Assembly (NCBI RefSeq): GCF_006912135.1 | Contig: NZ_VIRS01000029.1 | Span: 1 to 64,000, forward strand | DNA from: Cryptosporangium phraense | GTDB taxonomy: Bacteria > Actinomycetota > Actinomycetes > Mycobacteriales > Cryptosporangiaceae | Length of the DNA stretch: 64,000 nucleotides | Reading direction: 5' to 3' | Made by a program: the position numbers and the translations under genes | Part shown: positions 1-64,000 of the stretch, piece by piece | Numbering within the stretch: position 1 is the first letter of the stretch | Layout of the letters: each line of letters begins with the position of its first letter | Notes under the pieces: model-generated | Databases searched by the model: none | Seen by the model: only the letters and a program-made list of their open reading frames with translations | What the model was told of the DNA's origin: nothing

Positions 1-243
1 GCCGAACTCGGGCGCCCGTGGCGGTGGTTGGGGGAGCGCGATCGGGGTCGTCACCAGAAGGCCTCCGGGGTAGGACGCAGGTCTGCGCGGCATCCGATGT
101 GTACACCCCGGGGCCAGCGCGCGCGGTAACGAAGACGTAACATTGCTCCGATGGCTGAAGCGCTCTCATCGATCGGTAGGCGCCGAAATGTTTCGGTACC
201 GCCCGGATCCCTGGGATGTTTGAGAAAGTCCGCTGATCGGGTT
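1..243. other. Left-edge stretch without a recognisable gene
   Basis: No reading frame here resembles a known protein. The open frames look like GC-rich shadows. The stretch is probably the distal upstream region of the Rieske operon that begins at 327, but no promoter hexamers could be assigned with confidence. Confidence 0.4.
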
Positions 244-260
244 CTTCCGCACTGCGGAAG
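244..260. promoter_or_regulatory. Perfect 17-bp palindrome upstream of the Rieske operon
   Basis: The arms CTTCCGCA and TGCGGAAG are perfectly complementary around a single central C, about 67 bases before the oxygenase start. IclR-family regulators typically bind short palindromes of this size, and an IclR gene (2426-3184) is fourth in this gene run, so this is a candidate IclR operator. That assignment is inferred from position and symmetry only. Confidence 0.5.
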
Positions 261-326
261 TGCCCGCCCGTACGTCCCGGTGCGGAGCCCACACTGACGC
301 CTCCGAGCCGAGGCGGAGGTCCGACG

Positions 327-1361
327 ATGACGTCGATCGTGCGAAACCAGTGGTACGTGGCCGCGTACGGCCGGGAGATCGGGCGCGACCTGTTCTCCCG
401 GACGATCTGCGGGGAGTCGATCCTGTTCTGGCGGACCGAAGCCGGTGCGGTGACCGCGATGTCCGATCGGTGCGTGCACCGCCGGTTCCCGCTGGCCGAG
501 AAGCCCAGCCATCTCGTCGGCGACACGGTCGTCTGCGGCTACCACGGCTTCACCTACGGCGCCGACGGCGTCTGCGTGGCCGTCCCCGGGCAGGCCCGGG
601 TGCCGCGGACGGCCCGGTTACGGTCCTACCCGGTCGTCGAGCAGGACTCGTTCGTCTGGGTCTTCATCGGGGAGCCCGCGCTCGCGGAGTCGGTCCCGAT
701 TCCCCGCGCACCCTGGCTGAGCCAGGAGGGGTGGACCACGGTCGCGGGCCGGGAGCCGCTGGCCGCCCGGGCGAGCCTCCTGGTCGACAACCTCATGGAC
801 CTGTCCCACGAGACGTACCTGCACGGCGGCTACATCGGGACGCCGGAGGTGGCCGAGACCCCGATCACGACCGAGGTCGACGACGAGGCCGGCGTCGTCC
901 GGGTGTCCCGGCGGATGGCCGACGCGGCCTGCCCGCCGTTCTACGCGAACTCCACCGGCCTCACCGGACGGATCACCCGCTGGCAGGACATCGAGTACCA
1001 GCCGCCCTGCCTCTACACGCTGCACTCCCGGATCGCCCCGGTCGGCGTGCTCCCGAACGACGACGGCACCGACCCGGACGCGTTCCACGTCGAGGTCGTG
1101 TACGCGATCACCCCGGAGACCGAGCACTCGACCCACGACTTCTGGGCCGTCGCCCGCGATTTCGCCCTGGACGACCAGGGCGTGTCGGACTTCCTCGCCG
1201 AGAGCAACCGGACTGTCGTCCTGCAGGACGTGGCCGCGCTGAACGTCCTCGAGCAGGTGATCGCGGGCGAGCCGGACGGCTACCAGGAGCTGTCGATCAA
1301 CATCGACACCGGCGGTCTGGCCGCCCGCCGGATGCTGGACCGCCTGGCCACCGGTCGATGA
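327..1361 (+). CDS. Rieske [2Fe-2S] aromatic-ring/demethylating oxygenase, VanA-like
   Basis: This is the 344-residue terminal oxygenase of a two-component Rieske system. The cluster ligands are visible as C49-V-H51 and C70-G-Y-H73. The mononuclear iron site is D158-L-S-H161-x4-H166, followed by the C-terminal catalytic domain. Length and layout match vanillate O-demethylase-type oxygenases (PF00355 plus PF19112), which hydroxylate a methyl group and release formaldehyde, or act on other carboxylated rings and terpenoids. The start follows GGAGGTCCGACG. It leads a translationally coupled run with the small ORF at 1358 and the reductase at 1503. The substrate cannot be read from sequence. Confidence 0.9.
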   Translation: MTSIVRNQWYVAAYGREIGRDLFSRTICGESILFWRTEAGAVTAMSDRCVHRRFPLAEKPSHLVGDTVVCGYHGFTYGADGVCVAVPGQARVPRTARLRSYPVVEQDSFVWVFIGEPALAESVPIPRAPWLSQEGWTTVAGREPLAARASLLVDNLMDLSHETYLHGGYIGTPEVAETPITTEVDDEAGVVRVSRRMADAACPPFYANSTGLTGRITRWQDIEYQPPCLYTLHSRIAPVGVLPNDDGTDPDAFHVEVVYAITPETEHSTHDFWAVARDFALDDQGVSDFLAESNRTVVLQDVAALNVLEQVIAGEPDGYQELSINIDTGGLAARRMLDRLATGR

Positions 1362-1510
1362 CCGGGGCCCGTCGGCCGCTGCGGGTGACCTGGATCCCCG
1401 GCTCCGACCTGCTCCACGGCCGCTGCCACTGCGGAGCCGAGCGGACGAGCAGCGATCCGGTGGCCCTGTGGGACTGGCTGCTCGACCATCCGGAGCACGC
1501 CGGTGACTGA
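1358..1510 (+). CDS. Small 50-residue protein with a C-x-C motif, between oxygenase and reductase
   Basis: The ATG overlaps the oxygenase stop (ATGA), and the TGA lies 6 bases inside the reductase gene, so it sits in a tight translational chain. The 50-residue product begins with basic residues and has an H-G-R-C-H-C-G-A-E segment near its middle and a Trp-rich acidic end. This compact Cys/His block could bind a metal. I know of no named family for it. Exact overlap with both neighbours and the clear C-x-C argue that it is real. It may be an accessory or assembly protein for the Rieske enzyme, which is inference. Confidence 0.6.
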   Translation: MTGARRPLRVTWIPGSDLLHGRCHCGAERTSSDPVALWDWLLDHPEHAGD

Positions 1511-2429
1511 CGATCGACTGCTCCGGGTGGAGAGACGCGAGACCGCGGCCGACGGGGTCGTGCTGCTGGAACTCGTCGACCCGGACGGCCGGGCGCTCCC
1601 GGCCTGGGATCCGGGCGCCCACATCGACCTCGTGCTGGGGCCGTACGTCCGGCAGTACTCGCTCTGCGGCGACCCGGCCGACCGGGCCCGCTGGCGGATC
1701 GCGATCCTCCGGGACGCCGACGGGCGGGGCGGATCCGCGTTCGCCCACGACCGGCTCGCGGCCGGGGACGTCGTCGCGGTGAGTGGGCCCCGGAACCACT
1801 TCCGGCTCGACCCGTCGCCGCGGTACCTGTTCGTCGCCGGCGGGATCGGCATCACGCCGATCGTCCCGATGGTGGCCGCGGCGACCGCGGCCGGGGCCGA
1901 CTGGGAGCTGCACTACGGCGGCCGGTCGCGCGCGTCGATGGCGTTCTCCCACCGGTTGGCGGCCGACTACGGCGACCGGGTGCGGGTCCACCCGCAGGAC
2001 GAGACCGGCCTGCTCGACCTCGACCGCATCCTCGGCGGGTCCCGGTCCGGCACGCTGGTCTACTGCTGCGGGCCGGAACCCCTGCTCCAGGCGGTCGAAC
2101 AGCGATGTCTGGCCGGGGAACTGAGGGTCGAGCGGTTCTCGGCCCAGCCCCGGGACGAGGGCACCGCGTTCGAGGTCGTGCTCCGGCGCAGCGGGCTCAC
2201 GCTGACCGTCCCGCCCGGCCGGTCGATCCTCGACGTCGTCGAAGCGGCCGGCGTCCCGGTGCTGTCGTCGTGTCGCGAGGGCACCTGCGGCACGTGCGAG
2301 ACCGCGGTCCTGGACGGCACGGTCGACCATCGCGACACCCTGCTCACCGCCGACGAGCAGGCCGCCAACGACACGATGTTCGTCTGCGTGTCGCGAGCCG
2401 CGTCCTCGCCTCTGATACTCGACCTGTGA
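1503..2429 (+). CDS. PDR/VanB-type oxidoreductase (FMN, NAD(P)H, plant-type [2Fe-2S])
   Basis: This 308-residue reductase passes electrons from NAD(P)H through FMN to the Rieske oxygenase. The flavin motif R50-Q-Y-S53 and the nucleotide-binding GGIGITP (113-119) are followed by a C-terminal plant-type ferredoxin domain with ligands C257, C262, C265 and C295. That domain order (FMN, NAD, 2Fe-2S) is the phthalate dioxygenase reductase/VanB arrangement. The GTG start overlaps the small ORF's stop, and the TGA overlaps the GTG start of the IclR gene. Together with the oxygenase it makes a complete two-component system with no separate ferredoxin. Confidence 0.92.
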   Translation: MTDDRLLRVERRETAADGVVLLELVDPDGRALPAWDPGAHIDLVLGPYVRQYSLCGDPADRARWRIAILRDADGRGGSAFAHDRLAAGDVVAVSGPRNHFRLDPSPRYLFVAGGIGITPIVPMVAAATAAGADWELHYGGRSRASMAFSHRLAADYGDRVRVHPQDETGLLDLDRILGGSRSGTLVYCCGPEPLLQAVEQRCLAGELRVERFSAQPRDEGTAFEVVLRRSGLTLTVPPGRSILDVVEAAGVPVLSSCREGTCGTCETAVLDGTVDHRDTLLTADEQAANDTMFVCVSRAASSPLILDL

Positions 2430-3184
2430 CCCGCAGCGCCCACGGCCTCGCCATCCGGCGGGCGACCCGGCTGCTGGAGGCGTTCGGGCCCGACCGGCGC
2501 ACGATGACGCTCACCCAGCTGGCGCACCGCACCGGCCTGCCGCTGACCACCGCACACCGGCTGGCCGGGGTGCTGACCGAGTGCGGGCTGCTGGAACGGG
2601 ACGACGCCGGCGCCTACCACGTCGGTCTGCGGCTGTGGGAGATCGCGGCGCTGGCCCCGCGTGGGCTCGGCCTGCGCGAGGTCGCGTTGCCGTTCATGGA
2701 GGACCTGTACGCGGTCACCCAGGAGAACGTGCAGCTGGGCATCCGCGACGGGCTGGAGTCGGTGTTCGTCGAACGCCTGGCCGGGCGGCTGGCCGTGCCC
2801 GTCCTGACCAGGGTCGGCGGCCGGTTCCCGCTGCACCCCACGGCGCTGGGGCGGGTGCTGCTGGCCTACGCCCCACCCGACGTGCAGGAAGCCGTGCTGG
2901 CCCGGCCGCTGGCGTCGTTCACACCGCGGACCGTCACCGATCCGCGGGCCCTGCGGAAGATCCTCGCCGAGGTCCGGTCGCTGGGCTGGGCGGTCAACGA
3001 CCGCCAGGTGACGATGGACTCGCTGTCGGTCGCGGCCCCGGTGCGGGCCGGCGACGGCAGCGTCGTGGCCGCGGTGTCGGTCGTCGTGTCGGCCGGATCC
3101 GCGACCGCGAACGCGCTGGCGCCGATGGTCCGCGCGGCCGCGCGGGGCATCTCCCGATCGCTCGGGAGCGACACTTCCGACTAA
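2426..3184 (+). CDS. IclR-family transcriptional regulator
   Basis: The 252-residue protein has an N-terminal winged helix-turn-helix (about residues 25-75, with L-T-Q-L-A-H-R-T-G-L-P-L-T-T-A-H-R) and a C-terminal IclR effector domain (about 80-250). IclR proteins control aromatic and carboxylate catabolic operons in response to a pathway metabolite. The GTG start at 2426 overlaps the reductase TGA, so it is co-transcribed with the oxygenase system. It probably regulates the operon that contains it, perhaps through the palindrome at 244-260, and possibly the transporter unit that starts at 3408. Confidence 0.88.
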   Translation: MTRSAHGLAIRRATRLLEAFGPDRRTMTLTQLAHRTGLPLTTAHRLAGVLTECGLLERDDAGAYHVGLRLWEIAALAPRGLGLREVALPFMEDLYAVTQENVQLGIRDGLESVFVERLAGRLAVPVLTRVGGRFPLHPTALGRVLLAYAPPDVQEAVLARPLASFTPRTVTDPRALRKILAEVRSLGWAVNDRQVTMDSLSVAAPVRAGDGSVVAAVSVVVSAGSATANALAPMVRAAARGISRSLGSDTSD

Positions 3185-3190
3185 TCGGTC

Positions 3191-3227
3191 GCCAGATACG
3201 TTGCAGAACACATTACGTACGTCTGGC
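3191..3227 (+). terminator. Possible hairpin after the IclR gene
   Basis: GCCAGA (3191-3196) is complementary to TCTGGC (3222-3227), and the inner arms hold further ACGT complementarity. No T-tract follows, so a rho-independent terminator is unproven. It may instead be a protein-binding site. The 223-base gap to the binding-protein gene otherwise contains no gene and probably carries the promoter of the importer operon. Confidence 0.3.
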
Positions 3228-3407
3228 TAAGTGACATCTCGACGCCCTGAAATGCCTGCTCATCCCCAATTATCCCGGTCGAAGCGTGCCCACCTCCCGG
3301 GAAAGAAGTATTCAGAACGCGTGACAGATACCTTGCCGCCTGACATCACATGTATTACGTTCGCGTGACCCGGTCATCCGGACCCACCCCCAGGTCTTGG
3401 AGAATCA

Positions 3408-4973
3408 ATGCCGACTCTTCACCGCTACAAATTTCTTGCGGCGACGGTGGCCAGTGCGATGGCGCTGACGCTGACCGCGTGCACGAACGACAGCTCGTCG
3501 TCGTCCAGCGGCGGCACCACCTCGGAACTCAACCTGCAGTTCGTCGGGGTACCGATCAGCCTCAACCCGGCCCTGGCCGGCAACGGCGGCTCGACCGTCT
3601 ACACCGCGCTCGCCTACGACTCGCTGATCCACCTGAGCAACGACGGCAAGCTGGAGCCCGACCTCGCGGAGTCGTGGAAGTACGTCGGCACCGGCAACAA
3701 GGTCTTCGAGCTCACGCTCCGGTCCGGCGTCAAGTTCACCGACGGCAAGCCGCTGACCGCCGACGCCGCGGTCGCGTCGATGCAGTACTTCCTCAAGGCC
3801 GGCGGCCCGCTGGTGCCGTCGGTCGGAGCCATCGACAAGGTCGAGGCGACCGGGCCGCTGACCGTCCGGGTCACCTACAAGCAGCCCAACCCCGACGCGG
3901 CCGGGACGATGGAGCAGTACCACGGCATCGGCACGCTGATCGGCCCGGACGGCCTGGCCAACCCCCAGAGCCTGCTCACCAAGAGCGACGGCACCGGGGC
4001 CTACGCCTACGACAACGCCGGGTCGGTCGCCGGCAGCCGGTACAGCTACACGAAGAACCCGAACTACTTCAACCCGAAGGCCCAGCGCTTCTCCAAGGTG
4101 TCGGTCCGGGTGATCGGCGACCCGCAGGCCGTCCTCTCCGCGGTGCGGACGGGCCAGGTCGACTACGCCTCCGGCAACGACTCGACCGCCGACGCGGCCA
4201 AGGCGGCCGGCCTGAAGATCGTCAAGGCGCCGTTCTTCAACTGGGAACTGATCCTGGGCGACACGAAGGGCACGATCAGCAAGCCGCTGGCCGACCCGCG
4301 GGTCCGGCAGGCGATCGGGTACGCGATCAACCGCGACGCGCTCTCCAAGGCGTTCAACGCCGACTTCACCAAGCCGAGCACGCAGCAGCTCATCGAGGGT
4401 GCCGACGGCTACGACCAGAGCATCGGCTACACCTACGACCTGCAGAAGGCCAAGTCGCTGATGGCCGCGGCCGGGTACTCGAAGGGCTTCCCGCTCGAGA
4501 TCCTCACCGAGTCCGTGCTCGACCGGAACACGACCTACTCGCAGGCGATCGCCGACGCGCTCAAGGCCATCGGTATCACGGTCAAGTTGAAGGTCATCTC
4601 GACCACCGTTCCCCAGTTCATCGGGGAGGCCACGAGCAAGAAGTACGCGGCCGCGATCTGGCCGAGCGCCGGCCCGAACATGTTCCAGAACTACAGCCAG
4701 GTCTCCGGCGGTCTGTTCAACCCGTTCGGCCACCAGGACGCACAGCTCGACGGCATCATGCAGCGGGCCTCGGCGGCCGACGGGTCGGAACGCACCGGGC
4801 TGTACCAGCAGGCCTCCAAGCGCTTCCAGGAGCTGGCCTGGCTGATCCCGGTCATCGCGACCGAGAACGTCTACTACGTCAACAGCAAGCTCGAGGGCGT
4901 CTCGGCGTCGGTGGGCAACCCGAACCCGATGCCGATCGGTCCGACGCCCGACCTCTCCTGGCGTAAGGCCTAG
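3408..4973 (+). CDS. ABC importer substrate-binding lipoprotein, SBP family 5
   Basis: This 521-residue extracytoplasmic binding protein belongs to the dipeptide/oligopeptide/nickel class (PF00496). A lipoprotein signal ends with L-T-A-C, making C25 the lipidated cysteine, followed by a Ser-rich linker. Family hallmarks include the D-L-A-E-S-W-K segment near residue 80 and a Y-D-L-Q-K-A-K-S-L-M-A-A-A-G-Y stretch around 345. The start follows GGAGAATC. It heads a complete importer with the permease, permease-ATPase and ATPase genes that follow. Given the catabolic neighbours, the ligand need not be a peptide: this family also imports glycosides, opines and other organic acids. Confidence 0.92.
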   Translation: MPTLHRYKFLAATVASAMALTLTACTNDSSSSSSGGTTSELNLQFVGVPISLNPALAGNGGSTVYTALAYDSLIHLSNDGKLEPDLAESWKYVGTGNKVFELTLRSGVKFTDGKPLTADAAVASMQYFLKAGGPLVPSVGAIDKVEATGPLTVRVTYKQPNPDAAGTMEQYHGIGTLIGPDGLANPQSLLTKSDGTGAYAYDNAGSVAGSRYSYTKNPNYFNPKAQRFSKVSVRVIGDPQAVLSAVRTGQVDYASGNDSTADAAKAAGLKIVKAPFFNWELILGDTKGTISKPLADPRVRQAIGYAINRDALSKAFNADFTKPSTQQLIEGADGYDQSIGYTYDLQKAKSLMAAAGYSKGFPLEILTESVLDRNTTYSQAIADALKAIGITVKLKVISTTVPQFIGEATSKKYAAAIWPSAGPNMFQNYSQVSGGLFNPFGHQDAQLDGIMQRASAADGSERTGLYQQASKRFQELAWLIPVIATENVYYVNSKLEGVSASVGNPNPMPIGPTPDLSWRKA

Positions 4974-4982
4974 GGGTCGGTC

Positions 4983-5924
4983 ATGCTCCGGCTTCTCGTC
5001 AACCGGCTGGCGTTGTCGGTACCGCTGCTGTTCGTCGTCTCCGTACTGGTCTTCGGGCTGGCGTCGCTGGTGCCCGGTGACGCCGCCCGGACGATCCTCG
5101 GCGAACAGGCGACGCCGCAGGCCGTCGACTACCTGCGGAACCAGATGGGGCTCGACCGGCCCTGGTACGACCGGTACGGCAGCTGGCTGGCGGGAGTCCT
5201 GCACGGCGACTTCGGCACCTCGATCCTGAGCGGTCAGGACGTCTGGACGACGCTGAACACCCGGTTGAGCGTCACGCTGTCGCTGGTGCTCACGGCCCTG
5301 GTCGTGAGCACGGTGATCGGCGTGGCGCTGGGCCTGGTCAGCGCCGTCCGGGGCGGGTTCCTCGGCCGCCTGGTCGACGTCGTGTCGCTGATCGGGCTGG
5401 CGCTGCCGAACTTCTGGATCGCGATCGTGCTGGTCTCGCTGTTCGCCGTGCAGTTCCGGCTCTTCCCGGCCACCGGGTACGTCCCGCTCACGACGTCGCC
5501 GTCGGAGTGGATCAGCTCGCTGGCGATGCCGGTGGCCGCGCTGAGCCTGCTCGGCATCGCGGTCATCGGGAAGCAGACCCGCGACTCGGTGCTCGACACG
5601 CTCGACGCCGAGTACGTGCGGGTCCTGCGGGCCAACGGGGTGTCGGAACGGCGCATCCTGTTCGTCCACGTGCTGCGCAACGCGGCGATCCCGATCGTCA
5701 CCGCGATGGGCGTGGTGGCCGTCGGCATGGTCGGCGGTTCGGTGTTCATCGAGAGCGTGTTCGTCCTGCCCGGCCTGGGCAGCCTCGCGACCCAGTCGAC
5801 GCTCGACCACGACCTGCCGGTGATCCTGGGCCTCGGCGTCTACTTCACCGTGCTCGTCATCGTCGCGAACCTGCTGGTCGACGTGGCCTACGGATTCCTC
5901 AACCCGAAGGTGCGGGCCTCATGA
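4983..5924 (+). CDS. ABC importer permease, DppB-like
   Basis: This is a 313-residue inner-membrane permease with about six hydrophobic helices, the first at residues 9-31. The conserved cytoplasmic EAA loop reads L-D-A-E-Y-V-R-V-L-R-A-N-G-V near residue 205 and docks to the ATPase. It starts 9 bases after the binding-protein stop, and its TGA overlaps the next ATG. Length and topology match DppB/OppB, which pairs with a DppC-type subunit, here the N-terminal half of the following fusion. Confidence 0.92.
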   Translation: MLRLLVNRLALSVPLLFVVSVLVFGLASLVPGDAARTILGEQATPQAVDYLRNQMGLDRPWYDRYGSWLAGVLHGDFGTSILSGQDVWTTLNTRLSVTLSLVLTALVVSTVIGVALGLVSAVRGGFLGRLVDVVSLIGLALPNFWIAIVLVSLFAVQFRLFPATGYVPLTTSPSEWISSLAMPVAALSLLGIAVIGKQTRDSVLDTLDAEYVRVLRANGVSERRILFVHVLRNAAIPIVTAMGVVAVGMVGGSVFIESVFVLPGLGSLATQSTLDHDLPVILGLGVYFTVLVIVANLLVDVAYGFLNPKVRAS

Positions 5925-7771
5925 GCGCGATCCTGCGCCGTCCGCGCGGCCTCGTCGCGGTCGTGTTCCTGGTCCTGCTGACGCTCGCGTGCGTGTTCGC
6001 GCCGCTGCTCACCCGGTTCGGCCCGCTGGAACAGCACATCGAGACGGTCCGCGGGCTGCCGTCGGGCACCTACTGGCTCGGCACCGACATCCTCGGGCGC
6101 GATCTGTTCAGCCGGATCCTCTACGGCGGCCGGTCGTCGCTGCTCGGCGTGGTGGAAGCGATCGTGGCCCACCTGGTCGTCGCGGTGCCGCTCGGTCTGG
6201 TGGCCGGCTATTTCGGTGGGCTCGCCGACCGCGTGATCATGCGCCTGGCCGAGCTGCTGATGTCGATCCCGGCGATCATGATCCTGCTGGCCGTCCTGGC
6301 GATCTTCGGCAACAGCCTGCCGGTGGCCATGATCGCGCTCGGCGTCCTGAGCTCCGGCGGGCTGATGCGCCTGGTCCGTGGGGCCGCGCTGGTCGCCCGG
6401 GAGGAGCTGTACGTCACCGCGGCCGAGCTGATGGGCCTCTCCCGCTTCCAGGTGATGGTCCGGCACGTCCTGGGCCGCTGCCGGGGCGTCATCATCGTTC
6501 AGACGTCGCTGTTCGCGGCGATCGCGCTGGGCGTGCAGACCGGCCTCACGTTCCTCGGCCTCGGCCCCCAGCCGCCCGCGCCGACCTGGGGCGGGATGGT
6601 CGCCGAAGCCGCCTCGGTGTTCAGCCAGGACCCGTGGATGCTGGTGCCGCCCGGCACCGTCATCGCGCTCACCGTGCTGGCGTTCGGTGTCCTCGGTGAC
6701 GTCGTCCGGGACGCGACCTCGGAGCGCCGGTCGGCGGCCGGCGCGGGCCGGACCCGCCGCCGGGCCTCCCGGCCCGCGACCGCGGCCGAGCCGTCGACCG
6801 CGCTGCTCTCGGTGCAGGGCCTGTCGGTGGCCGTCGGCGGTGAGTCCTCCCTGCGCCTGCTGGACGACGTGAGCTTCGACATCGCCGCCGGGCAGGTGGT
6901 CGGGCTGGTCGGCGAGTCGGGCAGCGGCAAGAGCATGACCGCGCGGGCCCTGATCGGCCTGCTGCCCACCAACTGCCTGGTCGAGTCCGGCCACGTCGTG
7001 TTCGACGGAAAGACGCTCGACGAGGGCAGCTTCCGGGCGGTCCGCGGCCGCGAGATCGCGATGATCTCCCAGGAGCCGATGGCCGCGCTCGACCCCTCGT
7101 TCCGGATCGGGTCGCTGGTCGGCGAGGTCGTCCGGGCGGTGGAGGGGCTGCGCGGCCGGGCGCAGCGGGACCGCGTCGTCGAGCTGCTGACGATGGTCGA
7201 GATCCCGGACGCGGCCGAGGTCGCGCGCCGGTACCCGCACCAGATCTCGGGCGGGATGGCCCAGCGGGTCGCGATCGCGATGGCGCTGGCCGGCCGCCCG
7301 CGGCTGCTGATCGCCGACGAACCGACGACCGCGCTCGACGTCACGGTCCAGGCCGACATCCTCGACCTGCTGCGCCGCCTGCAGCAGGAGAACGGGATGG
7401 CGGTGCTGCTGGTCAGCCACAACCTGGGCGTGATCGCCGACATGTGCTCGACGGTGCTCGTGATGTACGCCGGGCAGGTCGTCGAGCAGGCTCCGGTCGA
7501 CAACCTGTTCGCGCTGCCCGCTCACCCGTACGCGGCCGCGCTGCTGGCGTCGAGCCCGGAGAAGGCCGGGATCGGGCAGCCGATCCGGGCCATCCCGGGC
7601 ACGGTACCGGCCCCGGACGAGTGGCCGTCCGGCTGCCGGTTCGCCAACCGCTGCGAGCTGGCCCAACCGGCCTGCCGGGCCGAGGCCATCCCGCTCATCG
7701 ACGTCAGCGGCGTCCACCGGTCCCGGTGCATCCGGGTCCCGGTGCTGCTCGAACAGGAGGCCGCCCAATGA
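5921..7771 (+). CDS. Fused ABC permease (DppC-like) and ATP-binding protein (DppD-like)
   Basis: One 616-residue chain joins two subunits that are usually separate. Residues about 1-265 are a DppC-type permease with an EAA loop around 165-190 (A-A-E-L-M-G-L-S-R-F). After an Arg/Ala/Pro-rich linker (about 268-292), residues about 293-616 form an ATPase with Walker A G-E-S-G-S-G-K-S (331-338), signature I-S-G-G near 441 and Walker B I-A-D-E-P near 465. An oligopeptide-type C-terminal extension with four cysteines (C-R-F-A-N-R-C...C...C) may hold a metal cluster. The start at 5921 overlaps the previous stop. This fusion occurs in other actinobacteria. Confidence 0.92.
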   Translation: MSAILRRPRGLVAVVFLVLLTLACVFAPLLTRFGPLEQHIETVRGLPSGTYWLGTDILGRDLFSRILYGGRSSLLGVVEAIVAHLVVAVPLGLVAGYFGGLADRVIMRLAELLMSIPAIMILLAVLAIFGNSLPVAMIALGVLSSGGLMRLVRGAALVAREELYVTAAELMGLSRFQVMVRHVLGRCRGVIIVQTSLFAAIALGVQTGLTFLGLGPQPPAPTWGGMVAEAASVFSQDPWMLVPPGTVIALTVLAFGVLGDVVRDATSERRSAAGAGRTRRRASRPATAAEPSTALLSVQGLSVAVGGESSLRLLDDVSFDIAAGQVVGLVGESGSGKSMTARALIGLLPTNCLVESGHVVFDGKTLDEGSFRAVRGREIAMISQEPMAALDPSFRIGSLVGEVVRAVEGLRGRAQRDRVVELLTMVEIPDAAEVARRYPHQISGGMAQRVAIAMALAGRPRLLIADEPTTALDVTVQADILDLLRRLQQENGMAVLLVSHNLGVIADMCSTVLVMYAGQVVEQAPVDNLFALPAHPYAAALLASSPEKAGIGQPIRAIPGTVPAPDEWPSGCRFANRCELAQPACRAEAIPLIDVSGVHRSRCIRVPVLLEQEAAQ

Positions 7772-8796
7772 GCGCCGACCCAGTGAGCACGGACGACACG
7801 CTGCTCCGCGTCGAGCAGTTGCAGGTCGACTACCCGACCGCGCGGCGACGCACGTTCCGGGCCGTCGACGCGGTGGACCTCACGATCCGGGCCGGCGAGA
7901 CGCTCGGCCTGGTCGGCGAGTCGGGCTCCGGCAAGTCGACGATCGCCAAGGCGATCCTCGGCATCGCGCCGGTCTCGGCCGGCGTGATCAGCTTCGACGG
8001 CACGGCGCTGGACCCGAAGCGCGTCCGCAGGCGCAAGCCGGTCACCGACATCCAGGCGGTGTTCCAGGACCCGACCAGCTCGCTCGACCCGAGCAAGACC
8101 GTGGGGTACACGGTCGCCGAGCCGCTGCTGGCCCAGCACCGCCGGGCCGGGCGGACGGTGCCGCCGGCCGAGGTCCGCGAGCAGGTCGCGACGATGCTCG
8201 GGCAGGTCGGCCTCGGCGCCGCGGCCGCCGCCCGCTACCCGGCCCAGTTCTCCGGCGGCCAGCGTCAGCGCATCGCGATCGCCCGGGCGCTGATCGTCGA
8301 CCCCCGGCTGGTCATCTGCGACGAGGCGGTCAGCGCCCTCGACCTGTCGATCCAGGCGCAGATCCTCAACCTGCTCAGCGACGTCCGGTCGGAGCGCGGG
8401 ATCAGCTACCTGTTCATCTCGCACGACCTGCAGGTCGTCGAGCACCTCGCCGACACCGTCGTCGTGCTCTACCGAGGCCGGGTCATGGAGTCCGGTCCGG
8501 CCGCGGTGATCCACCGCAGCCCCGAGCATCCGTACACCCGCGCGCTGCTGGCCGCCTCGCCGGTGGCCGACCCGAAGCTCCAGCGCGAGCGCCGGGCGGC
8601 CCGGGAGGTCTACCGCGGTGCGCCGGCGCGGGCCGGCGCGCTGGGGGAGAGCTGCCCGTTCCGGCACCGGTGCCCGTTCGCGATCCCGCGCTGCGCCGAG
8701 GAGCGTCCGGCGCTGCGGCCGTCCGGCGCTGGTGGGCAGGTCGCCTGCCACCGCGCCGGCGAGCTGCCCGCGCTGCCGACCGGGGTGGTCGCGTGA
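7768..8796 (+). CDS. ABC importer ATP-binding protein, DppF-like
   Basis: The 342-residue second ATPase pairs with the DppD-like half of the preceding fusion. Walker A G-E-S-G-S-G-K-S lies at about 49-56, the signature F-S-G-G-Q-R-Q-R near 160 and Walker B V-I-C-D-E near 182. The C-terminal C-P-F-R-H-R-C-P-F...C extension is typical of this subfamily. Its ATG overlaps the upstream stop and its TGA overlaps the GTG of the next hydrolase, so transporter and catabolic genes appear to form one transcription unit. Confidence 0.93.
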   Translation: MSADPVSTDDTLLRVEQLQVDYPTARRRTFRAVDAVDLTIRAGETLGLVGESGSGKSTIAKAILGIAPVSAGVISFDGTALDPKRVRRRKPVTDIQAVFQDPTSSLDPSKTVGYTVAEPLLAQHRRAGRTVPPAEVREQVATMLGQVGLGAAAAARYPAQFSGGQRQRIAIARALIVDPRLVICDEAVSALDLSIQAQILNLLSDVRSERGISYLFISHDLQVVEHLADTVVVLYRGRVMESGPAAVIHRSPEHPYTRALLAASPVADPKLQRERRAAREVYRGAPARAGALGESCPFRHRCPFAIPRCAEERPALRPSGAGGQVACHRAGELPALPTGVVA

Positions 8797-10127
8797 CCGT
8801 CACCTCGCTGACGCTGCTCGGCACCACCGCGCTCCAGGCGGGCTACCGCGAGCAGGAGTATCTGGTCAGCGGGTTCGCCGACGAGTGGATCTACGACGCC
8901 TGGGGTGAGCCCGAACGCGGGCTGGCCGGCGTGCCCTACACGTCGAGGTTCCTGCTCCGCCGTCCGGCGGACGACGGCCGGTTCACCGGGGTGCTCCAGG
9001 TGGAGCCGCTCCACCCGGAGTACGACGCCGCGCTGAGCTGGCAGGTCCTGCATCCCTGGATCCAGCGCACCGGTGCGGCCTGGGCCGGCGTCACCCAGGA
9101 CTACCGGCTGGCCGAGTGGCTCCGCGACGAGGTCGACCCGGCCCGGTACGGCGAACTGTCGATCCCGATCCCGAACCTGCGGTACGAGATCGTCGCCGAC
9201 GTCGCCGAGGCCCTCCGGACCAACCGGCTCGGGGCCTGGGGCCCGCAGGGCCAGGTCGACCGCGCGTACCTGTCCGGCTGGTCGATGACCGGGAGCTTCG
9301 GCCGGGTGTTCCTCGGCGACGGCTTCCACCGGCGCCGTCGCGTCGCGTCCGGCGCACCGGTCTTCGACGGGTACGTCATCGGCATCTCGTCCGGCGGTGC
9401 GGAACGGGCCGGCTACCCGGGCCTGTCCGACGAGTGGGACGTGCCGGCCGAGGACCCCCGGCGGGTGATCGGCGGGCACGACGTCCCGGTCGTGGAGCTG
9501 CTCAGCGAGCTCGAGTCCGAGACCCACCGGGCGATGCTCCGGCCCGACAGCGACGCCGACGACGACCGCTACCGGCTCTACCAGGTGGCCGGCACCTCGC
9601 ACGACTCGCTCGGCCCGCGTCCGGAGCCCGACCGGCTCGTGCCGATCGTGGAGCAGCCCAGCGAGGCCCGGCTGGACCTCGTCGCCCGCGCGGTCTTCGC
9701 CCGGCTCGACGAGTGGGTCCGAGACGGCGTCCGGCCGCCGACCGCCGACCGGTTCTCGTTCGACGCGGACGGGAACCTGGCCCGGGACGCCGACGGCAAC
9801 GTGCTCGGCGGTATCCGCACCCCGTGGATCGCCGAGCCGCTGGCCCGGTACGCCCCGCACAGCACGCCCGCGGTCACCACGGTGGCGGCGGCCCCGTGGT
9901 CCCCGGTCGCCGACCCGGCGCTGATGGCCTTCCTCCGCGGCCACCGGACGCCGCTCGACCCGTCGGTCGTCCGGAGCCGCTACCCGTCGGCCGAGGACTA
10001 CCTGACCCGGTACGCGGCGCGCTGCCGCGCCCTGGCCGACGAGGGGTTCCTGCTCGACGACGACATCGAGACGCTCCTGGCCACCGCTCGCGAACAACTT
10101 CTGGAGTGCTCCCGTGCCCTATCTTGA
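8793..10127 (+). CDS. Alpha/beta hydrolase domain protein, PF20091-like
   Basis: The 444-residue protein resembles the large alpha/beta-hydrolase-domain proteins of PF20091 (Abhydrolase_10), mostly uncharacterised esterase- or lactonase-like enzymes. The probable nucleophile is S164 in G-W-S-M-T-G, a G-x-S-x-x-G elbow. Further support comes from the R-G-H-R-T-P-L-D end region and the D-A-D-G-N-x-L repeats around 325-340. There is no signal peptide, so it is cytosolic. Translational coupling to the importer suggests it opens an ester or lactone in the imported compound. The exact reaction is unknown. Confidence 0.75.
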   Translation: MTVTSLTLLGTTALQAGYREQEYLVSGFADEWIYDAWGEPERGLAGVPYTSRFLLRRPADDGRFTGVLQVEPLHPEYDAALSWQVLHPWIQRTGAAWAGVTQDYRLAEWLRDEVDPARYGELSIPIPNLRYEIVADVAEALRTNRLGAWGPQGQVDRAYLSGWSMTGSFGRVFLGDGFHRRRRVASGAPVFDGYVIGISSGGAERAGYPGLSDEWDVPAEDPRRVIGGHDVPVVELLSELESETHRAMLRPDSDADDDRYRLYQVAGTSHDSLGPRPEPDRLVPIVEQPSEARLDLVARAVFARLDEWVRDGVRPPTADRFSFDADGNLARDADGNVLGGIRTPWIAEPLARYAPHSTPAVTTVAAAPWSPVADPALMAFLRGHRTPLDPSVVRSRYPSAEDYLTRYAARCRALADEGFLLDDDIETLLATAREQLLECSRALS

Positions 10128-10941
10128 TGTGTCCGGAACGAAGCTCTGGTACGACGAGTACGGCACCGGCCCGGACGTCGTCGTGTCCTGCGCGTCCGGG
10201 TTCAGCACGTACCCGGCGGTGCTCGCCGAACCGCCGATCGGCGCGCGGGTGTTCACGCTCCAGGCCCGCGGATTCGGCCGGTCCGACCACCAGTCCGAGC
10301 CCCCCGCGCAGGGCTGGCTCGACCAGTGGGGCGACGACGTCCTGGCGCTGGCCGATCACGTCGGGGCCGAGCGGTTCGTCTACACCGGGGTCTCGCACGG
10401 GGCCGGCATCGGCTGGCACCTGGCCTGGCGTCACCCCGAGCGGCTGCGCGCGCTGATCTCGGTCGTCGGCACGCCGCACGATCGCACCGGCGACACGTCG
10501 TCGTCGGCCGGGCGCCGGAAGGTGATCGAGAACCGGGGCAACGTCGAGGAGATCGAACGGCAGTTCCAGGTCCTCGGCGGTCCGACCGACACCCCGGAGC
10601 AGGCCGAACTCCGGGAGCGGACCATCGGCGCGATCGTCCGCAAGCACGTGACGTACACCGACGAGGAGGCCCGGATCAACCAGGGCATGCCGTTCCCGCA
10701 GGCGACGACCAACGACGCGGTGGCCGCGATCCTGCGCACCATCGACCTGCCGGTGCTGATCCTGGCCGGGATGCGCGACGGCGTGATCTCGCCGGAGTCG
10801 ACGCTGCGGGCGGCCCGGAGCGTCAAGCGGGCCAAGGCCGTGCTGTTCGAGGACGAGGGGCACTTCGTGGCCGAGGAGCGTCCGCAGCGGCTGGTGCCGG
10901 AGATCGCGATCTTCCTGGACGAGCTGGCCGGTGCCCGATGA
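10114..10941 (+). CDS. Alpha/beta hydrolase
   Basis: The 275-residue cytosolic hydrolase has the nucleophile elbow G-V-S94-H-G-A-G, an oxyanion region near S-C-A-S-G-F (25-30), and the C-terminal catalytic His in D-E-G-H-F-V-A-E-E. This is the epoxide hydrolase/haloperoxidase/enol-lactonase group (PF00561/PF12697). The GTG start lies 14 bases inside the previous gene, so the two hydrolases are coupled. In degradation operons such enzymes hydrolyse ring-fission products, enol-lactones or esters. Nothing in the sequence decides among these. Confidence 0.85.
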   Translation: MPYLDVSGTKLWYDEYGTGPDVVVSCASGFSTYPAVLAEPPIGARVFTLQARGFGRSDHQSEPPAQGWLDQWGDDVLALADHVGAERFVYTGVSHGAGIGWHLAWRHPERLRALISVVGTPHDRTGDTSSSAGRRKVIENRGNVEEIERQFQVLGGPTDTPEQAELRERTIGAIVRKHVTYTDEEARINQGMPFPQATTNDAVAAILRTIDLPVLILAGMRDGVISPESTLRAARSVKRAKAVLFEDEGHFVAEERPQRLVPEIAIFLDELAGAR

Positions 10942-12182
10942 CGGCCGGGCAGAAGCCGCTGCGTGGCCGGGTCGTGCTCGACCTGACGACCGCGCTGGCC
11001 GGCCCCTACGCCACGCTGCTGCTGGCCGGTCTGGGCGCGACCGTGATCAAGATCGAGAACCCGGCCACCGGCGGTGACAGCTCGCGCAACAACGCCCCCT
11101 ACCTGGGGGAGGGCGGGCTGCGTCCGGACCGGGGGAGCGCCGAGGACATGTCGGTCTCGGTGATCGCCCGGGCCCGCAACAAGCAGAGCATCACGCTCAA
11201 CCTCAAGCAGTCCGCGGCCAGGGCGGTCTTCCTCGAGCTCGTCGAGCACGCCGACATCGTGGTCGAGAACTACGCGGCCGGCACCGCCGACCGGCTCGGC
11301 ATCGGGCACGAGGCCTGCAAGCAGGTCAACCCGCGGATCATCTACGCGTCGATCAGCGGGTTCGGCGCCCAGGGTGCGCCCGGCTCGGGCAAGGCCATGG
11401 ACTCGATCATCCAGGCGCTGTCCGGCGTGATGTTCACGTCCGGGGAGCCGGACAGCGACCCGGTGCGGGTCGGGCTGCCGGTCGCCGACCTGCTGGCCCC
11501 GCTGTTCGCGGTGATCGGGGTGCTGTCGGCGGTCATCGAGGTCGAGCAGGGCGGTACCGGTCAGCAGGTCGACGTCTCGATGCTCGGCGCGCTCACGTCG
11601 CTGCTGTCGATCGAGCCGTTCGACGCGTTCGAGCAGCTGGGCCTGCCGACCCGGACCGGCCGGACGCTCCCTCGCCTGGCGCCGTTCGGCCTGTTCCCGG
11701 CGGCCGACGGGTGGGTCGCGCTGTGCGCGCCCACCGACACGTTCGCCGCCGGGGTGTTCCGCGCGCTCGGGACCCCGGAGCTGGCCGACGACCCGCGCTT
11801 CCGGACCCGCGACCGCCGGGTCGGCAACGCCACCGACCTGCACGCCCAGATCGACGAGTGGACCAGCAAGCACACCACCGAGGAGATCGTGGCCCTGCTC
11901 GCCGAGCAGGGCGTTCCCGCGGCCCCGGTCCGGGAGCCGGCCGACGCGATCCACGACGACCTCGTGCGGCAGCGCGGCGAGGTCGTCGACCTCGAGCACC
12001 CGGACTACGGGGCCACCGCCCGGGTGTCCGGTCCGGGCCTGCCGATCCGGTTCTCGGAGTCGGCGGCCGGCTTCGACCGGCCCGCGCCCCGGCTGGGCGA
12101 GCACACCGACGAGATCCTGCGCACGCTGCTGGGGTACGACGCCGAGCAGATCGCCGCCCTGCGGCAGAACGGCGCCCTGTGA
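10938..12182 (+). CDS. Family III CoA-transferase (CaiB/BaiF)
   Basis: The 414-residue protein belongs to PF02515. It moves CoA from a donor thioester to a carboxylic acid. The N-terminal R-V-V-L-D-L-T-T-A-L-A-G-P-Y-A and A-T-V-I-K-I-E-N are diagnostic, and the catalytic aspartate is D155 in K-A-M-D-S-I-I-Q-A-L-S-G. The ATG overlaps the preceding hydrolase's stop and its TGA overlaps the GTG of the dehydratase-like gene. In anaerobes the same pairing of CoA-transferase and 2-hydroxyacyl-CoA dehydratase activates 2-hydroxy acids, so this gene strongly suggests the pathway runs through CoA thioesters. Confidence 0.93.
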   Translation: MTAGQKPLRGRVVLDLTTALAGPYATLLLAGLGATVIKIENPATGGDSSRNNAPYLGEGGLRPDRGSAEDMSVSVIARARNKQSITLNLKQSAARAVFLELVEHADIVVENYAAGTADRLGIGHEACKQVNPRIIYASISGFGAQGAPGSGKAMDSIIQALSGVMFTSGEPDSDPVRVGLPVADLLAPLFAVIGVLSAVIEVEQGGTGQQVDVSMLGALTSLLSIEPFDAFEQLGLPTRTGRTLPRLAPFGLFPAADGWVALCAPTDTFAAGVFRALGTPELADDPRFRTRDRRVGNATDLHAQIDEWTSKHTTEEIVALLAEQGVPAAPVREPADAIHDDLVRQRGEVVDLEHPDYGATARVSGPGLPIRFSESAAGFDRPAPRLGEHTDEILRTLLGYDAEQIAALRQNGAL

Positions 12183-13252
12183 CCGCTCTCGCCACCCTCG
12201 ACGAGGCCTACACCGATCGGTACGCCCGGGCCCGGTCCTGGCGCGAGCAGGGCGGGACCGTCGTCGGGTACGTCGGGGCCGACGTGCCGGTCGAGCTGAT
12301 CACCGCGGCCGGTGCGCTCCCGGTCCGGCTCGCCGGTCGTCCCGGGCGGCCGGTCGGCCGCGCGGTCGACTACCTGGGCTCCGGCGTCGACGCGGCCACG
12401 CTGAGCCTGTTCGCCGGGCTGCTCGACGATGCCCCGCCGATCGACCTGCTGCTGGTCTCGCACGACCGTGAGGCCTCCCTCCAGCTGTTCTACGCGCTCC
12501 GCGAGATCCGCCGGCTGGGGCTGGAGCCCCAGTTGCCCGAGACCTGGCTCGTCGACGTGCTGCACCTGCCGCACCGCAGCACGGCCGCCTACAACCTGGT
12601 GCGCCTGCGGGAGCTCCGCACCCGCCTGCAGCGGTTCCTCGGCGTGTCGATCGACGCCGACGCGCTGGCCGCGGCCGTCACGGCGCACGACCGGATCCGC
12701 ACCGCCTGGCGGGAGCTGGCCGCGCTCCGGGGCGACGAGCGGCGCGCGCTGACCGGGGTCGAGGCGCTCACCGTGATCGGCGCGGGCGGCACCCTGCCGG
12801 CCGACGAGTACGAGCCGCTGGTGCGGCGGGCACTCGACGAGCTGGCCGGCCGGGAGCCGCGGCCGGGCGTCCCCCTGGTGGTGACCGGCAGCGCGCACGA
12901 CGAGCCCGGGGTCTACCGCGACCTGGAGGACGACGGGTGGCTGGTCGTGGTCGAAGACCACGACTGCGGCAACGCGGCGGGCGGGCCGGAGATGACGCCG
13001 ACGCTCGAAGGCCTGGCCGAGTGGTACCAGAACCGGGTGGTCACCGAGTCCGCGGCCGCCGCGGTGGCTCGGACCAGTGCCCAGGGCGTCCTCAGCTACG
13101 TGCGGAAACACGACGACGGTCCGCTGTGGGACTTCCGCGGGATCGACGCCACCGTCCCGGTGCCGGCCGCGCTGGTGAGCGCTCAGGACTACGGCGCGGT
13201 CGACCTGGCGGCCGTCCGCGCCGGACTGAAGACCGTAGGAGACCGACGATGA
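12179..13252 (+). CDS. 2-hydroxyacyl-CoA dehydratase / benzoyl-CoA reductase family subunit, Cys-poor
   Basis: The 357-residue protein shows the HgdB/BcrC/FldC fold (PF06050): V-G-Y-V-G-A-D-V-P-V-E-L-I-T-A-A-G near the N-terminus, a central S-H-D-R-E segment and the late V-E-D-H-D-C-G-N. Characterised relatives bind a [4Fe-4S] cluster through several cysteines, but I see only one cysteine here, C263; the usual cysteine-bearing positions are occupied by D-R-E-A-S-L. It probably forms a heterodimer with the next protein. No activator ATPase of the HgdC type is present in the window. The family call is fairly secure; activity is not. Confidence 0.78.
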   Translation: MTALATLDEAYTDRYARARSWREQGGTVVGYVGADVPVELITAAGALPVRLAGRPGRPVGRAVDYLGSGVDAATLSLFAGLLDDAPPIDLLLVSHDREASLQLFYALREIRRLGLEPQLPETWLVDVLHLPHRSTAAYNLVRLRELRTRLQRFLGVSIDADALAAAVTAHDRIRTAWRELAALRGDERRALTGVEALTVIGAGGTLPADEYEPLVRRALDELAGREPRPGVPLVVTGSAHDEPGVYRDLEDDGWLVVVEDHDCGNAAGGPEMTPTLEGLAEWYQNRVVTESAAAAVARTSAQGVLSYVRKHDDGPLWDFRGIDATVPVPAALVSAQDYGAVDLAAVRAGLKTVGDRR

Positions 13253-14487
13253 CCGACCGCCTCCCCTCGGCCGGGGCCGCGCTGGCGCACCAGCGGACCT
13301 GGTTCGCCGAGCTCCAGCGCCGGGCGGCCGACGGCGAGCCGGTGGTCCTGGCCAACGCCGACGCCCCCCAGGAGATCTTCCGGGCGCTGGACGTGCCCTA
13401 CGTGGTCAATCAGTGGTGGGCGTCGATCATCGGGGCCAAGCAGCTCTCCGGCGCGTACCTGAGCCGCCTGCGTGGCCTCGGTTTCCCCGACACGAGCGAG
13501 CAGTACAACTCGCTGGCCCTGGCCGGGCTGCTCGGTCCGGACGCCGACGGCGGCCCGTGGGGCGGCCTGCCCCGCCCGTCGCTGGTCGTCGCGGAGACGT
13601 CCGGGGACGCGCTGCACAAGGTGTTCCAGGCCTGGGAGACCGAGCTCGGGGTGCCGTACTACGCGTTCGAGAGCGCGGCCGAGCCGGACGTGCCGATCAA
13701 CTGGTGGGAGCTGATGCCCGACCGGTGGGAGCAGGCGATCGGGCCGGCCCGGATCGACCTGATGACCGAGGAGCTGCTCGGGCTGATCCGGCACGTGGAG
13801 ACGCTGACCGGCCGGGCCCTGCGCCAGTCCCGGCTGCGCGAGGTCATGCGGCTGGCGAACGAGCAGGCCGAGTGGAACCGGCGGACCCGCGATCTGCTGG
13901 CCCGGGTGCGCCCGTGCCCGATCCGGGTCAGCGACGTGATCCCGAGCGTGATGATCCCGCAGTGGCACCGGGGCACCCAGTGGGCGGTGGACGCGGCCGA
14001 GCGGCTCTACCACGAGGTGCGCGAGCGGATCGGCACCGGCGTCGGCGACGAGCCGGAGCGGCTCCGGCTGATGTGGATCGGCCGGGGGCTCTGGCACGAC
14101 ATGGACGTCTACCGGCGGTTCGAGCGGTCGCACGGCGCGGTGTTCGTCTGGTCGATGTACCTGGCGCTCGCGGCCGACGCCTACGCCCGCTACGGCGACG
14201 ACCCGCTGCGCGCGCTGGCCGCCCGGTTCTGCGCGTTCCACGATCAGATGTACACGCCGCCCTGGAGCGGGGAGTGGTACGTCAAGGAGGCGCGCACCCA
14301 TGGCGTCCAGGGGGCGATCCACCTGATCAGCGCCGACTCGCGCAACGCCTGGGCGACGACCAGGTGCCTGCGCCAGGCCGGCGTCGACGTCCTGGAGATC
14401 GAGCTGGAGAACGCGGACGCCCGGGCGTACGACGCGGACGACGTGAACCGGCGGATCGAAACCTGGCTCGACGGGTTGGCCTCGTGA
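13249..14487 (+). CDS. Second 2-hydroxyacyl-CoA dehydratase family subunit
   Basis: This 412-residue partner of the preceding protein is HgdA/BcrB-like (PF06050). The N-terminal V-V-L-A-N-A-D-A-P-Q-E-I-F-R-A and the C-terminal H-G-V-Q-G-A-I-H-L-I (351-360) fit the family. Cysteines occur only at 223, 328 and 373. The family's usual C-terminal serine-cysteine ligand position reads S-A-D-S-R here. It is unusually rich in Trp and Tyr around 55-60, 150-160 and 335-345. The start overlaps the previous stop. With the CoA-transferase it implies a reaction on a CoA thioester, perhaps without the radical iron-sulfur chemistry of anaerobic relatives. Confidence 0.78.
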   Translation: MTDRLPSAGAALAHQRTWFAELQRRAADGEPVVLANADAPQEIFRALDVPYVVNQWWASIIGAKQLSGAYLSRLRGLGFPDTSEQYNSLALAGLLGPDADGGPWGGLPRPSLVVAETSGDALHKVFQAWETELGVPYYAFESAAEPDVPINWWELMPDRWEQAIGPARIDLMTEELLGLIRHVETLTGRALRQSRLREVMRLANEQAEWNRRTRDLLARVRPCPIRVSDVIPSVMIPQWHRGTQWAVDAAERLYHEVRERIGTGVGDEPERLRLMWIGRGLWHDMDVYRRFERSHGAVFVWSMYLALAADAYARYGDDPLRALAARFCAFHDQMYTPPWSGEWYVKEARTHGVQGAIHLISADSRNAWATTRCLRQAGVDVLEIELENADARAYDADDVNRRIETWLDGLAS

Positions 14488-15443
14488 CGGCGGAGGTCGA
14501 ATTCCGGCTGCCCCGAGCGCAGGGAGGACCGAACCCGCAGCACCTGTTCGTCACGCTGTTCGGCGACTACTGGTGGGCCCGGGCCGAGCACCTCCCGTCG
14601 GCCGGGCTCGTCGCGCTGGCCGGCGAGTTCGGGATCTCGTCGGCCTCGGCCCGGGCCGCGCTGAGCCGGTTGCGCAGGCGACAGCTGCTGTCCGCGTCGA
14701 AGATCGGGCGCCACACCTACTACGGCCTCGCGCCCACGACCCGGCAGACGATCGTCGAGGGCGGCAGCCGTATCCTCTCGTTCGGGATGGACGACGACCC
14801 GGCCGAGTGGGACGGCACCTGGCTGGTCGTCGCGTTCTCGATCCCCGAGGACCAGCGGGACGTCCGGCACACGCTGCGGACCCGGCTGCGCTGGCTCGGG
14901 TTCGCCTGCCTCTACGACGGCGTCTGGGTGTCGGCGGGCGGCTCGGCCGGCGGCGACGCGTCGGCCGCGGAGGCCAAGGCCGTCGTGCGCGAATGCGGCA
15001 TTCGGGACGCCAGCATCTTCCGCGCGACCAGCCTCGACTCGGTCGGCGGGGACACCGGCCGGCACCCGCTGTCGGCCTGGGACCTCGACCAGCTGCGGAC
15101 CGCCTACCAGGAGTTCATCGACCGCTTCGAGCCGCTCTACCAGCGCATTCTCGACGGCGACATCCGGTCGAGCGAGGCTCTGGTCGAGCGCACCGCGGTG
15201 ATGGACGTGTGGCGCTCGTTCCCCGGGCTCGATCCGGGCCTGCCCAGCCAGGTGCTTCCGGCCGGCTGGCCGCGGCACCGGGCCCGGGAGGTGTTCGCCA
15301 GCGTCTACGACGCGCTGGGGCCGCTGGCTCAGGTCCGTTTCCAGCACATCCTGTCCCAGCACGCCCCGGGGCTGGCGCCGCTCGTCGACCATCACCTGAC
15401 GACGTCCGGGCCGATGGTCGGGATCGGCGTTTCCCGCCCGTAG
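14484..15443 (+). CDS. PaaX-family transcriptional regulator
   Basis: The 319-residue regulator has the PaaX N-terminal winged helix (L-F-V-T-L-F-G-D-Y-W near residue 25, then A-L-A-G-E-F-G-I-S-S-A-S-A-R-A-A-L-S-R-L) and the long PaaX effector domain. PaaX of the phenylacetate pathway is released from DNA by phenylacetyl-CoA, a CoA thioester, so a PaaX member in an operon with a CoA-transferase suggests it senses the pathway's own CoA ester. The GTG start overlaps the dehydratase stop. Its TAG ends immediately before a LacI operator at 15444. Confidence 0.88.
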   Translation: MTAEVEFRLPRAQGGPNPQHLFVTLFGDYWWARAEHLPSAGLVALAGEFGISSASARAALSRLRRRQLLSASKIGRHTYYGLAPTTRQTIVEGGSRILSFGMDDDPAEWDGTWLVVAFSIPEDQRDVRHTLRTRLRWLGFACLYDGVWVSAGGSAGGDASAAEAKAVVRECGIRDASIFRATSLDSVGGDTGRHPLSAWDLDQLRTAYQEFIDRFEPLYQRILDGDIRSSEALVERTAVMDVWRSFPGLDPGLPSQVLPAGWPRHRAREVFASVYDALGPLAQVRFQHILSQHAPGLAPLVDHHLTTSGPMVGIGVSRP

Positions 15444-15463
15444 AGTGCTTCTGGTAAAACACT
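15444..15463. promoter_or_regulatory. LacI-type operator upstream of the lacI gene
   Basis: The 20-bp site AGTGCTT-x6-AAACACT has symmetric outer arms, AGTG and CACT. A second copy with the same layout sits at 16504-16523, before the binding-protein gene. Two matched sites flanking a LacI gene imply autoregulation and control of the sugar importer. It starts one base after the PaaX stop codon, so the lacI promoter must be immediately downstream. Confidence 0.75.
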
Positions 15464-15496
15464 TTTAGACCGTTGGGACGGGCTCGAAGCGAGGCG

Positions 15497-16477
15497 ATGT
15501 TGGGGGCGGACCACCGGGTCACGATCTACGAGGTCGCCGAGCGGGCCCAGGTCAGCATCTCCACGGTATCGAACGTACTGAACAAGCCCGACCGGGTCAG
15601 CCCGGCGACGCGGGCCCGGGTGCTGGCCGCCGCCGACGAACTCGGGTTCGTGCCGAAGGCGCAGGCGGTCAGCCTGGCCCGCCGGGCGACCGGGCGGATC
15701 GGCGTGATGGCGCCGTTCACCTCGTACGGGTCGTACCTGCGGCGGCTGGCCGGCGTGCTGTCGTCGGCGGCCGAGCTGGAGATCGACGTCGTCGTGTTCG
15801 ACCACGAGTCGGCCGCCTCGGCGTCGTCGCCGGTGCTGGCCAGCATGCCGATCCACGGCCGGCTGGACGGTCTGATCGTGATGGGCCTGCCGATCGAGGA
15901 CGAGATCGCCGCCCGCCTGCGCGAGCGGAGACTGCCGACCGTCGTCGTCGACGCGGACAGCGCGTTGTTCAGCCGGGTCATGGTCGACGACCACGCGGGC
16001 GGACGGCTCGCCGCCGCCCACCTGCGCGACCGTGGCCACCGGCGGGTCGGGTACCTGCTCGAACGTCAGGTCTCGGACTACGAGTCGCAGGCGATCAAGC
16101 GGCTGGCCGGCTTCGAGCAGGTCATGGCCGGGGGCGAGGTGACGGTGGCGACGGCCGAGAACTCGGTCGACGGGGCCCGCCGGGCGGCGTCGGCGCTGCT
16201 GGCCGCCGAGCACCGGCCCACCGCGGTGATGGCGCACCACGACCTGCTCGCCGTCGGCGTCCTGCTGGCCGCGCGCGACCACGGCCTGCGGGTCCCCGAG
16301 GACGTCGCGGTCATGGGCTTCGACGACGGCGAGGCCGCGGCCGCGGCCGACCTGACGACGGTCCGCCAGCCGTTCGAGGAGTCGGGCAGCGCGGCGCTGA
16401 ACATCCTCCTCGAGGGGTCCCCGGTCCGCTCGACGACCGTGCTGGACGTGCAGGTGGTCGAGCGCTCGACGACCTGA
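15497..16477 (+). CDS. LacI-family transcriptional regulator
   Basis: The 326-residue repressor has an N-terminal LacI helix-turn-helix (about residues 8-55: T-I-Y-E-V-A-E-R-A-Q-V-S-I-S-T-V-S-N-V-L-N) and a periplasmic-binding-like sugar sensor domain ending in the G-F-D-D-G segment near 278. The ATG at 15497 was chosen over a TTG at 15473 because the N-terminus then matches family length. It is followed by its likely target operon, a sugar ABC importer, and flanked by two near-identical operators. The effector is probably the imported sugar or a phosphorylated derivative. Confidence 0.9.
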   Translation: MLGADHRVTIYEVAERAQVSISTVSNVLNKPDRVSPATRARVLAAADELGFVPKAQAVSLARRATGRIGVMAPFTSYGSYLRRLAGVLSSAAELEIDVVVFDHESAASASSPVLASMPIHGRLDGLIVMGLPIEDEIAARLRERRLPTVVVDADSALFSRVMVDDHAGGRLAAAHLRDRGHRRVGYLLERQVSDYESQAIKRLAGFEQVMAGGEVTVATAENSVDGARRAASALLAAEHRPTAVMAHHDLLAVGVLLAARDHGLRVPEDVAVMGFDDGEAAAAADLTTVRQPFEESGSAALNILLEGSPVRSTTVLDVQVVERSTT

Positions 16478-16503
16478 TCGCCGGTCTGCGGCCCTCGATA
16501 AAA

Positions 16504-16523
16504 GTGCTTTTATGGAAACACTT
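16504..16523. promoter_or_regulatory. LacI-type operator upstream of the sugar importer
   Basis: AGTGCTTTTATGGAAACACT matches the site at 15444-15463 in length, in the AGTG/CACT arms and in the CTT..AAA core. It lies 120 bases before the binding-protein start. The interval contains only the leader and a ribosome site (GGAGG near 16634). Confidence 0.75.
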
Positions 16524-16643
16524 GACGGGGCCGCCGGGATGCGGTTTCGTGCTTGTTACGCGAGCGCGGTGCGGTTCCCCGCTCTTCTTCTTTCTGCCGG
16601 CGATGACCCTCGTCGCTGGACTTTTCCGCTGCTGGAGGCCTGC

Positions 16644-17999
16644 ATGGCTCACCGACCGATCCGCAGACCGTTGCTCGCCACCCTGACGCTGGCCGGGCTG
16701 ATCGCGGCCGCTGCCTGCAGCGGCCCGGGCAGCGACGCGGGCACCGCCGACGCCAGCGCCGGGGCCAGCCCGGTGACCAACGCGACCTGCGGCACCGAGC
16801 CGGTCACGATGAAGGGCTACTTCGAGACCGGCTTCCCGGTGCCGAAGGCGCTGACCACCGAGTTCACCAAGCAGTTCCCGAACGTCACCTGGGACATCCG
16901 CGAGGACCAGTTCGCGGTCATCACCCAGAACGCACCCCGGGTGCTGGCCGACGACCCGCCGGACCTCATGCGCCTGCCGCAGGTCTCCGAGCTGACCAAG
17001 GACGGCCTGCTCAAGAACCTCGACGGGTACGCGCAGGGCTTCGGCTGGGACAAGTGGCCGGCCTCGCAGCTCGAGCAGATGCGGGTGGCCGACAGCGGTG
17101 AGCGTGGCGACGGCCCGCTGTACGCGATGGGCATCAACTTCAGCATGACCGGCGTCTTCTACAACAAGAAGCTCGCCGCACAGATCGGGATGACCCAGCC
17201 GCCGGCCACGCTGGCCGAGTTCGACGCGGTGCTGGACAAGGCCAAGAAGGCCGGTCTCGTGCCGATCAACCAGTTCAACGGCGGGGCCACCGGCGGGCTG
17301 GCGTTCCCGCTGCAGAACCTGATGGCCGCCTACGGCGACCCGGCCAAGATCAACGACTGGATCTACCAGAAGTCCGGCGCGACGATCGACACGCCGGCGA
17401 ACCTGCAGGCCGCCCAGCACCTGGAGAAGTGGATCAAGGCGGGCTACTTCGCGCCCGACATCAACTCGCAGGACTACGCGACGATGATGAGCCGCTTCAT
17501 CGGCGGCAAGAACCTGTTCATCTTCGACGGCGACTGGGAGTCGGGGAACCTCGACAAGCAGATGGCCGGCAACGCGGGCTTCTTCCTGATGCCGTCGGCG
17601 ACCGCCGGTGGCAAGCAGGCCGCGATGTCCGCCCCGCTGACGTTCGGCATCGGCAGCAAGTCGAAGCACGCCGACTGCGCCGCGTTCTTCCTGAACTGGG
17701 TCGCCACCAACCAGCAGGCCCGCGACATCGACGTGAAGATCGGCGGCTCGCACCCGATGGGCCCGGCCGACGCGTTCATGCCCGACGTCGCCAAGGACAC
17801 GGTCACCGCGGCCACGCTGGACGCCGGGGCCAAGATCGGCCAGGACAACGGCGCGATGGACTTCATCGCCAACGCGACCGGCGCGATCTACGCCAAGAGC
17901 TGGACGCCCCAGCTGCAGAAGCTCGCCGCCGGCCAGCAGACGCCGAAGGCCCTGCTCGAGTCCGTCCAGAAGGACTACGAGAGCCAGGTCAAGCGCTGA
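16644..17999 (+). CDS. Carbohydrate ABC importer substrate-binding lipoprotein, SBP family 1
   Basis: The 451-residue lipoprotein has a signal ending A-A-A-C with the lipidated C25, then a Gly/Ala/Ser linker. The body is a family 1 extracellular sugar-binding protein (PF01547/PF13416): V-T-W-D-I-R-E-D near 95, G-V-F-Y-N-N-K-K-L near 172, and the late N-L-F-I-F-D-G-D-W-E-S-G around 290. The ATG at 16644 follows GGAGG with good spacing and gives a clean signal peptide; earlier in-frame codons do not. It is the first gene of the LacI-controlled unit with two permeases and an SGNH hydrolase. Confidence 0.93.
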   Translation: MAHRPIRRPLLATLTLAGLIAAAACSGPGSDAGTADASAGASPVTNATCGTEPVTMKGYFETGFPVPKALTTEFTKQFPNVTWDIREDQFAVITQNAPRVLADDPPDLMRLPQVSELTKDGLLKNLDGYAQGFGWDKWPASQLEQMRVADSGERGDGPLYAMGINFSMTGVFYNKKLAAQIGMTQPPATLAEFDAVLDKAKKAGLVPINQFNGGATGGLAFPLQNLMAAYGDPAKINDWIYQKSGATIDTPANLQAAQHLEKWIKAGYFAPDINSQDYATMMSRFIGGKNLFIFDGDWESGNLDKQMAGNAGFFLMPSATAGGKQAAMSAPLTFGIGSKSKHADCAAFFLNWVATNQQARDIDVKIGGSHPMGPADAFMPDVAKDTVTAATLDAGAKIGQDNGAMDFIANATGAIYAKSWTPQLQKLAAGQQTPKALLESVQKDYESQVKR

Positions 18000-18889
18000 T
18001 GGTGGCGCACCGGGCCCGCCGCCCCAGGAGGTCCTGGGGCGGTTGGCTGTTCGCGGCGCCCGCGATTCTCGTCTACGCGGTCTTCGTGCTGCGTCCGCTG
18101 GCGCTGACCGTGCAGTACTCGTTCTACGACTGGAACGGCATCGGCGCGAGCACGTTCGTCGGGGTGGACAACTACCAGCGGCTGTTCACCGACCCGGAGC
18201 TGTTCGCGACGATCGTGCACGCGCTCGAGCTGATCATCTTCTTCAGTTTCATCCCGGTGGTGCTGGGGCTGTTCGTCGCGGCCGCGATTCGTGGCATCGC
18301 GACCAGCCGGCTGGCCACCGTGGCCCGCGTCGTGCTGTTCCTGCCCCAGGTCATCCCGCTGGTCGCGGCCGGCATCATGTGGAGCTGGCTGCTGTCGTCC
18401 ACCGGCCTGGCCAACGCGCTGCTCTCGGCCGTCGGCCTCGACGGCCTGACCCGGGCCTGGCTCGGGGACTTCGACACCGCGCTGCCCGCGGTCGGCGTCA
18501 TCGGGGCCTGGGTGCTGGTCGGTCTGTGCACGCTGTTGCTGCTGGCCGGGATGAGCAAGATCGACCCCGCGCTCTACGAGGCCGCCCGCCTGGACGGCGC
18601 CGGGCCGATCCGGGAGTTCTGGTCGATCACGCTGCCGAGCCTGCGCCAGGAGATCGGCGTGTGCGTCACGGTCACCGTGATCGCGGCCCTGGCCAGCTTC
18701 GACATCATCTTCGTGTCCACCCAGGGCGGTCCCGGCGGCTCCACGTCGGTGCCCGGCCTGGAGATCTACTACCTCGCGTTCTCCGAGCGCGAGGTCGGGA
18801 TGGCCTCCGCCCTCGCCGTCGCCCTGGTGGTGCTCGTGCTCGTCTGTGTCCTGCCCATCCAGCGCCTCACCCGGGACGGTTCGCGGTGA
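17999..18889 (+). CDS. Sugar ABC importer permease, MalF/UgpA-type
   Basis: The 296-residue permease has about six transmembrane helices, the first at 17-40 after an Arg-rich cytoplasmic start. The EAA loop reads Y-E-A-A-R-L-D-G-A-G-P-I-R-E-F-W around 195. The ATG overlaps the binding-protein TGA and its own TGA overlaps the GTG of the partner permease. No ATPase is encoded nearby, so it must use a shared MsiK-type ATPase, as is usual in actinomycetes. Confidence 0.92.
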   Translation: MVAHRARRPRRSWGGWLFAAPAILVYAVFVLRPLALTVQYSFYDWNGIGASTFVGVDNYQRLFTDPELFATIVHALELIIFFSFIPVVLGLFVAAAIRGIATSRLATVARVVLFLPQVIPLVAAGIMWSWLLSSTGLANALLSAVGLDGLTRAWLGDFDTALPAVGVIGAWVLVGLCTLLLLAGMSKIDPALYEAARLDGAGPIREFWSITLPSLRQEIGVCVTVTVIAALASFDIIFVSTQGGPGGSTSVPGLEIYYLAFSEREVGMASALAVALVVLVLVCVLPIQRLTRDGSR

Positions 18890-19710
18890 TCACCACTCGC
18901 CGGGAGACGCTGACCGGGCGGATCCTGCTCGTCCTGCTGATGGCGATCACGATCATCCCGTTCGTCAGCCTGTTCGTGACCGCGCTGCACCCGGCCGGGA
19001 CGTACCCGTCCGGGCTCGCCTGGCCGGACCATCCGCAGTGGGGCAACTTCGTCGACGCGTTCCGGGTCGCGAACATGGGCGCGCTGCTGTGGTCGAGCAT
19101 CCTGATCGTGCTCGGGGTCGTGCCGATCTCGCTCGTGCTGGGGACGATGGCCGGCTTCGCGTTCGGGCACCTGCGGATGCCCGGCCACCGGATCGGCTTC
19201 CTGGCCTTCGTCCTCGGGCTGACGCTGCCGTTCGAGGGCATCGTCACGCCGCTGTACTACCAGGTCCGCGACCTCGGGCTGCTGAACACGCGGTGGGCGA
19301 TCATCCTGCCGCTGATCGGCCTGTTCATGCCGTTCTCGGTGGTGTGGATGCGGGCCCACTTCGTCACGATGCCCGACGAGCTGTCGGAGGCCGCCCGGAT
19401 CGACGGGGCGTCGACCTGGCAGTTGTTCTGGCGGGTGCACGTGCCGCTGGCCATGCCCGCGCTGTCGTCGCTGGCGATCCTGCTGTTCCTGTGGACCTGG
19501 AACCAGTTCCTGCTGGCGATCGTGCTCGTCGACGATCCGGCGAAACGGACGATGGCCGGTGCGCTCGGCGCGTTCCAGGGGCAGTGGGGCACCAACATCC
19601 CGCTGCTCTGCGCCGGGGCGCTGCTGATCCTCGTGCCCACGCTGGCCGTCTTCCTGATCTTCCAGCGCCGGTTCGTCGCCGCGCTGCTCCAGGGCTCGAG
19701 CAAAGGGTGA
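18886..19710 (+). CDS. Sugar ABC importer permease, MalG/UgpE-type
   Basis: The 274-residue permease pairs with the preceding one. Helices include residues 9-30 and 66-90, and the EAA loop is S-E-A-A-R-I-D-G-A-S-T-W-Q-L-F-W near 170. The GTG start overlaps the upstream stop, and the TGA overlaps the GTG of the SGNH hydrolase. It forms the channel with MalF-like protein 17999-18889. Confidence 0.92.
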   Translation: MITTRRETLTGRILLVLLMAITIIPFVSLFVTALHPAGTYPSGLAWPDHPQWGNFVDAFRVANMGALLWSSILIVLGVVPISLVLGTMAGFAFGHLRMPGHRIGFLAFVLGLTLPFEGIVTPLYYQVRDLGLLNTRWAIILPLIGLFMPFSVVWMRAHFVTMPDELSEAARIDGASTWQLFWRVHVPLAMPALSSLAILLFLWTWNQFLLAIVLVDDPAKRTMAGALGAFQGQWGTNIPLLCAGALLILVPTLAVFLIFQRRFVAALLQGSSKG

Positions 19711-20594
19711 TCAACACCCGCGTCTACACCGACGACGAGCGTCGCCACTTCCTGCGGTACACCCGCACCGACCGGTGGCCTCTGCTCGGACGCTTCCCGA
19801 TCGGCGCCGACCGGCACACCGGTCTGCTCGCCGGGATGCTGTCCTGCCCGCCCGGCCTGATCGACGAGCTGAGCGCGTCGCTGGACGACGAGCTGCGGGC
19901 CGCGGCCGCCGAACTGCTCTCCGACGACGCCTACCGGCGGGCCGTCCGGTCGCTGCCGTACCGGCCGGGCGAGCGCGTCGTCGCGGTCGGCGACTCGATC
20001 ACCGCCGACCGGCTGGGCTGGTTCGAGCTGCTCGCGGCGTCGCTCGAGCTCGACGGCGAGCCGCGTCCGACGCTGGTCAACCTCAGCGTCAGCGGCAACA
20101 CGACCGCGGACGTCATCGAGCGCTTCGACCTGCTCGAAGCGGCCGAGCCGAGCCGGGTGCTGCTCATGCTCGGCACCAACGACGCCCGCTCGCACGGCCG
20201 GACCAGCCGCTTCCGGATGGCCACCGCGGCCGAGACCGAGCGGAACCTGCGCGCGCTGGCCGGCCTGATCACCGAGGATCTCGGCGCCGAGGTCACTATG
20301 ATCACCCCGACCGCCGTCGACCAGGTGCGCGTCGACCGGGCCTTCGCGGACGCCCCGGTGCACTGGGACGCGGCCGAGATCGCCGAGCTCGCCGACGTCG
20401 TCCGGGCGGTGGATCCGGCCGCGATCGACCTGCACGCCCGGACGCGGACGGCGCGGCCGGGCAACCTCGAGGACGACGGCGTCCACCCGACGGTGGCCGG
20501 CCAGCGCTTCATCCTGACCTGCGTCCTGGCCCGCCTGGTCGAGCCGGCCGGTTCCTTCGGTAGCGACTCGGGCGCTTTGCCCGTTTTGGGTTAG
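19707..20594 (+). CDS. SGNH/GDSL hydrolase
   Basis: The 295-residue protein has an N-terminal extension of about 90 residues before the SGNH core. Block I is V-G-D-S-I-T (about 92-97, nucleophile Ser), block II the glycine in V-S-G-N-T, block III L-G-T-N-D-A, and block V D-G-V-H-P. It has no signal peptide. SGNH enzymes remove acetyl or acyl groups from sugars and polysaccharides, so an intracellular deacetylase acting on the imported sugar fits its position as last gene of the LacI-controlled importer operon. A small hairpin with a T run overlaps its 3' end. Confidence 0.88.
   Translation: MINTRVYTDDERRHFLRYTRTDRWPLLGRFPIGADRHTGLLAGMLSCPPGLIDELSASLDDELRAAAAELLSDDAYRRAVRSLPYRPGERVVAVGDSITADRLGWFELLAASLELDGEPRPTLVNLSVSGNTTADVIERFDLLEAAEPSRVLLMLGTNDARSHGRTSRFRMATAAETERNLRALAGLITEDLGAEVTMITPTAVDQVRVDRAFADAPVHWDAAEIAELADVVRAVDPAAIDLHARTRTARPGNLEDDGVHPTVAGQRFILTCVLARLVEPAGSFGSDSGALPVLG
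20569..20587 (+). terminator. Short hairpin plus T-run at the end of the sugar-importer operon
   Basis: CGGGC and GCCCG pair around GCTTT and are followed by TTTT. The structure overlaps the last codons of the SGNH hydrolase and resembles a minimal rho-independent terminator. Only five base pairs make the stem, so its strength is uncertain. Confidence 0.4.
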
Positions 20595-20626
20595 CCCGGC
20601 GCAACTCCGGGTCGATCGGAACGGGC

Positions 20627-22048
20627 ATGAGCGCCCGGAGAGTCACCGTCTTCCTCGCCCTGGTGTTCGCCGGGGTGGCCCTGAGCATGGCCACCTACGG
20701 AACCGTGGGCGAGTCCGTCGGCTACCTCGGTCTCTACGCCGCGGTCGCCGCGCTGGCCTGGTGGTCGGCTCTCCGGCGGAGCCGGCCGGACCGCGGCCCG
20801 GGCCTCCTGATCGCGGCCGCGATCTCGCTGTGGATGCTCGGTGACCTGATCGAGACCCTGCAGCTGTACTTCTCCGAGGTTCCGAACGTCGGCCCGTCCG
20901 ACGTCTGCTGGCTCGGCGGGTACCCGCTGCTGGCCGTGGCCCTCGTCCGGATGGCGCACCGGCGGGCGGCGGGCCAGCTGCGCAGCGCGGTGCTCGACGG
21001 GCTCACGCTGACGCTGGCCGGGGCCATGCTCAGCTGGCAGTTCCTGATCGAGCCCCTGTTCGCGTCGGGGTCGGGCCTGGCGGTCTCGGTGGTGCCCGCG
21101 CTCTACCCGGTGGCCGACCTCGTGCTGCTGGCCGGCGTGCTGATCATCGCGCTCTCGCCGGGCGGTCGGACCCTTCCGACCCGGTACCTGCTCGCCGGTG
21201 TCGCCGTGTACCTCGTCGTGGACCTGGGCTTCAACGTCCTGCCCTACGTGATCAGCTACGACTGGGTGGTCCGGCTCGGGCCGCTGGTGCTGGCCGGCAA
21301 CGCGCTACTGGTCGCGGCCGGTCTGCACCCGGCGAGCGCCGAGCTGATCCGGCCCGGCACCCGGCTGCGGACCCTGCACGCGGCCCGGGTGCTCTTTCTG
21401 GGCTGCGCGCTGATGACCGCGCCGACGATCGTCATCCTCCGGGCCCAGGTGGGCAGCACCGCGGTGGTGGCGCTGCTGGCGACCGCGGCCTGCTCGGCGT
21501 TCGTCCTGGTCCGCTTCACCACGGCGGTCCGCGAGCAGGAGCGGGCCCAGGCCCAGCTGGCCTTCCAGGCCCACCACGACGCGTTGACCGGGCTGGCGAA
21601 CCGGTCGGCGCTGACCGAGCGGCTCGGCGAGGCCGACGCCTCCGCTCCGGTCGCGGTGCTCTACCTCGACCTGGACGGCTTCAAGCAGATCAACGACCGG
21701 CTCGGCCACGAGGCCGGCGACGCCGTGCTCTGCGCGGTGGCCGGGCGTCTGTCGGCCGCGGTGCGCCAGACCGACCTGGTGTCCCGGCTGGGCGGCGACG
21801 AGTTCGTGGTGTTCTGCCCGGGGGCCTCGGAGGACGACGCCGTCGACCTGGCCGAGCGGATCCTCGTCGACGTGGCCGCGCCGGTTCCGTACCAGGGCGA
21901 GCTCCTGGGGGTCGGGGCCAGCATCGGCATCGCGTCCCGGGCCCGGGCCGCCGACTGCGGTCCGGCCGGGCTGCTGCGCTCGGCCGACATCGCGATGTAC
22001 GACGCGAAGCGACTGGGTCGCGGCCAGTGGGCGCTGGCCGCCGCCTGA
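20627..22048 (+). CDS. Membrane-anchored GGDEF diguanylate cyclase
   Basis: The 473-residue protein makes cyclic di-GMP from two GTP. About nine hydrophobic helices fill residues 5-300, forming a membrane sensor without a recognised domain name. A short linker (R-E-Q-E-R-A-Q-A-Q-L-A-F-Q-A-H-H-D-A-L-T-G-L) leads into the GGDEF domain (about 315-470). The active-site motif is intact in R-L-G-G-D-E-F-V-V-F. I do not see an EAL domain. It is not coupled to neighbours. Confidence 0.9.
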   Translation: MSARRVTVFLALVFAGVALSMATYGTVGESVGYLGLYAAVAALAWWSALRRSRPDRGPGLLIAAAISLWMLGDLIETLQLYFSEVPNVGPSDVCWLGGYPLLAVALVRMAHRRAAGQLRSAVLDGLTLTLAGAMLSWQFLIEPLFASGSGLAVSVVPALYPVADLVLLAGVLIIALSPGGRTLPTRYLLAGVAVYLVVDLGFNVLPYVISYDWVVRLGPLVLAGNALLVAAGLHPASAELIRPGTRLRTLHAARVLFLGCALMTAPTIVILRAQVGSTAVVALLATAACSAFVLVRFTTAVREQERAQAQLAFQAHHDALTGLANRSALTERLGEADASAPVAVLYLDLDGFKQINDRLGHEAGDAVLCAVAGRLSAAVRQTDLVSRLGGDEFVVFCPGASEDDAVDLAERILVDVAAPVPYQGELLGVGASIGIASRARAADCGPAGLLRSADIAMYDAKRLGRGQWALAAA

Positions 22049-22091
22049 CGGCGTCGACCGAAGTCGTAGGGCGCTGTCGGTCGTCCGGCAG

Positions 22092-22164
22092 AAGCCCGCG
22101 CGAACGGGAGATCCTGGTGCTGCTCGGCCAGGGGCTCGCGCAGCGTGCCGGTCTGCTCTCCTGA
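22092..22164 (+). pseudogene. Remnant of a LuxR-type helix-turn-helix
   Basis: One frame reads S-P-R-E-R-E-I-L-V-L-L-G-Q-G-L-A then diverges and stops at 22162. This is the opening of the LuxR/NarL DNA-binding domain, which normally continues to a recognition helix. No start codon or upstream receiver or sensor domain exists in the short gap after the GGDEF gene. It appears to be the truncated 3' end of a lost regulator. Confidence 0.45.
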
Positions 22165-22185
22165 GCGCGCACGTATATTGCACGC
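22165..22185 (+). promoter_or_regulatory. Probable promoter -10 and leader of the FadR-type regulator
   Basis: TATATT lies about ten bases before the ATG at 22186, so the transcript is probably leaderless or nearly so. The surrounding ACGTAT..TGCA also occurs with different spacing before the divergent dehydrogenase operon near 29443-29458, hinting at a shared binding site for this regulator. Confidence 0.4.
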
Positions 22186-22917
22186 ATGGCTGACGCGTTT
22201 GCGCTTCCCGCTCGTGGCCGCGCGGAGCGTCTGGGTGTGGCCGTGACCAGCGAACTCGTCGAGATGATCGTCACCGGCGAGATCGGCGAGGGCGACCTGC
22301 TGCCGCCGGAGGGCCCGCTCGCCGAGCACTTCGGGGTGAGCCGCACGGTCATCCGCGAGTCGGTCAAGCGGCTCGAGGAGAAGGGCCTGGTCGTCGTCAC
22401 CCAGGGGCGAGGCACCCAGGTGAGCCGGTCCGGGTCCTGGAACATGCTCGACCCGATCATCCTGTCCGCGCTGATCGACAACGACGAGTCGCTGGGCATC
22501 CTCGACGAGCTGACGGTCGTCCGCGGCCACCTGGAGTCGGCGATGGCCGGCGCGGTGGCCGCCCGGCACACGCCGGAGGAGTTCGAGCGCATCCAGCAGG
22601 TGTTCGAGACGATGCGCGGAATGCAGCAGGAGAGCGACGCGTCCCGCCAGGAGGACGTGGTCTTCCACCTGACGATCATGGAGATCTCCCGGAACCGGCT
22701 GGCCGAGAACATCGCCAAGCGGCTGTACCGGCGCGCGCTGGAGAGCAACCGCTACCAGGGCGCCGACTACCAGGGCGCGTTCGAGTCCACGATCGAGGAG
22801 CACGGGCTCGTGGTCGACGCGATCGCCCGCGGCGACGTCGACGGCGCGTCGCGGGCGATGCGTGACCACATCCTCAGCTCCTGGCAGCGGCGCCGCCTGG
22901 CCGGCCCGCCGTCCTAA
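22186..22917 (+). CDS. FadR-subfamily GntR transcriptional regulator
   Basis: The 243-residue regulator has a GntR winged helix at about 15-80 (L-V-E-M-I-V-T-G-E-I-G-E-G-D-L-L-P-P-E, then F-G-V-S-R-T-V-I-R-E-S-V-K-R-L) and an all-helical FCD domain at about 100-230. Metal-binding Asp/His positions are suggested by V-V-F-H-L-T-I and the late E-E-H residues. FCD-type GntR proteins sense sugar acids and other carboxylates. It converges on the aldose dehydrogenase gene, the two stop codons sharing bases 22915-22916, and probably controls the sugar-acid locus at 22914-32901. Confidence 0.88.
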   Translation: MADAFALPARGRAERLGVAVTSELVEMIVTGEIGEGDLLPPEGPLAEHFGVSRTVIRESVKRLEEKGLVVVTQGRGTQVSRSGSWNMLDPIILSALIDNDESLGILDELTVVRGHLESAMAGAVAARHTPEEFERIQQVFETMRGMQQESDASRQEDVVFHLTIMEISRNRLAENIAKRLYRRALESNRYQGADYQGAFESTIEEHGLVVDAIARGDVDGASRAMRDHILSSWQRRRLAGPPS

Positions 22918-23885
22918 CCCGGTACCGCGCCGGGCGGTACCAGCCCGCCCGAGACCAGGTCGCGCCACAGCCCGGCCGGCACGTCGACGTCGAACTGCCG
23001 GACGTCGTCGTCGACCTCGTCCGGAGAGCGCATTCCGACCGCGACCGCGGACACCGCGGGGTGCAGCAGCGGGAAGGCGAGCGCGGCGGCCGGGAGGTCG
23101 ACGCCGTGGTCGGCACAGATCGACGCGATCCGGCCGGTCCGCTCGAGGACGGCGGCGTCGGCCGGACGGTAGTCGAACGTCGCGCCGGCCGCCGGCCGGG
23201 CGGTCGACAGCAGACCGGTCGCGAAGACGCCGACCGCCACCACGGCGACGCCGGCCTTCGCGGCCGGCGCGAGCACGGTCTCCAGCGCGCTGTGGTCGAG
23301 CAGCGAGTACCGGTTGGCCAGCATGATGACGTCGACCAGGCCCTCGCCGATCAGGTCGGCGAGCCCGGCGGTCGAGTTCGTGCCGATGCCGATCGCCGAG
23401 ACCAATCCGGCGTCCCGCAGCCGGGTCAGCGACCCGAGCGCCTCCCGGGCCGCCGAACCCCAGGCCTGGTCGGGGTCGTGCGCGTAGAGGATGTCGACCG
23501 CGTCGAGCCCGAGCCGGTCGAGGCTCTCGGACAGCGAGCGCTCGACGCCCTCGGGCGAGAAGTCCCACTGCCGTCGCAGGGCGCCGGGGACGCGGAAGCC
23601 GTCGTCGTCCCAGTCCTGGGCCGGAATTTGGGGGACGAGCAGCCGCCCGACCTTCGTCGAGACGACGAACTCCTCGCGCGGCCGGTCGCGCAGTGCGGCC
23701 CCGAGCCGGCGTTCGGACAGCCCGAGGCCGTAGTGCGGCGCGGTGTCGAAGTAGCGGAGGCCCTGGTCCCAGGCCCGGTCGATCGTGCGCCGGGCCTGGT
23801 CGTCGCTGATCGCGGTGACGAAGTTGCCCAGCGGCGCGCCGCCGAGCCCGAGCTTCCCCGCCCGGGCCGGGAACCCGGGCGTCAC
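22914..23885 (-). CDS. Aldo/keto reductase, probable aldose 1-dehydrogenase
   Basis: The 323-residue TIM-barrel oxidoreductase has the aldo/keto tetrad D47, Y52 (F-D-T-A-P-H-Y-G) and K78 (S-T-K-V-G), with the His in L-Y-A-H-D-P-D. It resembles the D-threo-aldose 1-dehydrogenase/L-fucose and L-galactose dehydrogenase group, which oxidise a sugar to its lactone with NAD(P)+. The GTG start overlaps the stop of the upstream lactonase-like gene. Being the last gene of a seven-gene minus-strand operon with a mutarotase, lactonase and acid-sugar dehydratase supports the first oxidative step of that pathway. Confidence 0.85.
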   Translation of the reverse strand: MTPGFPARAGKLGLGGAPLGNFVTAISDDQARRTIDRAWDQGLRYFDTAPHYGLGLSERRLGAALRDRPREEFVVSTKVGRLLVPQIPAQDWDDDGFRVPGALRRQWDFSPEGVERSLSESLDRLGLDAVDILYAHDPDQAWGSAAREALGSLTRLRDAGLVSAIGIGTNSTAGLADLIGEGLVDVIMLANRYSLLDHSALETVLAPAAKAGVAVVAVGVFATGLLSTARPAAGATFDYRPADAAVLERTGRIASICADHGVDLPAAALAFPLLHPAVSAVAVGMRSPDEVDDDVRQFDVDVPAGLWRDLVSGGLVPPGAVPG

Positions 23886-24691
23886 AGCCGGTACCACGCG
23901 GACGCGGTGCCGCCGTCGATCGCCGAGCGCTCGTCGTCGCTCAGGTCCTCGATCAGCGCGTCGACCGCGGACCGCCAGGCCACCGACCCGGCGCCGAGGT
24001 TCGCCAGCGGCCAGTCGGACCCGTACATCAGCCGGTGCGGCCCGAACGACTCGAGCGCGACGCCGACCACACGGGCCAGCCGGGCCGCGTCCGGCACTAT
24101 CCCGGCCAGGCCGGAGATCTTCACCGCGACGTTCGGGAGACCGGCCAGCGCGCGGACACCGCGCTCCCACTCGGCCTCGTCGGGCGCTTCGGCGATGCCG
24201 CCCAGGTGGTCGAGCACGAACCTCACCTCGGGGTGGGCCTGCACGACCGTGCGCACCAGGTCCAGCTGCCACGAGCGGACGACCAGGTCGAACGCGAGCC
24301 CGCGGGCGGCCAGCCGGTCGAGCGAGGCGCCGACGTCGGGCCGGCCCAGCCAGTCCGGGTCGGGATCCACGTGCACCAGGTGCCGGATCCCGACCAGCCG
24401 CCCCGGGCCGAGCTCGTCGAGTTGCTCGTCGACCTTCCCGGTCAGGTCGACCCAGCCCACGACCCCGGCGACGACCGGCACGTCGTGGCAAAGCAGGCGT
24501 CCGGTCTCGCCGAGGTCGTTGCCGGCCTGGACGACGACCGCCCGGTCCTGGCCGGTGTCGGCGAGCATCCCGGCCAGCTCGACCGGCCCGAAGTCGGCGT
24601 CGATCGCCGCCATCGTCTCCGGATCGATCCACGGCTGCGGGTCGGTGACGCGGTTCCACAGGTGGACGTGCGCGTCGATCCGGCCGCTCAC
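23882..24691 (-). CDS. Amidohydrolase-2 family, probable sugar 1,5-lactonase
   Basis: The 269-residue protein belongs to PF04909. The metal-binding I-D-A-H-V-H-L-W opens the protein, L-D-H-L-G-G lies near 160, and Y-G-S-D-W-P near 217 provides the catalytic Asp. Close relatives include L-fuconolactonase and L-rhamnonolactonase, which open the lactone made by the aldose dehydrogenase. The GTG at 24691 overlaps the mutarotase stop and places the His-x-His at residues 8-10, as usual; a longer open frame upstream is only the mutarotase region in another frame. Confidence 0.87.
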   Translation of the reverse strand: MSGRIDAHVHLWNRVTDPQPWIDPETMAAIDADFGPVELAGMLADTGQDRAVVVQAGNDLGETGRLLCHDVPVVAGVVGWVDLTGKVDEQLDELGPGRLVGIRHLVHVDPDPDWLGRPDVGASLDRLAARGLAFDLVVRSWQLDLVRTVVQAHPEVRFVLDHLGGIAEAPDEAEWERGVRALAGLPNVAVKISGLAGIVPDAARLARVVGVALESFGPHRLMYGSDWPLANLGAGSVAWRSAVDALIEDLSDDERSAIDGGTASAWYRL

Positions 24692-25029
24692 GCGAGGTGC
24701 CAGATCTCGTCGAGGGGCTGCCACAGCGCGCCCGGGATGCGCTCGTCGAGGATGCGCACCTGGCACGGGTCGGTGTGCGTCCACCACTGGCGGGTGACCG
24801 GGTCCTCGCCGACCCGGGCCAGGTCGGCGTCGTGGTCGTCGCCGACGTACTCGTAGTAGGCGAACAGCGTGTCGCCGGTGACGAAGATCGAGTAGTTCGT
24901 GACGTTGCAGTCGCGCAGCGTCTGCTCGACCTGGGGCCAGACCTCCCGGTGCAGCCGGAGGTACTCCTCCCGGCGCTCGGGCCGGAGCCCGACGACCAGC
25001 GCGTGCCGCTCGGGCCGGTCGGCGCTCAT
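24688..25029 (-). CDS. rhaM: L-rhamnose/L-fucose mutarotase family protein
   Basis: The 113-residue protein is a member of PF05336, which interconverts alpha and beta anomers of 6-deoxy sugars. Family marks are L-R-P-E-R-R-E-E-Y-L-R-L-H near 16, W-P-Q-V, N-Y-S-I-F near 45 and the terminal W-x-P-L-D-E-I-W-H-L. The length matches (about 104-115). ATG 25029 overlaps the dehydratase stop. Its presence points to L-rhamnose, L-fucose or another 6-deoxyhexose as the substrate of this operon. Confidence 0.9.
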   Translation of the reverse strand: MSADRPERHALVVGLRPERREEYLRLHREVWPQVEQTLRDCNVTNYSIFVTGDTLFAYYEYVGDDHDADLARVGEDPVTRQWWTHTDPCQVRILDERIPGALWQPLDEIWHLA

Positions 25030-26204
25030 GCCGGAGTCGCCGTCGCGCCGACCGACGCGGGCCGTCCGGCGTCGGGCACCAGGCGCAGCCCGGCCCGCTC
25101 GGACCGGACGTGCGGGCCGGAGACCAGGGCCAGCGACGGGGCGGCCTGGACCTCCCGGATGCGCTCCTCGTCGACCCGGATGCCGAGGCCGGGCGCGTCG
25201 CCGAGGACGATGCCGCCGTCGGTGAACTCCTGGTCGATGTCGAGCCCGACCGGCGAATGCAGGTGCTGGATCTCGAACGACAGGTGGTTGGGGATCGCGG
25301 CGGCCGCGTGGGCCAGCGGGTTGGCGTGGTACGAGACCGGGCTCACCGGCAGGTCGCGGCTGTGCGCGACCGCGGCCACCCGGAGGAAGTGGCTGATGCC
25401 CCAGACGTTGCCGACCTGGACGATGTCGACCGCGTCGGCGTCGAACAGCGGGCGGTACTGCTCGAGGCCGGTCAGGTTCTCGCCGGTGGCCACCGCGGTC
25501 CGGACGTGCTGGCGCAGCGACGCGTGCCCGGCCGCGTCCCAACGGCGCAGCGGCTCCTCGATCCAGGCCAGGTCGATCGAGTTCTCCAGCTCGCTCACGT
25601 ACCGCACCGCCTGGCTGCGGTTCCAGGACTCGTTGGCGTCGAGCATGAGCGCGGGACGGGCCGAGTTGCGGCCGAGGACGTCGCGGACGGCGAGGAGCCG
25701 GCGCAGGTCGTGGGTGGCGTCGTGGCCGCCCTTGAGCTTGGCCGCGCTGAAGCCGCGCTCGGCGTAGCGCTCGTACACCTCGACCAGCGCCTCGTCGTCG
25801 AGCGCGATGTCCAGGCCGGACGCGTAGCCGGGTACGTAGCGATCCAGAGCTCCCAGGGTGCGCCACAGCGGCTCGTCGGCCGCCTTCGCTTTGAGGTCCC
25901 AGAGTGCCATGTCGATCGCGCCGATCGCCCCGAAGACCGCGCCCGCGTGTCCGGTCTTGAAGACGCGGTTCAGCATCCGGTCGTAGAGCGCGGTGACCGC
26001 GCGCGGGTCCTCGCCCTCGACGGCGTCGAACACCCGGTCGATGTCGCCGTGCGCGCCGACGCCCACCCCCTCGAGACCGCTGTCGGTCTCGAGGATCAAC
26101 ACGTGGACGTCGGTCTGCGGTCCGGGCATCACCCCGTTGGCATCACCGGTCAGCCTGCCCCACTCGTGCGTGGTGAGCAGACTGCGATAACCGGTGATCT
26201 TCAT
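25026..26204 (-). CDS. Enolase-superfamily acid-sugar dehydratase
   Basis: The 392-residue member of the mandelate racemase subgroup removes water from an aldonate to give a 2-keto-3-deoxy acid. The base motif is K156-L-K158, the magnesium ligands D189, E216 and E242 (G-E-N), and the general-acid region is S-Y-H293-A-N-P. The C-terminal tail beyond about 370 is variable. Setting and lactonase partner suggest L-fuconate, L-rhamnonate or galactonate. Its ATG follows AGGAGTC; permease genes lie 19 bases upstream in the same operon. Confidence 0.9.
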   Translation of the reverse strand: MKITGYRSLLTTHEWGRLTGDANGVMPGPQTDVHVLILETDSGLEGVGVGAHGDIDRVFDAVEGEDPRAVTALYDRMLNRVFKTGHAGAVFGAIGAIDMALWDLKAKAADEPLWRTLGALDRYVPGYASGLDIALDDEALVEVYERYAERGFSAAKLKGGHDATHDLRRLLAVRDVLGRNSARPALMLDANESWNRSQAVRYVSELENSIDLAWIEEPLRRWDAAGHASLRQHVRTAVATGENLTGLEQYRPLFDADAVDIVQVGNVWGISHFLRVAAVAHSRDLPVSPVSYHANPLAHAAAAIPNHLSFEIQHLHSPVGLDIDQEFTDGGIVLGDAPGLGIRVDEERIREVQAAPSLALVSGPHVRSERAGLRLVPDAGRPASVGATATPA

Positions 26205-26223
26205 AGAGACTCCTTAGTGGGGC

Positions 26224-27102
26224 TCACTCCTTGGTCCCGCCCGCCGTCATGCCGGCGACCAAGAAGCGTTGTGACACGAGGAAAACGAGGAGCACCGGCA
26301 GCACCGAGACGATGGTCGCCAGCGCGAGCGTGGGCAGCTGCACCGACTGCACACCGGCCGAGCTCGGGTTGAACGCCGGCGTCGACGCGAGCAGGGACGT
26401 CAGCCCCACCTGCACCGGGTAGCCGTCGCTGGAGGGCAGCATCACGAATGGCAGGAAGAAGTTGTTCCAGTTCTGGACGAAGCTGAAGAACGCGACCAGG
26501 GCCACGATCGGCGCGGCCAGCGGCAGCGCGACCTTGGTGAAGACCTGGTACTCCCGGCAGCCGTCGATCCGGGCGGCCGCCAGCAGATCGCGCGGGATGC
26601 TCGTCGAGAAGTAGATGTACGTGAGGTACACCCCGAACGGGAAGAACGACATCGGCAGGATCACCGACAGCGGGCTGCCGATCAGGCCGACGACGTTCAG
26701 CTCCAGGAAGATCGGCAGCACCAGCGCCGTGTTCGGGATCAGCATGACGATCAGGGTCAGGACGAGCAGCAGCCGGCGGCCCCGGAACTCGGTCAGCGCC
26801 AGCGCGTAGCCGGCCGGGATGCTGGCGACCAGCGTGATCACCAGCGCGCCGGCCGAGTACAGGGCCGAGTTGCCGATCCAGGTGGTGACCGCGCCGTCCT
26901 GGAAGTCGAACAGCTGGGTCCAGTTCGTGGCCAGGTGCCCGGGACTGCCCGGGGCGAACGGGTTGTCGGTGATCAGCCCGCGGGCCGTCTTCGTGGTGGC
27001 CAGCACCAGCCAGACGATCGGGATGGCGAAGAACAGGACGAAGACCGCCACCATGACGGTGACGATCGTCCGTCCGCTCCAGCCGCTCACGCTGGTTCTC
27101 AT
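26224..27102 (-). CDS. Sugar ABC importer permease, MalG-type
   Basis: The 292-residue permease has hydrophobic helices at about 15-38 and 80-105, and the EAA loop A-A-R-I-D-G-C-R-E-Y-Q-V-F near 180. It pairs with the permease at 27106 and the binding protein at 28023 and, like the other sugar importers in this window, lacks a local ATPase. The start follows the other permease's stop by three bases. Confidence 0.92.
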   Translation of the reverse strand: MRTSVSGWSGRTIVTVMVAVFVLFFAIPIVWLVLATTKTARGLITDNPFAPGSPGHLATNWTQLFDFQDGAVTTWIGNSALYSAGALVITLVASIPAGYALALTEFRGRRLLLVLTLIVMLIPNTALVLPIFLELNVVGLIGSPLSVILPMSFFPFGVYLTYIYFSTSIPRDLLAAARIDGCREYQVFTKVALPLAAPIVALVAFFSFVQNWNNFFLPFVMLPSSDGYPVQVGLTSLLASTPAFNPSSAGVQSVQLPTLALATIVSVLPVLLVFLVSQRFLVAGMTAGGTKE

Positions 27103-27105
27103 GTC

Positions 27106-28026
27106 TCAATCCCGCTCGAACAGGCCGCCGCGCGTCACGAAGACGGCCGACAGCGCCAGGGCGATGACGAGCAGCAGCAACGAGATGGCGGCCGCTCCGT
27201 TGAAGTCGTTCTGCTGGAACGCGTACTGGTAGGCCAGCTGGTTGAGCGAGTAGTCGTTCGGGACGATCGCGTTGCTGGCCTGGGAGAGCAACTGCGGCTC
27301 GACGAAGAGCTGGGTGCCCGCGGCGAGCGACATGATGCCCATGTACGAGATCCACTTGCGCAACATCGGCAGCTGGATGTTCCAGGCGATCTGGACCGGG
27401 TTCGCGCCGTCCATCCGGGCCGCCTCCATGACGTCGTCGCTGATGTTGTTCAGCGCGCCGTACATGATGACGATCCAGCCGCCCGCGCCCGTCCAGAACG
27501 CGATGATCGCGAAGATGACCGGCAGGTTCCCCGGGACGATGACCTGCACGAAGCTGTCGAAGCCGAACAGCTTCAGCAGGCCGCCGACCGGGCTGGCCGT
27601 CGGGTCGAGCACGAACAGCCAGAGCAGCACGCTCGACGCGCCGGCCAGCGCTCCGGGCAGGTAGAAGACGAACCGCAGGGTCCGGCTCAGCCAGCGGACC
27701 TTGATCGCGTGCACCACGACCGCGAGCAGCGTCACCAGGACGACCAGCGCGACGAGCCAGATGCCGAGATAGAAGGCCACGTGCCGGACCGCGGGCCAGA
27801 ACCGGAAGTCGTCGACCACCTTGGAGAAGTTCGCGACCCCGGCGAAGCGCCCCTCGGCGTCGGTGAAGGCCAGGTAGACCGCGTAGAGCGTGGGCAGGAT
27901 CCCGAACGCCAGCGCGAGCGCCGCGTAGAGCGAGACGAAGCCGTAGCTCATCGCGTTGCGGCGCCGGACGGGCGGCCGGATGGCCGCCCGCCCCGCTACC
28001 GCGGCCGCTTCGGCGACAACGGTCAT
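27106..28026 (-). CDS. Sugar ABC importer permease, MalF-type
   Basis: The 306-residue permease has an Ala/Arg-rich cytoplasmic start and six helices beginning at about 28-50. The EAA loop is M-E-A-A-R-M-D-G-A-N-P-V-Q-I-A-W near 205. The ATG at 28026 overlaps the binding-protein stop (ATGA); the longer open frame upstream runs through that gene and is not coding in this frame. Confidence 0.92.
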   Translation of the reverse strand: MTVVAEAAAVAGRAAIRPPVRRRNAMSYGFVSLYAALALAFGILPTLYAVYLAFTDAEGRFAGVANFSKVVDDFRFWPAVRHVAFYLGIWLVALVVLVTLLAVVVHAIKVRWLSRTLRFVFYLPGALAGASSVLLWLFVLDPTASPVGGLLKLFGFDSFVQVIVPGNLPVIFAIIAFWTGAGGWIVIMYGALNNISDDVMEAARMDGANPVQIAWNIQLPMLRKWISYMGIMSLAAGTQLFVEPQLLSQASNAIVPNDYSLNQLAYQYAFQQNDFNGAAAISLLLLVIALALSAVFVTRGGLFERD

Positions 28027-29378
28027 TTGACCGTGTAGCCGTTCACCTGCGCCTGGTTCTTGATCGCCTGCTCCCACTCGGGGAGCAGCGAGACCAGGCT
28101 CTTGCCGTCGGCGATCGCCGGGGTGACGGTCTTGGCCCAGACGGCCTCCTGGCTGAAGATCCCGGATCCCCAGCCGTCCCAGATCGACGTGCCGGCCTTG
28201 ACCACGGCCGACAGGTCGGTGGCGTAGTAGCCGCTGGTCTCCTGCTTCTTCACCCACTTCTCGGCGGCCGGCGCGTACGCCGGGTAGCCCGGGGCGACGT
28301 TGACCTGGTAGTCGTCGGCCGTCGTGACGAACCGGGCGAACGACTCCGCGGCCTCGAGGTTCTTCGAGTGGCTGCTGACGAACCAGGTGCCGCCGCCGAC
28401 GTTGCCGGTCACGGCCTCGTCGCTGCCCCAGGCGGGCGGGGCGGCCACGCCGAGCTCACCCTTGGGGACGTTGAGCGAGTCCGGGTTGTTGAAGATCGCC
28501 CCCGCGTACCAGGCCGGGCCGGGCATCAGGAGCACCTTGCCGGAGTACTTCTGCACGAACTCGGGCGTGAAGACGCTGACGTTCGGCATCGTGCCGTTCT
28601 TGATCAGCGTGTCGAGCATCGTGGCGGCGCGCTTGCACTGGTCGCTGTCGAGATCGACCGTGACCGACTTCGGGCCGGTGATGCCGTTGGCCTGGCACTT
28701 GCTGGCCCAGAAGAAGACCTCGGGCGTCCAGGCGTCGCCGACCGTGCCGACGATGTACCCGGGGTGCTCCTGGCCGACCTTCACGCCCAGGGCCTGGTAC
28801 TCCTCCCAGGTCTTGGGGACCTGGTAGCCGAACTGGTCGAGCAGCTTCTTGTTGTACCAGAGCACGGCCTGGGCCAGGTCGTTGCGCAGGCAGTACACCT
28901 TGCCCTCGACCGTGCACGGGTTCAGCGCGCCCGCGGTGAACTGGTCGAGCGTCTCTTTCTTGACCAGCCCGTCGTTGAGCACGGCCGCGAACGCCTGCTT
29001 GCCGTTGCTCTTCTGGCTGGCCCAGGCCGCGTCGTTGTTCTGGGACGAGAACACGACGTCCGGCCAGCCGCTGCCCGCCCGGTCGAAGAGCTGCATCTTC
29101 GTCCGGAAGGAGTTCGAGCCGTTCGCCGACCCGTCGTAGGTCACGACCTTGACCTTGACGTCGGGGTTGGCCTTGACGAACGCGTCGGCGGCCTTGGTGC
29201 GGTCGGCGTCCACCCAGACCGTGATCGTCGACTTGTCGTCCTGCTTGACCTGGGGGAAGCCGTACGAACCGGTGGTGGTGTCGCCGCCGCCGTTACAGGC
29301 GGTGAGCGCGAGAACGAGGGCACCGGCGGCGCCGAGGGCCGCAAGCCGGGACCGTCGAGCGGCTCTGAACCGAACCAT
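28023..29378 (-). CDS. Carbohydrate ABC importer substrate-binding lipoprotein
   Basis: The 451-residue lipoprotein has signal L-A-L-T-A-C with lipidated C28. The body matches family 1 sugar-binding proteins, with A-V-L-W-Y-N-K-K-L near 163 and M-P-G-P-A-W-Y near 280. The ATG at 29378 was preferred because AAGGACA lies seven bases before it and the signal peptide then has an Arg-rich n-region; an upstream in-frame codon adds only twelve polar residues. It is the first gene of the minus-strand sugar-acid operon and faces the dehydrogenase operon starting at 29473. Confidence 0.93.
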   Translation of the reverse strand: MVRFRAARRSRLAALGAAGALVLALTACNGGGDTTTGSYGFPQVKQDDKSTITVWVDADRTKAADAFVKANPDVKVKVVTYDGSANGSNSFRTKMQLFDRAGSGWPDVVFSSQNNDAAWASQKSNGKQAFAAVLNDGLVKKETLDQFTAGALNPCTVEGKVYCLRNDLAQAVLWYNKKLLDQFGYQVPKTWEEYQALGVKVGQEHPGYIVGTVGDAWTPEVFFWASKCQANGITGPKSVTVDLDSDQCKRAATMLDTLIKNGTMPNVSVFTPEFVQKYSGKVLLMPGPAWYAGAIFNNPDSLNVPKGELGVAAPPAWGSDEAVTGNVGGGTWFVSSHSKNLEAAESFARFVTTADDYQVNVAPGYPAYAPAAEKWVKKQETSGYYATDLSAVVKAGTSIWDGWGSGIFSQEAVWAKTVTPAIADGKSLVSLLPEWEQAIKNQAQVNGYTVK

Positions 29379-29472
29379 GTCGTTGTCCTTTTCTGTCGTC
29401 GTCCTTGACGCCAACTACGTTGGGGCCAGACCATAAGGTCACACGTATGATGTTTGCAAGAGCGAGAGGAAA
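29379..29472. promoter_or_regulatory. Divergent promoter region of the sugar-acid locus
   Basis: This 94-base gap separates the two divergent operons. It contains CCAAC-tac-GTTGG (29411-29423), a perfect five-base-arm palindrome, and ACGTATGATGTTTGCA (29443-29458), whose ends echo the sequence before the FadR-type regulator gene. One or both may be operators that switch the two operons together. Confidence 0.45.
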
Positions 29473-30504
29473 GTGAGCTCGTCGATGATTGGTGTGGCCT
29501 ACGAAGGCGAAGGCCTGCTGCGGACGACGCCGGTGACCGCCGAACCGCCCGGACCAGGCGAACTGCAGGTCGCGGTGGCCTACTGCGGGCTCTGCGGAAC
29601 CGACCTCCACATCGCCCACGGCAACATGGACGCGCGCGTGAAGACGCCGCTGGTCTTCGGCCACGAGGCCTCCGGGACCGTCGCCGCGGTCGGACCGGGC
29701 GTGGAGGGCTGGGCGGTCGGTGACCCGCTGACCGTGATGCCGCTGCTCTGGGACGGCACCTGCGCGGCCTGCCTGGCCGGCCACCAGCACATCTGCCAGA
29801 ACCTGACGTTCGTCGGCATCGACTCGCCCGGAGCGCTGCAGCAGCGGTGGAACGTCCCGGCCTCGATCGCGGTGCCGCTCCCGGCCGATCTGAGCCTGCG
29901 CACGGCCGCGCTGGTGGAGCCGGTGGCCGTCGCGGTCCACGACGTCCGGCGCTCGGAATTACAGGTCGGAGACCGCGCCGTCGTGCTCGGCGGCGGTCCG
30001 ATCGGCGTCCTGATCGCGTGCGTGGCCCGGCACGCGGGTGCGCGTGTGCTGGTGGCCGAGGTCGATCCGGGCCGTCGTGGCCTGGCCTCCGCGCTCGGGT
30101 TCGACGTCGTCGATCCGGCTACGGACGACGTCCCCGAGTTCGTCGAGGGGTGGACCGGAGGCACCGGAGCCGACGTGGTGTTCGAGGTGTCGGGCGCGGC
30201 CGCGGCGGCTCGGTCCACCACTGCGCTGGCCAAGGTCCGGGGCACGATCGTCGTCGTCGCGATTCACGCCGCGGCCCGCGAGATCGACCTGCAACGGGTC
30301 TTCTGGCGCGAGCTGCGCCTGCTCGGAGCCCGGGTCTACCAGCGATCCGACTTCGAGCGCGCGATCGAGCTGCTGCACGGGGGCGTCATCCCGGCGGACG
30401 AGCTGATCACGGGGGTCGTGCCCCTCGACGGGACACCCGGAGCCATGGCCGATCTCTCGGCCGGCCGGGCCATGAAGATCCTCGTCGACGTGGCCGGCGC
30501 ATGA
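29473..30504 (+). CDS. Zinc-type medium-chain dehydrogenase
   Basis: The 343-residue alcohol/polyol dehydrogenase (PF08240/PF00107) has the catalytic-zinc residues in Y-C-G-L-C-G-T-D-L-H and F-G-H-E-A. A cysteine-rich loop C-A-A-C-L-A-G-H-Q-H-I-C around 92-103 holds the structural-zinc region, and the NAD-binding G-G-G-P-I-G lies near 175. An alternative ATG at 29485 would shorten it by four residues. It is first in a plus-strand operon with an SDR, a KDPG-type aldolase and a PfkB kinase. A likely role is oxidation of a sugar alcohol or a 2-keto-3-deoxy acid. Confidence 0.87.
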   Translation: MSSSMIGVAYEGEGLLRTTPVTAEPPGPGELQVAVAYCGLCGTDLHIAHGNMDARVKTPLVFGHEASGTVAAVGPGVEGWAVGDPLTVMPLLWDGTCAACLAGHQHICQNLTFVGIDSPGALQQRWNVPASIAVPLPADLSLRTAALVEPVAVAVHDVRRSELQVGDRAVVLGGGPIGVLIACVARHAGARVLVAEVDPGRRGLASALGFDVVDPATDDVPEFVEGWTGGTGADVVFEVSGAAAAARSTTALAKVRGTIVVVAIHAAAREIDLQRVFWRELRLLGARVYQRSDFERAIELLHGGVIPADELITGVVPLDGTPGAMADLSAGRAMKILVDVAGA

Positions 30505-31256
30505 GCGGCCTGTTCGACCTCAGCGGCCGGCTCGCCGTCGTCACCGGAGCCCGGCGGGGGATCGGCCGGGCGATGGCCGAGGCCCTGGCCGCGGCCGGAG
30601 CCGACGTCGTCGGGGTCAGCGCCCAGCTGGGCCCGGACGACGAGGTCGGGAAGACGATCCAGGGCCTCGGCCGGACGTTCGAGGCGCGCGCGGTGGACTT
30701 CGCCGACCGTGGGGCGGTGTGCGCCCTGGGCGCCGAGCTCGCCGAGCGGGCCCCGGACATCCTGGTCAACAACGCCGGGACGATCGAGCGGGCGCCGGCG
30801 ATCGAGCACCCGCTGGAGTGGTGGGACCGCGTGCTCGAGGTCGACCTGTCCAGCCAGTTCGTGCTGACCCAGCTGGTCGCCGGGCCGATGCTGGAGCGCG
30901 GGCGGGGCAAGATCATCTTCACCGCGAGCCTGCTGAGCTTCCAGGGCGGCATCAACGTCCCCGGGTACGCGGCCGCGAAGTCCGGGATCGCCGGGCTCAC
31001 CCGGGCGCTGGCCAACGAGTGGGCCGGGCGGGGCGTGAACGTCAACGCGATCGCGCCGGGCTACATCGCCACCGACAACACGCAGGCGCTGCGCGAGGAC
31101 CCGGTGCGGTCCAGCTCGATCCTGGAACGGATCCCGGCCGGACGGTGGGGGAACGGCGACGACCTCGCGGGCGCGGCCGTCTTCCTCAGCTCGGCCGCGT
31201 CGGACTACGTCTCGGGCACGATCCTGCCGGTGGACGGTGGGTGGCTGGGCAGATGA
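30501..31256 (+). CDS. Short-chain dehydrogenase, KduD / 2-keto-3-deoxy-fuconate dehydrogenase-like
   Basis: The 251-residue Rossmann enzyme has the cofactor motif T-G-A-R-R-G-I-G (residues 15-22), N-N-A-G near 88, the catalytic Ser in T-A-S-L-L-S, the Y-A-A-A-K active-site motif near 157 and the C-terminal V-D-G-G-W. It closely resembles 2-deoxy-D-gluconate 3-dehydrogenase (KduD). In L-fucose oxidation an SDR of this kind acts on 2-keto-3-deoxy-L-fuconate at C4. It starts at the preceding stop (ATGA) and ends overlapping the aldolase start. Confidence 0.9.
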   Translation: MSGLFDLSGRLAVVTGARRGIGRAMAEALAAAGADVVGVSAQLGPDDEVGKTIQGLGRTFEARAVDFADRGAVCALGAELAERAPDILVNNAGTIERAPAIEHPLEWWDRVLEVDLSSQFVLTQLVAGPMLERGRGKIIFTASLLSFQGGINVPGYAAAKSGIAGLTRALANEWAGRGVNVNAIAPGYIATDNTQALREDPVRSSSILERIPAGRWGNGDDLAGAAVFLSSAASDYVSGTILPVDGGWLGR

Positions 31257-31870
31257 TCGAGGACGAGCTCGCCCGGATCCGGGTGCTGCCGGTCGTCGTC
31301 ATCGACGACCCGGGCCGGTGCGTGCCGCTGGCGCACGCCCTCGCCGAGGGCGGGGTGCCGTGCGCGGAGATCACCCTGCGGACGCCGGACGCGCTCGACG
31401 CGGTCGCCGCGGTGGCCGATCTGGAGGGGTTCCTGGTCGGGGCGGGCACCGTGGTCGGCTCTTCGCAGCTCGACCGGGCGGTGGACGCGGGGGCGCGTTT
31501 CGCGGTGAGCCCGGGATTCGATCGTGAGCTCAGCCTTGCTGCCTCGGGGCGGGGGATCGCCCTGATTCCCGGCGTGGCGACGGCCAGCGAGGTGCTCGCG
31601 GCCGGTGCGGCCGGCCACTCGACCGTGAAGCTGTTCCCGGCCGCGCAGCTCGGTGGGGCCGGGATGATCTCGGCTCTGCGCGGTCCGTTCCCGGACGTCC
31701 GGTTCGTCCCCAGCGGCGGGATCAGCCTCGACAACGCGGCCGAGTACGACCTCGACGCGGTGCTGACCGTGAGCACCAGCTGGATCGCGCCCCGGGCCGA
31801 GATCGCCGCCGGCCGGTTCGACGAGATCACCGCGCGGGCCCGCGCGTTCCGCGCGGCGGTCGGCCGATGA
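31253..31870 (+). CDS. eda: KDPG/KHG aldolase family protein
   Basis: The 205-residue class I aldolase (PF01081) cleaves 2-keto-3-deoxy-6-phospho-sugar acids into pyruvate and a three-carbon aldehyde. E-I-T-L-R-T holds the conserved Glu and Arg, V-G-A-G-T-V lies near 65, and the Schiff-base lysine is in S-T-V-K-L-F-P-A near 125, followed by V-P-S-G-G-I. It overlaps both neighbours by four bases. Together with the next gene it gives a phosphorylative Entner-Doudoroff-like exit from 2-keto-3-deoxy acids. Confidence 0.92.
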   Translation: MIEDELARIRVLPVVVIDDPGRCVPLAHALAEGGVPCAEITLRTPDALDAVAAVADLEGFLVGAGTVVGSSQLDRAVDAGARFAVSPGFDRELSLAASGRGIALIPGVATASEVLAAGAAGHSTVKLFPAAQLGGAGMISALRGPFPDVRFVPSGGISLDNAAEYDLDAVLTVSTSWIAPRAEIAAGRFDEITARARAFRAAVGR

Positions 31871-32901
31871 TCGAGCGCGTGGTGACCGTGGGGGAGGCCC
31901 TGGCGGTGTTCCGCGCCGGCGACGACGGTCCGCTGTGGTCGGCGCCCCGGGTCGCGGTCTCGACCGGCGGCGCCGAGGGCAACGTCGCGATGGCCCTGGC
32001 CCGCCGCGGTGTGCCGGTCAGCTGGTTCGGACGGGTGGGCGACGACTCGCTGGGGCGTCGCGTCGTCCGGGAACTGCGCGCGGAAGGCGTCGACGTGCAC
32101 CCGGTCGTGGACCGGGAGAACCCGACGGGTCTGCTGGTCAAGGAGCTCGACGCCGGTGGGCGGACCAGCGTCGTCTACTACCGGAGGGGGAGCGCGGGCA
32201 GCCGGCTGAGCCCGGCCGACGTCGACCGGATCCCGCTGACCGGCGCGACGCTGGTCCACCTCACCGGCATCACGCCCGCGCTCTCGCCGGAGGCGCGGTC
32301 GGCGGTCGACCACCTGCTCGACCGGGCGAAGACCGCGGGCGCAACGGTCTCGTTCGACGTGAACCATCGCGGCCGTCTGTGGGAGGGGGAGACGGCCGCG
32401 CCGGTCTACCGCGAGATCGCGTCGCGGGCCGACGTGCTGTTCGCGAGCCTCGAGGAGGTTCCGTATCTGATTCCGGGCTGGGGTGGGGTGAGCCCGGAAC
32501 CGGGCGGGGTCTCGGAACCGGGCGGGGGCTCGAGTCCGGGCGGGGTCTCGGGTTTGGGCGGAGGCGGCGCCGGAGCGGCGGCGGTGGCGTTGGGCGAGCG
32601 GGGGTATTCGCACGTGGTGGTGACGGCCGGGGCAGCCGGCGCTGTCGCGGGAATCGACGGGGAGCTGTACGCGGTACCGGCCGTGCCGCTCGACGGGGTG
32701 GTCGACACGGTGGGGGCGGGCGACGCCTTCGTCGGCGGGTACCTGGCCGAGCTGGTAGCGGGGCACGGGCCGTCGCGTCGGTTGCGGACCGGTGCCCTGC
32801 TCGGGGCGGCGGCGTGCCGGCATGCGGGGGATTGGGAAGGGGTGGCGGATCTGTCCGCCCTGGACGGAGAAGCCGCTCCGGACGACCCGGTCACCCGCTG
32901 A
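31867..32901 (+). CDS. PfkB-family sugar kinase, probable 2-keto-3-deoxy-gluconate kinase
   Basis: The 344-residue kinase (PF00294) has V-S-T-G-G-A-E-G-N-V-A near 33 and the ATP/catalytic signature D-T-V-G-A-G-D-A-F near 280. KDG kinase would supply the phosphorylated substrate of the adjacent aldolase. Residues about 205-236 are a Gly/Pro/Ser-rich insert, encoded by imperfect 18-bp repeats, between the conserved E-E-V-P-Y-L and the following strand. The insert is unusual for the family and probably a surface loop. Start overlaps the aldolase stop. Confidence 0.88.
   Translation: MIERVVTVGEALAVFRAGDDGPLWSAPRVAVSTGGAEGNVAMALARRGVPVSWFGRVGDDSLGRRVVRELRAEGVDVHPVVDRENPTGLLVKELDAGGRTSVVYYRRGSAGSRLSPADVDRIPLTGATLVHLTGITPALSPEARSAVDHLLDRAKTAGATVSFDVNHRGRLWEGETAAPVYREIASRADVLFASLEEVPYLIPGWGGVSPEPGGVSEPGGGSSPGGVSGLGGGGAGAAAVALGERGYSHVVVTAGAAGAVAGIDGELYAVPAVPLDGVVDTVGAGDAFVGGYLAELVAGHGPSRRLRTGALLGAAACRHAGDWEGVADLSALDGEAAPDDPVTR
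32496..32567 (+). repeat. Four imperfect 18-bp tandem repeats inside the kinase gene
   Basis: Units beginning at 32496, 32514, 32532 and 32550 share the pattern GGAACCGGGCGGGGTCTC with changes mainly in the last copy. In frame they encode a repeating G-G-V-S-E/S-P hexapeptide. Because each unit is 18 bases, copy-number change would not disturb the reading frame. Confidence 0.85.
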
Positions 32902-32947
32902 GGCCCGCCCGACGCCGGCCGCGCCAAGAAGCTGACCGGGTCGGCGG

Positions 32948-33077
32948 TCAGCCGAACCAGGCGACCTGAACGACAACGATCTGCTGGCCCCGAATGTCAG
33001 TCAGGTTGCGCTCGGACTTCCTCGTCGAGTTCATCGAGGAGGTCGTCGGGGTCACAGCCCCAACGCCAATCAGCCAC
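32948..33077 (-). pseudogene. Frameshifted small protein downstream of an antitoxin-like gene
   Basis: GTG 33077 overlaps the stop of the upstream small gene. Translation reads V-A-D-W-R-W-G-C-D-P-D-D-L-L-D-E-L-D-E-E-V-R-A-Q-P-D and stops after 26 residues. Removing one C in the CAACCTGAC stretch joins it to L-T-D-I-R-G-Q-Q-I-V-V-V-Q-V-A-W-F-G, a hydrophobic end running to a stop at 32948. The repaired 42-residue protein would be coherent. This is either a one-base decay, a sequencing error or a recoding site. I do not recognise the family. Confidence 0.5.
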
Positions 33078-33423
33078 CGGCGAGTTCGCGATGGGCAGCG
33101 CGAACGATCTCTCCGGCCTCCCGGATCGCCCGCGCTCGAGTGTCGGGGTCCGGATCGTCGACGGCACGTTCTGCGGCGTGCAGGCGGGCGGCCGTATGCG
33201 GGTGTCGTTCGATCTCGATGACGACGCCCCACTGACGGTAGAACATCCGGATCGGAGTGACGCTGTCTTCATCGCCGGCACGCACGAACGCCGCCTGCAT
33301 GTCGTTGAAGAACTCCGGCAGCCTGGAGGGGACGAGAGTCGCGACTGCTTGCCTCAACGCGGGCAGCGTCAGTTCGGGGAGGGGCATGACCGGGACGTCT
33401 CCTGCGGCGTGCGGAGCGGTCAT
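33070..33423 (-). CDS. Small acidic protein, antitoxin-like, family uncertain
   Basis: The 117-residue protein starts at ATG 33423 after AAGGGA. It has a proline-rich start, L-P-E-L-T-L-P-A-L-R-Q-A-V, then F-F-N-D-M-Q-A-A-F and W-G-V-V-I-E-I-E-R-H-P, and an acidic helix rich in Ala, Arg and Asp. It resembles small actinobacterial proteins that sit before a tiny second gene in toxin-antitoxin-like pairs (for example the DUF6247 type), but I cannot confirm this. The second gene here is the frameshifted 32948-33077. Confidence 0.6.
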   Translation of the reverse strand: MTAPHAAGDVPVMPLPELTLPALRQAVATLVPSRLPEFFNDMQAAFVRAGDEDSVTPIRMFYRQWGVVIEIERHPHTAARLHAAERAVDDPDPDTRARAIREAGEIVRAAHRELAGG

Positions 33424-33460
33424 CGTTCACGTCCCTTCTGTTACGTCGAGACCGCTCACA

Positions 33461-33473
33461 GGAAAGCGCTTCC
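33461..33473. promoter_or_regulatory. LacI-family operator-like site before the third sugar importer
   Basis: GGAAAGCGCTTCC contains the perfect eight-base palindrome AAGCGCTT, a common LacI-family core in actinobacteria. Two TTGCAA hexamers follow at 33483-33488 and 33524-33529. No LacI gene is adjacent, so the regulator would act from elsewhere. The 229-base gap 33424-33652 otherwise holds no gene. Confidence 0.5.
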
Positions 33474-33652
33474 ATTCGGCGCTTGCAACCCGCCGTTCGT
33501 CGCTTCGATCTGACACTTCTCGGTTGCAAAGTTGAAATATCCGTACGCTCTGGACTCCCGCCGCTCCCCATCCGCAGGCCCTCGGCCGAGGTTCCGCCCG
33601 CACGGAACCCCGCACCCACCGAGCAGGCCGGCGCCCCTGGAAAGGACAGCGT

Positions 33653-34948
33653 GTGTTCAAACGACGAATCGCAACGGTGGCCGCCGCCGCGTTACTGGCG
33701 TCGACCCTGGCCGCTTGTGGCGGCTCCGGCGGCTCCGGTGGCGACTCCAAGACGCTCACCTACTGGGCCAGCAACCAGAGCATCAGCCTGGCCAAGGACG
33801 CCGAGATCCTCAAGCCCGAGCTGGCCAAGTTCGAGAAGCAGACCGGCATCAAGGTGAAGGTCGAGGTCGTTCCGTGGTCCGACCTGCTCAACCGTCTGCT
33901 GGCCGCGGCCACCAGCGGCCAGGGCCCGGACGTCGTCAACATCGGTAACACCTGGTCGGCGAGCCTCCAGGCCACCGACGCGTTCGTGCCGTTCGACGAC
34001 GCGACGATCGGCAAGGTCGGCGGCACGAACCGGTTCGTCCCGTCGGCGCTGGCCGCGGCCGGCGCCAAGGGCAAGCCGCCCACGGCCGTGCCGCTCTACA
34101 GCCTCGCCTACGCGCTCTACTACAACAAGAAGATGTTCGCCGAGGCCGGTATCACCAAGCCGCCGGCGACGTGGGAGGAGCTGGTCGCCGACGGCAAGAA
34201 GCTGACCAAGGGCGGCAAGTGGGGCCTGGCCCAGGAGGGCGCCCACGTCTCGGCGCACTCGCACCACGCGTTCATCCTCTCCCAGCAGTACGGCGGCGAG
34301 TGGTTCGACGCGGAGGGCAAGCCGACGTTCGACACCCCGCAGAACGCCGAGGCGATCAAGCGGTACGTCGACTTCCTGGCCGCCGACAAGATCACGAACC
34401 CGGGCAACGCCGAGTACGCGCAGAACGAGTCGGTCACCGACTTCGCCAGCGGCAAGGCGGCCATGCTGCTCTGGCAGGCGGCCGGCCAGCAGCTCGCCCT
34501 GCACGGCATGAAGCCCGACCAGTGGGGCGTCGCCCCGGTGCCGTTCCTGGCCAACCCGCCGGCCGGGGGCAAGAAGGTCGACAGCATGGTCGCCGGCATC
34601 AACATCGCGATCTTCAAGCACTCCAAGAACCAGGAGGGTGCGCTGAACTTCGTGAAGTTCATGACCAGCGACGAGGAGCAGACCGTGCTCAACAAGGCCT
34701 ACGGCTCGCTGCCGTCGGTCGTGACGCTGTCCGACGACCCGGCGTTCGCCGGACCGGAGCAGAAGGTGATCGCCGACACGCTCGCCGCCACCGCCGCCCC
34801 GCTGCCGCAGGTGCCCGAGGAGAGCCAGTACGAGACGTTGATCGGTGGCGTCATGAACGACCTCTTCGCCGCGGCCGCCAAGGGCAAGTCGCCGTCGGTC
34901 GCCGAGATCCAGGACAAGCTGAAGACCGCCGAGGAGCAGGTCAAGTAA
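33653..34948 (+). CDS. Carbohydrate ABC importer substrate-binding lipoprotein
   Basis: The 431-residue lipoprotein has signal L-A-A-C with lipidated C22 and a Gly/Ser linker. Family 1 marks are V-V-P-W-S-D-L near 80, Y-A-L-Y-Y-N-K-K-M near 155 and G-K-A-A-M-L-L-W-Q near 265. GTG 33653 follows AAAGGA with six-base spacing. It heads a three-gene importer with permeases at 35010 and 35968; a strong hairpin follows its stop. Confidence 0.93.
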   Translation: MFKRRIATVAAAALLASTLAACGGSGGSGGDSKTLTYWASNQSISLAKDAEILKPELAKFEKQTGIKVKVEVVPWSDLLNRLLAAATSGQGPDVVNIGNTWSASLQATDAFVPFDDATIGKVGGTNRFVPSALAAAGAKGKPPTAVPLYSLAYALYYNKKMFAEAGITKPPATWEELVADGKKLTKGGKWGLAQEGAHVSAHSHHAFILSQQYGGEWFDAEGKPTFDTPQNAEAIKRYVDFLAADKITNPGNAEYAQNESVTDFASGKAAMLLWQAAGQQLALHGMKPDQWGVAPVPFLANPPAGGKKVDSMVAGINIAIFKHSKNQEGALNFVKFMTSDEEQTVLNKAYGSLPSVVTLSDDPAFAGPEQKVIADTLAATAAPLPQVPEESQYETLIGGVMNDLFAAAAKGKSPSVAEIQDKLKTAEEQVK

Positions 34949-34953
34949 CGCCG

Positions 34954-34987
34954 AGCCGGTCCGGGAGCGCCCGCTCCCGGACCGGCT
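34954..34987 (+). terminator. Perfect 16-bp intercistronic hairpin after the binding-protein gene
   Basis: AGCCGGTCCGGGAGCG (34954-34969) is perfectly complementary to 34972-34987 around a CC loop. There is no T-tract, and a ribosome site (GGAAAGGA) for the permease follows shortly after. Such hairpins after binding-protein genes act as partial terminators or as 3'-end stabilisers that raise binding-protein mRNA over permease mRNA. Confidence 0.8.
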
Positions 34988-35009
34988 GGCCGGAAAGGAC
35001 CCCTTCGCC

Positions 35010-35975
35010 ATGACGACCACGCTCTCGGCCCCCGACGAAGCGCCCCCGGAGCCGACCCGAAAGCCCCGGAAACGCCGCCGGACGCCGGCCCTGCCGTACC
35101 TGCTGCTGATTCCGGCCATCGTGCTGGAACTGGCCGTGCACGTCATCCCGATGCTCACCGGCATCTGGATGAGCCTGCGAGAACTCACCCAGTTCCACAT
35201 CCGCGACTGGTCCGGCGCCCCGTTCATCGGCCTGGACAACTACAAGGTCTCGCTCGACGTCGACAGCGCGACCGGCAAGGAACTCCTGCACTCGTTCTGG
35301 GTGACGATCGCCTGCACGATCCTGGTGGTCGGCCTGTCCTACGGACTCGGCCTGGCCGCGGCCGTGCTGCTGCAGCGTCCGTTCCGCGGCCGCGCCCTCT
35401 TGCGGACGCTCTTTCTGACGCCGTATGCGCTGCCGGTCTACGCGGCGGTGATCATCTGGAGCTTCCTGTTGCAGCGCGACACCGGGGCACTGAACCACGT
35501 GCTCGTCGACCAGTTGCATCTCGTCGACGACCGGCCGTTCTGGCTGATCGGCGGCAACAGCTTCTGGTCGCTGGTGATCGTGATGGTCTGGAAGCACTGG
35601 CCGTTCGCGTTCCTGTGCCTGATGGCGGGGCTGCAGGGCGTTCCCCAGGACCTCTACGAGGCCGCGTACATGGACGGGGCCGGGTTCTGGCGCCGGCTGC
35701 GGGCGGTGACGCTGCCGATGCTGCGCCCGGTCAACCAGGTCCTGCTGCTGGTCCTGTTCCTGTGGACGTTCAACGACTTCAACACCCCGTACGTCCTGTT
35801 CGGCAAGAGCGCACCGGATCAAGCCGACCTGATCTCGATCCACATCTACGAGAGCTCGTTCGTGACCTGGAACTTCGGCCTCGGCTCGGCCATGTCGGTC
35901 TGCCTGCTGCTGTTCCTGTCGATCGTCTCCGGGCTCTACCTGTTCTTCACCCGAAAGGCGCGCGCCGATGCATGA
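35010..35975 (+). CDS. Sugar ABC importer permease, MalF-type
   Basis: The 321-residue permease has a Pro/Arg/Lys-rich N-terminal tail of about 28 residues, then six helices. The EAA loop is Y-E-A-A-Y-M-D-G-A-G-F-W-R-R near 217. The start follows GGAAAGGACCCC. It is separated from the binding protein by the hairpin and overlaps the next permease by eight bases. Confidence 0.92.
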   Translation: MTTTLSAPDEAPPEPTRKPRKRRRTPALPYLLLIPAIVLELAVHVIPMLTGIWMSLRELTQFHIRDWSGAPFIGLDNYKVSLDVDSATGKELLHSFWVTIACTILVVGLSYGLGLAAAVLLQRPFRGRALLRTLFLTPYALPVYAAVIIWSFLLQRDTGALNHVLVDQLHLVDDRPFWLIGGNSFWSLVIVMVWKHWPFAFLCLMAGLQGVPQDLYEAAYMDGAGFWRRLRAVTLPMLRPVNQVLLLVLFLWTFNDFNTPYVLFGKSAPDQADLISIHIYESSFVTWNFGLGSAMSVCLLLFLSIVSGLYLFFTRKARADA

Positions 35976-36807
35976 GACCGCCGCCGAGCGCTGGTCGCGC
36001 CGGATCGTCCTGACCCTGCTGACGCTGTTCGTCGTCATTCCGCTCTACGTGATGCTGTCGACCGCGATCAAGCCGCTGTCCAACGTCCGCGACTCGTTCA
36101 CCTGGCTCCCGCAGAAAGTGTCGTTCGAGGCCTTCGTCGACATGTGGGACACGGTGCCGCTCGGGCAGTACCTGGTGAACAGCCTGATCGTCTCGACGTC
36201 CGCGGCCGTCCTCTCGGTCGCGATCGCGATCCTCGCGGCCTACGCGACGAGCCGGTGGCGGTTCCGTGGGCGCGGACTGTTCCTCGCCAGCGCGCTCTCC
36301 ACCCAGATGTTCCCGGGGATCCTGTTCCTGCTGCCGCTGTTCCTGATCTACGTGAACGTCGGCCGGGCCACCGGGATCGAGCTCTACGCGAGCCGGACCG
36401 GCCTGATCATCACCTATCTGACGTTCTCGCTGCCGTTCTCGATCTGGATGCTCGTCGGCTACTTCGACTCGATCCCCCGCGAGCTGGACGAGGCCGCCGC
36501 CGTCGACGGCGCCGGTCCGATGCGGATCCTGTTCCGCGTCCTGATCCCGACCGCGGTGCCGGGCATCCTCGCGGTGACGGTCTACGCGTTCATGACCGCC
36601 TGGGGCGAGGTCCTGTTCGCGTCGGTCATGACCGACGAGACCACCCGGACGGTCGCCGTCGGTCTCGCCGGTTACTCCACCCAGTACGACGTCTACTGGA
36701 ACCAGATCATGGCCGCGTCGCTGGTCGTCAGCGTGCCGGTCGTGGCCGCATTCCTGTTCCTGCAGAAGTACTTCGTGGCCGGGCTGACCGCCGGTGCGGT
36801 CAAGTAG
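35968..36807 (+). CDS. Sugar ABC importer permease, MalG-type
   Basis: The 279-residue partner permease has its first helix at about 11-33 and its EAA loop D-E-A-A-A-V-D-G-A-G-P-M-R-I-L near 175. It completes the importer; no ATPase, glycosidase or regulator follows. Its TAG lies two bases from the stop of the convergent helicase gene. Confidence 0.92.
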   Translation: MHETAAERWSRRIVLTLLTLFVVIPLYVMLSTAIKPLSNVRDSFTWLPQKVSFEAFVDMWDTVPLGQYLVNSLIVSTSAAVLSVAIAILAAYATSRWRFRGRGLFLASALSTQMFPGILFLLPLFLIYVNVGRATGIELYASRTGLIITYLTFSLPFSIWMLVGYFDSIPRELDEAAAVDGAGPMRILFRVLIPTAVPGILAVTVYAFMTAWGEVLFASVMTDETTRTVAVGLAGYSTQYDVYWNQIMAASLVVSVPVVAAFLFLQKYFVAGLTAGAVK

Positions 36808-36815
36808 GGCTACTT
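36802..36815. other. Palindrome spanning both convergent stop codons
   Basis: AAGTAG-GG-CTACTT contains the TAG stop of the permease on the plus strand and the TAG stop of the helicase on the minus strand. It is too short to be called a terminator, and no larger stem or T-tract is seen. Confidence 0.5.
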
Positions 36816-38894
36816 CTGCAGGGCCTCGGTGAGCAGCGCGACCAGCGCCTCCAGCTGGACGTCGGCCGACGGGACGATCTCCTCGTCGGACCCGTCCAGC
36901 GCCCGGGCGGCCAGGCCGGCCTTGGTGTCGATCAGCTCGGCGATCCGGGCGTCGATCGTCTGCGCGGCGATGATGCGCCACGCGGTGACCGGCTCGGTCT
37001 GGCCGATCCGGTGGCTCCGGTCGATGGCCTGGGTCTGCTCGGCGTCGGTCCACGACAGCTCGGCCAGCACGACGTTCGACGCGACCTGCAGGTTGAGGCC
37101 CACGCCGGCCGCGGTCAGCGAACAGACGGCGATCGCGACGTCGGGGTCGTTCACGAACGCGTCGATGTTGCGCTGCCGCGCCTTGGGGGTCTGGTCCCCC
37201 CGGATCGACGCGTACTGCACCCCCTGCTTCTCGAAGATCTCTTCCGCCTCGTCCATCACGTCGACGTGTTTGGCGAAGAAGACGACCTTGCCGGCGCTGC
37301 GGGCCAGCTGGGCGGCGTAGTCGGCGGCCGGGCCGGCCTTCGCCTGCCCGATACGTCGCATCATGCTGAACACGTTCTCGCCGGACGTCGTCGTGGAGTC
37401 CTTGAGCTCGGCCCGCGCGATGCGGCGGACGAGGACCTCGTCGACGACGTCGGCCGGGCCCCCGGCGAGGGAGTACTGCTCGACCATGCGGCGGGCGAGC
37501 TTCCGCTCGGCCGCGCGGATCGACCGGCCGGCGGAACCGTCGAGTTCGACGGGCAGGTCGGCGATGCGGCGGTCGGGGATGTCGGCGGCGACGTCGACCT
37601 TGCGGCGCCGGACGATGCCCTGCTCGACGACGGCCTCGCGGGCGGCCGGGTAGAAGCCCGGGTCGGCGGGCGTCAGGCCGGTGTCTTCCAGTGCCTGCAT
37701 CAGCTCGCCGAGCGGCTTCGTGTCGTCGATCCAGCCGAGGAACTGCCAGATGGCCCGGAAGTCGTCGATGTCGTTGATCAGCGGGGTGCCGGTGAGCGCC
37801 ATGAGCAGCGGCTGCGCGGTGCGCGACCGGATCCGCTCGGCCAGCTCGAGGACGTGCTGCGAGCGCTGCGACGTCTTGTTCTTGATGAAGTGCGCCTCGT
37901 CGACGACCATCCCGCGGAAGCCGAAGTTGCCGAGCCAGCCCACGTGCCGGTCGAGCACCTCGTAGTTGACGACGACGATGTCGGCGTAGCCGTCGACGGT
38001 GTCGCCGTTGCCCTGCACGACGGTGACCGGGCGGTTCGGCGTCCAGAGGCCGGCCTCGCGGGCCCAGTTGGTCTTGACGACGTTCGGCACGACGGCGAGC
38101 AGCGGGTACGCGTCGGCGGCCTCGGCCGCGAGCAGCGCCTGAGCGGTCTTGCCCAGGCCGGGCTCGTCGGCGAGCAGGAAAGTGCGGTGGCCGGCCGCGG
38201 CCGCGGCGACCAGCCGGGCCTGGTGGGCCATCAGCTTCGGGTAGCGCGTGGAGGGCGCGGGCAGCGTCATGCACGCGGAGTCACCGCTGCCGGCGCGCTC
38301 GAACGAGCTGAGCAGCGGGCCGAGCAGCTCCCAGCTGGCCAGCCGGCGCGGCCGGGCAGTGGAGCGCTGTGCATACGCAGAGTAGTCGGGGGCAAGGAAC
38401 GGGGTCGCCAGCTGGCGGGTCGCTACCGACTGCGGCACCACGCGGCGCTCGGGGGCGGCCGGGGTCTCGGCGGGCGGCGGCGCTTCCTCGGGGGCCGGCT
38501 CGAGGCCGGCGGAGAGCAGCATCTCGCGCTTGAGCGAGCGGACGGAGTCGGCGACGACCGCGTCCTCGTCGAGCAGTGCCATCAACTCGACGTCGCGGAC
38601 CGCGGTGGTCGCGAGGATCTGCGCGATGCCGTCGAGGCGTTTGAGCTGCTCGGAGCGGTGGTTCTCGGAGCCGGCGGCGTCCTTGCGCAGGCGGGCACGC
38701 TCGTCCCGCAGCAGCAGGGCGACCGCGTGGAACTTCGTGCGGACAGCGGGCGTCACGCGTCCGCGCTGGGCCGCCGCCTCGACTTCGCGGGCGGTGCCGG
38801 CGAGCAGCGCGATGACGTCGCCGCGATGGCGGCCCCGCTGGTTGTTCGGGGCGGGACGGCGAGCACCCGTTCGGCGCTGGCCTGGTCGAGCCAT
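36810..38894 (-). CDS. SNF2-family DEAD/DEAH-box ATPase (helicase-like)
   Basis: The 694-residue protein has an N-terminal region of about 215 residues, basic at the start then helical. The SNF2 core follows: motif I D-E-P-G-L-G-K-T (about 241-248), motif II D-E-A-H near 332, motif III L-T-G-T-P near 363, and motif VI D-R-S-H-R-I-G-Q near 624. SNF2 ATPases translocate on double-stranded DNA. The start at 38894 follows GAAGGAGATTTC, a near-ideal ribosome site. It stands alone, without the SWIM or DUF3670 domains of the RapA/HepA types, and no methylase or nuclease adjoins it. Its role is unknown. Confidence 0.9.
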   Translation of the reverse strand: MARPGQRRTGARRPAPNNQRGRHRGDVIALLAGTAREVEAAAQRGRVTPAVRTKFHAVALLLRDERARLRKDAAGSENHRSEQLKRLDGIAQILATTAVRDVELMALLDEDAVVADSVRSLKREMLLSAGLEPAPEEAPPPAETPAAPERRVVPQSVATRQLATPFLAPDYSAYAQRSTARPRRLASWELLGPLLSSFERAGSGDSACMTLPAPSTRYPKLMAHQARLVAAAAAGHRTFLLADEPGLGKTAQALLAAEAADAYPLLAVVPNVVKTNWAREAGLWTPNRPVTVVQGNGDTVDGYADIVVVNYEVLDRHVGWLGNFGFRGMVVDEAHFIKNKTSQRSQHVLELAERIRSRTAQPLLMALTGTPLINDIDDFRAIWQFLGWIDDTKPLGELMQALEDTGLTPADPGFYPAAREAVVEQGIVRRRKVDVAADIPDRRIADLPVELDGSAGRSIRAAERKLARRMVEQYSLAGGPADVVDEVLVRRIARAELKDSTTTSGENVFSMMRRIGQAKAGPAADYAAQLARSAGKVVFFAKHVDVMDEAEEIFEKQGVQYASIRGDQTPKARQRNIDAFVNDPDVAIAVCSLTAAGVGLNLQVASNVVLAELSWTDAEQTQAIDRSHRIGQTEPVTAWRIIAAQTIDARIAELIDTKAGLAARALDGSDEEIVPSADVQLEALVALLTEALQK

Positions 38895-39230
38895 GAAATC
38901 TCCTTCGCATGCGGGCACGAGCGTAGGGCCTCGGTGGGCGTCCTCCCGGCGCCGGCATCCAGCGAGTTCGCGAGCCGGCGTGCGTGCCTCGTTGATCTCA
39001 ACGCCGGAGCCGGCGCGATGTTCCCACCCAGGGCCGTTCCCCATCTTAGGGGTCCGGGGCTCCGAGCGCCTGAGCTGGAACCGGGGGTTCGGCCGGCCGC
39101 CCGCGCCGGAGGGGGGGTATCGGGGCTGACGGACGGGGAGCAGCGGTTCTCCGCGGCGCCGCCTGCGGCACGAGGCTGCGCAGCCGGCTGCCGCGGGCAT
39201 CCGCGTGGTGCTCGCCACGCTCGGGCCCCG

Positions 39231-39326
39231 CTCACCGGCAGCGCCGAGGGTCGGACCGCGTACCTCGACGCCGACCTGTGCGACCGCTCGGCGATCCTGG
39301 ACTCCGATGGGGTGCGGGAGGGTACC
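39231..39326 (+). pseudogene. Fragment of a PF04672-type SAM-dependent methyltransferase
   Basis: One frame reads L-T-G-S-A-E-G-R-T-A-Y-L-D-A-D-L-C-D-R-S-A-I-L-D. This matches the segment A-G-T-P-E-G-R-T-A-Y-L-H-A-D-L-L-D-P-R-R-I-L of the intact methyltransferase at 46752-47555. No SAM-binding start domain or C-terminal half is present here, so it is a remnant of a second copy. Confidence 0.6.
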
Positions 39327-39675
39327 CGCCTTGGTCGGCCGGTCCGCCGGAGGCCGCGGAGCGTTCCTGGCCGCGACCGCCGGCCAGGGGCGACCCGGCC
39401 GACGGGTAGGAGGTGGTCGCGGCGGCTTCGGAGCGGCACGACGAGCCGGGCCGGGCGCCCGGCCCGGCGGCCCGACGTCGGCGGCCACGGAGGCGTCGCC
39501 CGAGCTTGACGAGCCCCGGGGGCGCGCTGCGCTCGGCGGATCGAGGCGGAGCGCTGCGTGCGGAGGCGGCCCATCGGTAGAGTGCCGCGAACTCCGCGCA
39601 GAGAGTCGTGGCCTTCCAGCCGGCCGGGCTCGGATCGGCAGCGTGGCGGTTTGCGGTCGCCTGTCCTACCGATCG

Positions 39676-39700
39676 GGCAGATGCTTTTACCGGCTGAGCT
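39676..39700 (-). pseudogene. tRNA D-arm-like fragment
   Basis: On the minus strand the 25 bases from 39700 to 39676 open with AGCTCAGCCGGT and end CATCTGCC, the usual wording of a bacterial tRNA D-arm and 5' anticodon stem. The downstream sequence gives only a mismatched stem with an eight-base loop and no T-arm, so it is not a working tRNA. It lies about 50 bases downstream of the D-arm-less tRNA-like element. Confidence 0.35.
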
Positions 39701-39749
39701 GGCGGCTCGGAATTGCTGGCGGAAGAGTCGGATTGGCGTTACCGCAGCC

Positions 39750-39814
39750 CGCAGCGGGCGGATTCGAACCGCCTATCTCCAGGTTCGTCACCTGGTGCGC
39801 TGATCCGCGCTGCG
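39750..39814 (-). tRNA. tRNA-like element lacking a normal D-arm, apparent anticodon ACG
   Basis: Read on the minus strand the 65 bases fold as follows. A perfect 7-bp acceptor stem (CGCAGCG with CGCTGCG); only 12 bases, CGGATCAGCGCA, where a D-arm of about 18 should be; a 5-bp anticodon stem (CCAGG with CCTGG) around loop TGACGAA; a five-base variable loop AGATA; and a perfect T-arm GGCGG-TTCGAAT-CCGCC. No CCA is encoded. The loop has G instead of the universal U33, and ACG would be arginine. The missing D-arm and G33 make ordinary translation doubtful: degenerate tRNA or tRNA mimic. Confidence 0.55.
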
Positions 39815-39929
39815 TTCGGCACCGTTCGTGCTGTTCACCGGCCACCGTGGAGGATCCCGGCGGGCGGCCAACTCATCGACGTGACGGGCAGATCTACGTC
39901 ACGATGAGAGCGGGCGAGAGGAGGCGTCG

Positions 39930-40550
39930 ATGACCATCACCGAGCAGGTCGTAGCCAGGGCCCCCGAAGAGATGGCGGAGGCCATCGCCGCGCTGGTCAC
40001 CGCCTCCTGCGCCGAACTCGACGTCTACCGGTGGGTGTTCCCCGAGTCGGCGGTCCGGGCCGAGGCGCTGGCGGAGAGTTGCCGGCTGGCCGTCGACCAG
40101 GTGTGGTCGGGCGCGGGCGGCCACGCCGACGTCGTCGCCGACGAGGACGGCCGGGTGCTGGGCGCGGCGGTGTGGTTCGCGGGGCGTCCGCCGTTTCCGT
40201 CGGAGATCTTCGAGCGGTACCTGGCCGGGGTCGGGACGGCGGCCGCGCGGCTCCGGCAGATGGAGGAGTTCCTGCTGGCCGGTCATTCCGGCGGGGACGA
40301 GGAGTATCTGCGGTTCCTGGCCGTGGTTCCCGGTCGTCGGGGTGTCGGGCTCGGATCGTCGCTGCTGGCTCATCGGCTCCGGGAGCTGGATCGGGTGGGG
40401 CGGGCGGCGACGGTCGAGGCGGTGTCCGCGCGGGGCGTGACGCTGTGTGCGCAGCACGGGTTCGTGCCGGTCGGGAGCGAATTCCGGGGGCCGGGCCAGA
40501 CCCGGGCCCGTCCGATCATGGTCCCGATGCGCCGCGCCCCCACCCGCTGA
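39930..40550 (+). CDS. GNAT-family N-acetyltransferase
   Basis: The 206-residue protein has acetyl-CoA-binding motif A, L-A-V-V-P-G-R-R-G-V-G-L-G-S-S-L-L, around 130-146, then a helix and the late C-A-Q-H-G-F-V-P-V-G segment typical of GNAT strand 6-7. The acceptor is unknown. It resembles actinobacterial acetyltransferases near toxin or antibiotic resistance genes, but no such gene adjoins it. ATG 39930 follows GAGAGGAGG. Confidence 0.85.
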   Translation: MTITEQVVARAPEEMAEAIAALVTASCAELDVYRWVFPESAVRAEALAESCRLAVDQVWSGAGGHADVVADEDGRVLGAAVWFAGRPPFPSEIFERYLAGVGTAAARLRQMEEFLLAGHSGGDEEYLRFLAVVPGRRGVGLGSSLLAHRLRELDRVGRAATVEAVSARGVTLCAQHGFVPVGSEFRGPGQTRARPIMVPMRRAPTR

Positions 40551-40599
40551 CGCCCCCACCCGCTGACGCCCCGTCCGCTGACGCCCCCGTCCGCTTTCG

Positions 40600-41403
40600 T
40601 CAGAGCGCCAGCACCGCCCGGGTGTAGAGCACCTCGAAGCCGTGGCGCGCGGCATTCTGGTGCGACCGCGACCCCGGCTGCACGACGACGACCGCGACGT
40701 CGCAGCCGGCCTTCGCCGCATCGGTCAGCCGGGCCCCGAGCAGCGCGCTCTGCACGCCCCGGCGGCGGAACTCCGGCCGGGTGCCCGCCCCGGTGAGCTG
40801 GGCGATCCCGTCGACGACGTGCATGCTGCCGCCACCGGCGGGCGTGCCGTCCAGACGGGCCAGATACCGCCGGGTGAGACCGGCCGCATCACGCTCGGCG
40901 TTCTCCAGCACCGCGCGCGAGAACTGCTCGTACCACGCGACCCCCTCCGCGTCCGGGTGCAGTGACGCCTCCACGACGACGTCCAGCCACACCTCGAACT
41001 CGTCCTCGCCGCTGCGTCGAACATCAGCCACGTCCGGCCGCTCGGAGGCAACGCAACCGAGCACGTTCTCGAATGACACGAGCCGGTAGCCCCGACCGGC
41101 CAGCAACTCCAGCACCCCCGGATCCGCCAGGCTGGACACCTCCACCTGCACCGCCGCGCCCCGCTCCGCGTAGGCCCGCTCGATCGCCTCCAGCTCGGCC
41201 GCCGCCGGCACCCCGTCGAACCCCACCCCCGCCACCTTGTTCAGCGGCGAGTCCGGCTCGGCGTAACTGGCGACCCCACCGGCGACCGGGACGACGAACC
41301 CGGCAAGGTCGCCTCGCCGGCGGGCGGCGGCGGCACTGCAGGCGGCGATGAACCGTCCCTCGGCCCGCTCGACGCGGCCGGCGAGCGAGATTCCGCAGAA
41401 CAC
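40600..41403 (-). CDS. GNAT-family N-acetyltransferase
   Basis: This 267-residue protein has an N-terminal domain resembling a degenerate GNAT fold and a C-terminal catalytic one with T-G-A-G-T-R-P-E-F-R-R-R-G-V-Q-S-A-L-L (about 205-223) and Q-N-A-A-R-H-G-F near 250. The GTG start is preceded by AGGAGG. It is overlapped by 163 bases at its start by the end of the EamA transporter gene on the same strand, so the two are probably co-expressed. Substrate unknown. Confidence 0.85.
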   Translation of the reverse strand: MFCGISLAGRVERAEGRFIAACSAAAARRRGDLAGFVVPVAGGVASYAEPDSPLNKVAGVGFDGVPAAAELEAIERAYAERGAAVQVEVSSLADPGVLELLAGRGYRLVSFENVLGCVASERPDVADVRRSGEDEFEVWLDVVVEASLHPDAEGVAWYEQFSRAVLENAERDAAGLTRRYLARLDGTPAGGGSMHVVDGIAQLTGAGTRPEFRRRGVQSALLGARLTDAAKAGCDVAVVVVQPGSRSHQNAARHGFEVLYTRAVLAL

Positions 41404-42263
41404 GGTTCCTCCTGGAAACGAAGTAGCAGGGCGAGCCCGGCCAGGACCGCCACGCCCCCGGCCAGCTGGATAACCGACGGACGATCACCCAGGAACACCA
41501 CCGCGGTCAGCGTGCCGACCAGCGGCGTCAGGTTGTCGAGTTGCCCGGCCCGGGCGGCCGGGACCCGCGCGATCCCGCGGTTGAACAGCACCCCGCCGAT
41601 CGCCCCGCAGACCACCACCGCGAGACACGCCACCCAGGCCGACGCCCCGGCGGTGTCGAGCCGGGTGCCGCCGGTGGACCACGACCCGACCACGAACGGC
41701 GCCACGCTCAGTGCCCCACCGGTGCTCTGCCACGCGCTCGCGTTCAGCCCGTCGTCGTCCTCGTTGAAGCGTCGGGTGGCGATCAGGTAGAGCGCGGACG
41801 CGGCCACCGCCAGCAACACCAGCGCGTTACCTAGCGTCGTGTCGCTACGGCCGCGTGGGCCGAGAGCCACCAGCGCGCCCCCGATCAGACCCAGCAGCAG
41901 GGCCGCGACCGCCCGTCCGGAGAGCCGTTCGCGCAGCAGGACGACCGCCAGCAGCACCGACAGCAGCGGCTCGGCGGCCAGCAGCAGGCTGCCGCTGGAC
42001 GCGCTCGTACGGGCCAGCCCGAGGTCGCCGAAGAGGAACGCCAGCCCCGGCACCAGTGCGCCGACCAGCATCTGGCGTCCGGCCCCGCGCCTGCGCAGGC
42101 GGCCGCGGGCGAGAGCGGCGATCACCAGCAGCACGGCGGCCCCGGAGATCTCCACCGCGAGCAGGTCGACCGGCCGGACCGCCCGCAGCGCGACCACCGA
42201 CACCGTCGTACCGACGCCGAAGATCGTGGCCGCCAGCAGCAGCGCGGGCTCACCGGTACGCAC
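41241..42263 (-). CDS. EamA/DMT-family transporter
   Basis: The 340-residue exporter has ten hydrophobic helices arranged as two EamA repeats (PF00892), the second ending near residue 285. The last 55 residues are Pro/Ser/Arg-rich and overlap the acetyltransferase gene by 163 bases, which is unusual; an ancestral stop near the end of the membrane domain may have been lost. GTG 42263 follows GGAGGGCGAC. It is divergent from a CGNR regulator, a common pairing for drug or metabolite exporters. Confidence 0.88.
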   Translation of the reverse strand: MRTGEPALLLAATIFGVGTTVSVVALRAVRPVDLLAVEISGAAVLLVIAALARGRLRRRGAGRQMLVGALVPGLAFLFGDLGLARTSASSGSLLLAAEPLLSVLLAVVLLRERLSGRAVAALLLGLIGGALVALGPRGRSDTTLGNALVLLAVAASALYLIATRRFNEDDDGLNASAWQSTGGALSVAPFVVGSWSTGGTRLDTAGASAWVACLAVVVCGAIGGVLFNRGIARVPAARAGQLDNLTPLVGTLTAVVFLGDRPSVIQLAGGVAVLAGLALLLRFQEEPCSAESRSPAASSGPRDGSSPPAVPPPPAGEATLPGSSSRSPVGSPVTPSRTRR

Positions 42264-42278
42264 GTCGCCCTCCTCGAA

Positions 42279-42344
42279 GTAACCGCCGTTACGGTCACAC
42301 CGGTTCGTCGACGAAGCAACCGATTAAACCAGTACGGTGGTTAC
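42279..42344. promoter_or_regulatory. Inverted repeats flanking the EamA/CGNR divergent promoter
   Basis: GTAACCGCCGT (42279-42289) and ACGGTGGTTAC (42334-42344) are inverted copies with one mismatch. The first lies just upstream of the EamA start and the second ends at the base before the CGNR ATG. They probably bind the CGNR protein, which would then repress both genes. Confidence 0.6.
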
Positions 42345-42860
42345 ATGGGAGGCGACGAGGAGCTGCTGCTGGCCGTGGCCAACACCGCTCACGGGCCGGA
42401 CGACGAGTTCGTCGACGGCGAATCGCTCCGCGCCTGGTGGCTCGCGCTCGGGCATCCGGCCACGTCGCCGGCGGTGGACGTCGAGATCGTGCGCGCGCTG
42501 CGCGTCCTCATTCGCGGTCTGGCGCTGCGCAACAACGGCGTTGAGCCCGACCTCGGCCGGGCCGCAGGCCTGGAGTCGCTCGGCCTCCGGCTCGACCTCG
42601 GCGGCCCGCCGTCGCTGCGCGCCGAAGAGCGCGGCGATCTCGCGCGTGAGATCGCCGCGGCCACGGTGACGGCCCTCCTGCGCGCGACGGCCCGGCCGGG
42701 CTGGCCGCGGGTCAAGGCCTGCCGCGGCGACGACTGCCGCTGGGTCTTCATCGACGGCTCGCGCAACGGCTCCCGCCGCTGGTGCGCGATGGCCGGCTGC
42801 GGCAACCGCGCCAAGGCCGCCACGTTCCGCGACCGCCACCGCCGTACGGCGCCGACCTGA
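42345..42860 (+). CDS. CGNR zinc-finger regulator (ABATE-domain type)
   Basis: The 171-residue protein has an N-terminal helical ABATE-like domain and a C-terminal CGNR zinc finger. The finger carries C-R-G-D-D-C-R-W-V-F-I-D, then W-C-A-M-A-G-C-G-N-R-A-K-A, giving four cysteine ligands and the name-giving CGNR. Family members are thought to be DNA-binding regulators of a neighbouring gene. It is divergent from the EamA exporter and flanked by an inverted repeat ending one base before its ATG, so its mRNA is probably leaderless. Confidence 0.9.
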   Translation: MGGDEELLLAVANTAHGPDDEFVDGESLRAWWLALGHPATSPAVDVEIVRALRVLIRGLALRNNGVEPDLGRAAGLESLGLRLDLGGPPSLRAEERGDLAREIAAATVTALLRATARPGWPRVKACRGDDCRWVFIDGSRNGSRRWCAMAGCGNRAKAATFRDRHRRTAPT

Positions 42861-42896
42861 ACCATGCGGACGGCCGGGAGCCGACCGGCCGAGACG

Positions 42897-44072
42897 TCAG
42901 CGCAGGGGGCGGAACGCGGCGCGGAGTTCGGCGGCGAACAGCTCCGGCTCCTCCCAGGCGGCGAAGTGGCCGCCCCGCTCCGCCTCGCCGAAGTAGTTCA
43001 GCGTGGGGTAGGACTGCGCGGCCCAGCTCCTCGGCGTCCGCCAGATCTCACCGGGGAACGCACTGAAGCCGACCGGGACCCGGGGGTCGGGGAGCGGTGC
43101 CGCGCCGGCGGCCGGCGCGTCCGGTCCGTAGGCCTCCCAGTACGACCGCGAGGTCGACGCGCCGGTGCTGGTCAGCCAGTAGATCGTGATGTTGTCGAGG
43201 ATGTGGTCCCGGGTGAGGTTGCCCGACGGCTCGCCCGCGACGAACGCCCGGGCGATCTTGTTATAGGCGTCGGTGTCGTGGTCGATCATCCAGGCCGCGA
43301 GCGCGGCCGGCGAGTCGAGCAGCGCGTACCCGATCGTCTGCGGCCGGGTGGCCATCTCGACGAAGTAGCCGTTGCCGCTGGTCTGGAACGTCTTGATGGC
43401 GGCCAGCGCGGCCTTCTCGGCGTCGGTGCCGTTCGGTAACGACGCCGGGTCGTTGAGCGCGGGCACCAGCAGGTTGGTGTGAATGCCGACCAGCCCGTCG
43501 GGGCCGATCCGTCCGATCGCGTCGGTGACCCCGGCGCCGACGTCGCCGCCCTGGGCCACGTAGCGGTCGTAGCCGAGCCGGCTCATCAGCTCGGCCCAGG
43601 CCTGCGCGGTCCGGACCAGGTCCCATCCGAGCTCGGCCGGCTCGCCCGAGAAGCCGTAGCCGGGCAGCGACGGCAGCACCAGGTGGAACGCGTCATCGGC
43701 GTCGCCGCCGTGCGCGGTCGGATCGGTCAGCGGGCCGACCGAGTCGAGCATCTCGATGACCGAGCCGGGCCAGCCGTGGGTCATGATCAGCGGCAGCGCG
43801 TCCGGGTTCGCCGACCGGACGTGGACGAAGTGGATCTCGACGCCGTCGATCTCGGTAGTGAACTGCGGCAGCGCGTTCAGCCGGGACGCGACCCGCTGTC
43901 CGTCGTAGTCGGTCGCCCAGTACTCGGTCAGCGCGTGCAGGGCGGCCAGTTGCACGCCCTGCGAGCGGTCGCCGACGAGTTCCCGGGTCGGCCAGCGCGT
44001 CGCGGCCAGACGTTGCCGCAGGTCGTCGAGCGCCTTGTCGGGTATCTGCACCGTGAACGGACTGATCGTCAT
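42897..44072 (-). CDS. Epoxide hydrolase, microsomal type with EHN domain
   Basis: The 391-residue alpha/beta hydrolase has an N-terminal epoxide-hydrolase domain (PF06441, about 4-110) and a core. H-G-W-P-G-S (99-104) supplies the oxyanion hole, the nucleophile is D177 in G-G-D-V-G, and the catalytic His lies in R-G-G-H-F-A-A-W-E near the end. It converts an epoxide to a diol. The ATG at 44072 follows GAGAGG; the longer upstream open frame is Arg-rich and not family-like. Its neighbours are unrelated. Confidence 0.92.
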   Translation of the reverse strand: MTISPFTVQIPDKALDDLRQRLAATRWPTRELVGDRSQGVQLAALHALTEYWATDYDGQRVASRLNALPQFTTEIDGVEIHFVHVRSANPDALPLIMTHGWPGSVIEMLDSVGPLTDPTAHGGDADDAFHLVLPSLPGYGFSGEPAELGWDLVRTAQAWAELMSRLGYDRYVAQGGDVGAGVTDAIGRIGPDGLVGIHTNLLVPALNDPASLPNGTDAEKAALAAIKTFQTSGNGYFVEMATRPQTIGYALLDSPAALAAWMIDHDTDAYNKIARAFVAGEPSGNLTRDHILDNITIYWLTSTGASTSRSYWEAYGPDAPAAGAAPLPDPRVPVGFSAFPGEIWRTPRSWAAQSYPTLNYFGEAERGGHFAAWEEPELFAAELRAAFRPLR

Positions 44073-44185
44073 GTCGAGCGCTACCTCTCTGCCGGAGCGG
44101 CGCGTGCCGGGTCGCCCCAGCGTGCGGGGCGACTCCCAGCCTGGCCGCATCCGACGCCGCTCGACCCCGGGAAACACCCTGGTCT

Positions 44186-44626
44186 TCAGGGTGTGCCGAA
44201 GATCTGGTCGACGCCGTTGTCGTCGTCCCACAGGTGCACGAAGCCGACCCGCTCGTAGAGCCTGCGCGCCGCGCTGCCGCGGTCGATGGCCAGCCGGAAC
44301 GGCCGCTCGTCACGATGGGCGTCCATCACCTGACGCAGCACCTGACCACCCAGCCCCCGGCCCTGGACCGCCGGCTCCAGGTAGAAGTGCTCGATCCACA
44401 GCGCGTCCATCTCGGGCCGGACGGCGATGACGCCGACCGGCTCCCCGGCCACCTCGATGACGTCGGTGTTGGCCGGAACGTAGGTGTCGAGGAAGCGACG
44501 CCGGGCCCACTCCTCGTCCCACAGGCCGAGGCGTTCGAGGTCGGGTCGCATGGCGCGGGCCTTGAGGTCCGCGAGCCGGCCGGCGTCCGCGGGCCGGGCC
44601 GGGCGGAGCGTCCACGCAGTCTTCAC
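44186..44626 (-). CDS. GNAT-family N-acetyltransferase
   Basis: The 146-residue single-domain GNAT has L-R-P-A-R-P-A-D-A near the start, the motif A stretch L-E-P-A-V-Q-G-R-G-L-G-G-Q-V-L near 95, and Y-E-R-V-G-F-V-H at the end. GTG 44626 gives the usual domain boundary. The frame stays open further upstream through sequence that resembles a decayed kinase, so a longer start at 44743 is possible. Acceptor unknown. Confidence 0.82.
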   Translation of the reverse strand: MKTAWTLRPARPADAGRLADLKARAMRPDLERLGLWDEEWARRRFLDTYVPANTDVIEVAGEPVGVIAVRPEMDALWIEHFYLEPAVQGRGLGGQVLRQVMDAHRDERPFRLAIDRGSAARRLYERVGFVHLWDDDNGVDQIFGTP

Positions 44627-45008
44627 CCGCAGAGTATTTCCGACGGCCCGGCGGAACGGTGCCACCAGCGAGCGGACCGCCTCGGTCGAGCCCCAGTCGT
44701 CGTCGAACATCGCCATCAGAGCGAGGTGCTGACGCAGCTGCACGTAGGCGAACCGGTCGGTCCAGCCCGGCTCCGCGCCGGTCAGCTCGGCGTCGGTCTC
44801 CGTCGTCCGGTGCAGCCGTGCCAGGTCGTGCGCGAGCCGCTCCCAGAACTGCTCGGCGGCCGGGCGGGGGTGCAGCCGGGACAGGACCAGCAGGTCGTCG
44901 TCGTGGTGCAGCCGCGCCAGGAGTAGCGAGCCCGGCGGTGCGGAGCGCCTCGAGGCCCTCGGCCTCCCGAGCGAAGACGTCGCCCTCCGGTCGCCGCCGG
45001 AGGGGCAC
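44627..45008 (-). pseudogene. Decayed kinase-like gene (fructosamine kinase / phosphotransferase fold)
   Basis: In one frame, from GTG 45008, the sequence gives V-F-A-R-E-A-E-G-L-E-A-L-R-T-A-G, the early motif of fructosamine-kinase-type proteins. It then shifts frame to P-G-S-L-L-L-A-R-L-H-H and continues F-W-E-R-L-A-H-D-L-A-R-L-H-R, the family's later helix. The catalytic and substrate regions are missing and the frame runs into the acetyltransferase. It looks like a shortened, frameshifted remnant. Confidence 0.45.
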
Positions 45009-45051
45009 CGTCGAGGTCGACGGAGGAATCGGGATCGCCTAAATTTCGGCC

Positions 45052-45399
45052 ATGAGCGAGAGTTCGATCGATCCGTCCGTCCCGCCGTCCGGCCCCGGTT
45101 GTGCCGAGTGCACCGCGAACAGCGGCTGGTGGTTACACCTGCGCCGGTGCGCGGAGTGCGGGCACATCGGCTGCTGCGACAATTCGCCGTCGCAGCACGC
45201 GACCGGGCACTACCGGCAGTCGGGCCACCGGACCATCCAGTCGTTCGAGCCGGGCGAGGACTGGTTCTACGACTACGCCACCGAGGAATTCGTCACCGGG
45301 CCGGTGCTGGCCCCGCCGAACAGTCACCCGGAGGGTCAGCCCGCTCCGGGGCCGGCCGGCGCGGTACCGCCCAACTGGCAGTCGCTCCTGAACCGCTGA
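45052..45399 (+). CDS. UBP-type zinc-finger protein
   Basis: The 115-residue protein carries one ubiquitin-specific-protease-type zinc finger (PF02148): C-A-E-C, then C-A-E-C-G-H-I-G-C-C, then H-A-T-G-H-Y and the closing H near 59. In eukaryotes this finger binds the ubiquitin C-terminus; actinobacteria have many short stand-alone versions of unknown function. The C-terminal 35 residues are Pro/Gly-rich and probably disordered. A terminator-like inverted repeat that is also an operator follows at 45403. Confidence 0.9.
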   Translation: MSESSIDPSVPPSGPGCAECTANSGWWLHLRRCAECGHIGCCDNSPSQHATGHYRQSGHRTIQSFEPGEDWFYDYATEEFVTGPVLAPPNSHPEGQPAPGPAGAVPPNWQSLLNR

Positions 45400-45402
45400 C
45401 GA

Positions 45403-45456
45403 GTAAACCGATCTGTTTCCTCCGGGTGCTACCGTCGAGGAAACAGATCGGTTTAC
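45403..45456. promoter_or_regulatory. Paired TetR operators upstream of the SDR gene
   Basis: Bases 45403-45422 and 45437-45456 are a perfect 20-base inverted repeat with 14 bases between. Each arm is itself nearly palindromic, centred on AAACCGATCTGTTT, so a TetR dimer could sit on each. The sequence GATCGGTTTAC recurs before the tetR gene at 46745-46755. As RNA the pair would also fold into a large hairpin after the UBP gene. Confidence 0.8.
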
Positions 45457-45469
45457 CTCGGGAGCAGTC

Positions 45470-46201
45470 ATGGCAACGGTTCTGATCACCGGCGCTTCGC
45501 AGGGCATCGGCCGGGCCGCCGCGGTCGAGCTGGCCCGCCGTGGGCACCGGGTCGTGGCCACCGCCCGCAACGCCGACGACCTGGCCGGCCTGGACGTCGC
45601 CCAGCGGCTCCGCCTGGACGTCACCGACCCGGCCTCGGTGGAGCAAGCGGTCGCGTCCGCCGGGCCGGTGGACGTCCTGGTCAGCAACGCCGGCCAGACC
45701 ATGCGCGGGCCGGTCGAGCGGACGCCGGTCGCGGAGATCGGCCGGCTGTTCGACCTCAACGCGCTCGGCGCCATCCGGGTCACCCAGGCCGTGCTGCCGG
45801 GGATGCGCGAGCGGGGTACGGGCCGTCTCGTGTACGTGTCGAGCGTCCTCGGCCGGCTGACCGTCCCGCTGATCGGCGCCTACGCGGCGAGCAAGTGGGG
45901 GCTCGAGGCGCTGGTCGAGACGCTGGCCGCCGAGGTGCGCCGGTTCGGCGTCGACGCGGTGCTGCTGGAGCCGGGCGCGGTCTCGTCCGACGGCCCGGCG
46001 GCCGCCCCGGTCTATCTGACCGACGACGACGTCTACCAGCCGCTGGCGCGCGAGGTCGCCGGGGCCCGCAGCGCGCCGATTCCGCCCGCGGAGGTCGCCG
46101 AGGCCATCGCCGACGTCGTCGACCTCCCCGCCCCGGTGCCGTTGCGCGTGCCGGTCGGCGACGCGGCCCGGGCGGCGCTCAGCGCAGCTGGGCGTCGATG
46201 A
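45470..46201 (+). CDS. Short-chain dehydrogenase/reductase
   Basis: The 243-residue classical SDR has T-G-A-S-Q-G-I-G (about 6-13), S-N-A-G near 77, Ser in Y-V-S-S-V-L-G and Y-A-A-S-K (about 137-141). The sequence has the look of the oxidoreductases commonly controlled by a neighbouring TetR. ATG 45470 follows GGGAGCAG. Its 3' end overlaps the end of the convergent tetR gene by 23 bases. Likely induced when TetR releases the operators at 45403-45456; substrate unknown. Confidence 0.9.
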   Translation: MATVLITGASQGIGRAAAVELARRGHRVVATARNADDLAGLDVAQRLRLDVTDPASVEQAVASAGPVDVLVSNAGQTMRGPVERTPVAEIGRLFDLNALGAIRVTQAVLPGMRERGTGRLVYVSSVLGRLTVPLIGAYAASKWGLEALVETLAAEVRRFGVDAVLLEPGAVSSDGPAAAPVYLTDDDVYQPLAREVAGARSAPIPPAEVAEAIADVVDLPAPVPLRVPVGDAARAALSAAGRR

Positions 46202-46730
46202 GCAGTTCCGCTATCTCGCGGGCGCGCGCGCCGGGCGCGGGGGAGTTCATCACGACGGCTCGCCCGGCGGCCCCGTCGTAGAGCAGCGCGAGCTGCTCGC
46301 CGAGCGTCTCCGGGTCGCGGGCCCCGGCCTCCCGGGCGGTCTCGGTCAGCCGCCGGGCGAACTCGACCTTGTGCTGCCGGGCGAACGCGTGCGCGGGCGC
46401 GTCCGGATCGGGCACCTCGACGGCCGCGTTGAGGAACGGGCAGCCGCGCCGGGGGTCGTCGCCGTCGGCGCGGGGTTCGAAGATCGCCAGCAGCCGCTCC
46501 CGCGCGGGCCGGTCGGTGCGGTCCAGGGCCTGCTCCGGGGTCGGCCGAGCCTCGGCCAGGTAGGCCAGGACCAGGTCGTCCTTGGTGCGGAAGTGGGTGT
46601 AGACGGTGCGCTTCGACGCGGTGGCGGTGGCCGACAGCTGATCCATTCCGGTCGCGTTGATCCCCTGCCGGGTGAACAGGGTCGCGGCCGCGGCGAGGAT
46701 GCGCTCCCGGGCGCCCGGTCGGTCGGTCAC
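46179..46730 (-). CDS. TetR-family transcriptional regulator
   Basis: The 183-residue repressor has an N-terminal TetR helix-turn-helix (about 8-54: I-L-A-A-A-A-T-L-F-T-R-Q-G-I-N-A-T-G-M-D, then S-K-R-T-V-Y-T-H-F) and an effector domain with C-P-F-L-N-A-A near 98. It is convergent with the SDR rather than divergent. Shared operator sequence both before the SDR and before its own start (46740-46755) makes autoregulation and SDR control likely. Confidence 0.92.
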   Translation of the reverse strand: MTDRPGARERILAAAATLFTRQGINATGMDQLSATATASKRTVYTHFRTKDDLVLAYLAEARPTPEQALDRTDRPARERLLAIFEPRADGDDPRRGCPFLNAAVEVPDPDAPAHAFARQHKVEFARRLTETAREAGARDPETLGEQLALLYDGAAGRAVVMNSPAPGARAREIAELLIDAQLR

Positions 46731-46739
46731 CTACTCATG

Positions 46740-46755
46740 GTACCGATCGGTTTAC
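46740..46755. promoter_or_regulatory. TetR operator upstream of its own gene
   Basis: GTACCGATCGGTTTAC shares GATCGGTTTAC with the sites before the SDR and is centred on the palindrome ACCGATCGGT. It lies ten bases before the tetR start codon and overlaps the end of the methyltransferase gene. Confidence 0.65.
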
Positions 46756-47555
46756 CCGATCCGGGCGACCGCGCCGTAGCCCGAGACGTCGGCCCGGGAG
46801 GCGGGGCTCTCGCCCGGGGCCCGGCGCCACTCGGAGAGCACCGCGATGCCGGGCGGGACGAGCTCGAGCCCGTCGAAGAACCGCGCGAACTCGGCCCGGC
46901 TGCGCAGCCGGCTGCCCTCGGCGGTCGAGATCGCACCCAGCTGCCGGGCCTGGTCGGGCGGCAGGAAGTCGAGCGTCATGTGGCTCATCGCCAGGTAGGA
47001 GCCGGGCGGCAGCGCGTCGACGAGCGTCCGCACCACGTCGTAGGGGTGCGTGGCGTCGTCGAGGAAGTGCACGACGGCCATCAGCGTCAGCCCGACCGGC
47101 CGGGTCAGGTCGAGGACGTCGGCGACCTCGGCGCTGCCGAGGATGCGCCGGGGGTCGAGCAGGTCGGCGTGCAGGTACGCGGTGCGGCCCTCCGGAGTCC
47201 CGGCCAGCAGGGCCCGCGAGTGGGCGAGGACCAGCGGGTCCTTGTCCGCGTAGACGACCCGCGCCTCCGGCGCGACCGACTGCACCACCTCGTGCAGGTT
47301 CGGCGAGGTCGGGATGCCGGTCCCGATGTCGAGGAACTGGCGGACGCCGGCCTCGGCGGCCAGGAAGTGGGCGGCCCGCTGCAGGAACGCGCGGTTCTCC
47401 AGCGCGGCGACGCGCGCCTGCGGGTACACGGCCAGCACCGCGTCGCCGGCCGCGCGGTCGGCGGCGAAGTTGGTCGTCCCGCCCAGCATGTAGTCGTAGC
47501 GCCGGGCCGGGTGCATCACCGAGGTGTCGATCGGGGGCTGCTCGCTCTCCGCCAC
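46752..47555 (-). CDS. SAM-dependent methyltransferase, PF04672 (DUF574) type
   Basis: The 267-residue protein has the actinobacterial hallmark S-V-M-H-P-A-R-R-Y-D-Y-M-L-G-G near 14-27, the SAM-binding F-L-D-I-G-T-G-I-P-T near 75, and V-Y-A-D-K-D-P near 100. The family is large in actinomycetes and mostly uncharacterised; the methyl acceptor is unknown. GTG 47555 is 10 bases from the stop of the ROK kinase gene, so it may be transcribed with the operon behind it. Confidence 0.88.
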   Translation of the reverse strand: MAESEQPPIDTSVMHPARRYDYMLGGTTNFAADRAAGDAVLAVYPQARVAALENRAFLQRAAHFLAAEAGVRQFLDIGTGIPTSPNLHEVVQSVAPEARVVYADKDPLVLAHSRALLAGTPEGRTAYLHADLLDPRRILGSAEVADVLDLTRPVGLTLMAVVHFLDDATHPYDVVRTLVDALPPGSYLAMSHMTLDFLPPDQARQLGAISTAEGSRLRSRAEFARFFDGLELVPPGIAVLSEWRRAPGESPASRADVSGYGAVARIG

Positions 47556-47565
47556 CCGTCCGAGT

Positions 47566-48519
47566 CTACTCAGGACACCCGGCTGGACCGCTCGTCCACT
47601 CGTCGACGCAGGCCGCGGAACCCGTCAGCGCGAAGGCCTCGATCGCCGCGCCGAGCTGCCCGGCGGCCGGGCCGACCGACGACAGCCGCAGCGGCGGCGC
47701 GGCCCGCCAGACCAGCAACTCGCTCAGCGCCGCGGACACCGGCTTCAGCAGCGCGTCGCCGGCCAGCGCCATCCCGCCCCCGAGCACGATCAGCGCCGGG
47801 TCGAGCATCATCGTCAGCGTGTTGAGCCCGAACGCCAGCGCGGTCGTGGCCTCGGTCCAGACCTGGTCGGCCAGTGCGTCCCGGCCCAGTAGCGCGGTGA
47901 CCTCCCGGGCCGTCGAGGCGCCGGTGCCGCCGGCCGCGCGGTAGCGGCGCGGAACCGCGGCCCCGGCCGCGTAGGCCTCCAGGCAGCCGCGCTTGCCGCA
48001 CGGGCAGTCCTCCCCGCCCGGGTACACCGGCATGTGCCCGGCCTCCCCGGCCGCGCTCCCGGCCCCGGTGACCAGCACTCCGCCGGTCATCACGGCGGCC
48101 GCGATGCCGGTGCCGAGCTGCAGCAGCACGAAGTCCGAGGCCCCCCGGGCCGCGCCCAGCTGAGCCTCGGCCCGGCCGGCCGCACGCACGTCGTGACCGA
48201 CCGACACCGGCAGCCGCAGTTCGGTCTCCAACGCCCCGCGCAGGTCGAAGTCCCGCCAGCCGAGGTTCGACGCGTAGGCGATCCGCCCGGTCGACGCGTC
48301 CACCAGGCCCGGCGTGACGACCCCGGCGGCCAGCACGTCCAGCCCCGCGGCCGCGGCCTCGGCGCGCAGCCCGTCGATCATCGACCGGACCGCGGCGACC
48401 GTGTCGTCCCCGCCGAGGCTCGGCGCCTCCCGCCGGCTCCGCCGCCGTCCGCGATCGTCGACGACTGCCGCCTTCACCGTCGTCCCGCCGATGTCCACGG
48501 CGATCACCGCGCCGGTCAC
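47566..48519 (-). CDS. ROK-family sugar kinase
   Basis: The 317-residue kinase has the phosphate motif V-D-I-G-G-T-T-V-K (8-16) and the ROK zinc-binding motif G-H-M-P...C-P-C-G-K-R-G-C-L-E near 165-185. There is no DNA-binding domain, so it is an enzyme rather than a regulator. ROK kinases act on glucose, fructose, N-acetylglucosamine or N-acetylmannosamine. Its GTG overlaps the CutC stop. As last gene of the importer-asparaginase-CutC operon it probably phosphorylates the sugar part of the imported compound. Confidence 0.9.
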   Translation of the reverse strand: MTGAVIAVDIGGTTVKAAVVDDRGRRRSRREAPSLGGDDTVAAVRSMIDGLRAEAAAAGLDVLAAGVVTPGLVDASTGRIAYASNLGWRDFDLRGALETELRLPVSVGHDVRAAGRAEAQLGAARGASDFVLLQLGTGIAAAVMTGGVLVTGAGSAAGEAGHMPVYPGGEDCPCGKRGCLEAYAAGAAVPRRYRAAGGTGASTAREVTALLGRDALADQVWTEATTALAFGLNTLTMMLDPALIVLGGGMALAGDALLKPVSAALSELLVWRAAPPLRLSSVGPAAGQLGAAIEAFALTGSAACVDEWTSGPAGCPE

Positions 48520-49196
48520 GCGTCCACCGCCGCGCGGACCGCGCGGACCTCGTCCGCCGAGGTCCGCAGCCGGCCGCCGGCCTCGGCCATCGCCCGCAGA
48601 TGCACCTCGGCGACGTGGGTGAACGCCACCAATTCGGCGACGTTGGGGGAGCGCACCGATCCGCCGGCCAGAATCGTGATCCGGTCGCCGCCGTAACTCA
48701 CCAGCTCACGCAGCCGATTCCGACCGGCCGACGCGCTGCCCGGGCCACCGCCGGTCAGGATCCGGGCGACGCCCAGCCCGGCCAGCGTGTCGAGCGCCGC
48801 GAACTGGTCGGCGACGTCGTCGAACGCCCGGCTGAACGTCACCGGGGCACCGGCGCACGCGTCCAGCAACGGCCTCAGTACCTCGACGTCGACCAGCCCG
48901 GCCGGTGTGAGCCCGCTGAGCACGAAACCGACCCGGGGGAAGTGGGAGAACGTCCGGATGTCGGTGAGCATCACTGCGACCTCGTCGGCCGAGTAGACGA
49001 AGTCGCCGCCGCGCGGACGGATCAGCACCTGGATCCCGACCCGCGCCGTCGCCTCGACGACCGCGGTGACCATGCCCAGGCTCGGCGTGATGCCGCCCTC
49101 CAGCAGGTCGGCGCAGAGCTCGATCCGGTCGGCGCCGGCCGCTTCGGCGACCCGCGCGCCCTCGACGTCGTCCAGGCAGATCTCGACCAGCGTCAT
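48516..49196 (-). CDS. cutC: CutC family TIM-barrel protein
   Basis: The 226-residue protein matches PF03932: V-E-I-C-L-D-D near the start, G-A-D-R-I-E-L-C-A-D-L-L-E-G-G-I-T-P-S, then I-R-P-R-G-G-D-F near 60 and a late L-T-G-G-G near 147. It was first named for copper tolerance, but that role is disputed and it may be a sugar-metabolism enzyme. Its ATGA overlap with asparaginase and GTGA with ROK kinase put it in a sugar/amino-acid context with no copper genes nearby. Confidence 0.92.
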   Translation of the reverse strand: MTLVEICLDDVEGARVAEAAGADRIELCADLLEGGITPSLGMVTAVVEATARVGIQVLIRPRGGDFVYSADEVAVMLTDIRTFSHFPRVGFVLSGLTPAGLVDVEVLRPLLDACAGAPVTFSRAFDDVADQFAALDTLAGLGVARILTGGGPGSASAGRNRLRELVSYGGDRITILAGGSVRSPNVAELVAFTHVAEVHLRAMAEAGGRLRTSADEVRAVRAAVDA

Positions 49197-50143
49197 CGCA
49201 GCGGACCGACGACGATCCGGCCGACCGGCCGGCCGCCGCCCAGCACCGGCACCGACGCCAGGTCACCGGCGCCCGAAGTGTCGACGCCGAGGGCGGCCAG
49301 CGCGGCCACGGCCAGCATCGTGGTGGCCCGGGGCGACCCGTCGGCCACCTTCATCGCGACGGCCCGGCCGTCGGCGGCCGCGGCCATCAGCACGCCCTCG
49401 GCCCCGCCCTTGGCGACGACGCCCGGCACGCGCCGCATGAGCTCGGTGTTCTGGTGCCCGGTGCCGCCGACGAAGAACGGCTCGGCGCGCATCGCGTCGG
49501 CCACCGCCCGGGACGGCGACCCCGGCTCGGAGGTCACCAGGTTCGAGGCGGCCCGGGCCAGCCCGTAGACGGTCGTCCCGAACAGCGGGGCTCCGCACCC
49601 GTCGGTGGTCACGTGGGTCACCCCGCCGCCGGTGGCGGCCTCGATCGCGTCGCGGACCGCGCGCTGGACCGGGTGCTCGAACGTCAGGTAGTCGTCGGTC
49701 GACCAGCCGTTGTGGACGCAGGCCGCGAGCATCGCCGCGTGCTTGCCCGAGCAATTCATCCGGATCGGCGAGCGGCTCTCGCCGGCCCGGATCAGCCGGT
49801 TGCGGGTGTCCTCGTCCTCGGGCCAGTCGGACGGGCACTGGAGCGCGCTCTCGTCCAGACCGGCCTCGGCCAGGATCTGCCGGGCCCGGGCCACGTGCGC
49901 GTCCTCGCCGGTGTGGCTGCCGGCCGCGATCGCGGTTCCCGTCTCGTCCAGAAAAAGACCGGCGGTGCGGCAGGCGACGGCCTGCCACGGCTTCACCGAC
50001 GAGCGAGGGAGGATCGGCGCGTCCGGGTCACCGGCCGAGAACGCGATCCGGCCGGAGGCGTCCAACGCGACGAGCGTGCCGAAATGACGGCTCTCCGGGA
50101 ACCCGTCGCGCTCGACGACGGCCAGCTCAGCGAGCTCCTTCAC
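49193..50143 (-). CDS. Asparaginase II family protein
   Basis: The 316-residue protein belongs to PF06089, distinct from classical asparaginases and related to the Rhizobium etli thermolabile type. Recognisable segments are R-S-S-V-K-P-W-Q-A near 47, S-H-T-G-E near 77, R-M-N-C-S-G-K-H near 129 and T-D-G-C-G-A-P near 178. It hydrolyses an amide, presumably asparagine or an N4-substituted asparagine. GTG 50143 overlaps the permease stop, so it is coupled to an amino-acid importer. Confidence 0.88.
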   Translation of the reverse strand: MKELAELAVVERDGFPESRHFGTLVALDASGRIAFSAGDPDAPILPRSSVKPWQAVACRTAGLFLDETGTAIAAGSHTGEDAHVARARQILAEAGLDESALQCPSDWPEDEDTRNRLIRAGESRSPIRMNCSGKHAAMLAACVHNGWSTDDYLTFEHPVQRAVRDAIEAATGGGVTHVTTDGCGAPLFGTTVYGLARAASNLVTSEPGSPSRAVADAMRAEPFFVGGTGHQNTELMRRVPGVVAKGGAEGVLMAAAADGRAVAMKVADGSPRATTMLAVAALAALGVDTSGAGDLASVPVLGGGRPVGRIVVGPLR

Positions 50144-50967
50144 GGCATCTTCTCCAGGATCGGACCGGCCGCCCGTCGGCGGGTGAAGTTCTGCAGGCGG
50201 TGGGCGAGCCCCGACAGGATCAGGTTGCAGACCAGGTAGACGAGCGTGACGACGAGGTAGGTCTGGACCAGCAGGTGGTTGTAGGCGGCGAGCACCTGGG
50301 CGCGGTAGAGCAGCTCGGTGAACGCGACGATGAACCCCAGCGAGGTGTCCTTCAGCAGACTGACCAGCTGGCTGACCACCGAGGGCGCGACCCGGCGCAG
50401 CGCCTGCGGCAGCACGACCAGCCGCATCGACTGCCACCCGGTCATCCCCAGGCTCAGCGCGGCCTCGTTCTGCCCGCGGGGCATGCTCAGGATGCCGGCC
50501 CGGAAGATCTCCGCGAACGCGGCCGCGTTGGCCACGGTCAGCGGCAGCACCAGCTTCCAGAGCAGCGGCAGGTTGATGCCGTACCGGGGCAGGCCGAACA
50601 GCGTCACGTAGATCAGGAGCAGCACCGGGAGCGTGCGCGCGATCTCGATGTACCCGGTGGCCAGCCAGCGGACCGGGGTCACCCGGGACAGCCGCCCGAT
50701 CGCCAGGATCAGCCCGGCGGCCGCGCCGAGCACCGCGACCAGCGCCGCGGCCTCGAGCGTGCCGCGCAACCCCACCAGCAGGTACTTCCAGATAGGCCAC
50801 TGCCCGAACGGACGCCACTTGGCCGCGTCGAGCTGGCCGTGGTCGCCGAACTGGTGCAGGCCGAGCGCGACGACCGCGACCAGCACCACGACCGTGATGA
50901 TCGAGGCGATCCGGATCCGGCGGCGCCCGCGCGGCCCGGGCTCGTCGAACAGGACGGACGCGCTCAT
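50140..50967 (-). CDS. Polar amino-acid ABC permease, GluD-like
   Basis: The 275-residue permease (PF00528, HisM/GlnP type) has a first helix near 20-40 and the permease core from about 80 to 255. The EAA-like loop is N-E-A-A-L-S-L-G-M-T-G-W-Q near 170. ATG 50967 overlaps the partner permease's stop. It is longer at the N-terminus than its partner, as in the actinobacterial glutamate uptake system GluABCD. Confidence 0.92.
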   Translation of the reverse strand: MSASVLFDEPGPRGRRRIRIASIITVVVLVAVVALGLHQFGDHGQLDAAKWRPFGQWPIWKYLLVGLRGTLEAAALVAVLGAAAGLILAIGRLSRVTPVRWLATGYIEIARTLPVLLLIYVTLFGLPRYGINLPLLWKLVLPLTVANAAAFAEIFRAGILSMPRGQNEAALSLGMTGWQSMRLVVLPQALRRVAPSVVSQLVSLLKDTSLGFIVAFTELLYRAQVLAAYNHLLVQTYLVVTLVYLVCNLILSGLAHRLQNFTRRRAAGPILEKMP

Positions 50968-51608
50968 CGGACGATCCTCACTCGCCGTTCGAGCACTCCG
51001 GTGGAGAGCCCGATCACCAGCGCCAGCGCCATGTAGGCCAGACCGGCCCCGACGAAGATCGGGATCGGCTGGGCGTGCACGAGGTTGACCTTGTTGGCCG
51101 ACGCGGTCAGCTCGACGACGCCCACCGCCGCGGCCAGCGACGTGTTCATCAGCAGCGCGATCATCACGTTGCCGACCGGCTGCACGACCGCGCGCAACGC
51201 CTGGGGCAGGATCACCAGCCGCAGCGACTGGAAGAACGTCAGGCCGATCGCCCGGGCCGCCTCGGCCTGCCCCATCGCGACCGTGTTGATGCCGCTGCGG
51301 ACGGCCTCCGCCACGTAGGCGGCCTCGTAGATGATCAGCACGACCACCGCGGTGGTGGTCAGCGGCATCAGCAGGCCGACGTCGGGCAGCGCGAACACGA
51401 ACAGGACCAGCAGCGCGAGCGCCGGCACGTTGAGGAAGAACTGCACGTAGCCGAGCGCGATCGCCCGCAGGATCGGCACCGGGCTGACCCGGGCCGCGGT
51501 CACCAGCACGCCGAGGATCAGCGCGCCGACGCCGGCCACCACGGTCATCCAGACCGTGGTCCACACGCCGTCGAGCAGCGCGGGCAAGTTGTCGAGCAGG
51601 ACGTTCAC
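50964..51608 (-). CDS. Polar amino-acid ABC permease, GluC-like
   Basis: The 214-residue permease has five hydrophobic segments and the EAA loop A-E-A-A-R-A-I-G-L-T-F-F-Q near 135. GTG 51608 follows GGGAG. It pairs with the GluD-like protein and follows the binding-protein gene by 58 bases. Confidence 0.92.
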   Translation of the reverse strand: MNVLLDNLPALLDGVWTTVWMTVVAGVGALILGVLVTAARVSPVPILRAIALGYVQFFLNVPALALLVLFVFALPDVGLLMPLTTTAVVVLIIYEAAYVAEAVRSGINTVAMGQAEAARAIGLTFFQSLRLVILPQALRAVVQPVGNVMIALLMNTSLAAAVGVVELTASANKVNLVHAQPIPIFVGAGLAYMALALVIGLSTGVLERRVRIVR

Positions 51609-51666
51609 GCGCCGCTCTCCCTATCGGAGGCGTCCGCCGGGGCGCGCGCCCCGGCGGACGAGGGGA

Positions 51667-52605
51667 TCAGGAACCCGGGACCGAACCGATGGCCGGCGGG
51701 GTCGGCGGGTCGGACTTCACGACCGTGCCGAGCGTGGCCTTCCAGACGTTCGCCCAGATGCCCTTGTCCTGGATCGACTTCAGCCAGGTGTTCACGAACG
51801 ACTTCATCTGCGCGTCGTCGTGCTTGAGGCCGATGCCGTACGGCTCCTCGGTGAACGGGTTGCCGACCACCGTGATCGCCGGGTTCGCCTTGGCGTCGCT
51901 GGCCAGCAGCGTGATGTCCTGCACGTAGGCGTCGCCGCGGCCCTGGGTCAGCGCCTGGACGGCCTGCGGGTCGGTGCCGAACGAGATCACCTTGGCCGTC
52001 GGCGCCTGCTTCGGCACCTCGGTGACGGCCGGGGTGTTCGCGCCGACGATGACGGTCTTCCCGTCGAGGTCCTTGACGCTCTTGATCGCGGTGTTGCCGG
52101 TCTTCACGGCCACGGCCAGGCCGGACGAGAAGTACGGTCCGGCGAAGTCGACCTGCTTCGCGCGGTCGGTGGTGATCGTGTACGTGTTGAAGACGACGTC
52201 CACCGTGCCGTTGGCGAGCAGCGCCTCACGAGTCTCGGTGGCCGGCGGCACGATCTGGACGCTGGGCTTGCCGAGGATGTAGATCGCCAGCAGCTTGGCC
52301 AGGTCGGCGTCGAAGCCCTCGACGTTGCTGGGGTTGGACGGGTCCTGCTGGGAGAGCAGCGGAGCGTCCAGCGCCTCGGCGACGATCAGCTTGCCGCGCT
52401 TCTTGATCTTCTCCATCGTCGAGCCGGGCAGGATCGCCGCGACGTCGGCCACCGGAGCGTCCGAGTAGAGGTTGCTCGGAGCGGAACTGGCCGCGGGCGG
52501 AACCGCCGACGACGAGGAATCGTCGGAGTCGCCGCCGCAGGCGGTGAGTGCGAGCGCGACCGCAGCGAGCGCTGCGGTGAACAGCGTGGTCCGGCGAGCG
52601 GCCAT
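51667..52605 (-). CDS. Polar amino-acid ABC substrate-binding lipoprotein, GluB-like
   Basis: The 312-residue SBP family 3 protein (PF00497) has signal L-A-L-T-A-C, lipidated C23 and a Ser/Ala/Pro linker to about 50. The ligand-binding body has G-F-D-A-D-L-A-K near 95, R-A-K-Q-V-D-F-A-G-P-Y near 145 and D-L-D-G-K-T-V near 177. The ligand is a polar or acidic amino acid, or a conjugate of one. It lies between ATPase and permease genes in the operon. Confidence 0.93.
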   Translation of the reverse strand: MAARRTTLFTAALAAVALALTACGGDSDDSSSSAVPPAASSAPSNLYSDAPVADVAAILPGSTMEKIKKRGKLIVAEALDAPLLSQQDPSNPSNVEGFDADLAKLLAIYILGKPSVQIVPPATETREALLANGTVDVVFNTYTITTDRAKQVDFAGPYFSSGLAVAVKTGNTAIKSVKDLDGKTVIVGANTPAVTEVPKQAPTAKVISFGTDPQAVQALTQGRGDAYVQDITLLASDAKANPAITVVGNPFTEEPYGIGLKHDDAQMKSFVNTWLKSIQDKGIWANVWKATLGTVVKSDPPTPPAIGSVPGS

Positions 52606-52616
52606 CTGTATCCCTT

Positions 52617-53354
52617 TCAGTGACTGAGGACCTTGGAGAGAAAATCCCGGGCGCGGTCCGAGGACGGCCGGGTGAAGAACGCGTCGGGAGTGTCCTGCTC
52701 GACGATCTGGCCGGCGTCCATGAACACCACACGGTTGGCGGCCCGGCGGGCGAACCCCATCTCGTGGGTGACGACGACCATCGTCATGCCCTCGCGGGCC
52801 AGCTCGGTCATGACGTCGAGGACCTCGTTGACCATCTCGGGGTCGAGCGCGCTGGTCGGCTCGTCGAAGAGCATGACCTTCGGACGCATGGCCAGGGCCC
52901 GGGCGATCGCCGCCCGCTGCTGCTGGCCGCCGGAGAGCTGGGCCGGGTACTTGTCGGCCTGGTCGGCGATGCCGACCCGCTCCAGCAGCTCCAGGCCGTC
53001 CTTGCGGGCCCGGGCCTTCTGGACCTTGGTGACGTGGACGGGGCCGAGCGCGACGTTGTCGAGGATCGTGCGGTGGCCGAACAGGTTGAACGACTGGAAG
53101 ACCATGCCGACCTGCGCGCGCAGCCGGGCCAGGGCCTTGCCCTCGCTGGGCAGCGGGGCGCCGTCGATGCGGATCTCGCCGGAGCTGAGCGACTCGAGCC
53201 GGTTGATCGTCCGGCAGAGCGTCGACTTGCCGGAGCCGGAGGGGCCGACGACCACGACGACCTCGCCGGACTCCACCGTGAGGTCGATGTCACGCAGCAC
53301 GTGCGCCTCGCCGAAGTACTTGTTCGCGCCGAGTACCTCGATCATCGCGGTCAC
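52617..53354 (-). CDS. Polar amino-acid ABC ATP-binding protein, GluA-like
   Basis: The 245-residue ATPase has Walker A G-P-S-G-S-G-K-S near 36, signature L-S-G-G-Q-Q-Q-R near 138 and Walker B V-M-L-F-D-E-P near 160. GTG 53354 was preferred because GGGAGG precedes it by eight bases; GTG 53363 would add three residues but crowds that ribosome site. It is the first gene of the seven-gene minus-strand operon that ends with the ROK kinase. Confidence 0.92.
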
Positions 53355-53462
53355 GCTGGACACCTCCCGTTCATTTTTGCGATTGCGGTGACACTAAGTC
53401 CAATTATCGAAACAAGTCAACGGACGATCGAACATTTAACATGGACCTGGTACAACGAAGGG
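53355..53462. promoter_or_regulatory. Divergent promoter region of the glutamate-type operon and ROK repressor
   Basis: This roughly 108-base AT-richer gap separates the importer operon from the ROK regulator. Two similar blocks, TTATCGAAACAAGTCAA and GATCGAACATTTAAC, lie in 53404-53440 and could be regulator sites or promoter elements. No clean palindrome is visible. Confidence 0.4.
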
Positions 53463-54626
53463 GTGCAGCCTGACTCGTTCGCCCCGGACTCGCCGGGTGC
53501 CGTCCTGCGTCTGGTGCGCTCCGGACAGGCTTCCTCCCGTTCGGATATCGCCCGTATTACCCACGTTTCGGCGTCTACCGCGGCCACCCGGGTCGAAGCC
53601 CTGATCGATATCGGGTTGTTGCACGAGACCGGGGCCGGCCGCTCCCGGGGCGGCCGGCGTCCGCGCCGGCTCGAACTCCGCACCGACGCCGGGGTCGTGG
53701 CCGCCGCCGACCTGGGCGCGAACCACGCCACGCTGGCGCTGTTCGACTTCGGTGGCGCGCTGCTGGAAGAGCGCAGCCTGCCGATGGACATCGCCGACGG
53801 CCCGGAGCGGGTGCTGGGCTGGGTCGTCGAGCAGGTCCGCGCGCTGCGCACCGCGTCGGACGCCCCGCTGGCCGGGCTGACCGTCGGGGTGCCCGGGCCG
53901 GTCGACTTCCGGGCCGGCCGGGTCGTCTCACCCTCCCGGATGCCCGGCTGGAACGGTGCCGACGTGCCCGCGCTGACGAAGGCGCTGGTCGACGTGCCGG
54001 TGCTGGTGGAGAACGACGCGAACCTGATGGCGCTGGGGGAGTTCTCGGCCGCTCCCGACGGATGCGAGCACCTGGTCTTCCTGAAGGCCGGCTCGGGCAT
54101 CGGCTGCGGCGTGATCGCGTCCGGCGCGCTGCACCGCGGGGCCCGGGGCGCGGCCGGCGACATCTCGCACGCGCCGGTCTCCGATCAGCAGGACGTGCCG
54201 TGCTCCTGCGGCCGGAACGGCTGTCTGGACGCCGTGGCCAGCGGTGCCGCGCTGGCCCGCAAACTCGCCGAAGCCGGCTTCGACGTCCAGGGGACGGCCG
54301 GGGTGGTGGAGATCGCGAAGAACGCCGAGCCGGTGTCGGCCCGGATGTTCCGCGACGCCGGCCGGGCCACCGCGGACGTGCTGGCCACGATCGTCAACTT
54401 CTTCAACCCGGACACGCTGGTGCTGGGTGGGCAGCTCAGCCAGGCCGAGCCGTACGTGGCGAGCATCCGGTCGACGCTGTACGAGCGGTGCCTGCCGATG
54501 GCCGTCGAGAAGCTGACGATCACGCCCAGCCGGGCGGGGCGCCGTACGGGCGTGATCGGTGGGGGGCAGTTGATGCTGGAGCATCTGTTCGACCCGAACC
54601 GGGTCAACGCGCTGGCCCAGGCGTAG
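53463..54626 (+). CDS. ROK-family transcriptional repressor (NagC/XylR type)
   Basis: The 387-residue protein has an N-terminal winged helix (about 10-70: A-V-L-R-L-V-R-S-G-Q-A-S-S-R-S-D-I-A-R, then S-A-S-T-A-A-T-R-V-E-A-L) fused to a ROK sugar-binding domain with C-S-C-G-R-N-G-C-L-D near 245. The GTG at 53463 is the only start that gives a normal N-terminus; an upstream ATG at 53441 is out of frame. It faces the amino-acid importer operon, implying that a sugar ligand induces an operon with an amino-acid transporter. Confidence 0.88.
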   Translation: MQPDSFAPDSPGAVLRLVRSGQASSRSDIARITHVSASTAATRVEALIDIGLLHETGAGRSRGGRRPRRLELRTDAGVVAAADLGANHATLALFDFGGALLEERSLPMDIADGPERVLGWVVEQVRALRTASDAPLAGLTVGVPGPVDFRAGRVVSPSRMPGWNGADVPALTKALVDVPVLVENDANLMALGEFSAAPDGCEHLVFLKAGSGIGCGVIASGALHRGARGAAGDISHAPVSDQQDVPCSCGRNGCLDAVASGAALARKLAEAGFDVQGTAGVVEIAKNAEPVSARMFRDAGRATADVLATIVNFFNPDTLVLGGQLSQAEPYVASIRSTLYERCLPMAVEKLTITPSRAGRRTGVIGGGQLMLEHLFDPNRVNALAQA

Positions 54627-55897
54627 CGGTTCCGGCCCGTTCTCGGCCGCTGAGTGAGGGCCGGGGCTGCGCTGATCGCCTCCCGGCGTTGGTCGCGCCG
54701 TGGGGCTGTCCTGCGAATCAGGTAGGCCGGATCGGCGTCGCGGTGAGAGATGCGGGAGGCCTGGTCGGTCACGATCCGCTCCGGCCGCGTCCGCATTCGG
54801 CCCTGGCCGGGGCACCGAATTCTCCTCCAGCAGCGGAGCTGCGGGGTGCCGGCGGTCAGCCGGACGGCCTTGTCCCGACGAACCACCCGAGCATCCGACC
54901 AGGCCGGTCAGCGACTCACAGGCCCTGGTGCAGGTGGGTCGGCGGCCTCGACCGGCCGGCGAGAGGCCGCGGCGCGCCCGGCGGCAGACCTGGGGCGGGA
55001 GGCGCGTTGGGCCGATTCTGCAGGGCATCGAGCTGCGGGCCTAGGTTCGCGCCCGGCTACCCAGGTGTGTCGCTGGGGCCGGGGGCATCGCGGGAACCAC
55101 TACCGGCCGACTTCCGCCGCGGCCAGCGCCGACCTGGGCGCGCCCGGCCCGGTATGCGCGTCCGGGGGGCGGCGAGGCTGACCGAGGTCAGGGCCGTTCT
55201 GCGGCGGTGGGCAAGCCCCACGAGGCTCCCCGCGTGAACGCATGCCGACGTCGGCTGCACGACCGGAACGCGCCGCTCTACCTCGCCGCCGTCGCCGGCA
55301 GGCCCCGAGCCCGCCCCGAGCCCGCCCCGAGCCCGCCCCGAGCCCGCCCCGGGCCCGCACCGCGACCGGCGGCAACGGGCAGGCGGCCAGGTAGCGGGCG
55401 TCGCTCGAGGAAGGGTTGATCCCGCCTTCGACCGCGTGCCGCTGCTACGGTTCTGCGCCAACCGGCGGCAACGTGGGATACCGGCCATGACCCTGGAACC
55501 GGCTGACCGCATCGGCCACCACGACGCCGTGGCCGCCACGGCGGCCGCCCACCGGCGTTCGAACCCGAACCCCGTGGGCCGGGCCCGGGGCCGGGGCTCC
55601 GTCCGGGACCCGTTGGCTCGGCTGCTCGCGCGGACGGCCTCGATCACGGACCGGAACGGAGATGCGTCTCCGGCCTGGCCGGCGGTGCCCAGCAGCGCCC
55701 ACGGCCGTCCCGCATCGGCCGCCAGATGAAGCATGCTGGCGGGCCCGACCACGGTCGAGCCGACCGGCGCGCCCCGTCACTCCGCAGGCCTGCGCCCGAC
55801 GCCCGAACTCAGCAACGACCCGCGGCCACTCACCCGGCTTCGCCGGCGGCAACGCGGCCATCGGGCGCCGCCCGCCCGCTCGAAGAGCGGCCCGTCG
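54627..55897. other. 1.27-kb stretch with no convincing gene
   Basis: Long open frames exist on both strands but have the Arg/Pro/Ala/Gly-rich look of GC-rich shadows, and none has a recognisable motif. A minus-strand frame around 55700-55860 starts with a protein-like M-A-A-L-P-P-A-K-P-G-E-W-P-R-V-V-A-E-F but soon degenerates, so a decayed gene is possible. A tandem repeat lies at 55307-55361. Confidence 0.5.
55307..55361 (+). repeat. 11-bp tandem repeat
   Basis: GAGCCCGCCCC occurs four times without change from 55307 to 55350, followed by a diverged fifth copy to 55361. It lies in the gene-free stretch. An 11-base unit would change reading frame with each copy, which argues against coding in this segment. 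Confidence 0.9.
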
Positions 55898-56524
55898 CTA
55901 CCGCCCGGCCTCCGTCGGCGTCTCCCCATAGACCAGGCGCAAGATCGCGTCGGTCAACGTATCGAGCACCTCGTCCTCGTCGTACTCGCCCGGATTCGCA
56001 TACACGTCCGCGAACGTGATGACCCGCAAATTCACCGCCATCTTGGCGATCAGCGCCGGGGGCCCCGGCACGGTCCGGCCCGCCCGCGCGTCGCGCTCGA
56101 TGCGGTCGCTGAAGTGCCCGCAGCCCTCGTCGACCAGGCGGTTACGGACGTGCTGCACCTCCGGGCCGGGATCCGGCGTGATGAACGCTTCGCGCAGCCA
56201 GCGACCGTCGATCTTCCAGCGGGCCAGCCCCGCGGCCAGCCCTCGGCGCAGCGCGGCCCGGTCGAGCCCCTCGGCGGCGAGCCACTCGGCCATCTCCAGG
56301 TCGGCCTCGGCGATGCCCTGGTCGACGACCGCGGCCAGCAGCGCCTGCTTGGACTCGAAGTAGAAGTAGAACCCCGAGCGCGCGATGCCGGCCGCACCGG
56401 CCAGCTCGTCGATCGTCACCTGGCTGATCGGCCGGTCGCGGAACACGGCCCGGGCGGCGTCGATCAACGCCTGTTCGCGCTGGTCGCCCTTCGTGGGGGC
56501 ACGGCGGCTCTTCGTGGCTGGCAC
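55898..56524 (-). CDS. TetR-family transcriptional regulator
   Basis: The 208-residue repressor has an N-terminal HTH (about 14-60: A-L-I-D-A-A-R-A-V-F, then I-D-E-L-A-G-A-A-G-I-A-R-S-G-F-Y-F-Y-F) and a helical effector domain. The F-Y-F-Y-F-E-S-K signature resembles the EthR/AcrR-type subgroup. GTG 56524 was chosen for normal length; the open frame continues upstream antisense to the MFS gene. It is divergent from that transporter and probably represses it. Confidence 0.9.
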   Translation of the reverse strand: MPATKSRRAPTKGDQREQALIDAARAVFRDRPISQVTIDELAGAAGIARSGFYFYFESKQALLAAVVDQGIAEADLEMAEWLAAEGLDRAALRRGLAAGLARWKIDGRWLREAFITPDPGPEVQHVRNRLVDEGCGHFSDRIERDARAGRTVPGPPALIAKMAVNLRVITFADVYANPGEYDEDEVLDTLTDAILRLVYGETPTEAGR

Positions 56525-56565
56525 GGACCCCACGTTAACAGCAATCGACGTCACGTCTTTCATTT

Positions 56566-56580
56566 TCGACACAGTGTTGA
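56566..56580. promoter_or_regulatory. Candidate TetR operator between tetR and the MFS gene
   Basis: TCGACACAGTGTTGA is a near-perfect palindrome (TCnACAC-A-GTGTnGA) in the 87-base divergent gap. Its size and place fit a TetR-type operator controlling both genes. Confidence 0.6.
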
Positions 56581-56611
56581 GAATCCTCGGCGCGCCGTCT
56601 ACGTTCGGCTC

Positions 56612-58069
56612 ATGTCCTTTCGAACGCGCCTTGCGTTGCCCGTCGCCTGCTACGTGGTGCTCCTCGTCTCGGCGCTGCAGACCCTCGTCGTTCCGGTGGT
56701 CGCCGACATCCAGGCCGACCTCGGCGTCTCGACCAGCGCGGCCAGCTGGGTGGTGACCGCCAACCTGCTCGCGGCCGCGGTGTTCACCCCGCTGCTCGGC
56801 CGGCTGGGCGACCTCTACGGCCGCCGTCCGGTGATGCTCGGCGTGCTGACGGTCGTCCTGCTCGGCTCGGTGCTCGCCGCGGCCACGTCGAGCCTTCCGC
56901 TGCTGCTGGCCGGCCGGGTGGCCCAGGCGGCCAGCTTCGGCCTGTTCCCGCTGTCGATCGGCATGCTCCGCGAGGAGCTGCCGCCGCGGCGACTGACCGG
57001 TGCGATGGCCCTGGTCAGCGGCATGCTCTCGGTCGGCGCCGGGTTCGGCCTGGTGGTGACCGGCGTGCTGATGCGCCACGGCGGCGATTACCACGAGCTG
57101 TTCTGGCTGGCCGCCGCGCTCACCGCCGTCGGCCTGGCCGGCGTCTGGCTGCTGCCCCGGCGCGCGGGCGTGGCCACCGGCCGGCTCGACTGGGCCGGTG
57201 CGGCTCTGCTCGGCCTCGGCCTCGTGCTGCTGATCCTCCCGATGGAGGAGGGCAACGGCTGGGGCTGGGGCTCGGTCCGGGTGCTCGGCTGCCTGGCCGC
57301 CGCCGCCGTCGTCCTCGCGGTGTTCGTGCTGTTCGAGCGACGGATCGCGCACCCGCTGGTCAGCGCCCGGATGCTCAGCCACCGGCCGATCGTGGTGGCC
57401 AACCTCGTCGGCCTGTTCCTCGGCTTCTCGATGTTCGCGGTGTTCCTGGCCGTGTCCGCGCTGGTGCAGACCCCGCGCGGGATCGCCGGCTACGGCTTCG
57501 GCGCCTCGGTGCTCGCGGCGAGCCTCGTCTACCTGCTGCCCGGTACGGCCAGCGGGGTCATCTCGGCGCCGCTCGGCGGCCGGCTCGTCGCCCGCTTCGG
57601 CGCGAAGACGACGCTGATCGTCGCGGCCGTGCTGGCCGGCGTCGGCTTCGCGCTGCTGGCCGTGCTGCACTCGGCCACCTGGCAGGTGATCGTCGGGGCG
57701 CTGATCGTCAACAGCGCGGTCACGTTCGGGTACGCAGCCCTGCCCGCGCTGCTCATCGCCAACGTCGAGCCGGCCGAGACCGGCATCGCCAACAGCGTCA
57801 ACTCGATCGCCCGCTCGGTCGGCATGTCGCTGGGCACCGCGTTCGTCGTCACGATGACGACCCGCAACCCCATCCCCGGCCCGGTCCCGCTGCCCCGTGA
57901 GGCGCAGTTCGTCGCGACGTTCGTCGTCGGGGCGGTGCTGGCGGCGGCGGCCGCCGTGCTGGTCGCCTGGGCCCTGCCCCGGGTTCGCGAGGTCGCGCTC
58001 AGCCCGCGCGAGGCCGAGGCCGACGAGGTGCTCGGAGCGGCCGGCCTGCCAATCCCGGCCCCGCGGTAG
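56612..58069 (+). CDS. MFS drug/metabolite efflux transporter, DHA2-like
   Basis: The 485-residue membrane protein has fourteen or so hydrophobic segments. The MFS motif A, G-R-L-G-D-L-Y-G-R-R, lies near 65-74, and an antiporter-type motif C-like G-x-x-x-G-P/V run is seen near 150 (G-A-G-F-G-L-V-V-T-G). This matches the 14-helix proton antiporters that export drugs and toxic metabolites. ATG 56612 gives a clean first helix. Divergent TetR suggests inducible efflux. Confidence 0.9.
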   Translation: MSFRTRLALPVACYVVLLVSALQTLVVPVVADIQADLGVSTSAASWVVTANLLAAAVFTPLLGRLGDLYGRRPVMLGVLTVVLLGSVLAAATSSLPLLLAGRVAQAASFGLFPLSIGMLREELPPRRLTGAMALVSGMLSVGAGFGLVVTGVLMRHGGDYHELFWLAAALTAVGLAGVWLLPRRAGVATGRLDWAGAALLGLGLVLLILPMEEGNGWGWGSVRVLGCLAAAAVVLAVFVLFERRIAHPLVSARMLSHRPIVVANLVGLFLGFSMFAVFLAVSALVQTPRGIAGYGFGASVLAASLVYLLPGTASGVISAPLGGRLVARFGAKTTLIVAAVLAGVGFALLAVLHSATWQVIVGALIVNSAVTFGYAALPALLIANVEPAETGIANSVNSIARSVGMSLGTAFVVTMTTRNPIPGPVPLPREAQFVATFVVGAVLAAAAAVLVAWALPRVREVALSPREAEADEVLGAAGLPIPAPR

Positions 58070-58127
58070 GCACATCGCGAGATGGCATCTTGACTTCCGG
58101 GACGAGCCGGGTCGAGGATCCTGGTCC

Positions 58128-59291
58128 ATGAAGATCACAGCCGTCACGCCGATCCCGGTGACCGTCGAGCTCGGCCGCGAGCCCATGTCGTTCTCGTTCG
58201 TCCGGATCGAGACCGACGAGGGCCTGGTCGGGTACGGCGAGGCCTGCGACAGCTACGCCGCCACCTACGCCGGCGTGATCGGCGAGATCATCACCCAGGT
58301 GCTGTCGCCGCTGCTCGTCGGCCGGGAGTTCGTCGTCGTCGAACCGGTCGTCGAGCACCTGCGCCTGGCCACCCGGCGTCGGCTGGGCGAGAAGGGCGTC
58401 GCGGCTCACGCCCGCAGCGCGGTCGAGATCGCGCTCTGGGACCTCGTCGCCCAGGCCGCCGGACGATCGGTCAGCGAGCAGCTCGGCCAGGTCCGCGACC
58501 GGGTGAACGTCTACGCGTCCTCGACGTTCCTCGACGAGGGCCCGGCCCAGTTCCACGCCGACCTGCTCGCCCCGCTCCTGGAGCGGGGCGTCCGGTACGC
58601 GAAGGTCCGCGTCGGCCCGCGCTGGCAGCAGGACCTGCGCACGCTCACCGAGCTGCGCGACCTGCTCCCGGACGACCTCGAGCTGATGATCGACGGCAGC
58701 GACACGTTCACGCTGCCGACCGCGATGCAGGTCGCCGAGCGGCTGGGCGACCTCGGCATCCGCTGGTTCGAGGAGCCGATCCCGCAGGCCAACCGGGCGG
58801 CGATCGCGGCCCTGTCGGCCCGGTCGAGCGTCCCGATCGCCTACGGCGAGCACCTCTACGGACGGGAGGACATGCTCGACGCGCTGGCCAACGACGGCAT
58901 CTCGGTCGTCCAGCCCGACGCCTCGACCTGCGGGATCGCCGAGGCCCGGGCCGTCGCCGGAATCGCGACGTTCTACGGAGCGCGGGTCGTGCCGCACATC
59001 TGCGCCGGTCCGGTCGCGCTCGCCGCCAACCTGGCGGTGGCGGCGTCGGTGCACAACATCAACCTGGTCGAGTACCCGTTCTTCCTGGAGCCGGCCTGGG
59101 AAGCGCTCGGGGGTGGCAAGCAGTTCGGCATCGAGGCGATCGAGGACGGCTCGCTCGCGGTCCCGTCCGGCCCGGGTCTCGGCGTCCGCCTGCCCGAGGA
59201 CGCGGCCACGACGTACCCGTACCGGCTCCCCGGCACCCGGATCGTCGGGACTGTCGGCGGAGTGCTCGACCGCTTCGTCGGGGACCGCTGA
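58128..59291 (+). CDS. Enolase-superfamily dehydratase, mandelate racemase subgroup
   Basis: The 387-residue enzyme has K159-V-R161 in place of the usual K-x-K base motif, magnesium ligands D189, E215 and E241, and the D264/H290 (V-V-P-H) dyad that acts as the second base. This is an acid-sugar dehydratase or racemase active site, but the Arg change and G-E-H-L-Y-G motif prevent naming a substrate. It differs clearly from the dehydratase at 25026-26204, with no transporter attached. The amidohydrolase gene converges on it, 20 bases separating the stops. Confidence 0.87.
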   Translation: MKITAVTPIPVTVELGREPMSFSFVRIETDEGLVGYGEACDSYAATYAGVIGEIITQVLSPLLVGREFVVVEPVVEHLRLATRRRLGEKGVAAHARSAVEIALWDLVAQAAGRSVSEQLGQVRDRVNVYASSTFLDEGPAQFHADLLAPLLERGVRYAKVRVGPRWQQDLRTLTELRDLLPDDLELMIDGSDTFTLPTAMQVAERLGDLGIRWFEEPIPQANRAAIAALSARSSVPIAYGEHLYGREDMLDALANDGISVVQPDASTCGIAEARAVAGIATFYGARVVPHICAGPVALAANLAVAASVHNINLVEYPFFLEPAWEALGGGKQFGIEAIEDGSLAVPSGPGLGVRLPEDAATTYPYRLPGTRIVGTVGGVLDRFVGDR

Positions 59292-59311
59292 GGGCCTCGG
59301 GCCCGTCGGGC

Positions 59312-60676
59312 TCAGGAAGGCAGTTCGAGGGCTCCGCTGAAGCGGAGCCCGTCGACCTCGACCCCGACCTGCTTCAGCAGCCGATCCCGGCTCGCCTCGG
59401 CCTGCCGCACCAGGTCGTCCCGGTCGACGCCGAGCACCGCGCCGTTCCACTTCCGCGGTACCCCGTCGACGACGACCGCGGTGACGTCCTGCGACTCGGC
59501 GTAACTGGCCACCGCACCGAGGTGGGACGCGATCGGGCGCAGCCGGGCCAGTGAGAACACGGTCAGGTCGGCCTTGGCGCCCGGCCGCAGCACGCCGATC
59601 GTCCCGTCCAGACCGGCGGCCCGGGCCCCGCCGACGGTCGCCGCCCGCAGCGCGTCCCGGACCCCGTACGGCCGCGGGGCATCCGCGGAACCGGCCTGGG
59701 CGGCCGCGTAGGCCTGGCCGCGCTGGGTGATCAGCAGCGTGCGCAGCTCGCCGAGCAGGTCACTGCCGTACTCGAACTCGTTGTCGGTGCTGATCGCCTC
59801 CTGGACGCCGAACCGGTTCGCGGTGAGCACCGGGCCGGCGACCGCGAGCCCGTAGTGCGGATCCGACCGGGGCACCAGCGCGATCGCCGCCCCGCTGTCG
59901 GCGATCGCCCGCCAGTGGGCGTCGGCCAGGCCCAGGACGTGGTCGAGCGTGACGTGCGGGCCGAGCAGCTCCGGCGTCATCACCGCGTCCAGGTCGCCCA
60001 TCCCGGCGATCGTCTCGGCGACCAGCCCGAGCCCGTTCTCGGCCGCGAACGTCAGACCCGCCACCGAGGGGAACAGCTCCATCAGCCGGACGTCGATCCG
60101 CGGGTCGTCGGCCGTCGAGTCCCGCAGGTCGAGGACGGCCCGGTGCAGGTGGGCGTCCGGCTGACCCAGGCCGACCCCGGCCGCCACGACCGCGCGCAGC
60201 CCCGCTTCGCGGAGCGCGCCGACGACCGCCTGCCCGTGCTCCAGGCTCCGGACGTTGTGGCTGTTGTCGACGATCGTCGTGACGCCCTGCTCGATCGCCC
60301 GCACGGCTGTGACGCGTTCCCCGATCGCGACGTCGTCGGGCGTCATCAGCGGGGCCAGCGTGGTGTGGGTGAGGTTCAGGTAGGCCATGATGTCGCTGTC
60401 CGGCGAGATCCCGCGCAGCGCGCCCTCCCAGGCGTGCACGTGCCCGTCGACGAGCCCCGGCGTGATCACGGTGCCGGTGGCGTCGACGACCAGCGCGCCG
60501 GCCGGCGCCGAGGCGCCCGCGCCCGGCCCGACCGCGGTGATCGTGGGGCCGGTGACGACGACGTCGCCGACGAAGTCGCCCACCGCCGGGTCCATCGTGA
60601 TGACGCTGGCGCCGGTGAACACGACGGTCCGGCCCGGCGTCCACTCGTCCGGGACGTGCCGATCAGTCATCTCCAC
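59312..60676 (-). CDS. Metal-dependent amidohydrolase (ATZ/TRZ-deaminase type)
   Basis: The 454-residue amidohydrolase (PF01979) has the metal site D-G-H-V-H-A-W-E-G near 77-85, a later His in H-V-T-L-D-H near 240 and the catalytic Asp in S-T-D-N-E-F near 300. Beta-sandwich segments lie at both ends, including A-D-L-T-V-F near 375. The family deaminates or dechlorinates N-heterocycles and related compounds. GTG 60676 follows GGAGG. It lies just downstream of a LuxR regulator on the same strand. Confidence 0.88.
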   Translation of the reverse strand: MEMTDRHVPDEWTPGRTVVFTGASVITMDPAVGDFVGDVVVTGPTITAVGPGAGASAPAGALVVDATGTVITPGLVDGHVHAWEGALRGISPDSDIMAYLNLTHTTLAPLMTPDDVAIGERVTAVRAIEQGVTTIVDNSHNVRSLEHGQAVVGALREAGLRAVVAAGVGLGQPDAHLHRAVLDLRDSTADDPRIDVRLMELFPSVAGLTFAAENGLGLVAETIAGMGDLDAVMTPELLGPHVTLDHVLGLADAHWRAIADSGAAIALVPRSDPHYGLAVAGPVLTANRFGVQEAISTDNEFEYGSDLLGELRTLLITQRGQAYAAAQAGSADAPRPYGVRDALRAATVGGARAAGLDGTIGVLRPGAKADLTVFSLARLRPIASHLGAVASYAESQDVTAVVVDGVPRKWNGAVLGVDRDDLVRQAEASRDRLLKQVGVEVDGLRFSGALELPS

Positions 60677-60734
60677 TGCGTTCCTCCGAGGGTCGGTGCT
60701 GTCCTCTCACCCTGGAACGGGCCGGGAGCGGCCG

Positions 60735-61793
60735 TCACCCCTCGTTTGCGGGGTACGCGAACACGGTGGCCACGAGTTCGCCCCGGCTGCTCACCCCGAC
60801 CTTGGCGAAGATCGTTTTGAGGTAGTCCCGCACCGTGTGCGGCGAGAGGAACAGCTCGGCCGCGATCTCCTGGCTGGTCAGCCCGCGTGCCACGGCCCGG
60901 GTGACCTGCTGCTCGCGCGGGGTGAGCGCGTGCGCGGCGACGAGGATCGGGGCGATCTGTTCCGCGCGGGCGGGTTCCACGGTCACCGCGGTCGGCCCGG
61001 GGGAGCCGTCCGGCCCGCGCAGCCGGGACGCGTGCAGGGAGAGCCAGCGCCCGGACGCGGCCCGCAGCCGGGTGACCGCGGGACCGGGGTCCCGGCCGAG
61101 CACGACCGCGGTGGCCCGGGCCGTGATCGCGTGCACCGGGGTCATCGTGGCCGGGAACGCCCGCCAGTCCGGGCCGCCGATCTCCGCGAACAGAATCTCG
61201 GCCTGGGCGTCGAGCGAGAGCAGCGTGCCGCGGGCGTCGAACAGCGCGGTGCCGGGGCCCGCGGGCGCGGCCGGGCTCCGCGTCCCGGCCGCGAACGCCC
61301 GCAGCGCCCGGGCGACCGGCGGGACGATCTGCTGGATCTGTTCGCGGTCACCGGCGGTGAACGGCGCGCGCGAGCGTTCCCGGTACAGGTCGAGGACGCC
61401 CCAGGTCGTGGTGCCGAGCCGGAACGCGGCCCGGAGCTCGTCGCCGTAGCCCTGCGGAGCCAGGTACTCGCGGAAGCGGGCGCTGCTGGCCGGCCGGTTG
61501 CCGGTGACGTCGTAGAGTGTCCCGACGCCCGGGGAGCTGCGGGCCACGTCCCGGAAGAGCAGGGCGTCCTCGACGAGGCACTCCCGTTCCCAGTAGGACT
61601 CGCAGTGGCCGGTGCCGATGTTCTCCACCCGGACGGCGCTGGTGCCGAGCAGGGTGGCCGGGTCGGTGGCGAACCAGGCCGCGCCGTCGAACGGGACCAG
61701 GTCGTGCAGCTGATCGGAGACGGCCTCGAACAGCGCCACCTCGGAGCTCGCGACCCGGCAGGCCCGGACCACCGCGTCGACCTTCGCGTTCAC
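60735..61793 (-). CDS. LuxR-family transcriptional regulator
   Basis: The 352-residue regulator has a GAF-like N-terminal sensor region (about 15-175), a middle domain with PAS-like character (about 185-270) and a C-terminal LuxR helix-turn-helix (about 288-345: L-T-P-R-E-Q-Q-V-T-R-A-V-A-R-G-L, then S-P-H-T-V-R-D-Y-L-K). There is no receiver domain, so a small ligand is the likely signal. GTG 61793 follows GGAGGAGG. It probably controls the amidohydrolase 58 bases downstream. Confidence 0.9.
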   Translation of the reverse strand: MNAKVDAVVRACRVASSEVALFEAVSDQLHDLVPFDGAAWFATDPATLLGTSAVRVENIGTGHCESYWERECLVEDALLFRDVARSSPGVGTLYDVTGNRPASSARFREYLAPQGYGDELRAAFRLGTTTWGVLDLYRERSRAPFTAGDREQIQQIVPPVARALRAFAAGTRSPAAPAGPGTALFDARGTLLSLDAQAEILFAEIGGPDWRAFPATMTPVHAITARATAVVLGRDPGPAVTRLRAASGRWLSLHASRLRGPDGSPGPTAVTVEPARAEQIAPILVAAHALTPREQQVTRAVARGLTSQEIAAELFLSPHTVRDYLKTIFAKVGVSSRGELVATVFAYPANEG

Positions 61794-61823
61794 GGCGTTC
61801 CTCCTCCGGCCGGTTCGTCCAGA

Positions 61824-62309
61824 CTAGGACGTCGCGGTCCGAGCCCGCTCCTCCCGGCGGGTGGCCAGGCGGATGGCGGCCACCCCGGCCACCACGCCGA
61901 GCACCGCGCAGGCCGCGACGACCACCCCGGGTGCGTGCAGGTCCAGCGCGGTCACGATCGCGAACCCGTCGAACAGCGAGATCAGGACGAACCCGACGTG
62001 GCCGATGAACGCTACCTCCCAGGCCGCCGGCCGATCGCGGAGTGCCGCCGTCGCACCCCGGATCCGCCAGAGGAGATACAGCCCCAGCAGCGCCAGGCCG
62101 CCGAACGTCAGCCGCTTGGCGGTCGGGAGTCCGCTCCAGTCGACGAGGATCACCGCGATCAGCGCGGCCACCGCGATGGGACCGGCCACCGCGAACGTCA
62201 GGAATCCGGGCGACCGGACCGATCGCGGGAGCCGGGCGACCACAGTGCACCCGGCGACGAAGCAGGCGATGGCGGCGACCGCGTGCACACCGATCAGGAG
62301 GTCGTGCAT
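61824..62309 (-). CDS. Small membrane protein of unknown function
   Basis: The 161-residue protein has about five hydrophobic helices (near 5-25, 35-55, 63-80, 95-115 and 125-145) with short loops and an Arg-rich C-terminus. It has W-R-I-R-G in a cytoplasmic loop. I do not recognise the family; it has the size of small actinobacterial hypothetical membrane proteins. ATG 62309 gives a hydrophobic start, M-H-D-L-L-I-G-V. It is upstream of the LuxR gene on the same strand. Confidence 0.65.
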   Translation of the reverse strand: MHDLLIGVHAVAAIACFVAGCTVVARLPRSVRSPGFLTFAVAGPIAVAALIAVILVDWSGLPTAKRLTFGGLALLGLYLLWRIRGATAALRDRPAAWEVAFIGHVGFVLISLFDGFAIVTALDLHAPGVVVAACAVLGVVAGVAAIRLATRREERARTATS

Positions 62310-62662
62310 GAGCCCAGTGTCCGGCGCCCCGCCCGCCCGCAACACCCCCGATTCGACGCCAATTCAGCGATCCGTGCACCGCAGCGTCGGGACCGTAGAC
62401 GACGGTGAAGTCGCCGCTGATCCGGGTGGCCGGCCGCGGGGTCGCAGCCGGTCCGGCGACGCGGTGGCCACCGCGGTACCTCGCCGACGATCGGCGGTGG
62501 AGCGTCCCAGTCCAGCACGGCGCGGAGCCGCTCGCGGCCCGCGGCACCGCCGCCGCCCCCATCCGTGGTTAGCGCGAGCGTCTGTCCAGCTCGACCGTTG
62601 ACCAATCGTCGCCGACGAGCGACCGTCGGTAGGCACCTGAGCACATGAACCAAAGGAGTGTC
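62310..62662. other. Intergenic stretch before the monooxygenase gene
   Basis: No intact gene is seen in these 353 bases. A short minus-strand frame has protein-like character (I-S-G-D-F-T-V-V-Y-G-P-D) but no proper start or domain. The region probably holds the promoter of the monooxygenase, whose ribosome site AAAGGAG lies at 62653. Confidence 0.4.
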
Positions 62663-64000
62663 ATGTCTCGAACGCCGTCCGACGTCACCACATCCTGGCT
62701 CCACGACTTCGAAGCCGCGCTCGCCGCCCGCGACCCCGACCGCGTCGCCGCGCTCTTCGCCCCCACGAGCTTCTGGCGCGACCTCGTCGCGTTCACCTGG
62801 AACATCACCACCGCCGAGAACCGCGCGGGCGTGCGCGACCTGGCCGCCGCGACCTCGGCCGCCGCGTCGAACTTCCGCGTCACCGAGGCCGAGGACGTCG
62901 ACGGCGTCCCGACCGCGTACTTCACGTTCGAGACCGCCGTCGGACGCGGCTCCGGCCTGTTACGGCTCACCGACGAGGGTGCCTTCACGCTGCTGACGAC
63001 GCTCGACGAGCTGAAAGGCCACGAGGAGACGCGCCCGAAGGGCGTGGACCACGGCGCCCGGAAGGACCGCGTCACCTGGACGGAACGCCGCACCGCCGAG
63101 CTCGAGAACCCGCACCCCGAGGTCGTGGTCATCGGCGGCGGCCAGGGTGGCATCGCGCTGGGGGCGCGGCTGCGCCAGCTCGGCATCGACCACCTGGTCG
63201 TCGACAAGCACGAGCGCCCCGGTGACCAGTGGCGCAGCCGCTACAAATCCCTCTGCCTGCACGACCCGGTCTGGTACGACCACCTGCCGTACATCCCGTT
63301 CCCGACGAACTGGCCGGTGTTCGCGCCGAAGGACAAGATCGGCGACTGGCTCGAGATGTACACCCGGGTCATGGAGGTCAACTACTGGGGCTCCACGACG
63401 GCCACGAACGCCCGCTGGGACGACGTCGAGAAGGAATGGACGGTCACCGTCGACCGCGCGGGCCAGACCGTCGTGCTGCACCCGAAGCACCTCGTCTTCG
63501 CCCTCGGGGTGTCGGGGAAGCCCAACGTGCCGGTCATCCCGGGGCAGGACGTGTTCGCCGGCGAGCAGCACCACAGCTCGCAGCACCCGGGGCCGGACGC
63601 GTACAAAGACCGGAAGGTCGTCGTCATCGGGTCGAACAACTCGGCGTTCGACATCTGCGGCGCGCTCTGGGAGGTCGGAGCCGACGTCACGATGGTGCAG
63701 CGCAGCTCGACGCACATCGTGCGGTCGGACTCGCTGATGGAGATCGCGCTCGGCGACCTCTACTCCGAGCGGGCCGTGGCCGCGGGCGTCACCACGCACA
63801 AGGCCGACACGATCTTCGCGTCGCTGCCCTACCGGCTGCTGCCGACCGTCCAGATCCCGGTCTACGAGGCGATCGCCGAGCACGACCGGGACTTCTACCA
63901 GCGGCTGGAGAAGTCCGGCTTCCGCCACGACTGGGGCGACGACGGGTCCGGGTTGTTCCTGAAGTACCTGCGCCGCGGATCGGGCTACTACATCGACGTC
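62663..64000 (+). CDS. NTF2-like domain fused to flavin-dependent monooxygenase (partial, right edge)
   Basis: The first 446 codons are present; the gene runs off the window. ATG 62663 follows AAAGGAGTGTC. Residues about 10-125 form an NTF2/SnoaL-like domain (W-L-H-D-F-E-A-A-L-A-A-R-D near the start). An FAD-binding Rossmann fold follows with V-V-V-I-G-G-G-Q-G-G near 155-164, and an NAD(P)H-binding fold with V-V-V-I-G-S-N-N-S-A near 320-329. This is the flavin monooxygenase/Baeyer-Villiger-like group of actinobacteria, which oxygenate ketones, amines or sulfur compounds. Confidence 0.88.
   Translation, partial: MSRTPSDVTTSWLHDFEAALAARDPDRVAALFAPTSFWRDLVAFTWNITTAENRAGVRDLAAATSAAASNFRVTEAEDVDGVPTAYFTFETAVGRGSGLLRLTDEGAFTLLTTLDELKGHEETRPKGVDHGARKDRVTWTERRTAELENPHPEVVVIGGGQGGIALGARLRQLGIDHLVVDKHERPGDQWRSRYKSLCLHDPVWYDHLPYIPFPTNWPVFAPKDKIGDWLEMYTRVMEVNYWGSTTATNARWDDVEKEWTVTVDRAGQTVVLHPKHLVFALGVSGKPNVPVIPGQDVFAGEQHHSSQHPGPDAYKDRKVVVIGSNNSAFDICGALWEVGADVTMVQRSSTHIVRSDSLMEIALGDLYSERAVAAGVTTHKADTIFASLPYRLLPTVQIPVYEAIAEHDRDFYQRLEKSGFRHDWGDDGSGLFLKYLRRGSGYYIDV

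Follow-up and report, generated by a model that had tools for sequence, protein, structure and literature searches.

The 2-hydroxyacyl-CoA dehydratase (HGD-D) fold family is known for the radical enzymes of anaerobes, and HadA-HadBC-HadI and FldA-FldBC-FldI are the 2-hydroxyacyl-CoA dehydratase systems of clostridia. To our knowledge, no HGD-D protein has been described that catalyzes a reaction in the absence of an iron-sulfur cluster. Three cysteines per subunit, together with an activase, are required by the known family members (PMC11574389; PMC11971306). Here, we describe a locus of Cryptosporangium phraense in which two HGD-D proteins lacking these ligands are encoded beside a CaiB-family CoA-transferase, an importer, two hydrolases, and a Rieske oxygenase system. 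An earlier note on this DNA had seen an odd pairing of oxygen-dependent chemistry with proteins of anaerobic acyl-CoA metabolism. This interpretation is supported in part: the pairing of the Rieske genes with the CoA-thioester set looks more than accidental, but the aerobic/anaerobic oddity does not hold.

Results

Gene content and layout of the locus

The window, by which we mean the whole 64,000-nt stretch of contig NZ_VIRS01000029.1 that was analyzed, carries 14 genes on the + strand between positions 327 and 15443. Every gene named in the earlier note is present, with matching Pfam domains and coordinates. In order, the genes are as follows:

327..1361, +, Rieske non-haem iron oxygenase, VanA-like, 344 aa (Pfam Rieske and VanA_C)
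1358..1510, +, 50-aa ORF with a CxCG...HP motif, putative small metal-binding accessory protein (from conservation)
1503..2429, +, ferredoxin-NAD(P)H reductase with a C-terminal plant-type [2Fe-2S] domain (Pfam Fer2, NAD_binding_1)
2426..3184, +, IclR-family regulator, PcaR/PcaU/PobR-like (Pfam HTH_IclR, IclR_C)
3408..4973, +, SBP family-5 (SBP5) lipoprotein of a Dpp-type ABC importer (PF00496, 6.1e-61; lipobox)
4983..5924, +, ABC permease 1, DppB-like (PF00528, 3.3e-35; adjoins SBP5 in relatives)
5921..7771, +, ABC permease 2 fused to ATPase 1, DppC-DppD (PF00528, PF00005, and oligo_HPY in one ORF)
7768..8796, +, ABC ATPase 2, DppF-like (PF00005 and oligo_HPY)
8793..10127, +, Abhydrolase_10 hydrolase, 444 aa (PF20091, 9.3e-87)
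10114..10941, +, alpha/beta hydrolase, PcaD (enol-lactonase)-like (Pfam Abhydrolase_1)
10938..12182, +, CaiB/family III CoA-transferase (PF02515, 4.8e-113)
12179..13252, +, HgdB-like HGD-D protein without iron-sulfur ligands (PF06050)
13249..14487, +, HgdA-like HGD-D protein without iron-sulfur ligands (PF06050)
14484..15443, +, PaaX-like repressor (Pfam PaaX, PaaX_M, PaaX_C)

The single strand proposed earlier is correct, but instead of three tightly overlapping blocks we find two overlapping gene runs, 327-3184 and 3408-15443, parted by a 223-nt gap (3185-3407), with a single 9-nt gap within the second. Nor do the regulators lie at both ends of the catabolic part, as had been thought: the IclR gene follows the Rieske genes and precedes the importer. 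GC content at the third codon position is approximately 0.9-1.0 in 300-base bins inside one gene and drops where a bin crosses from one gene into the next. Scans of positions 1-16600 returned no sigma-70 promoter-like site and two terminator-like sites, against 2.0 expected. Base 1 of the window is the start of the contig, which bounds the visible locus on its upstream side.

The Rieske block

The oxygenase carries the CxH/CxxH and D-x2-H-x4-H motifs, as read from the sequence, and thus combines the Rieske and 2-His-1-carboxylate motifs of a VanA-type enzyme with a VanA_C domain and a reductase partner; as to a vanillate O-demethylase function, no NCBIfam equivalog passes its cut-off. Of the 394 genomes searched in this class, 39 have a match at E<=1e-60, its own genome counted. 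Between oxygenase and reductase lies the conserved 50-aa ORF, overlooked in the first reading, which has no Pfam or NCBIfam match. Homologs were found in the Rieske loci of 16/19 and 19/20 relatives in two sets, and these 35 proteins share the CxCG motif (33/35) and HPx(1-3)H (35/35). The IclR regulator scores 148.8 bits with TIGR02431, under the cut-off of 284.75.

Importer, hydrolases, CaiB, and PaaX

By Pfam, the importer has the make-up of the Dpp/Opp peptide type, with an SBP5 protein, two permeases, and two ATPases with oligo_HPY tails. The DppC-DppD fusion is also seen in Dpp-type relatives, and the best SBP5 match is 46-63% identical in each of 11 genomes searched that contain the triad, our term for CaiB plus the HgdB-like and HgdA-like proteins. 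In the Abhydrolase_10 protein, the serine of GWSMTG is invariant across nine aligned rows; matches at E<=1e-90 occur in 3/394 genomes (own included), all three of which have the triad. The serine of GVSHG in the PcaD-like hydrolase is likewise invariant (16 aligned rows), and this protein matches TIGR02427 at 8e-21, with 74.6 bits against a cut-off of 255.85. CaiB has the family domain, and its D155, which we take to be the catalytic Asp of family III CoA-transferases, is invariant or nearly so across 80 aligned rows. The PaaX-like protein scores 136.9 bits against an equivalog cut-off of 264.55, and a homolog is found in 58/80 triad loci.

The HGD-D pair lacks cluster ligands

In a column alignment, none of the six canonical [4Fe-4S] ligand cysteines is kept in the C. 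phraense pair. Three of the six positions are invariant Asp, namely D71 and D312 of the HgdB-like protein (79/79 rows) and D120 of the HgdA-like protein (81/81), the latter protein having no invariant Cys. At A2 and B3, every actinobacterial row has Asp, as do the four proteobacterial rows examined, and A3 is variable (A/P/S/V/T). Ligand loss outside C. phraense is not total: B2 is still Cys in 65/79 HgdB-like proteins, and A1 in three sphingomonad rows. By column counts, no relative keeps all three cysteines in a subunit. Cys97 of the HgdB-like protein was considered as a metal holder and rejected, the position being Arg in C. phraense and Ser in 13/79 rows.

AlphaFold models predict the family fold for both proteins. 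The HgdB-like model (pLDDT 94.3) has BzdN and HadC as its top PDB matches, the HgdA-like model (pLDDT 89.9) HadB and BzdO, and the query TM scores against HadBC/BzdNO are 0.81-0.86 among the best five of each, giving the two homologous subunits of that fold. Mean column conservation is 0.76 for the HgdA-like protein, 0.77 for CaiB, and 0.60 for the HgdB-like protein, and the invariant Q55 and D120 of the HgdA-like protein lie at catalytic or ligand positions of BzdO.

The activase model TIGR00241 (E<=0.001) matched in none of six triad genomes, own included, versus one of the two genomes with a canonical pair. PF01869 gives seven matches at E<=0.01 in the C. phraense genome, one above cut-off and all on other contigs; we set this match aside as an activase since TIGR00241 finds none, and it is probably a kinase-like relative. 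Because both HGD-D proteins lack the [4Fe-4S] ligands and the genome has no activase match, the supposed clash of aerobic and anaerobic chemistry falls away.

The triad in relatives

Locus counts were made by tblastn; GC-based ORF calls took the wrong strand, and conservation-based calls merged the ATPase and CapA ORFs. CaiB is found in 80/80 triad loci, and the triad occurs together in 79, the HgdB frame being broken in the remaining one. It is compact in 75/80, and the other five are each individually explained. Its distribution is patchy (6/394 genomes of the class), with related gene sets in alpha-proteobacteria. CapA is found in 71/80 loci and is absent from the window; another contig of the C. 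phraense genome carries complementary partner genes, namely CapA, an SDR, amidohydrolase-2, an AMP-ligase, MaoC, a second importer, and PaaX. The sphingomonad HgdB-like proteins were assigned by weak tblastn matches and position, and the one that was scanned had no Pfam match. A CaiB-HgdB fusion suspected from length in Novosphingobium proved to be a 695-aa protein of two CaiB domains.

Linkage of the Rieske genes with the CoA-thioester set

All 14 genes recur in a single 16-kb locus in Actinoallomurus iriomotensis, whose HgdA is only distantly related and whose genome has two triads, and within 22 kb in Streptomyces sp. HPF1205, there together with an SDR/amidohydrolase/AMP-ligase trio. Because of this co-location in both genomes, the pairing looks functional and, in line with the earlier note, non-accidental. 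By chance, approximately 0.14 linkages within 20 kb would be expected in 30 triad genomes, against two observed besides C. phraense (P ~0.009), an estimate that assumes one Rieske ortholog per ~8.5-Mb genome, covers 30 genomes of which some were inspected, is uncorrected for relatedness, and includes Actinoallomurus with its two triads. Rieske orthologs (E<=1e-100) occur in 30/50 triad genomes versus 31/394 genomes of the class, as raw counts uncorrected for relatedness; within Streptomyces, the figures are 8/9 triad genomes versus 73/196. A Rieske locus of the Microbispora group (L133) has an SDR, an amidohydrolase, and an AMP-ligase 78-86% identical to those flanking triads, and two more loci share part of this set. 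Among 20 Rieske loci in triad genomes, however, an AMP-ligase is near only five (three at 79-81% identity) and amidohydrolase-2 near two.

The full gene set is thus conserved in Actinoallomurus and HPF1205, but in most relatives the blocks lie apart or the Rieske genes are missing. Rieske genes are present in 0/80 triad loci, 70 of which include flanks of at least close to 10 kb in either direction, and a Rieske block is found in one of seven Dpp-clade loci in which the upstream side was read. The earlier note had stated that separate and independent occurrence of the blocks in relatives would refute its reading, and this is the situation in most lineages.

Discussion

We lean, by a narrow margin over even, toward the view that these genes make up the greater part of a single oxygen-tolerant pathway, using CaiB and a cluster-free HGD-D pair, by which an imported and probably aromatic ester or lactone is broken down. 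We infer every catalytic step, the step order, and the substrate. The Dpp-type importer would take up an ester- or lactone-containing compound, and the two serine hydrolases would cleave it at an ester or lactone linkage. CaiB would transfer CoA from an acyl-CoA donor to the resulting carboxylic acid. The HgdB-like/HgdA-like pair could then carry out a non-radical acid/base or metal-assisted step on the acyl-CoA, such as an elimination, hydration, isomerization, or C-C/C-O lyase reaction, with PaaX as a possible sensor of the CoA thioester. The Rieske oxygenase, reductase, and small CxCG protein may perform O-demethylation or hydroxylation of an aromatic acid, and IclR may sense this branch.

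Could the locus instead consist of two unrelated cassettes that happen to be neighbors, one for aromatic demethylation (Rieske/IclR) and the other combining importer, hydrolases, and CoA chemistry? The 223-nt gap parts exactly these units, Rieske genes are absent from the 80 triad loci and were not found at E<=1e-100 in 20/50 triad genomes, and in G087, G141, and G225 they lie on contigs other than that of the triad. However, Actinoallomurus links the 14 genes despite its distantly related HgdA, HPF1205 links them all and adds the trio, and one Rieske locus holds the whole trio at 78-86% identity while others hold parts, which makes chance adjacency unlikely. A natural-product tailoring cluster rather than a catabolic one would fit the patchy distribution, the P450s in 18/80 triad loci, and the CapA of a relative, whose best score is with the lasso-peptide epimerase MslH, far under its cut-off. 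Against it stand the importers, the PaaX and IclR regulators, the acyl-CoA ligase, and the hydrolases, and no core biosynthetic enzyme occurs among the approximately 30 annotated neighbor proteins, which are part of the neighbors; we consider a biosynthetic role improbable.

Other alternatives concern the HGD-D pair. A non-enzymatic role, either as a scaffold that binds CoA esters or as an allosteric partner for CaiB, is suggested by the change of all six canonical ligand positions in C. phraense and by the constant neighborhood with CaiB. Yet the HgdA-like protein, unlike the HgdB-like one, is about as conserved as CaiB, and a pure scaffold need not retain Q55 and D120 at BzdO catalytic or ligand positions, and we regard this explanation as rather unlikely. 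It is very improbable that the two are genuine radical dehydratases, with clusters held by Asp and other ligands and an unrecognized electron donor. Asp can serve as a cluster ligand (PMC11574389), Asp is invariant in three of the ligand columns, and a further column has Cys in most HgdB-like proteins, but A3 varies, the six genomes yield no activase match, and BzdNO Cys-to-Ala variants are reported to be unstable (PMC11971306).

Returning to the single oxygen-tolerant pathway, we propose more tentatively that actinobacteria and certain alpha-proteobacteria have a cluster-free, oxygen-tolerant HGD-D branch, marked by invariant Asp and Gln where several ligand and acid/base residues used to be, that acts with CaiB on acyl-CoA. 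This branch would supply the CoA half of a pathway not yet described, and the linked Rieske/small-protein system its oxygenase half; we put this at somewhat below even. If true, a branch of a radical-enzyme family of anaerobes works without its cofactor beside oxygenases, and would allow a direct test of the acid/base or metal chemistry of the scaffold. For its members, the label "2-hydroxyacyl-CoA dehydratase family protein" would then mislead, the linked genes would mark an unassigned catabolic pathway recurring in actinobacteria, and Rieske systems would gain a small protein that has no family model.

Comparison with known systems

We found no description of this module in open-licence papers, in agreement with the earlier impression that it is undescribed. 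As in the PaaX/phenylacetyl-CoA regulon, a PaaX-like repressor closes the operon, but its score is under the equivalog cut-off and 327-15443 contains no Paa epoxidase gene. As in the HadA-HadBC-HadI and FldA-FldBC-FldI systems, a CaiB-family CoA-transferase adjoins two HGD-D subunits, whose predicted folds match HadBC; the C. phraense set differs in having neither cluster ligands nor an activase match, and in its linkage to an importer, hydrolases, and a Rieske oxygenase. BzdNO, the class I benzoyl-CoA reductase (PDB 8s02), shares the fold and two-subunit make-up and is the best PDB sequence match. However, the positions of BzdO Cys95, Cys128, and Cys380 are replaced in the HgdA-like protein, that of Glu65 is Gln (81/81), and that of His131 is Arg in 73/81 rows, with His kept in C. 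phraense. Finally, the Rieske block resembles VanAB-type vanillate O-demethylase in its Rieske plus VanA_C oxygenase and single reductase, and departs from it in the conserved small CxCG ORF between the two and, in C. phraense, in its IclR partner.

Gene content and layout

The source genome is an 8.46-Mb actinobacterial draft, and the window begins at base 1 of its contig C29. The gene content claimed by the earlier note is borne out: the interval contains 14 open frames whose GC content varies with codon position as in real genes, and a profile search gives Pfam assignments for 13 of them.

327-15443, + strand: 14 open frames, all on this strand
1358-1510, + strand: 50-aa open frame between oxygenase and reductase, the only one unassigned, without a Pfam or NCBIfam match
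3185-3407: intergenic gap of 223 nt
4974-4982: intergenic gap of 9 nt
after 15443: LacI regulator, then a frame of 495 aa, unmatched in Pfam at E<=0.001

The tight packing on one strand described in that note also holds, in that stops and next starts overlap or almost touch within each run, but the runs number two, not three. The two serine hydrolases keep their nucleophile serines in alignments. Two genes with the 2-hydroxyacyl-CoA dehydratase fold (HGD-D), termed HgdA-like and HgdB-like, are the only such genes in the source genome and form a triad with the CoA-transferase CaiB. CapA, a protein usual beside such triads, is absent from this operon.

The triad is a conserved actinobacterial unit

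The HgdA-like protein is matched in 6/394 genomes of the class sample, its own included. A scan of contigs from 84,980 species, restricted to sites matching two short peptide patterns, yielded 102 confirmed relatives, and the best 80 of these 102, all from Actinomycetota, were retained as triad loci. CaiB (truncated by the locus end in L080) and HgdA-like are present in 80/80 at E<=1e-10, and HgdB-like in 79/80 at the same threshold, the exception being L090 (Microbacterium elymi), where the HgdB-like frame, lying between CaiB and HgdA-like at about 8800-10000, is broken. The triad is compact, with gaps of up to 300 nt, in 75 loci; the other five are L045 (start overcalled), L080, L090, and L083 and L086, in which CaiB and HgdB are about 1.3 kb apart.

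Neighbours of the triad in 80 loci (E<=1e-12 within the locus stretch; homologs of one query each, orthology not proven; 70/80 loci extend nearly 10 kb or more on both sides)
CapA: 71/80, directly upstream of CaiB in 65
PaaX: 58/80
SBP3-type importer: 57/80
SDR: 28/80
MFS: 19/80
Amidohydrolase-2: 19/80
P450: 18/80
AMP-ligase: 17/80
Alpha/beta hydrolase: 14/80
PETase-like hydrolase: 14/80
CocE/S15 hydrolase: 12/80
ABH10: 7/80

Because CapA adjoins CaiB, a capsule role for it is doubtful. At E<=1e-90, the hydrolase ABH10 is matched in 3/394 class genomes, the source genome among them, each of which has the triad. As a separate observation, the CapA (PGA_cap) protein encoded before CaiB at L061:6464-7612 has as its top model the lasso-peptide epimerase MslH, far under the cut-off of that model.

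The HGD-D pair keeps the fold and has lost the cofactor machinery

According to an excerpt of PMC11574389, the known reaction needs iron-sulfur clusters and an activase. We aligned 81 HgdA-like and 79 HgdB-like sequences (L045 and L090 excluded from the latter) with a cysteine-bearing reference pair from another actinobacterium, whose ligand columns were verified against the solved chains HadB, HadC, BzdO, BzdN, MbdN and MbdO; the BzdO ligands Cys95, Cys128 and Cys380, as given in an excerpt of PMC11971306, served as a check. In HgdB-like, the first and third ligand columns are each Asp in 79/79, and the second is Cys in 65, Ser in 13 and Arg in one, the window's own. In HgdA-like, the first column is Glu in 66/81 with the remainder mixed, the second is Asp in 81/81, and the third is Ala, Pro, Ser, Val or Thr. 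Counting along the alignments, the position of the BzdO acid/base Glu65 is Gln in 81/81 HgdA-like proteins, and that of His131 is Arg in 73/81, the window having His. Mean column conservation puts HgdA-like (0.76) level with CaiB (0.77), with HgdB-like at 0.60.

The activase model TIGR00241 was found in 0/6 triad genomes and in one of two genomes with a canonical cysteine-bearing pair, the second canonical locus leaving its contig right after an apparent activase start. AlphaFold models (pLDDT 94.3 for HgdB-like, 89.9 for HgdA-like) match BzdN/HadC and HadB/BzdO, respectively, with query TM 0.81-0.86 among the best five each. Taken together, the changed ligand columns, the missing TIGR00241 and the fold matches show that the pair has retained the fold and lost the cofactor machinery. 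The window's proteins are not canonical radical dehydratases, and the earlier note's premise that anaerobic-type chemistry stands beside an oxygenase here falls, given the replaced cysteines and the activase result.

Linkage of the Rieske block to the triad

The VanA-like oxygenase is matched in 39/394 class genomes at E<=1e-60 and 31/394 at E<=1e-100, its own included. The 50-aa frame accompanies it in 16/19 relatives' Rieske loci and in 19/20 further loci from triad genomes, 14 of which have IclR. Its homologs carry CxCG in 33/35 and HPx(1-3)H in 35/35, and it is possibly a small metal-binding accessory protein. A core of about 40 residues, W.PGTD.L...C.CGAE....DP..LW.WLL.HP.GH, recurs between the oxygenase and reductase genes in 35/39 relatives' loci (L112-L130, L167-L186).

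Conservation of gene order in other actinobacteria is partial: the full set occurs in Actinoallomurus iriomotensis and Streptomyces sp. HPF1205, but Rieske genes were found in 0/80 triad loci (E<=1e-12 within the stretch, 70/80 with nearly 10 kb or more on each side). In A. iriomotensis, the one complete set among the 20 Rieske loci of triad genomes, all 14 window genes lie within 15.9 kb, with PaaX-CaiB-HgdA-HgdB on one strand and a divergent arm of SBP5, permease, fused permease-ATPase, ATPase, ABH10, ABH, Rieske, small ORF, reductase and IclR. In the tree, the A. iriomotensis HgdA diverges early, on a long branch whose placement is not firm, whereas the window's HgdA-like lies at the base of the clade with Dpp-type importers (support 100/99). 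Since these tree positions differ, the same front end is paired with different triads, as functional coupling would predict. Two distant triads occur in the A. iriomotensis genome: L187 carries the Dpp/Rieske front end and L079 a Liv-type importer and CapA, which suggests different substrates.

In HPF1205, 22.3 kb hold reductase, small ORF, Rieske, IclR, SDR, amidohydrolase-2 and AMP-ligase together with two PaaX, SBP5 and the rest of the importer, ABH10, ABH, CapA, CaiB, HgdB and HgdA. Against such coupling, among the seven Dpp-clade loci with the upstream side read (L014, L015, L196-L200), one of which stops after about 8 kb, Rieske genes occur in only 1/7 (HPF1205) and the trio of SDR, amidohydrolase-2 and AMP-ligase in 2/7. 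Nine Rieske loci were read over up to 20 kb for trio genes, with identities measured against genes downstream of HgdA in Microbispora and Nonomuraea: L133 has the full trio (86%, 86% and 78%, respectively), L135 AMP-ligase (81%) and L136 SDR and amidohydrolase (63-68%). AMP-ligase is present in 5/20 Rieske loci of triad genomes (three at 79-81%) and amidohydrolase-2 in 2/20.

Of 80 triad genomes, 50 entered a search for the Rieske ortholog at E<=1e-100, which was present in 30 and absent in 20. In the class sample it occurs in 4/6 triad genomes versus 27/388 others (Fisher p 0.0004, kinship ignored). In Streptomyces it is found in 76/199 genomes, including 3/3 triad genomes of the sample, and in 8/9 triad genomes versus 73/196 others (p 0.003, kinship ignored, several of the nine being close kin); the nine are seven from the 50-genome search plus G225 (present) and G199 (absent), with G474 and G571 excluded.

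An apparent partner locus and a proposed pathway

Another contig of the source genome, C20, carries at about 97.3-107.6 kb (L194) SBP3, permease, ATPase, CapA (65% identity), SDR (63%), amidohydrolase-2 (66%), AMP-ligase (51%), a MaoC-type hydratase and a PaaX homolog. No CaiB/HGD-D triad accompanies them. Combined, the two loci give roughly the set that HPF1205 has at a single site, with a second importer in addition, and the C20 run appears to supply the half of the pathway that the window lacks. Immediately before its SBP3/CapA run, at L194:6080-7102, is a MetE-like methionine synthase frame, a possible candidate link to demethylation.

We infer the following order and chemistry. The importer would take the substrate in, the two serine hydrolases would cleave it, CaiB would transfer CoA, the HGD-D pair would carry out a cluster-free reaction, and the Rieske system and C20 genes would provide oxygenation and further steps, under control of PaaX and IclR. 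An aromatic substrate would be our guess, because of the VanA_C domain and the PcaR-like, PcaD-like and PaaX resemblances, each under its NCBIfam cut-off. Full-text searches of open-licence papers returned no description of the module, which is weak evidence of absence.

Comparison with systems outside Actinomycetota

HgdA matches eight records in a plasmid collection, five of which were opened. Plasmids of Croceicoccus and two Novosphingobium carry a CocE hydrolase, CapA, a TRAP importer, HgdB-like, a tandem two-domain CaiB, HgdA-like (38-40% identical to the window's) and another CaiB. Novosphingobium sp. EMRT-2 also has, within the same 21 kb, an annotated ring-hydroxylating dioxygenase alpha subunit with 30% identity to the window's oxygenase. 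On the Novosphingobium sp. ES2-1 plasmid, a 695-aa protein of two fused CaiB domains (L143:7866-9953) adjoins the HgdB-like and HgdA-like genes. Rhizobium sp. SSA_523 has the order CaiB-CaiB-HgdB-HgdA. The second HgdA-like and third HgdB-like ligand sites are also Asp in the four proteobacterial rows examined, and the first HgdA-like column is still Cys in three sphingomonad rows. In contrast, a conjugative-type rhizobial plasmid of Rhizobium leguminosarum (L146) carries an HGD-D pair with cysteines and two annotated acyl-CoA dehydratase activases, and is a different thing from the triad.
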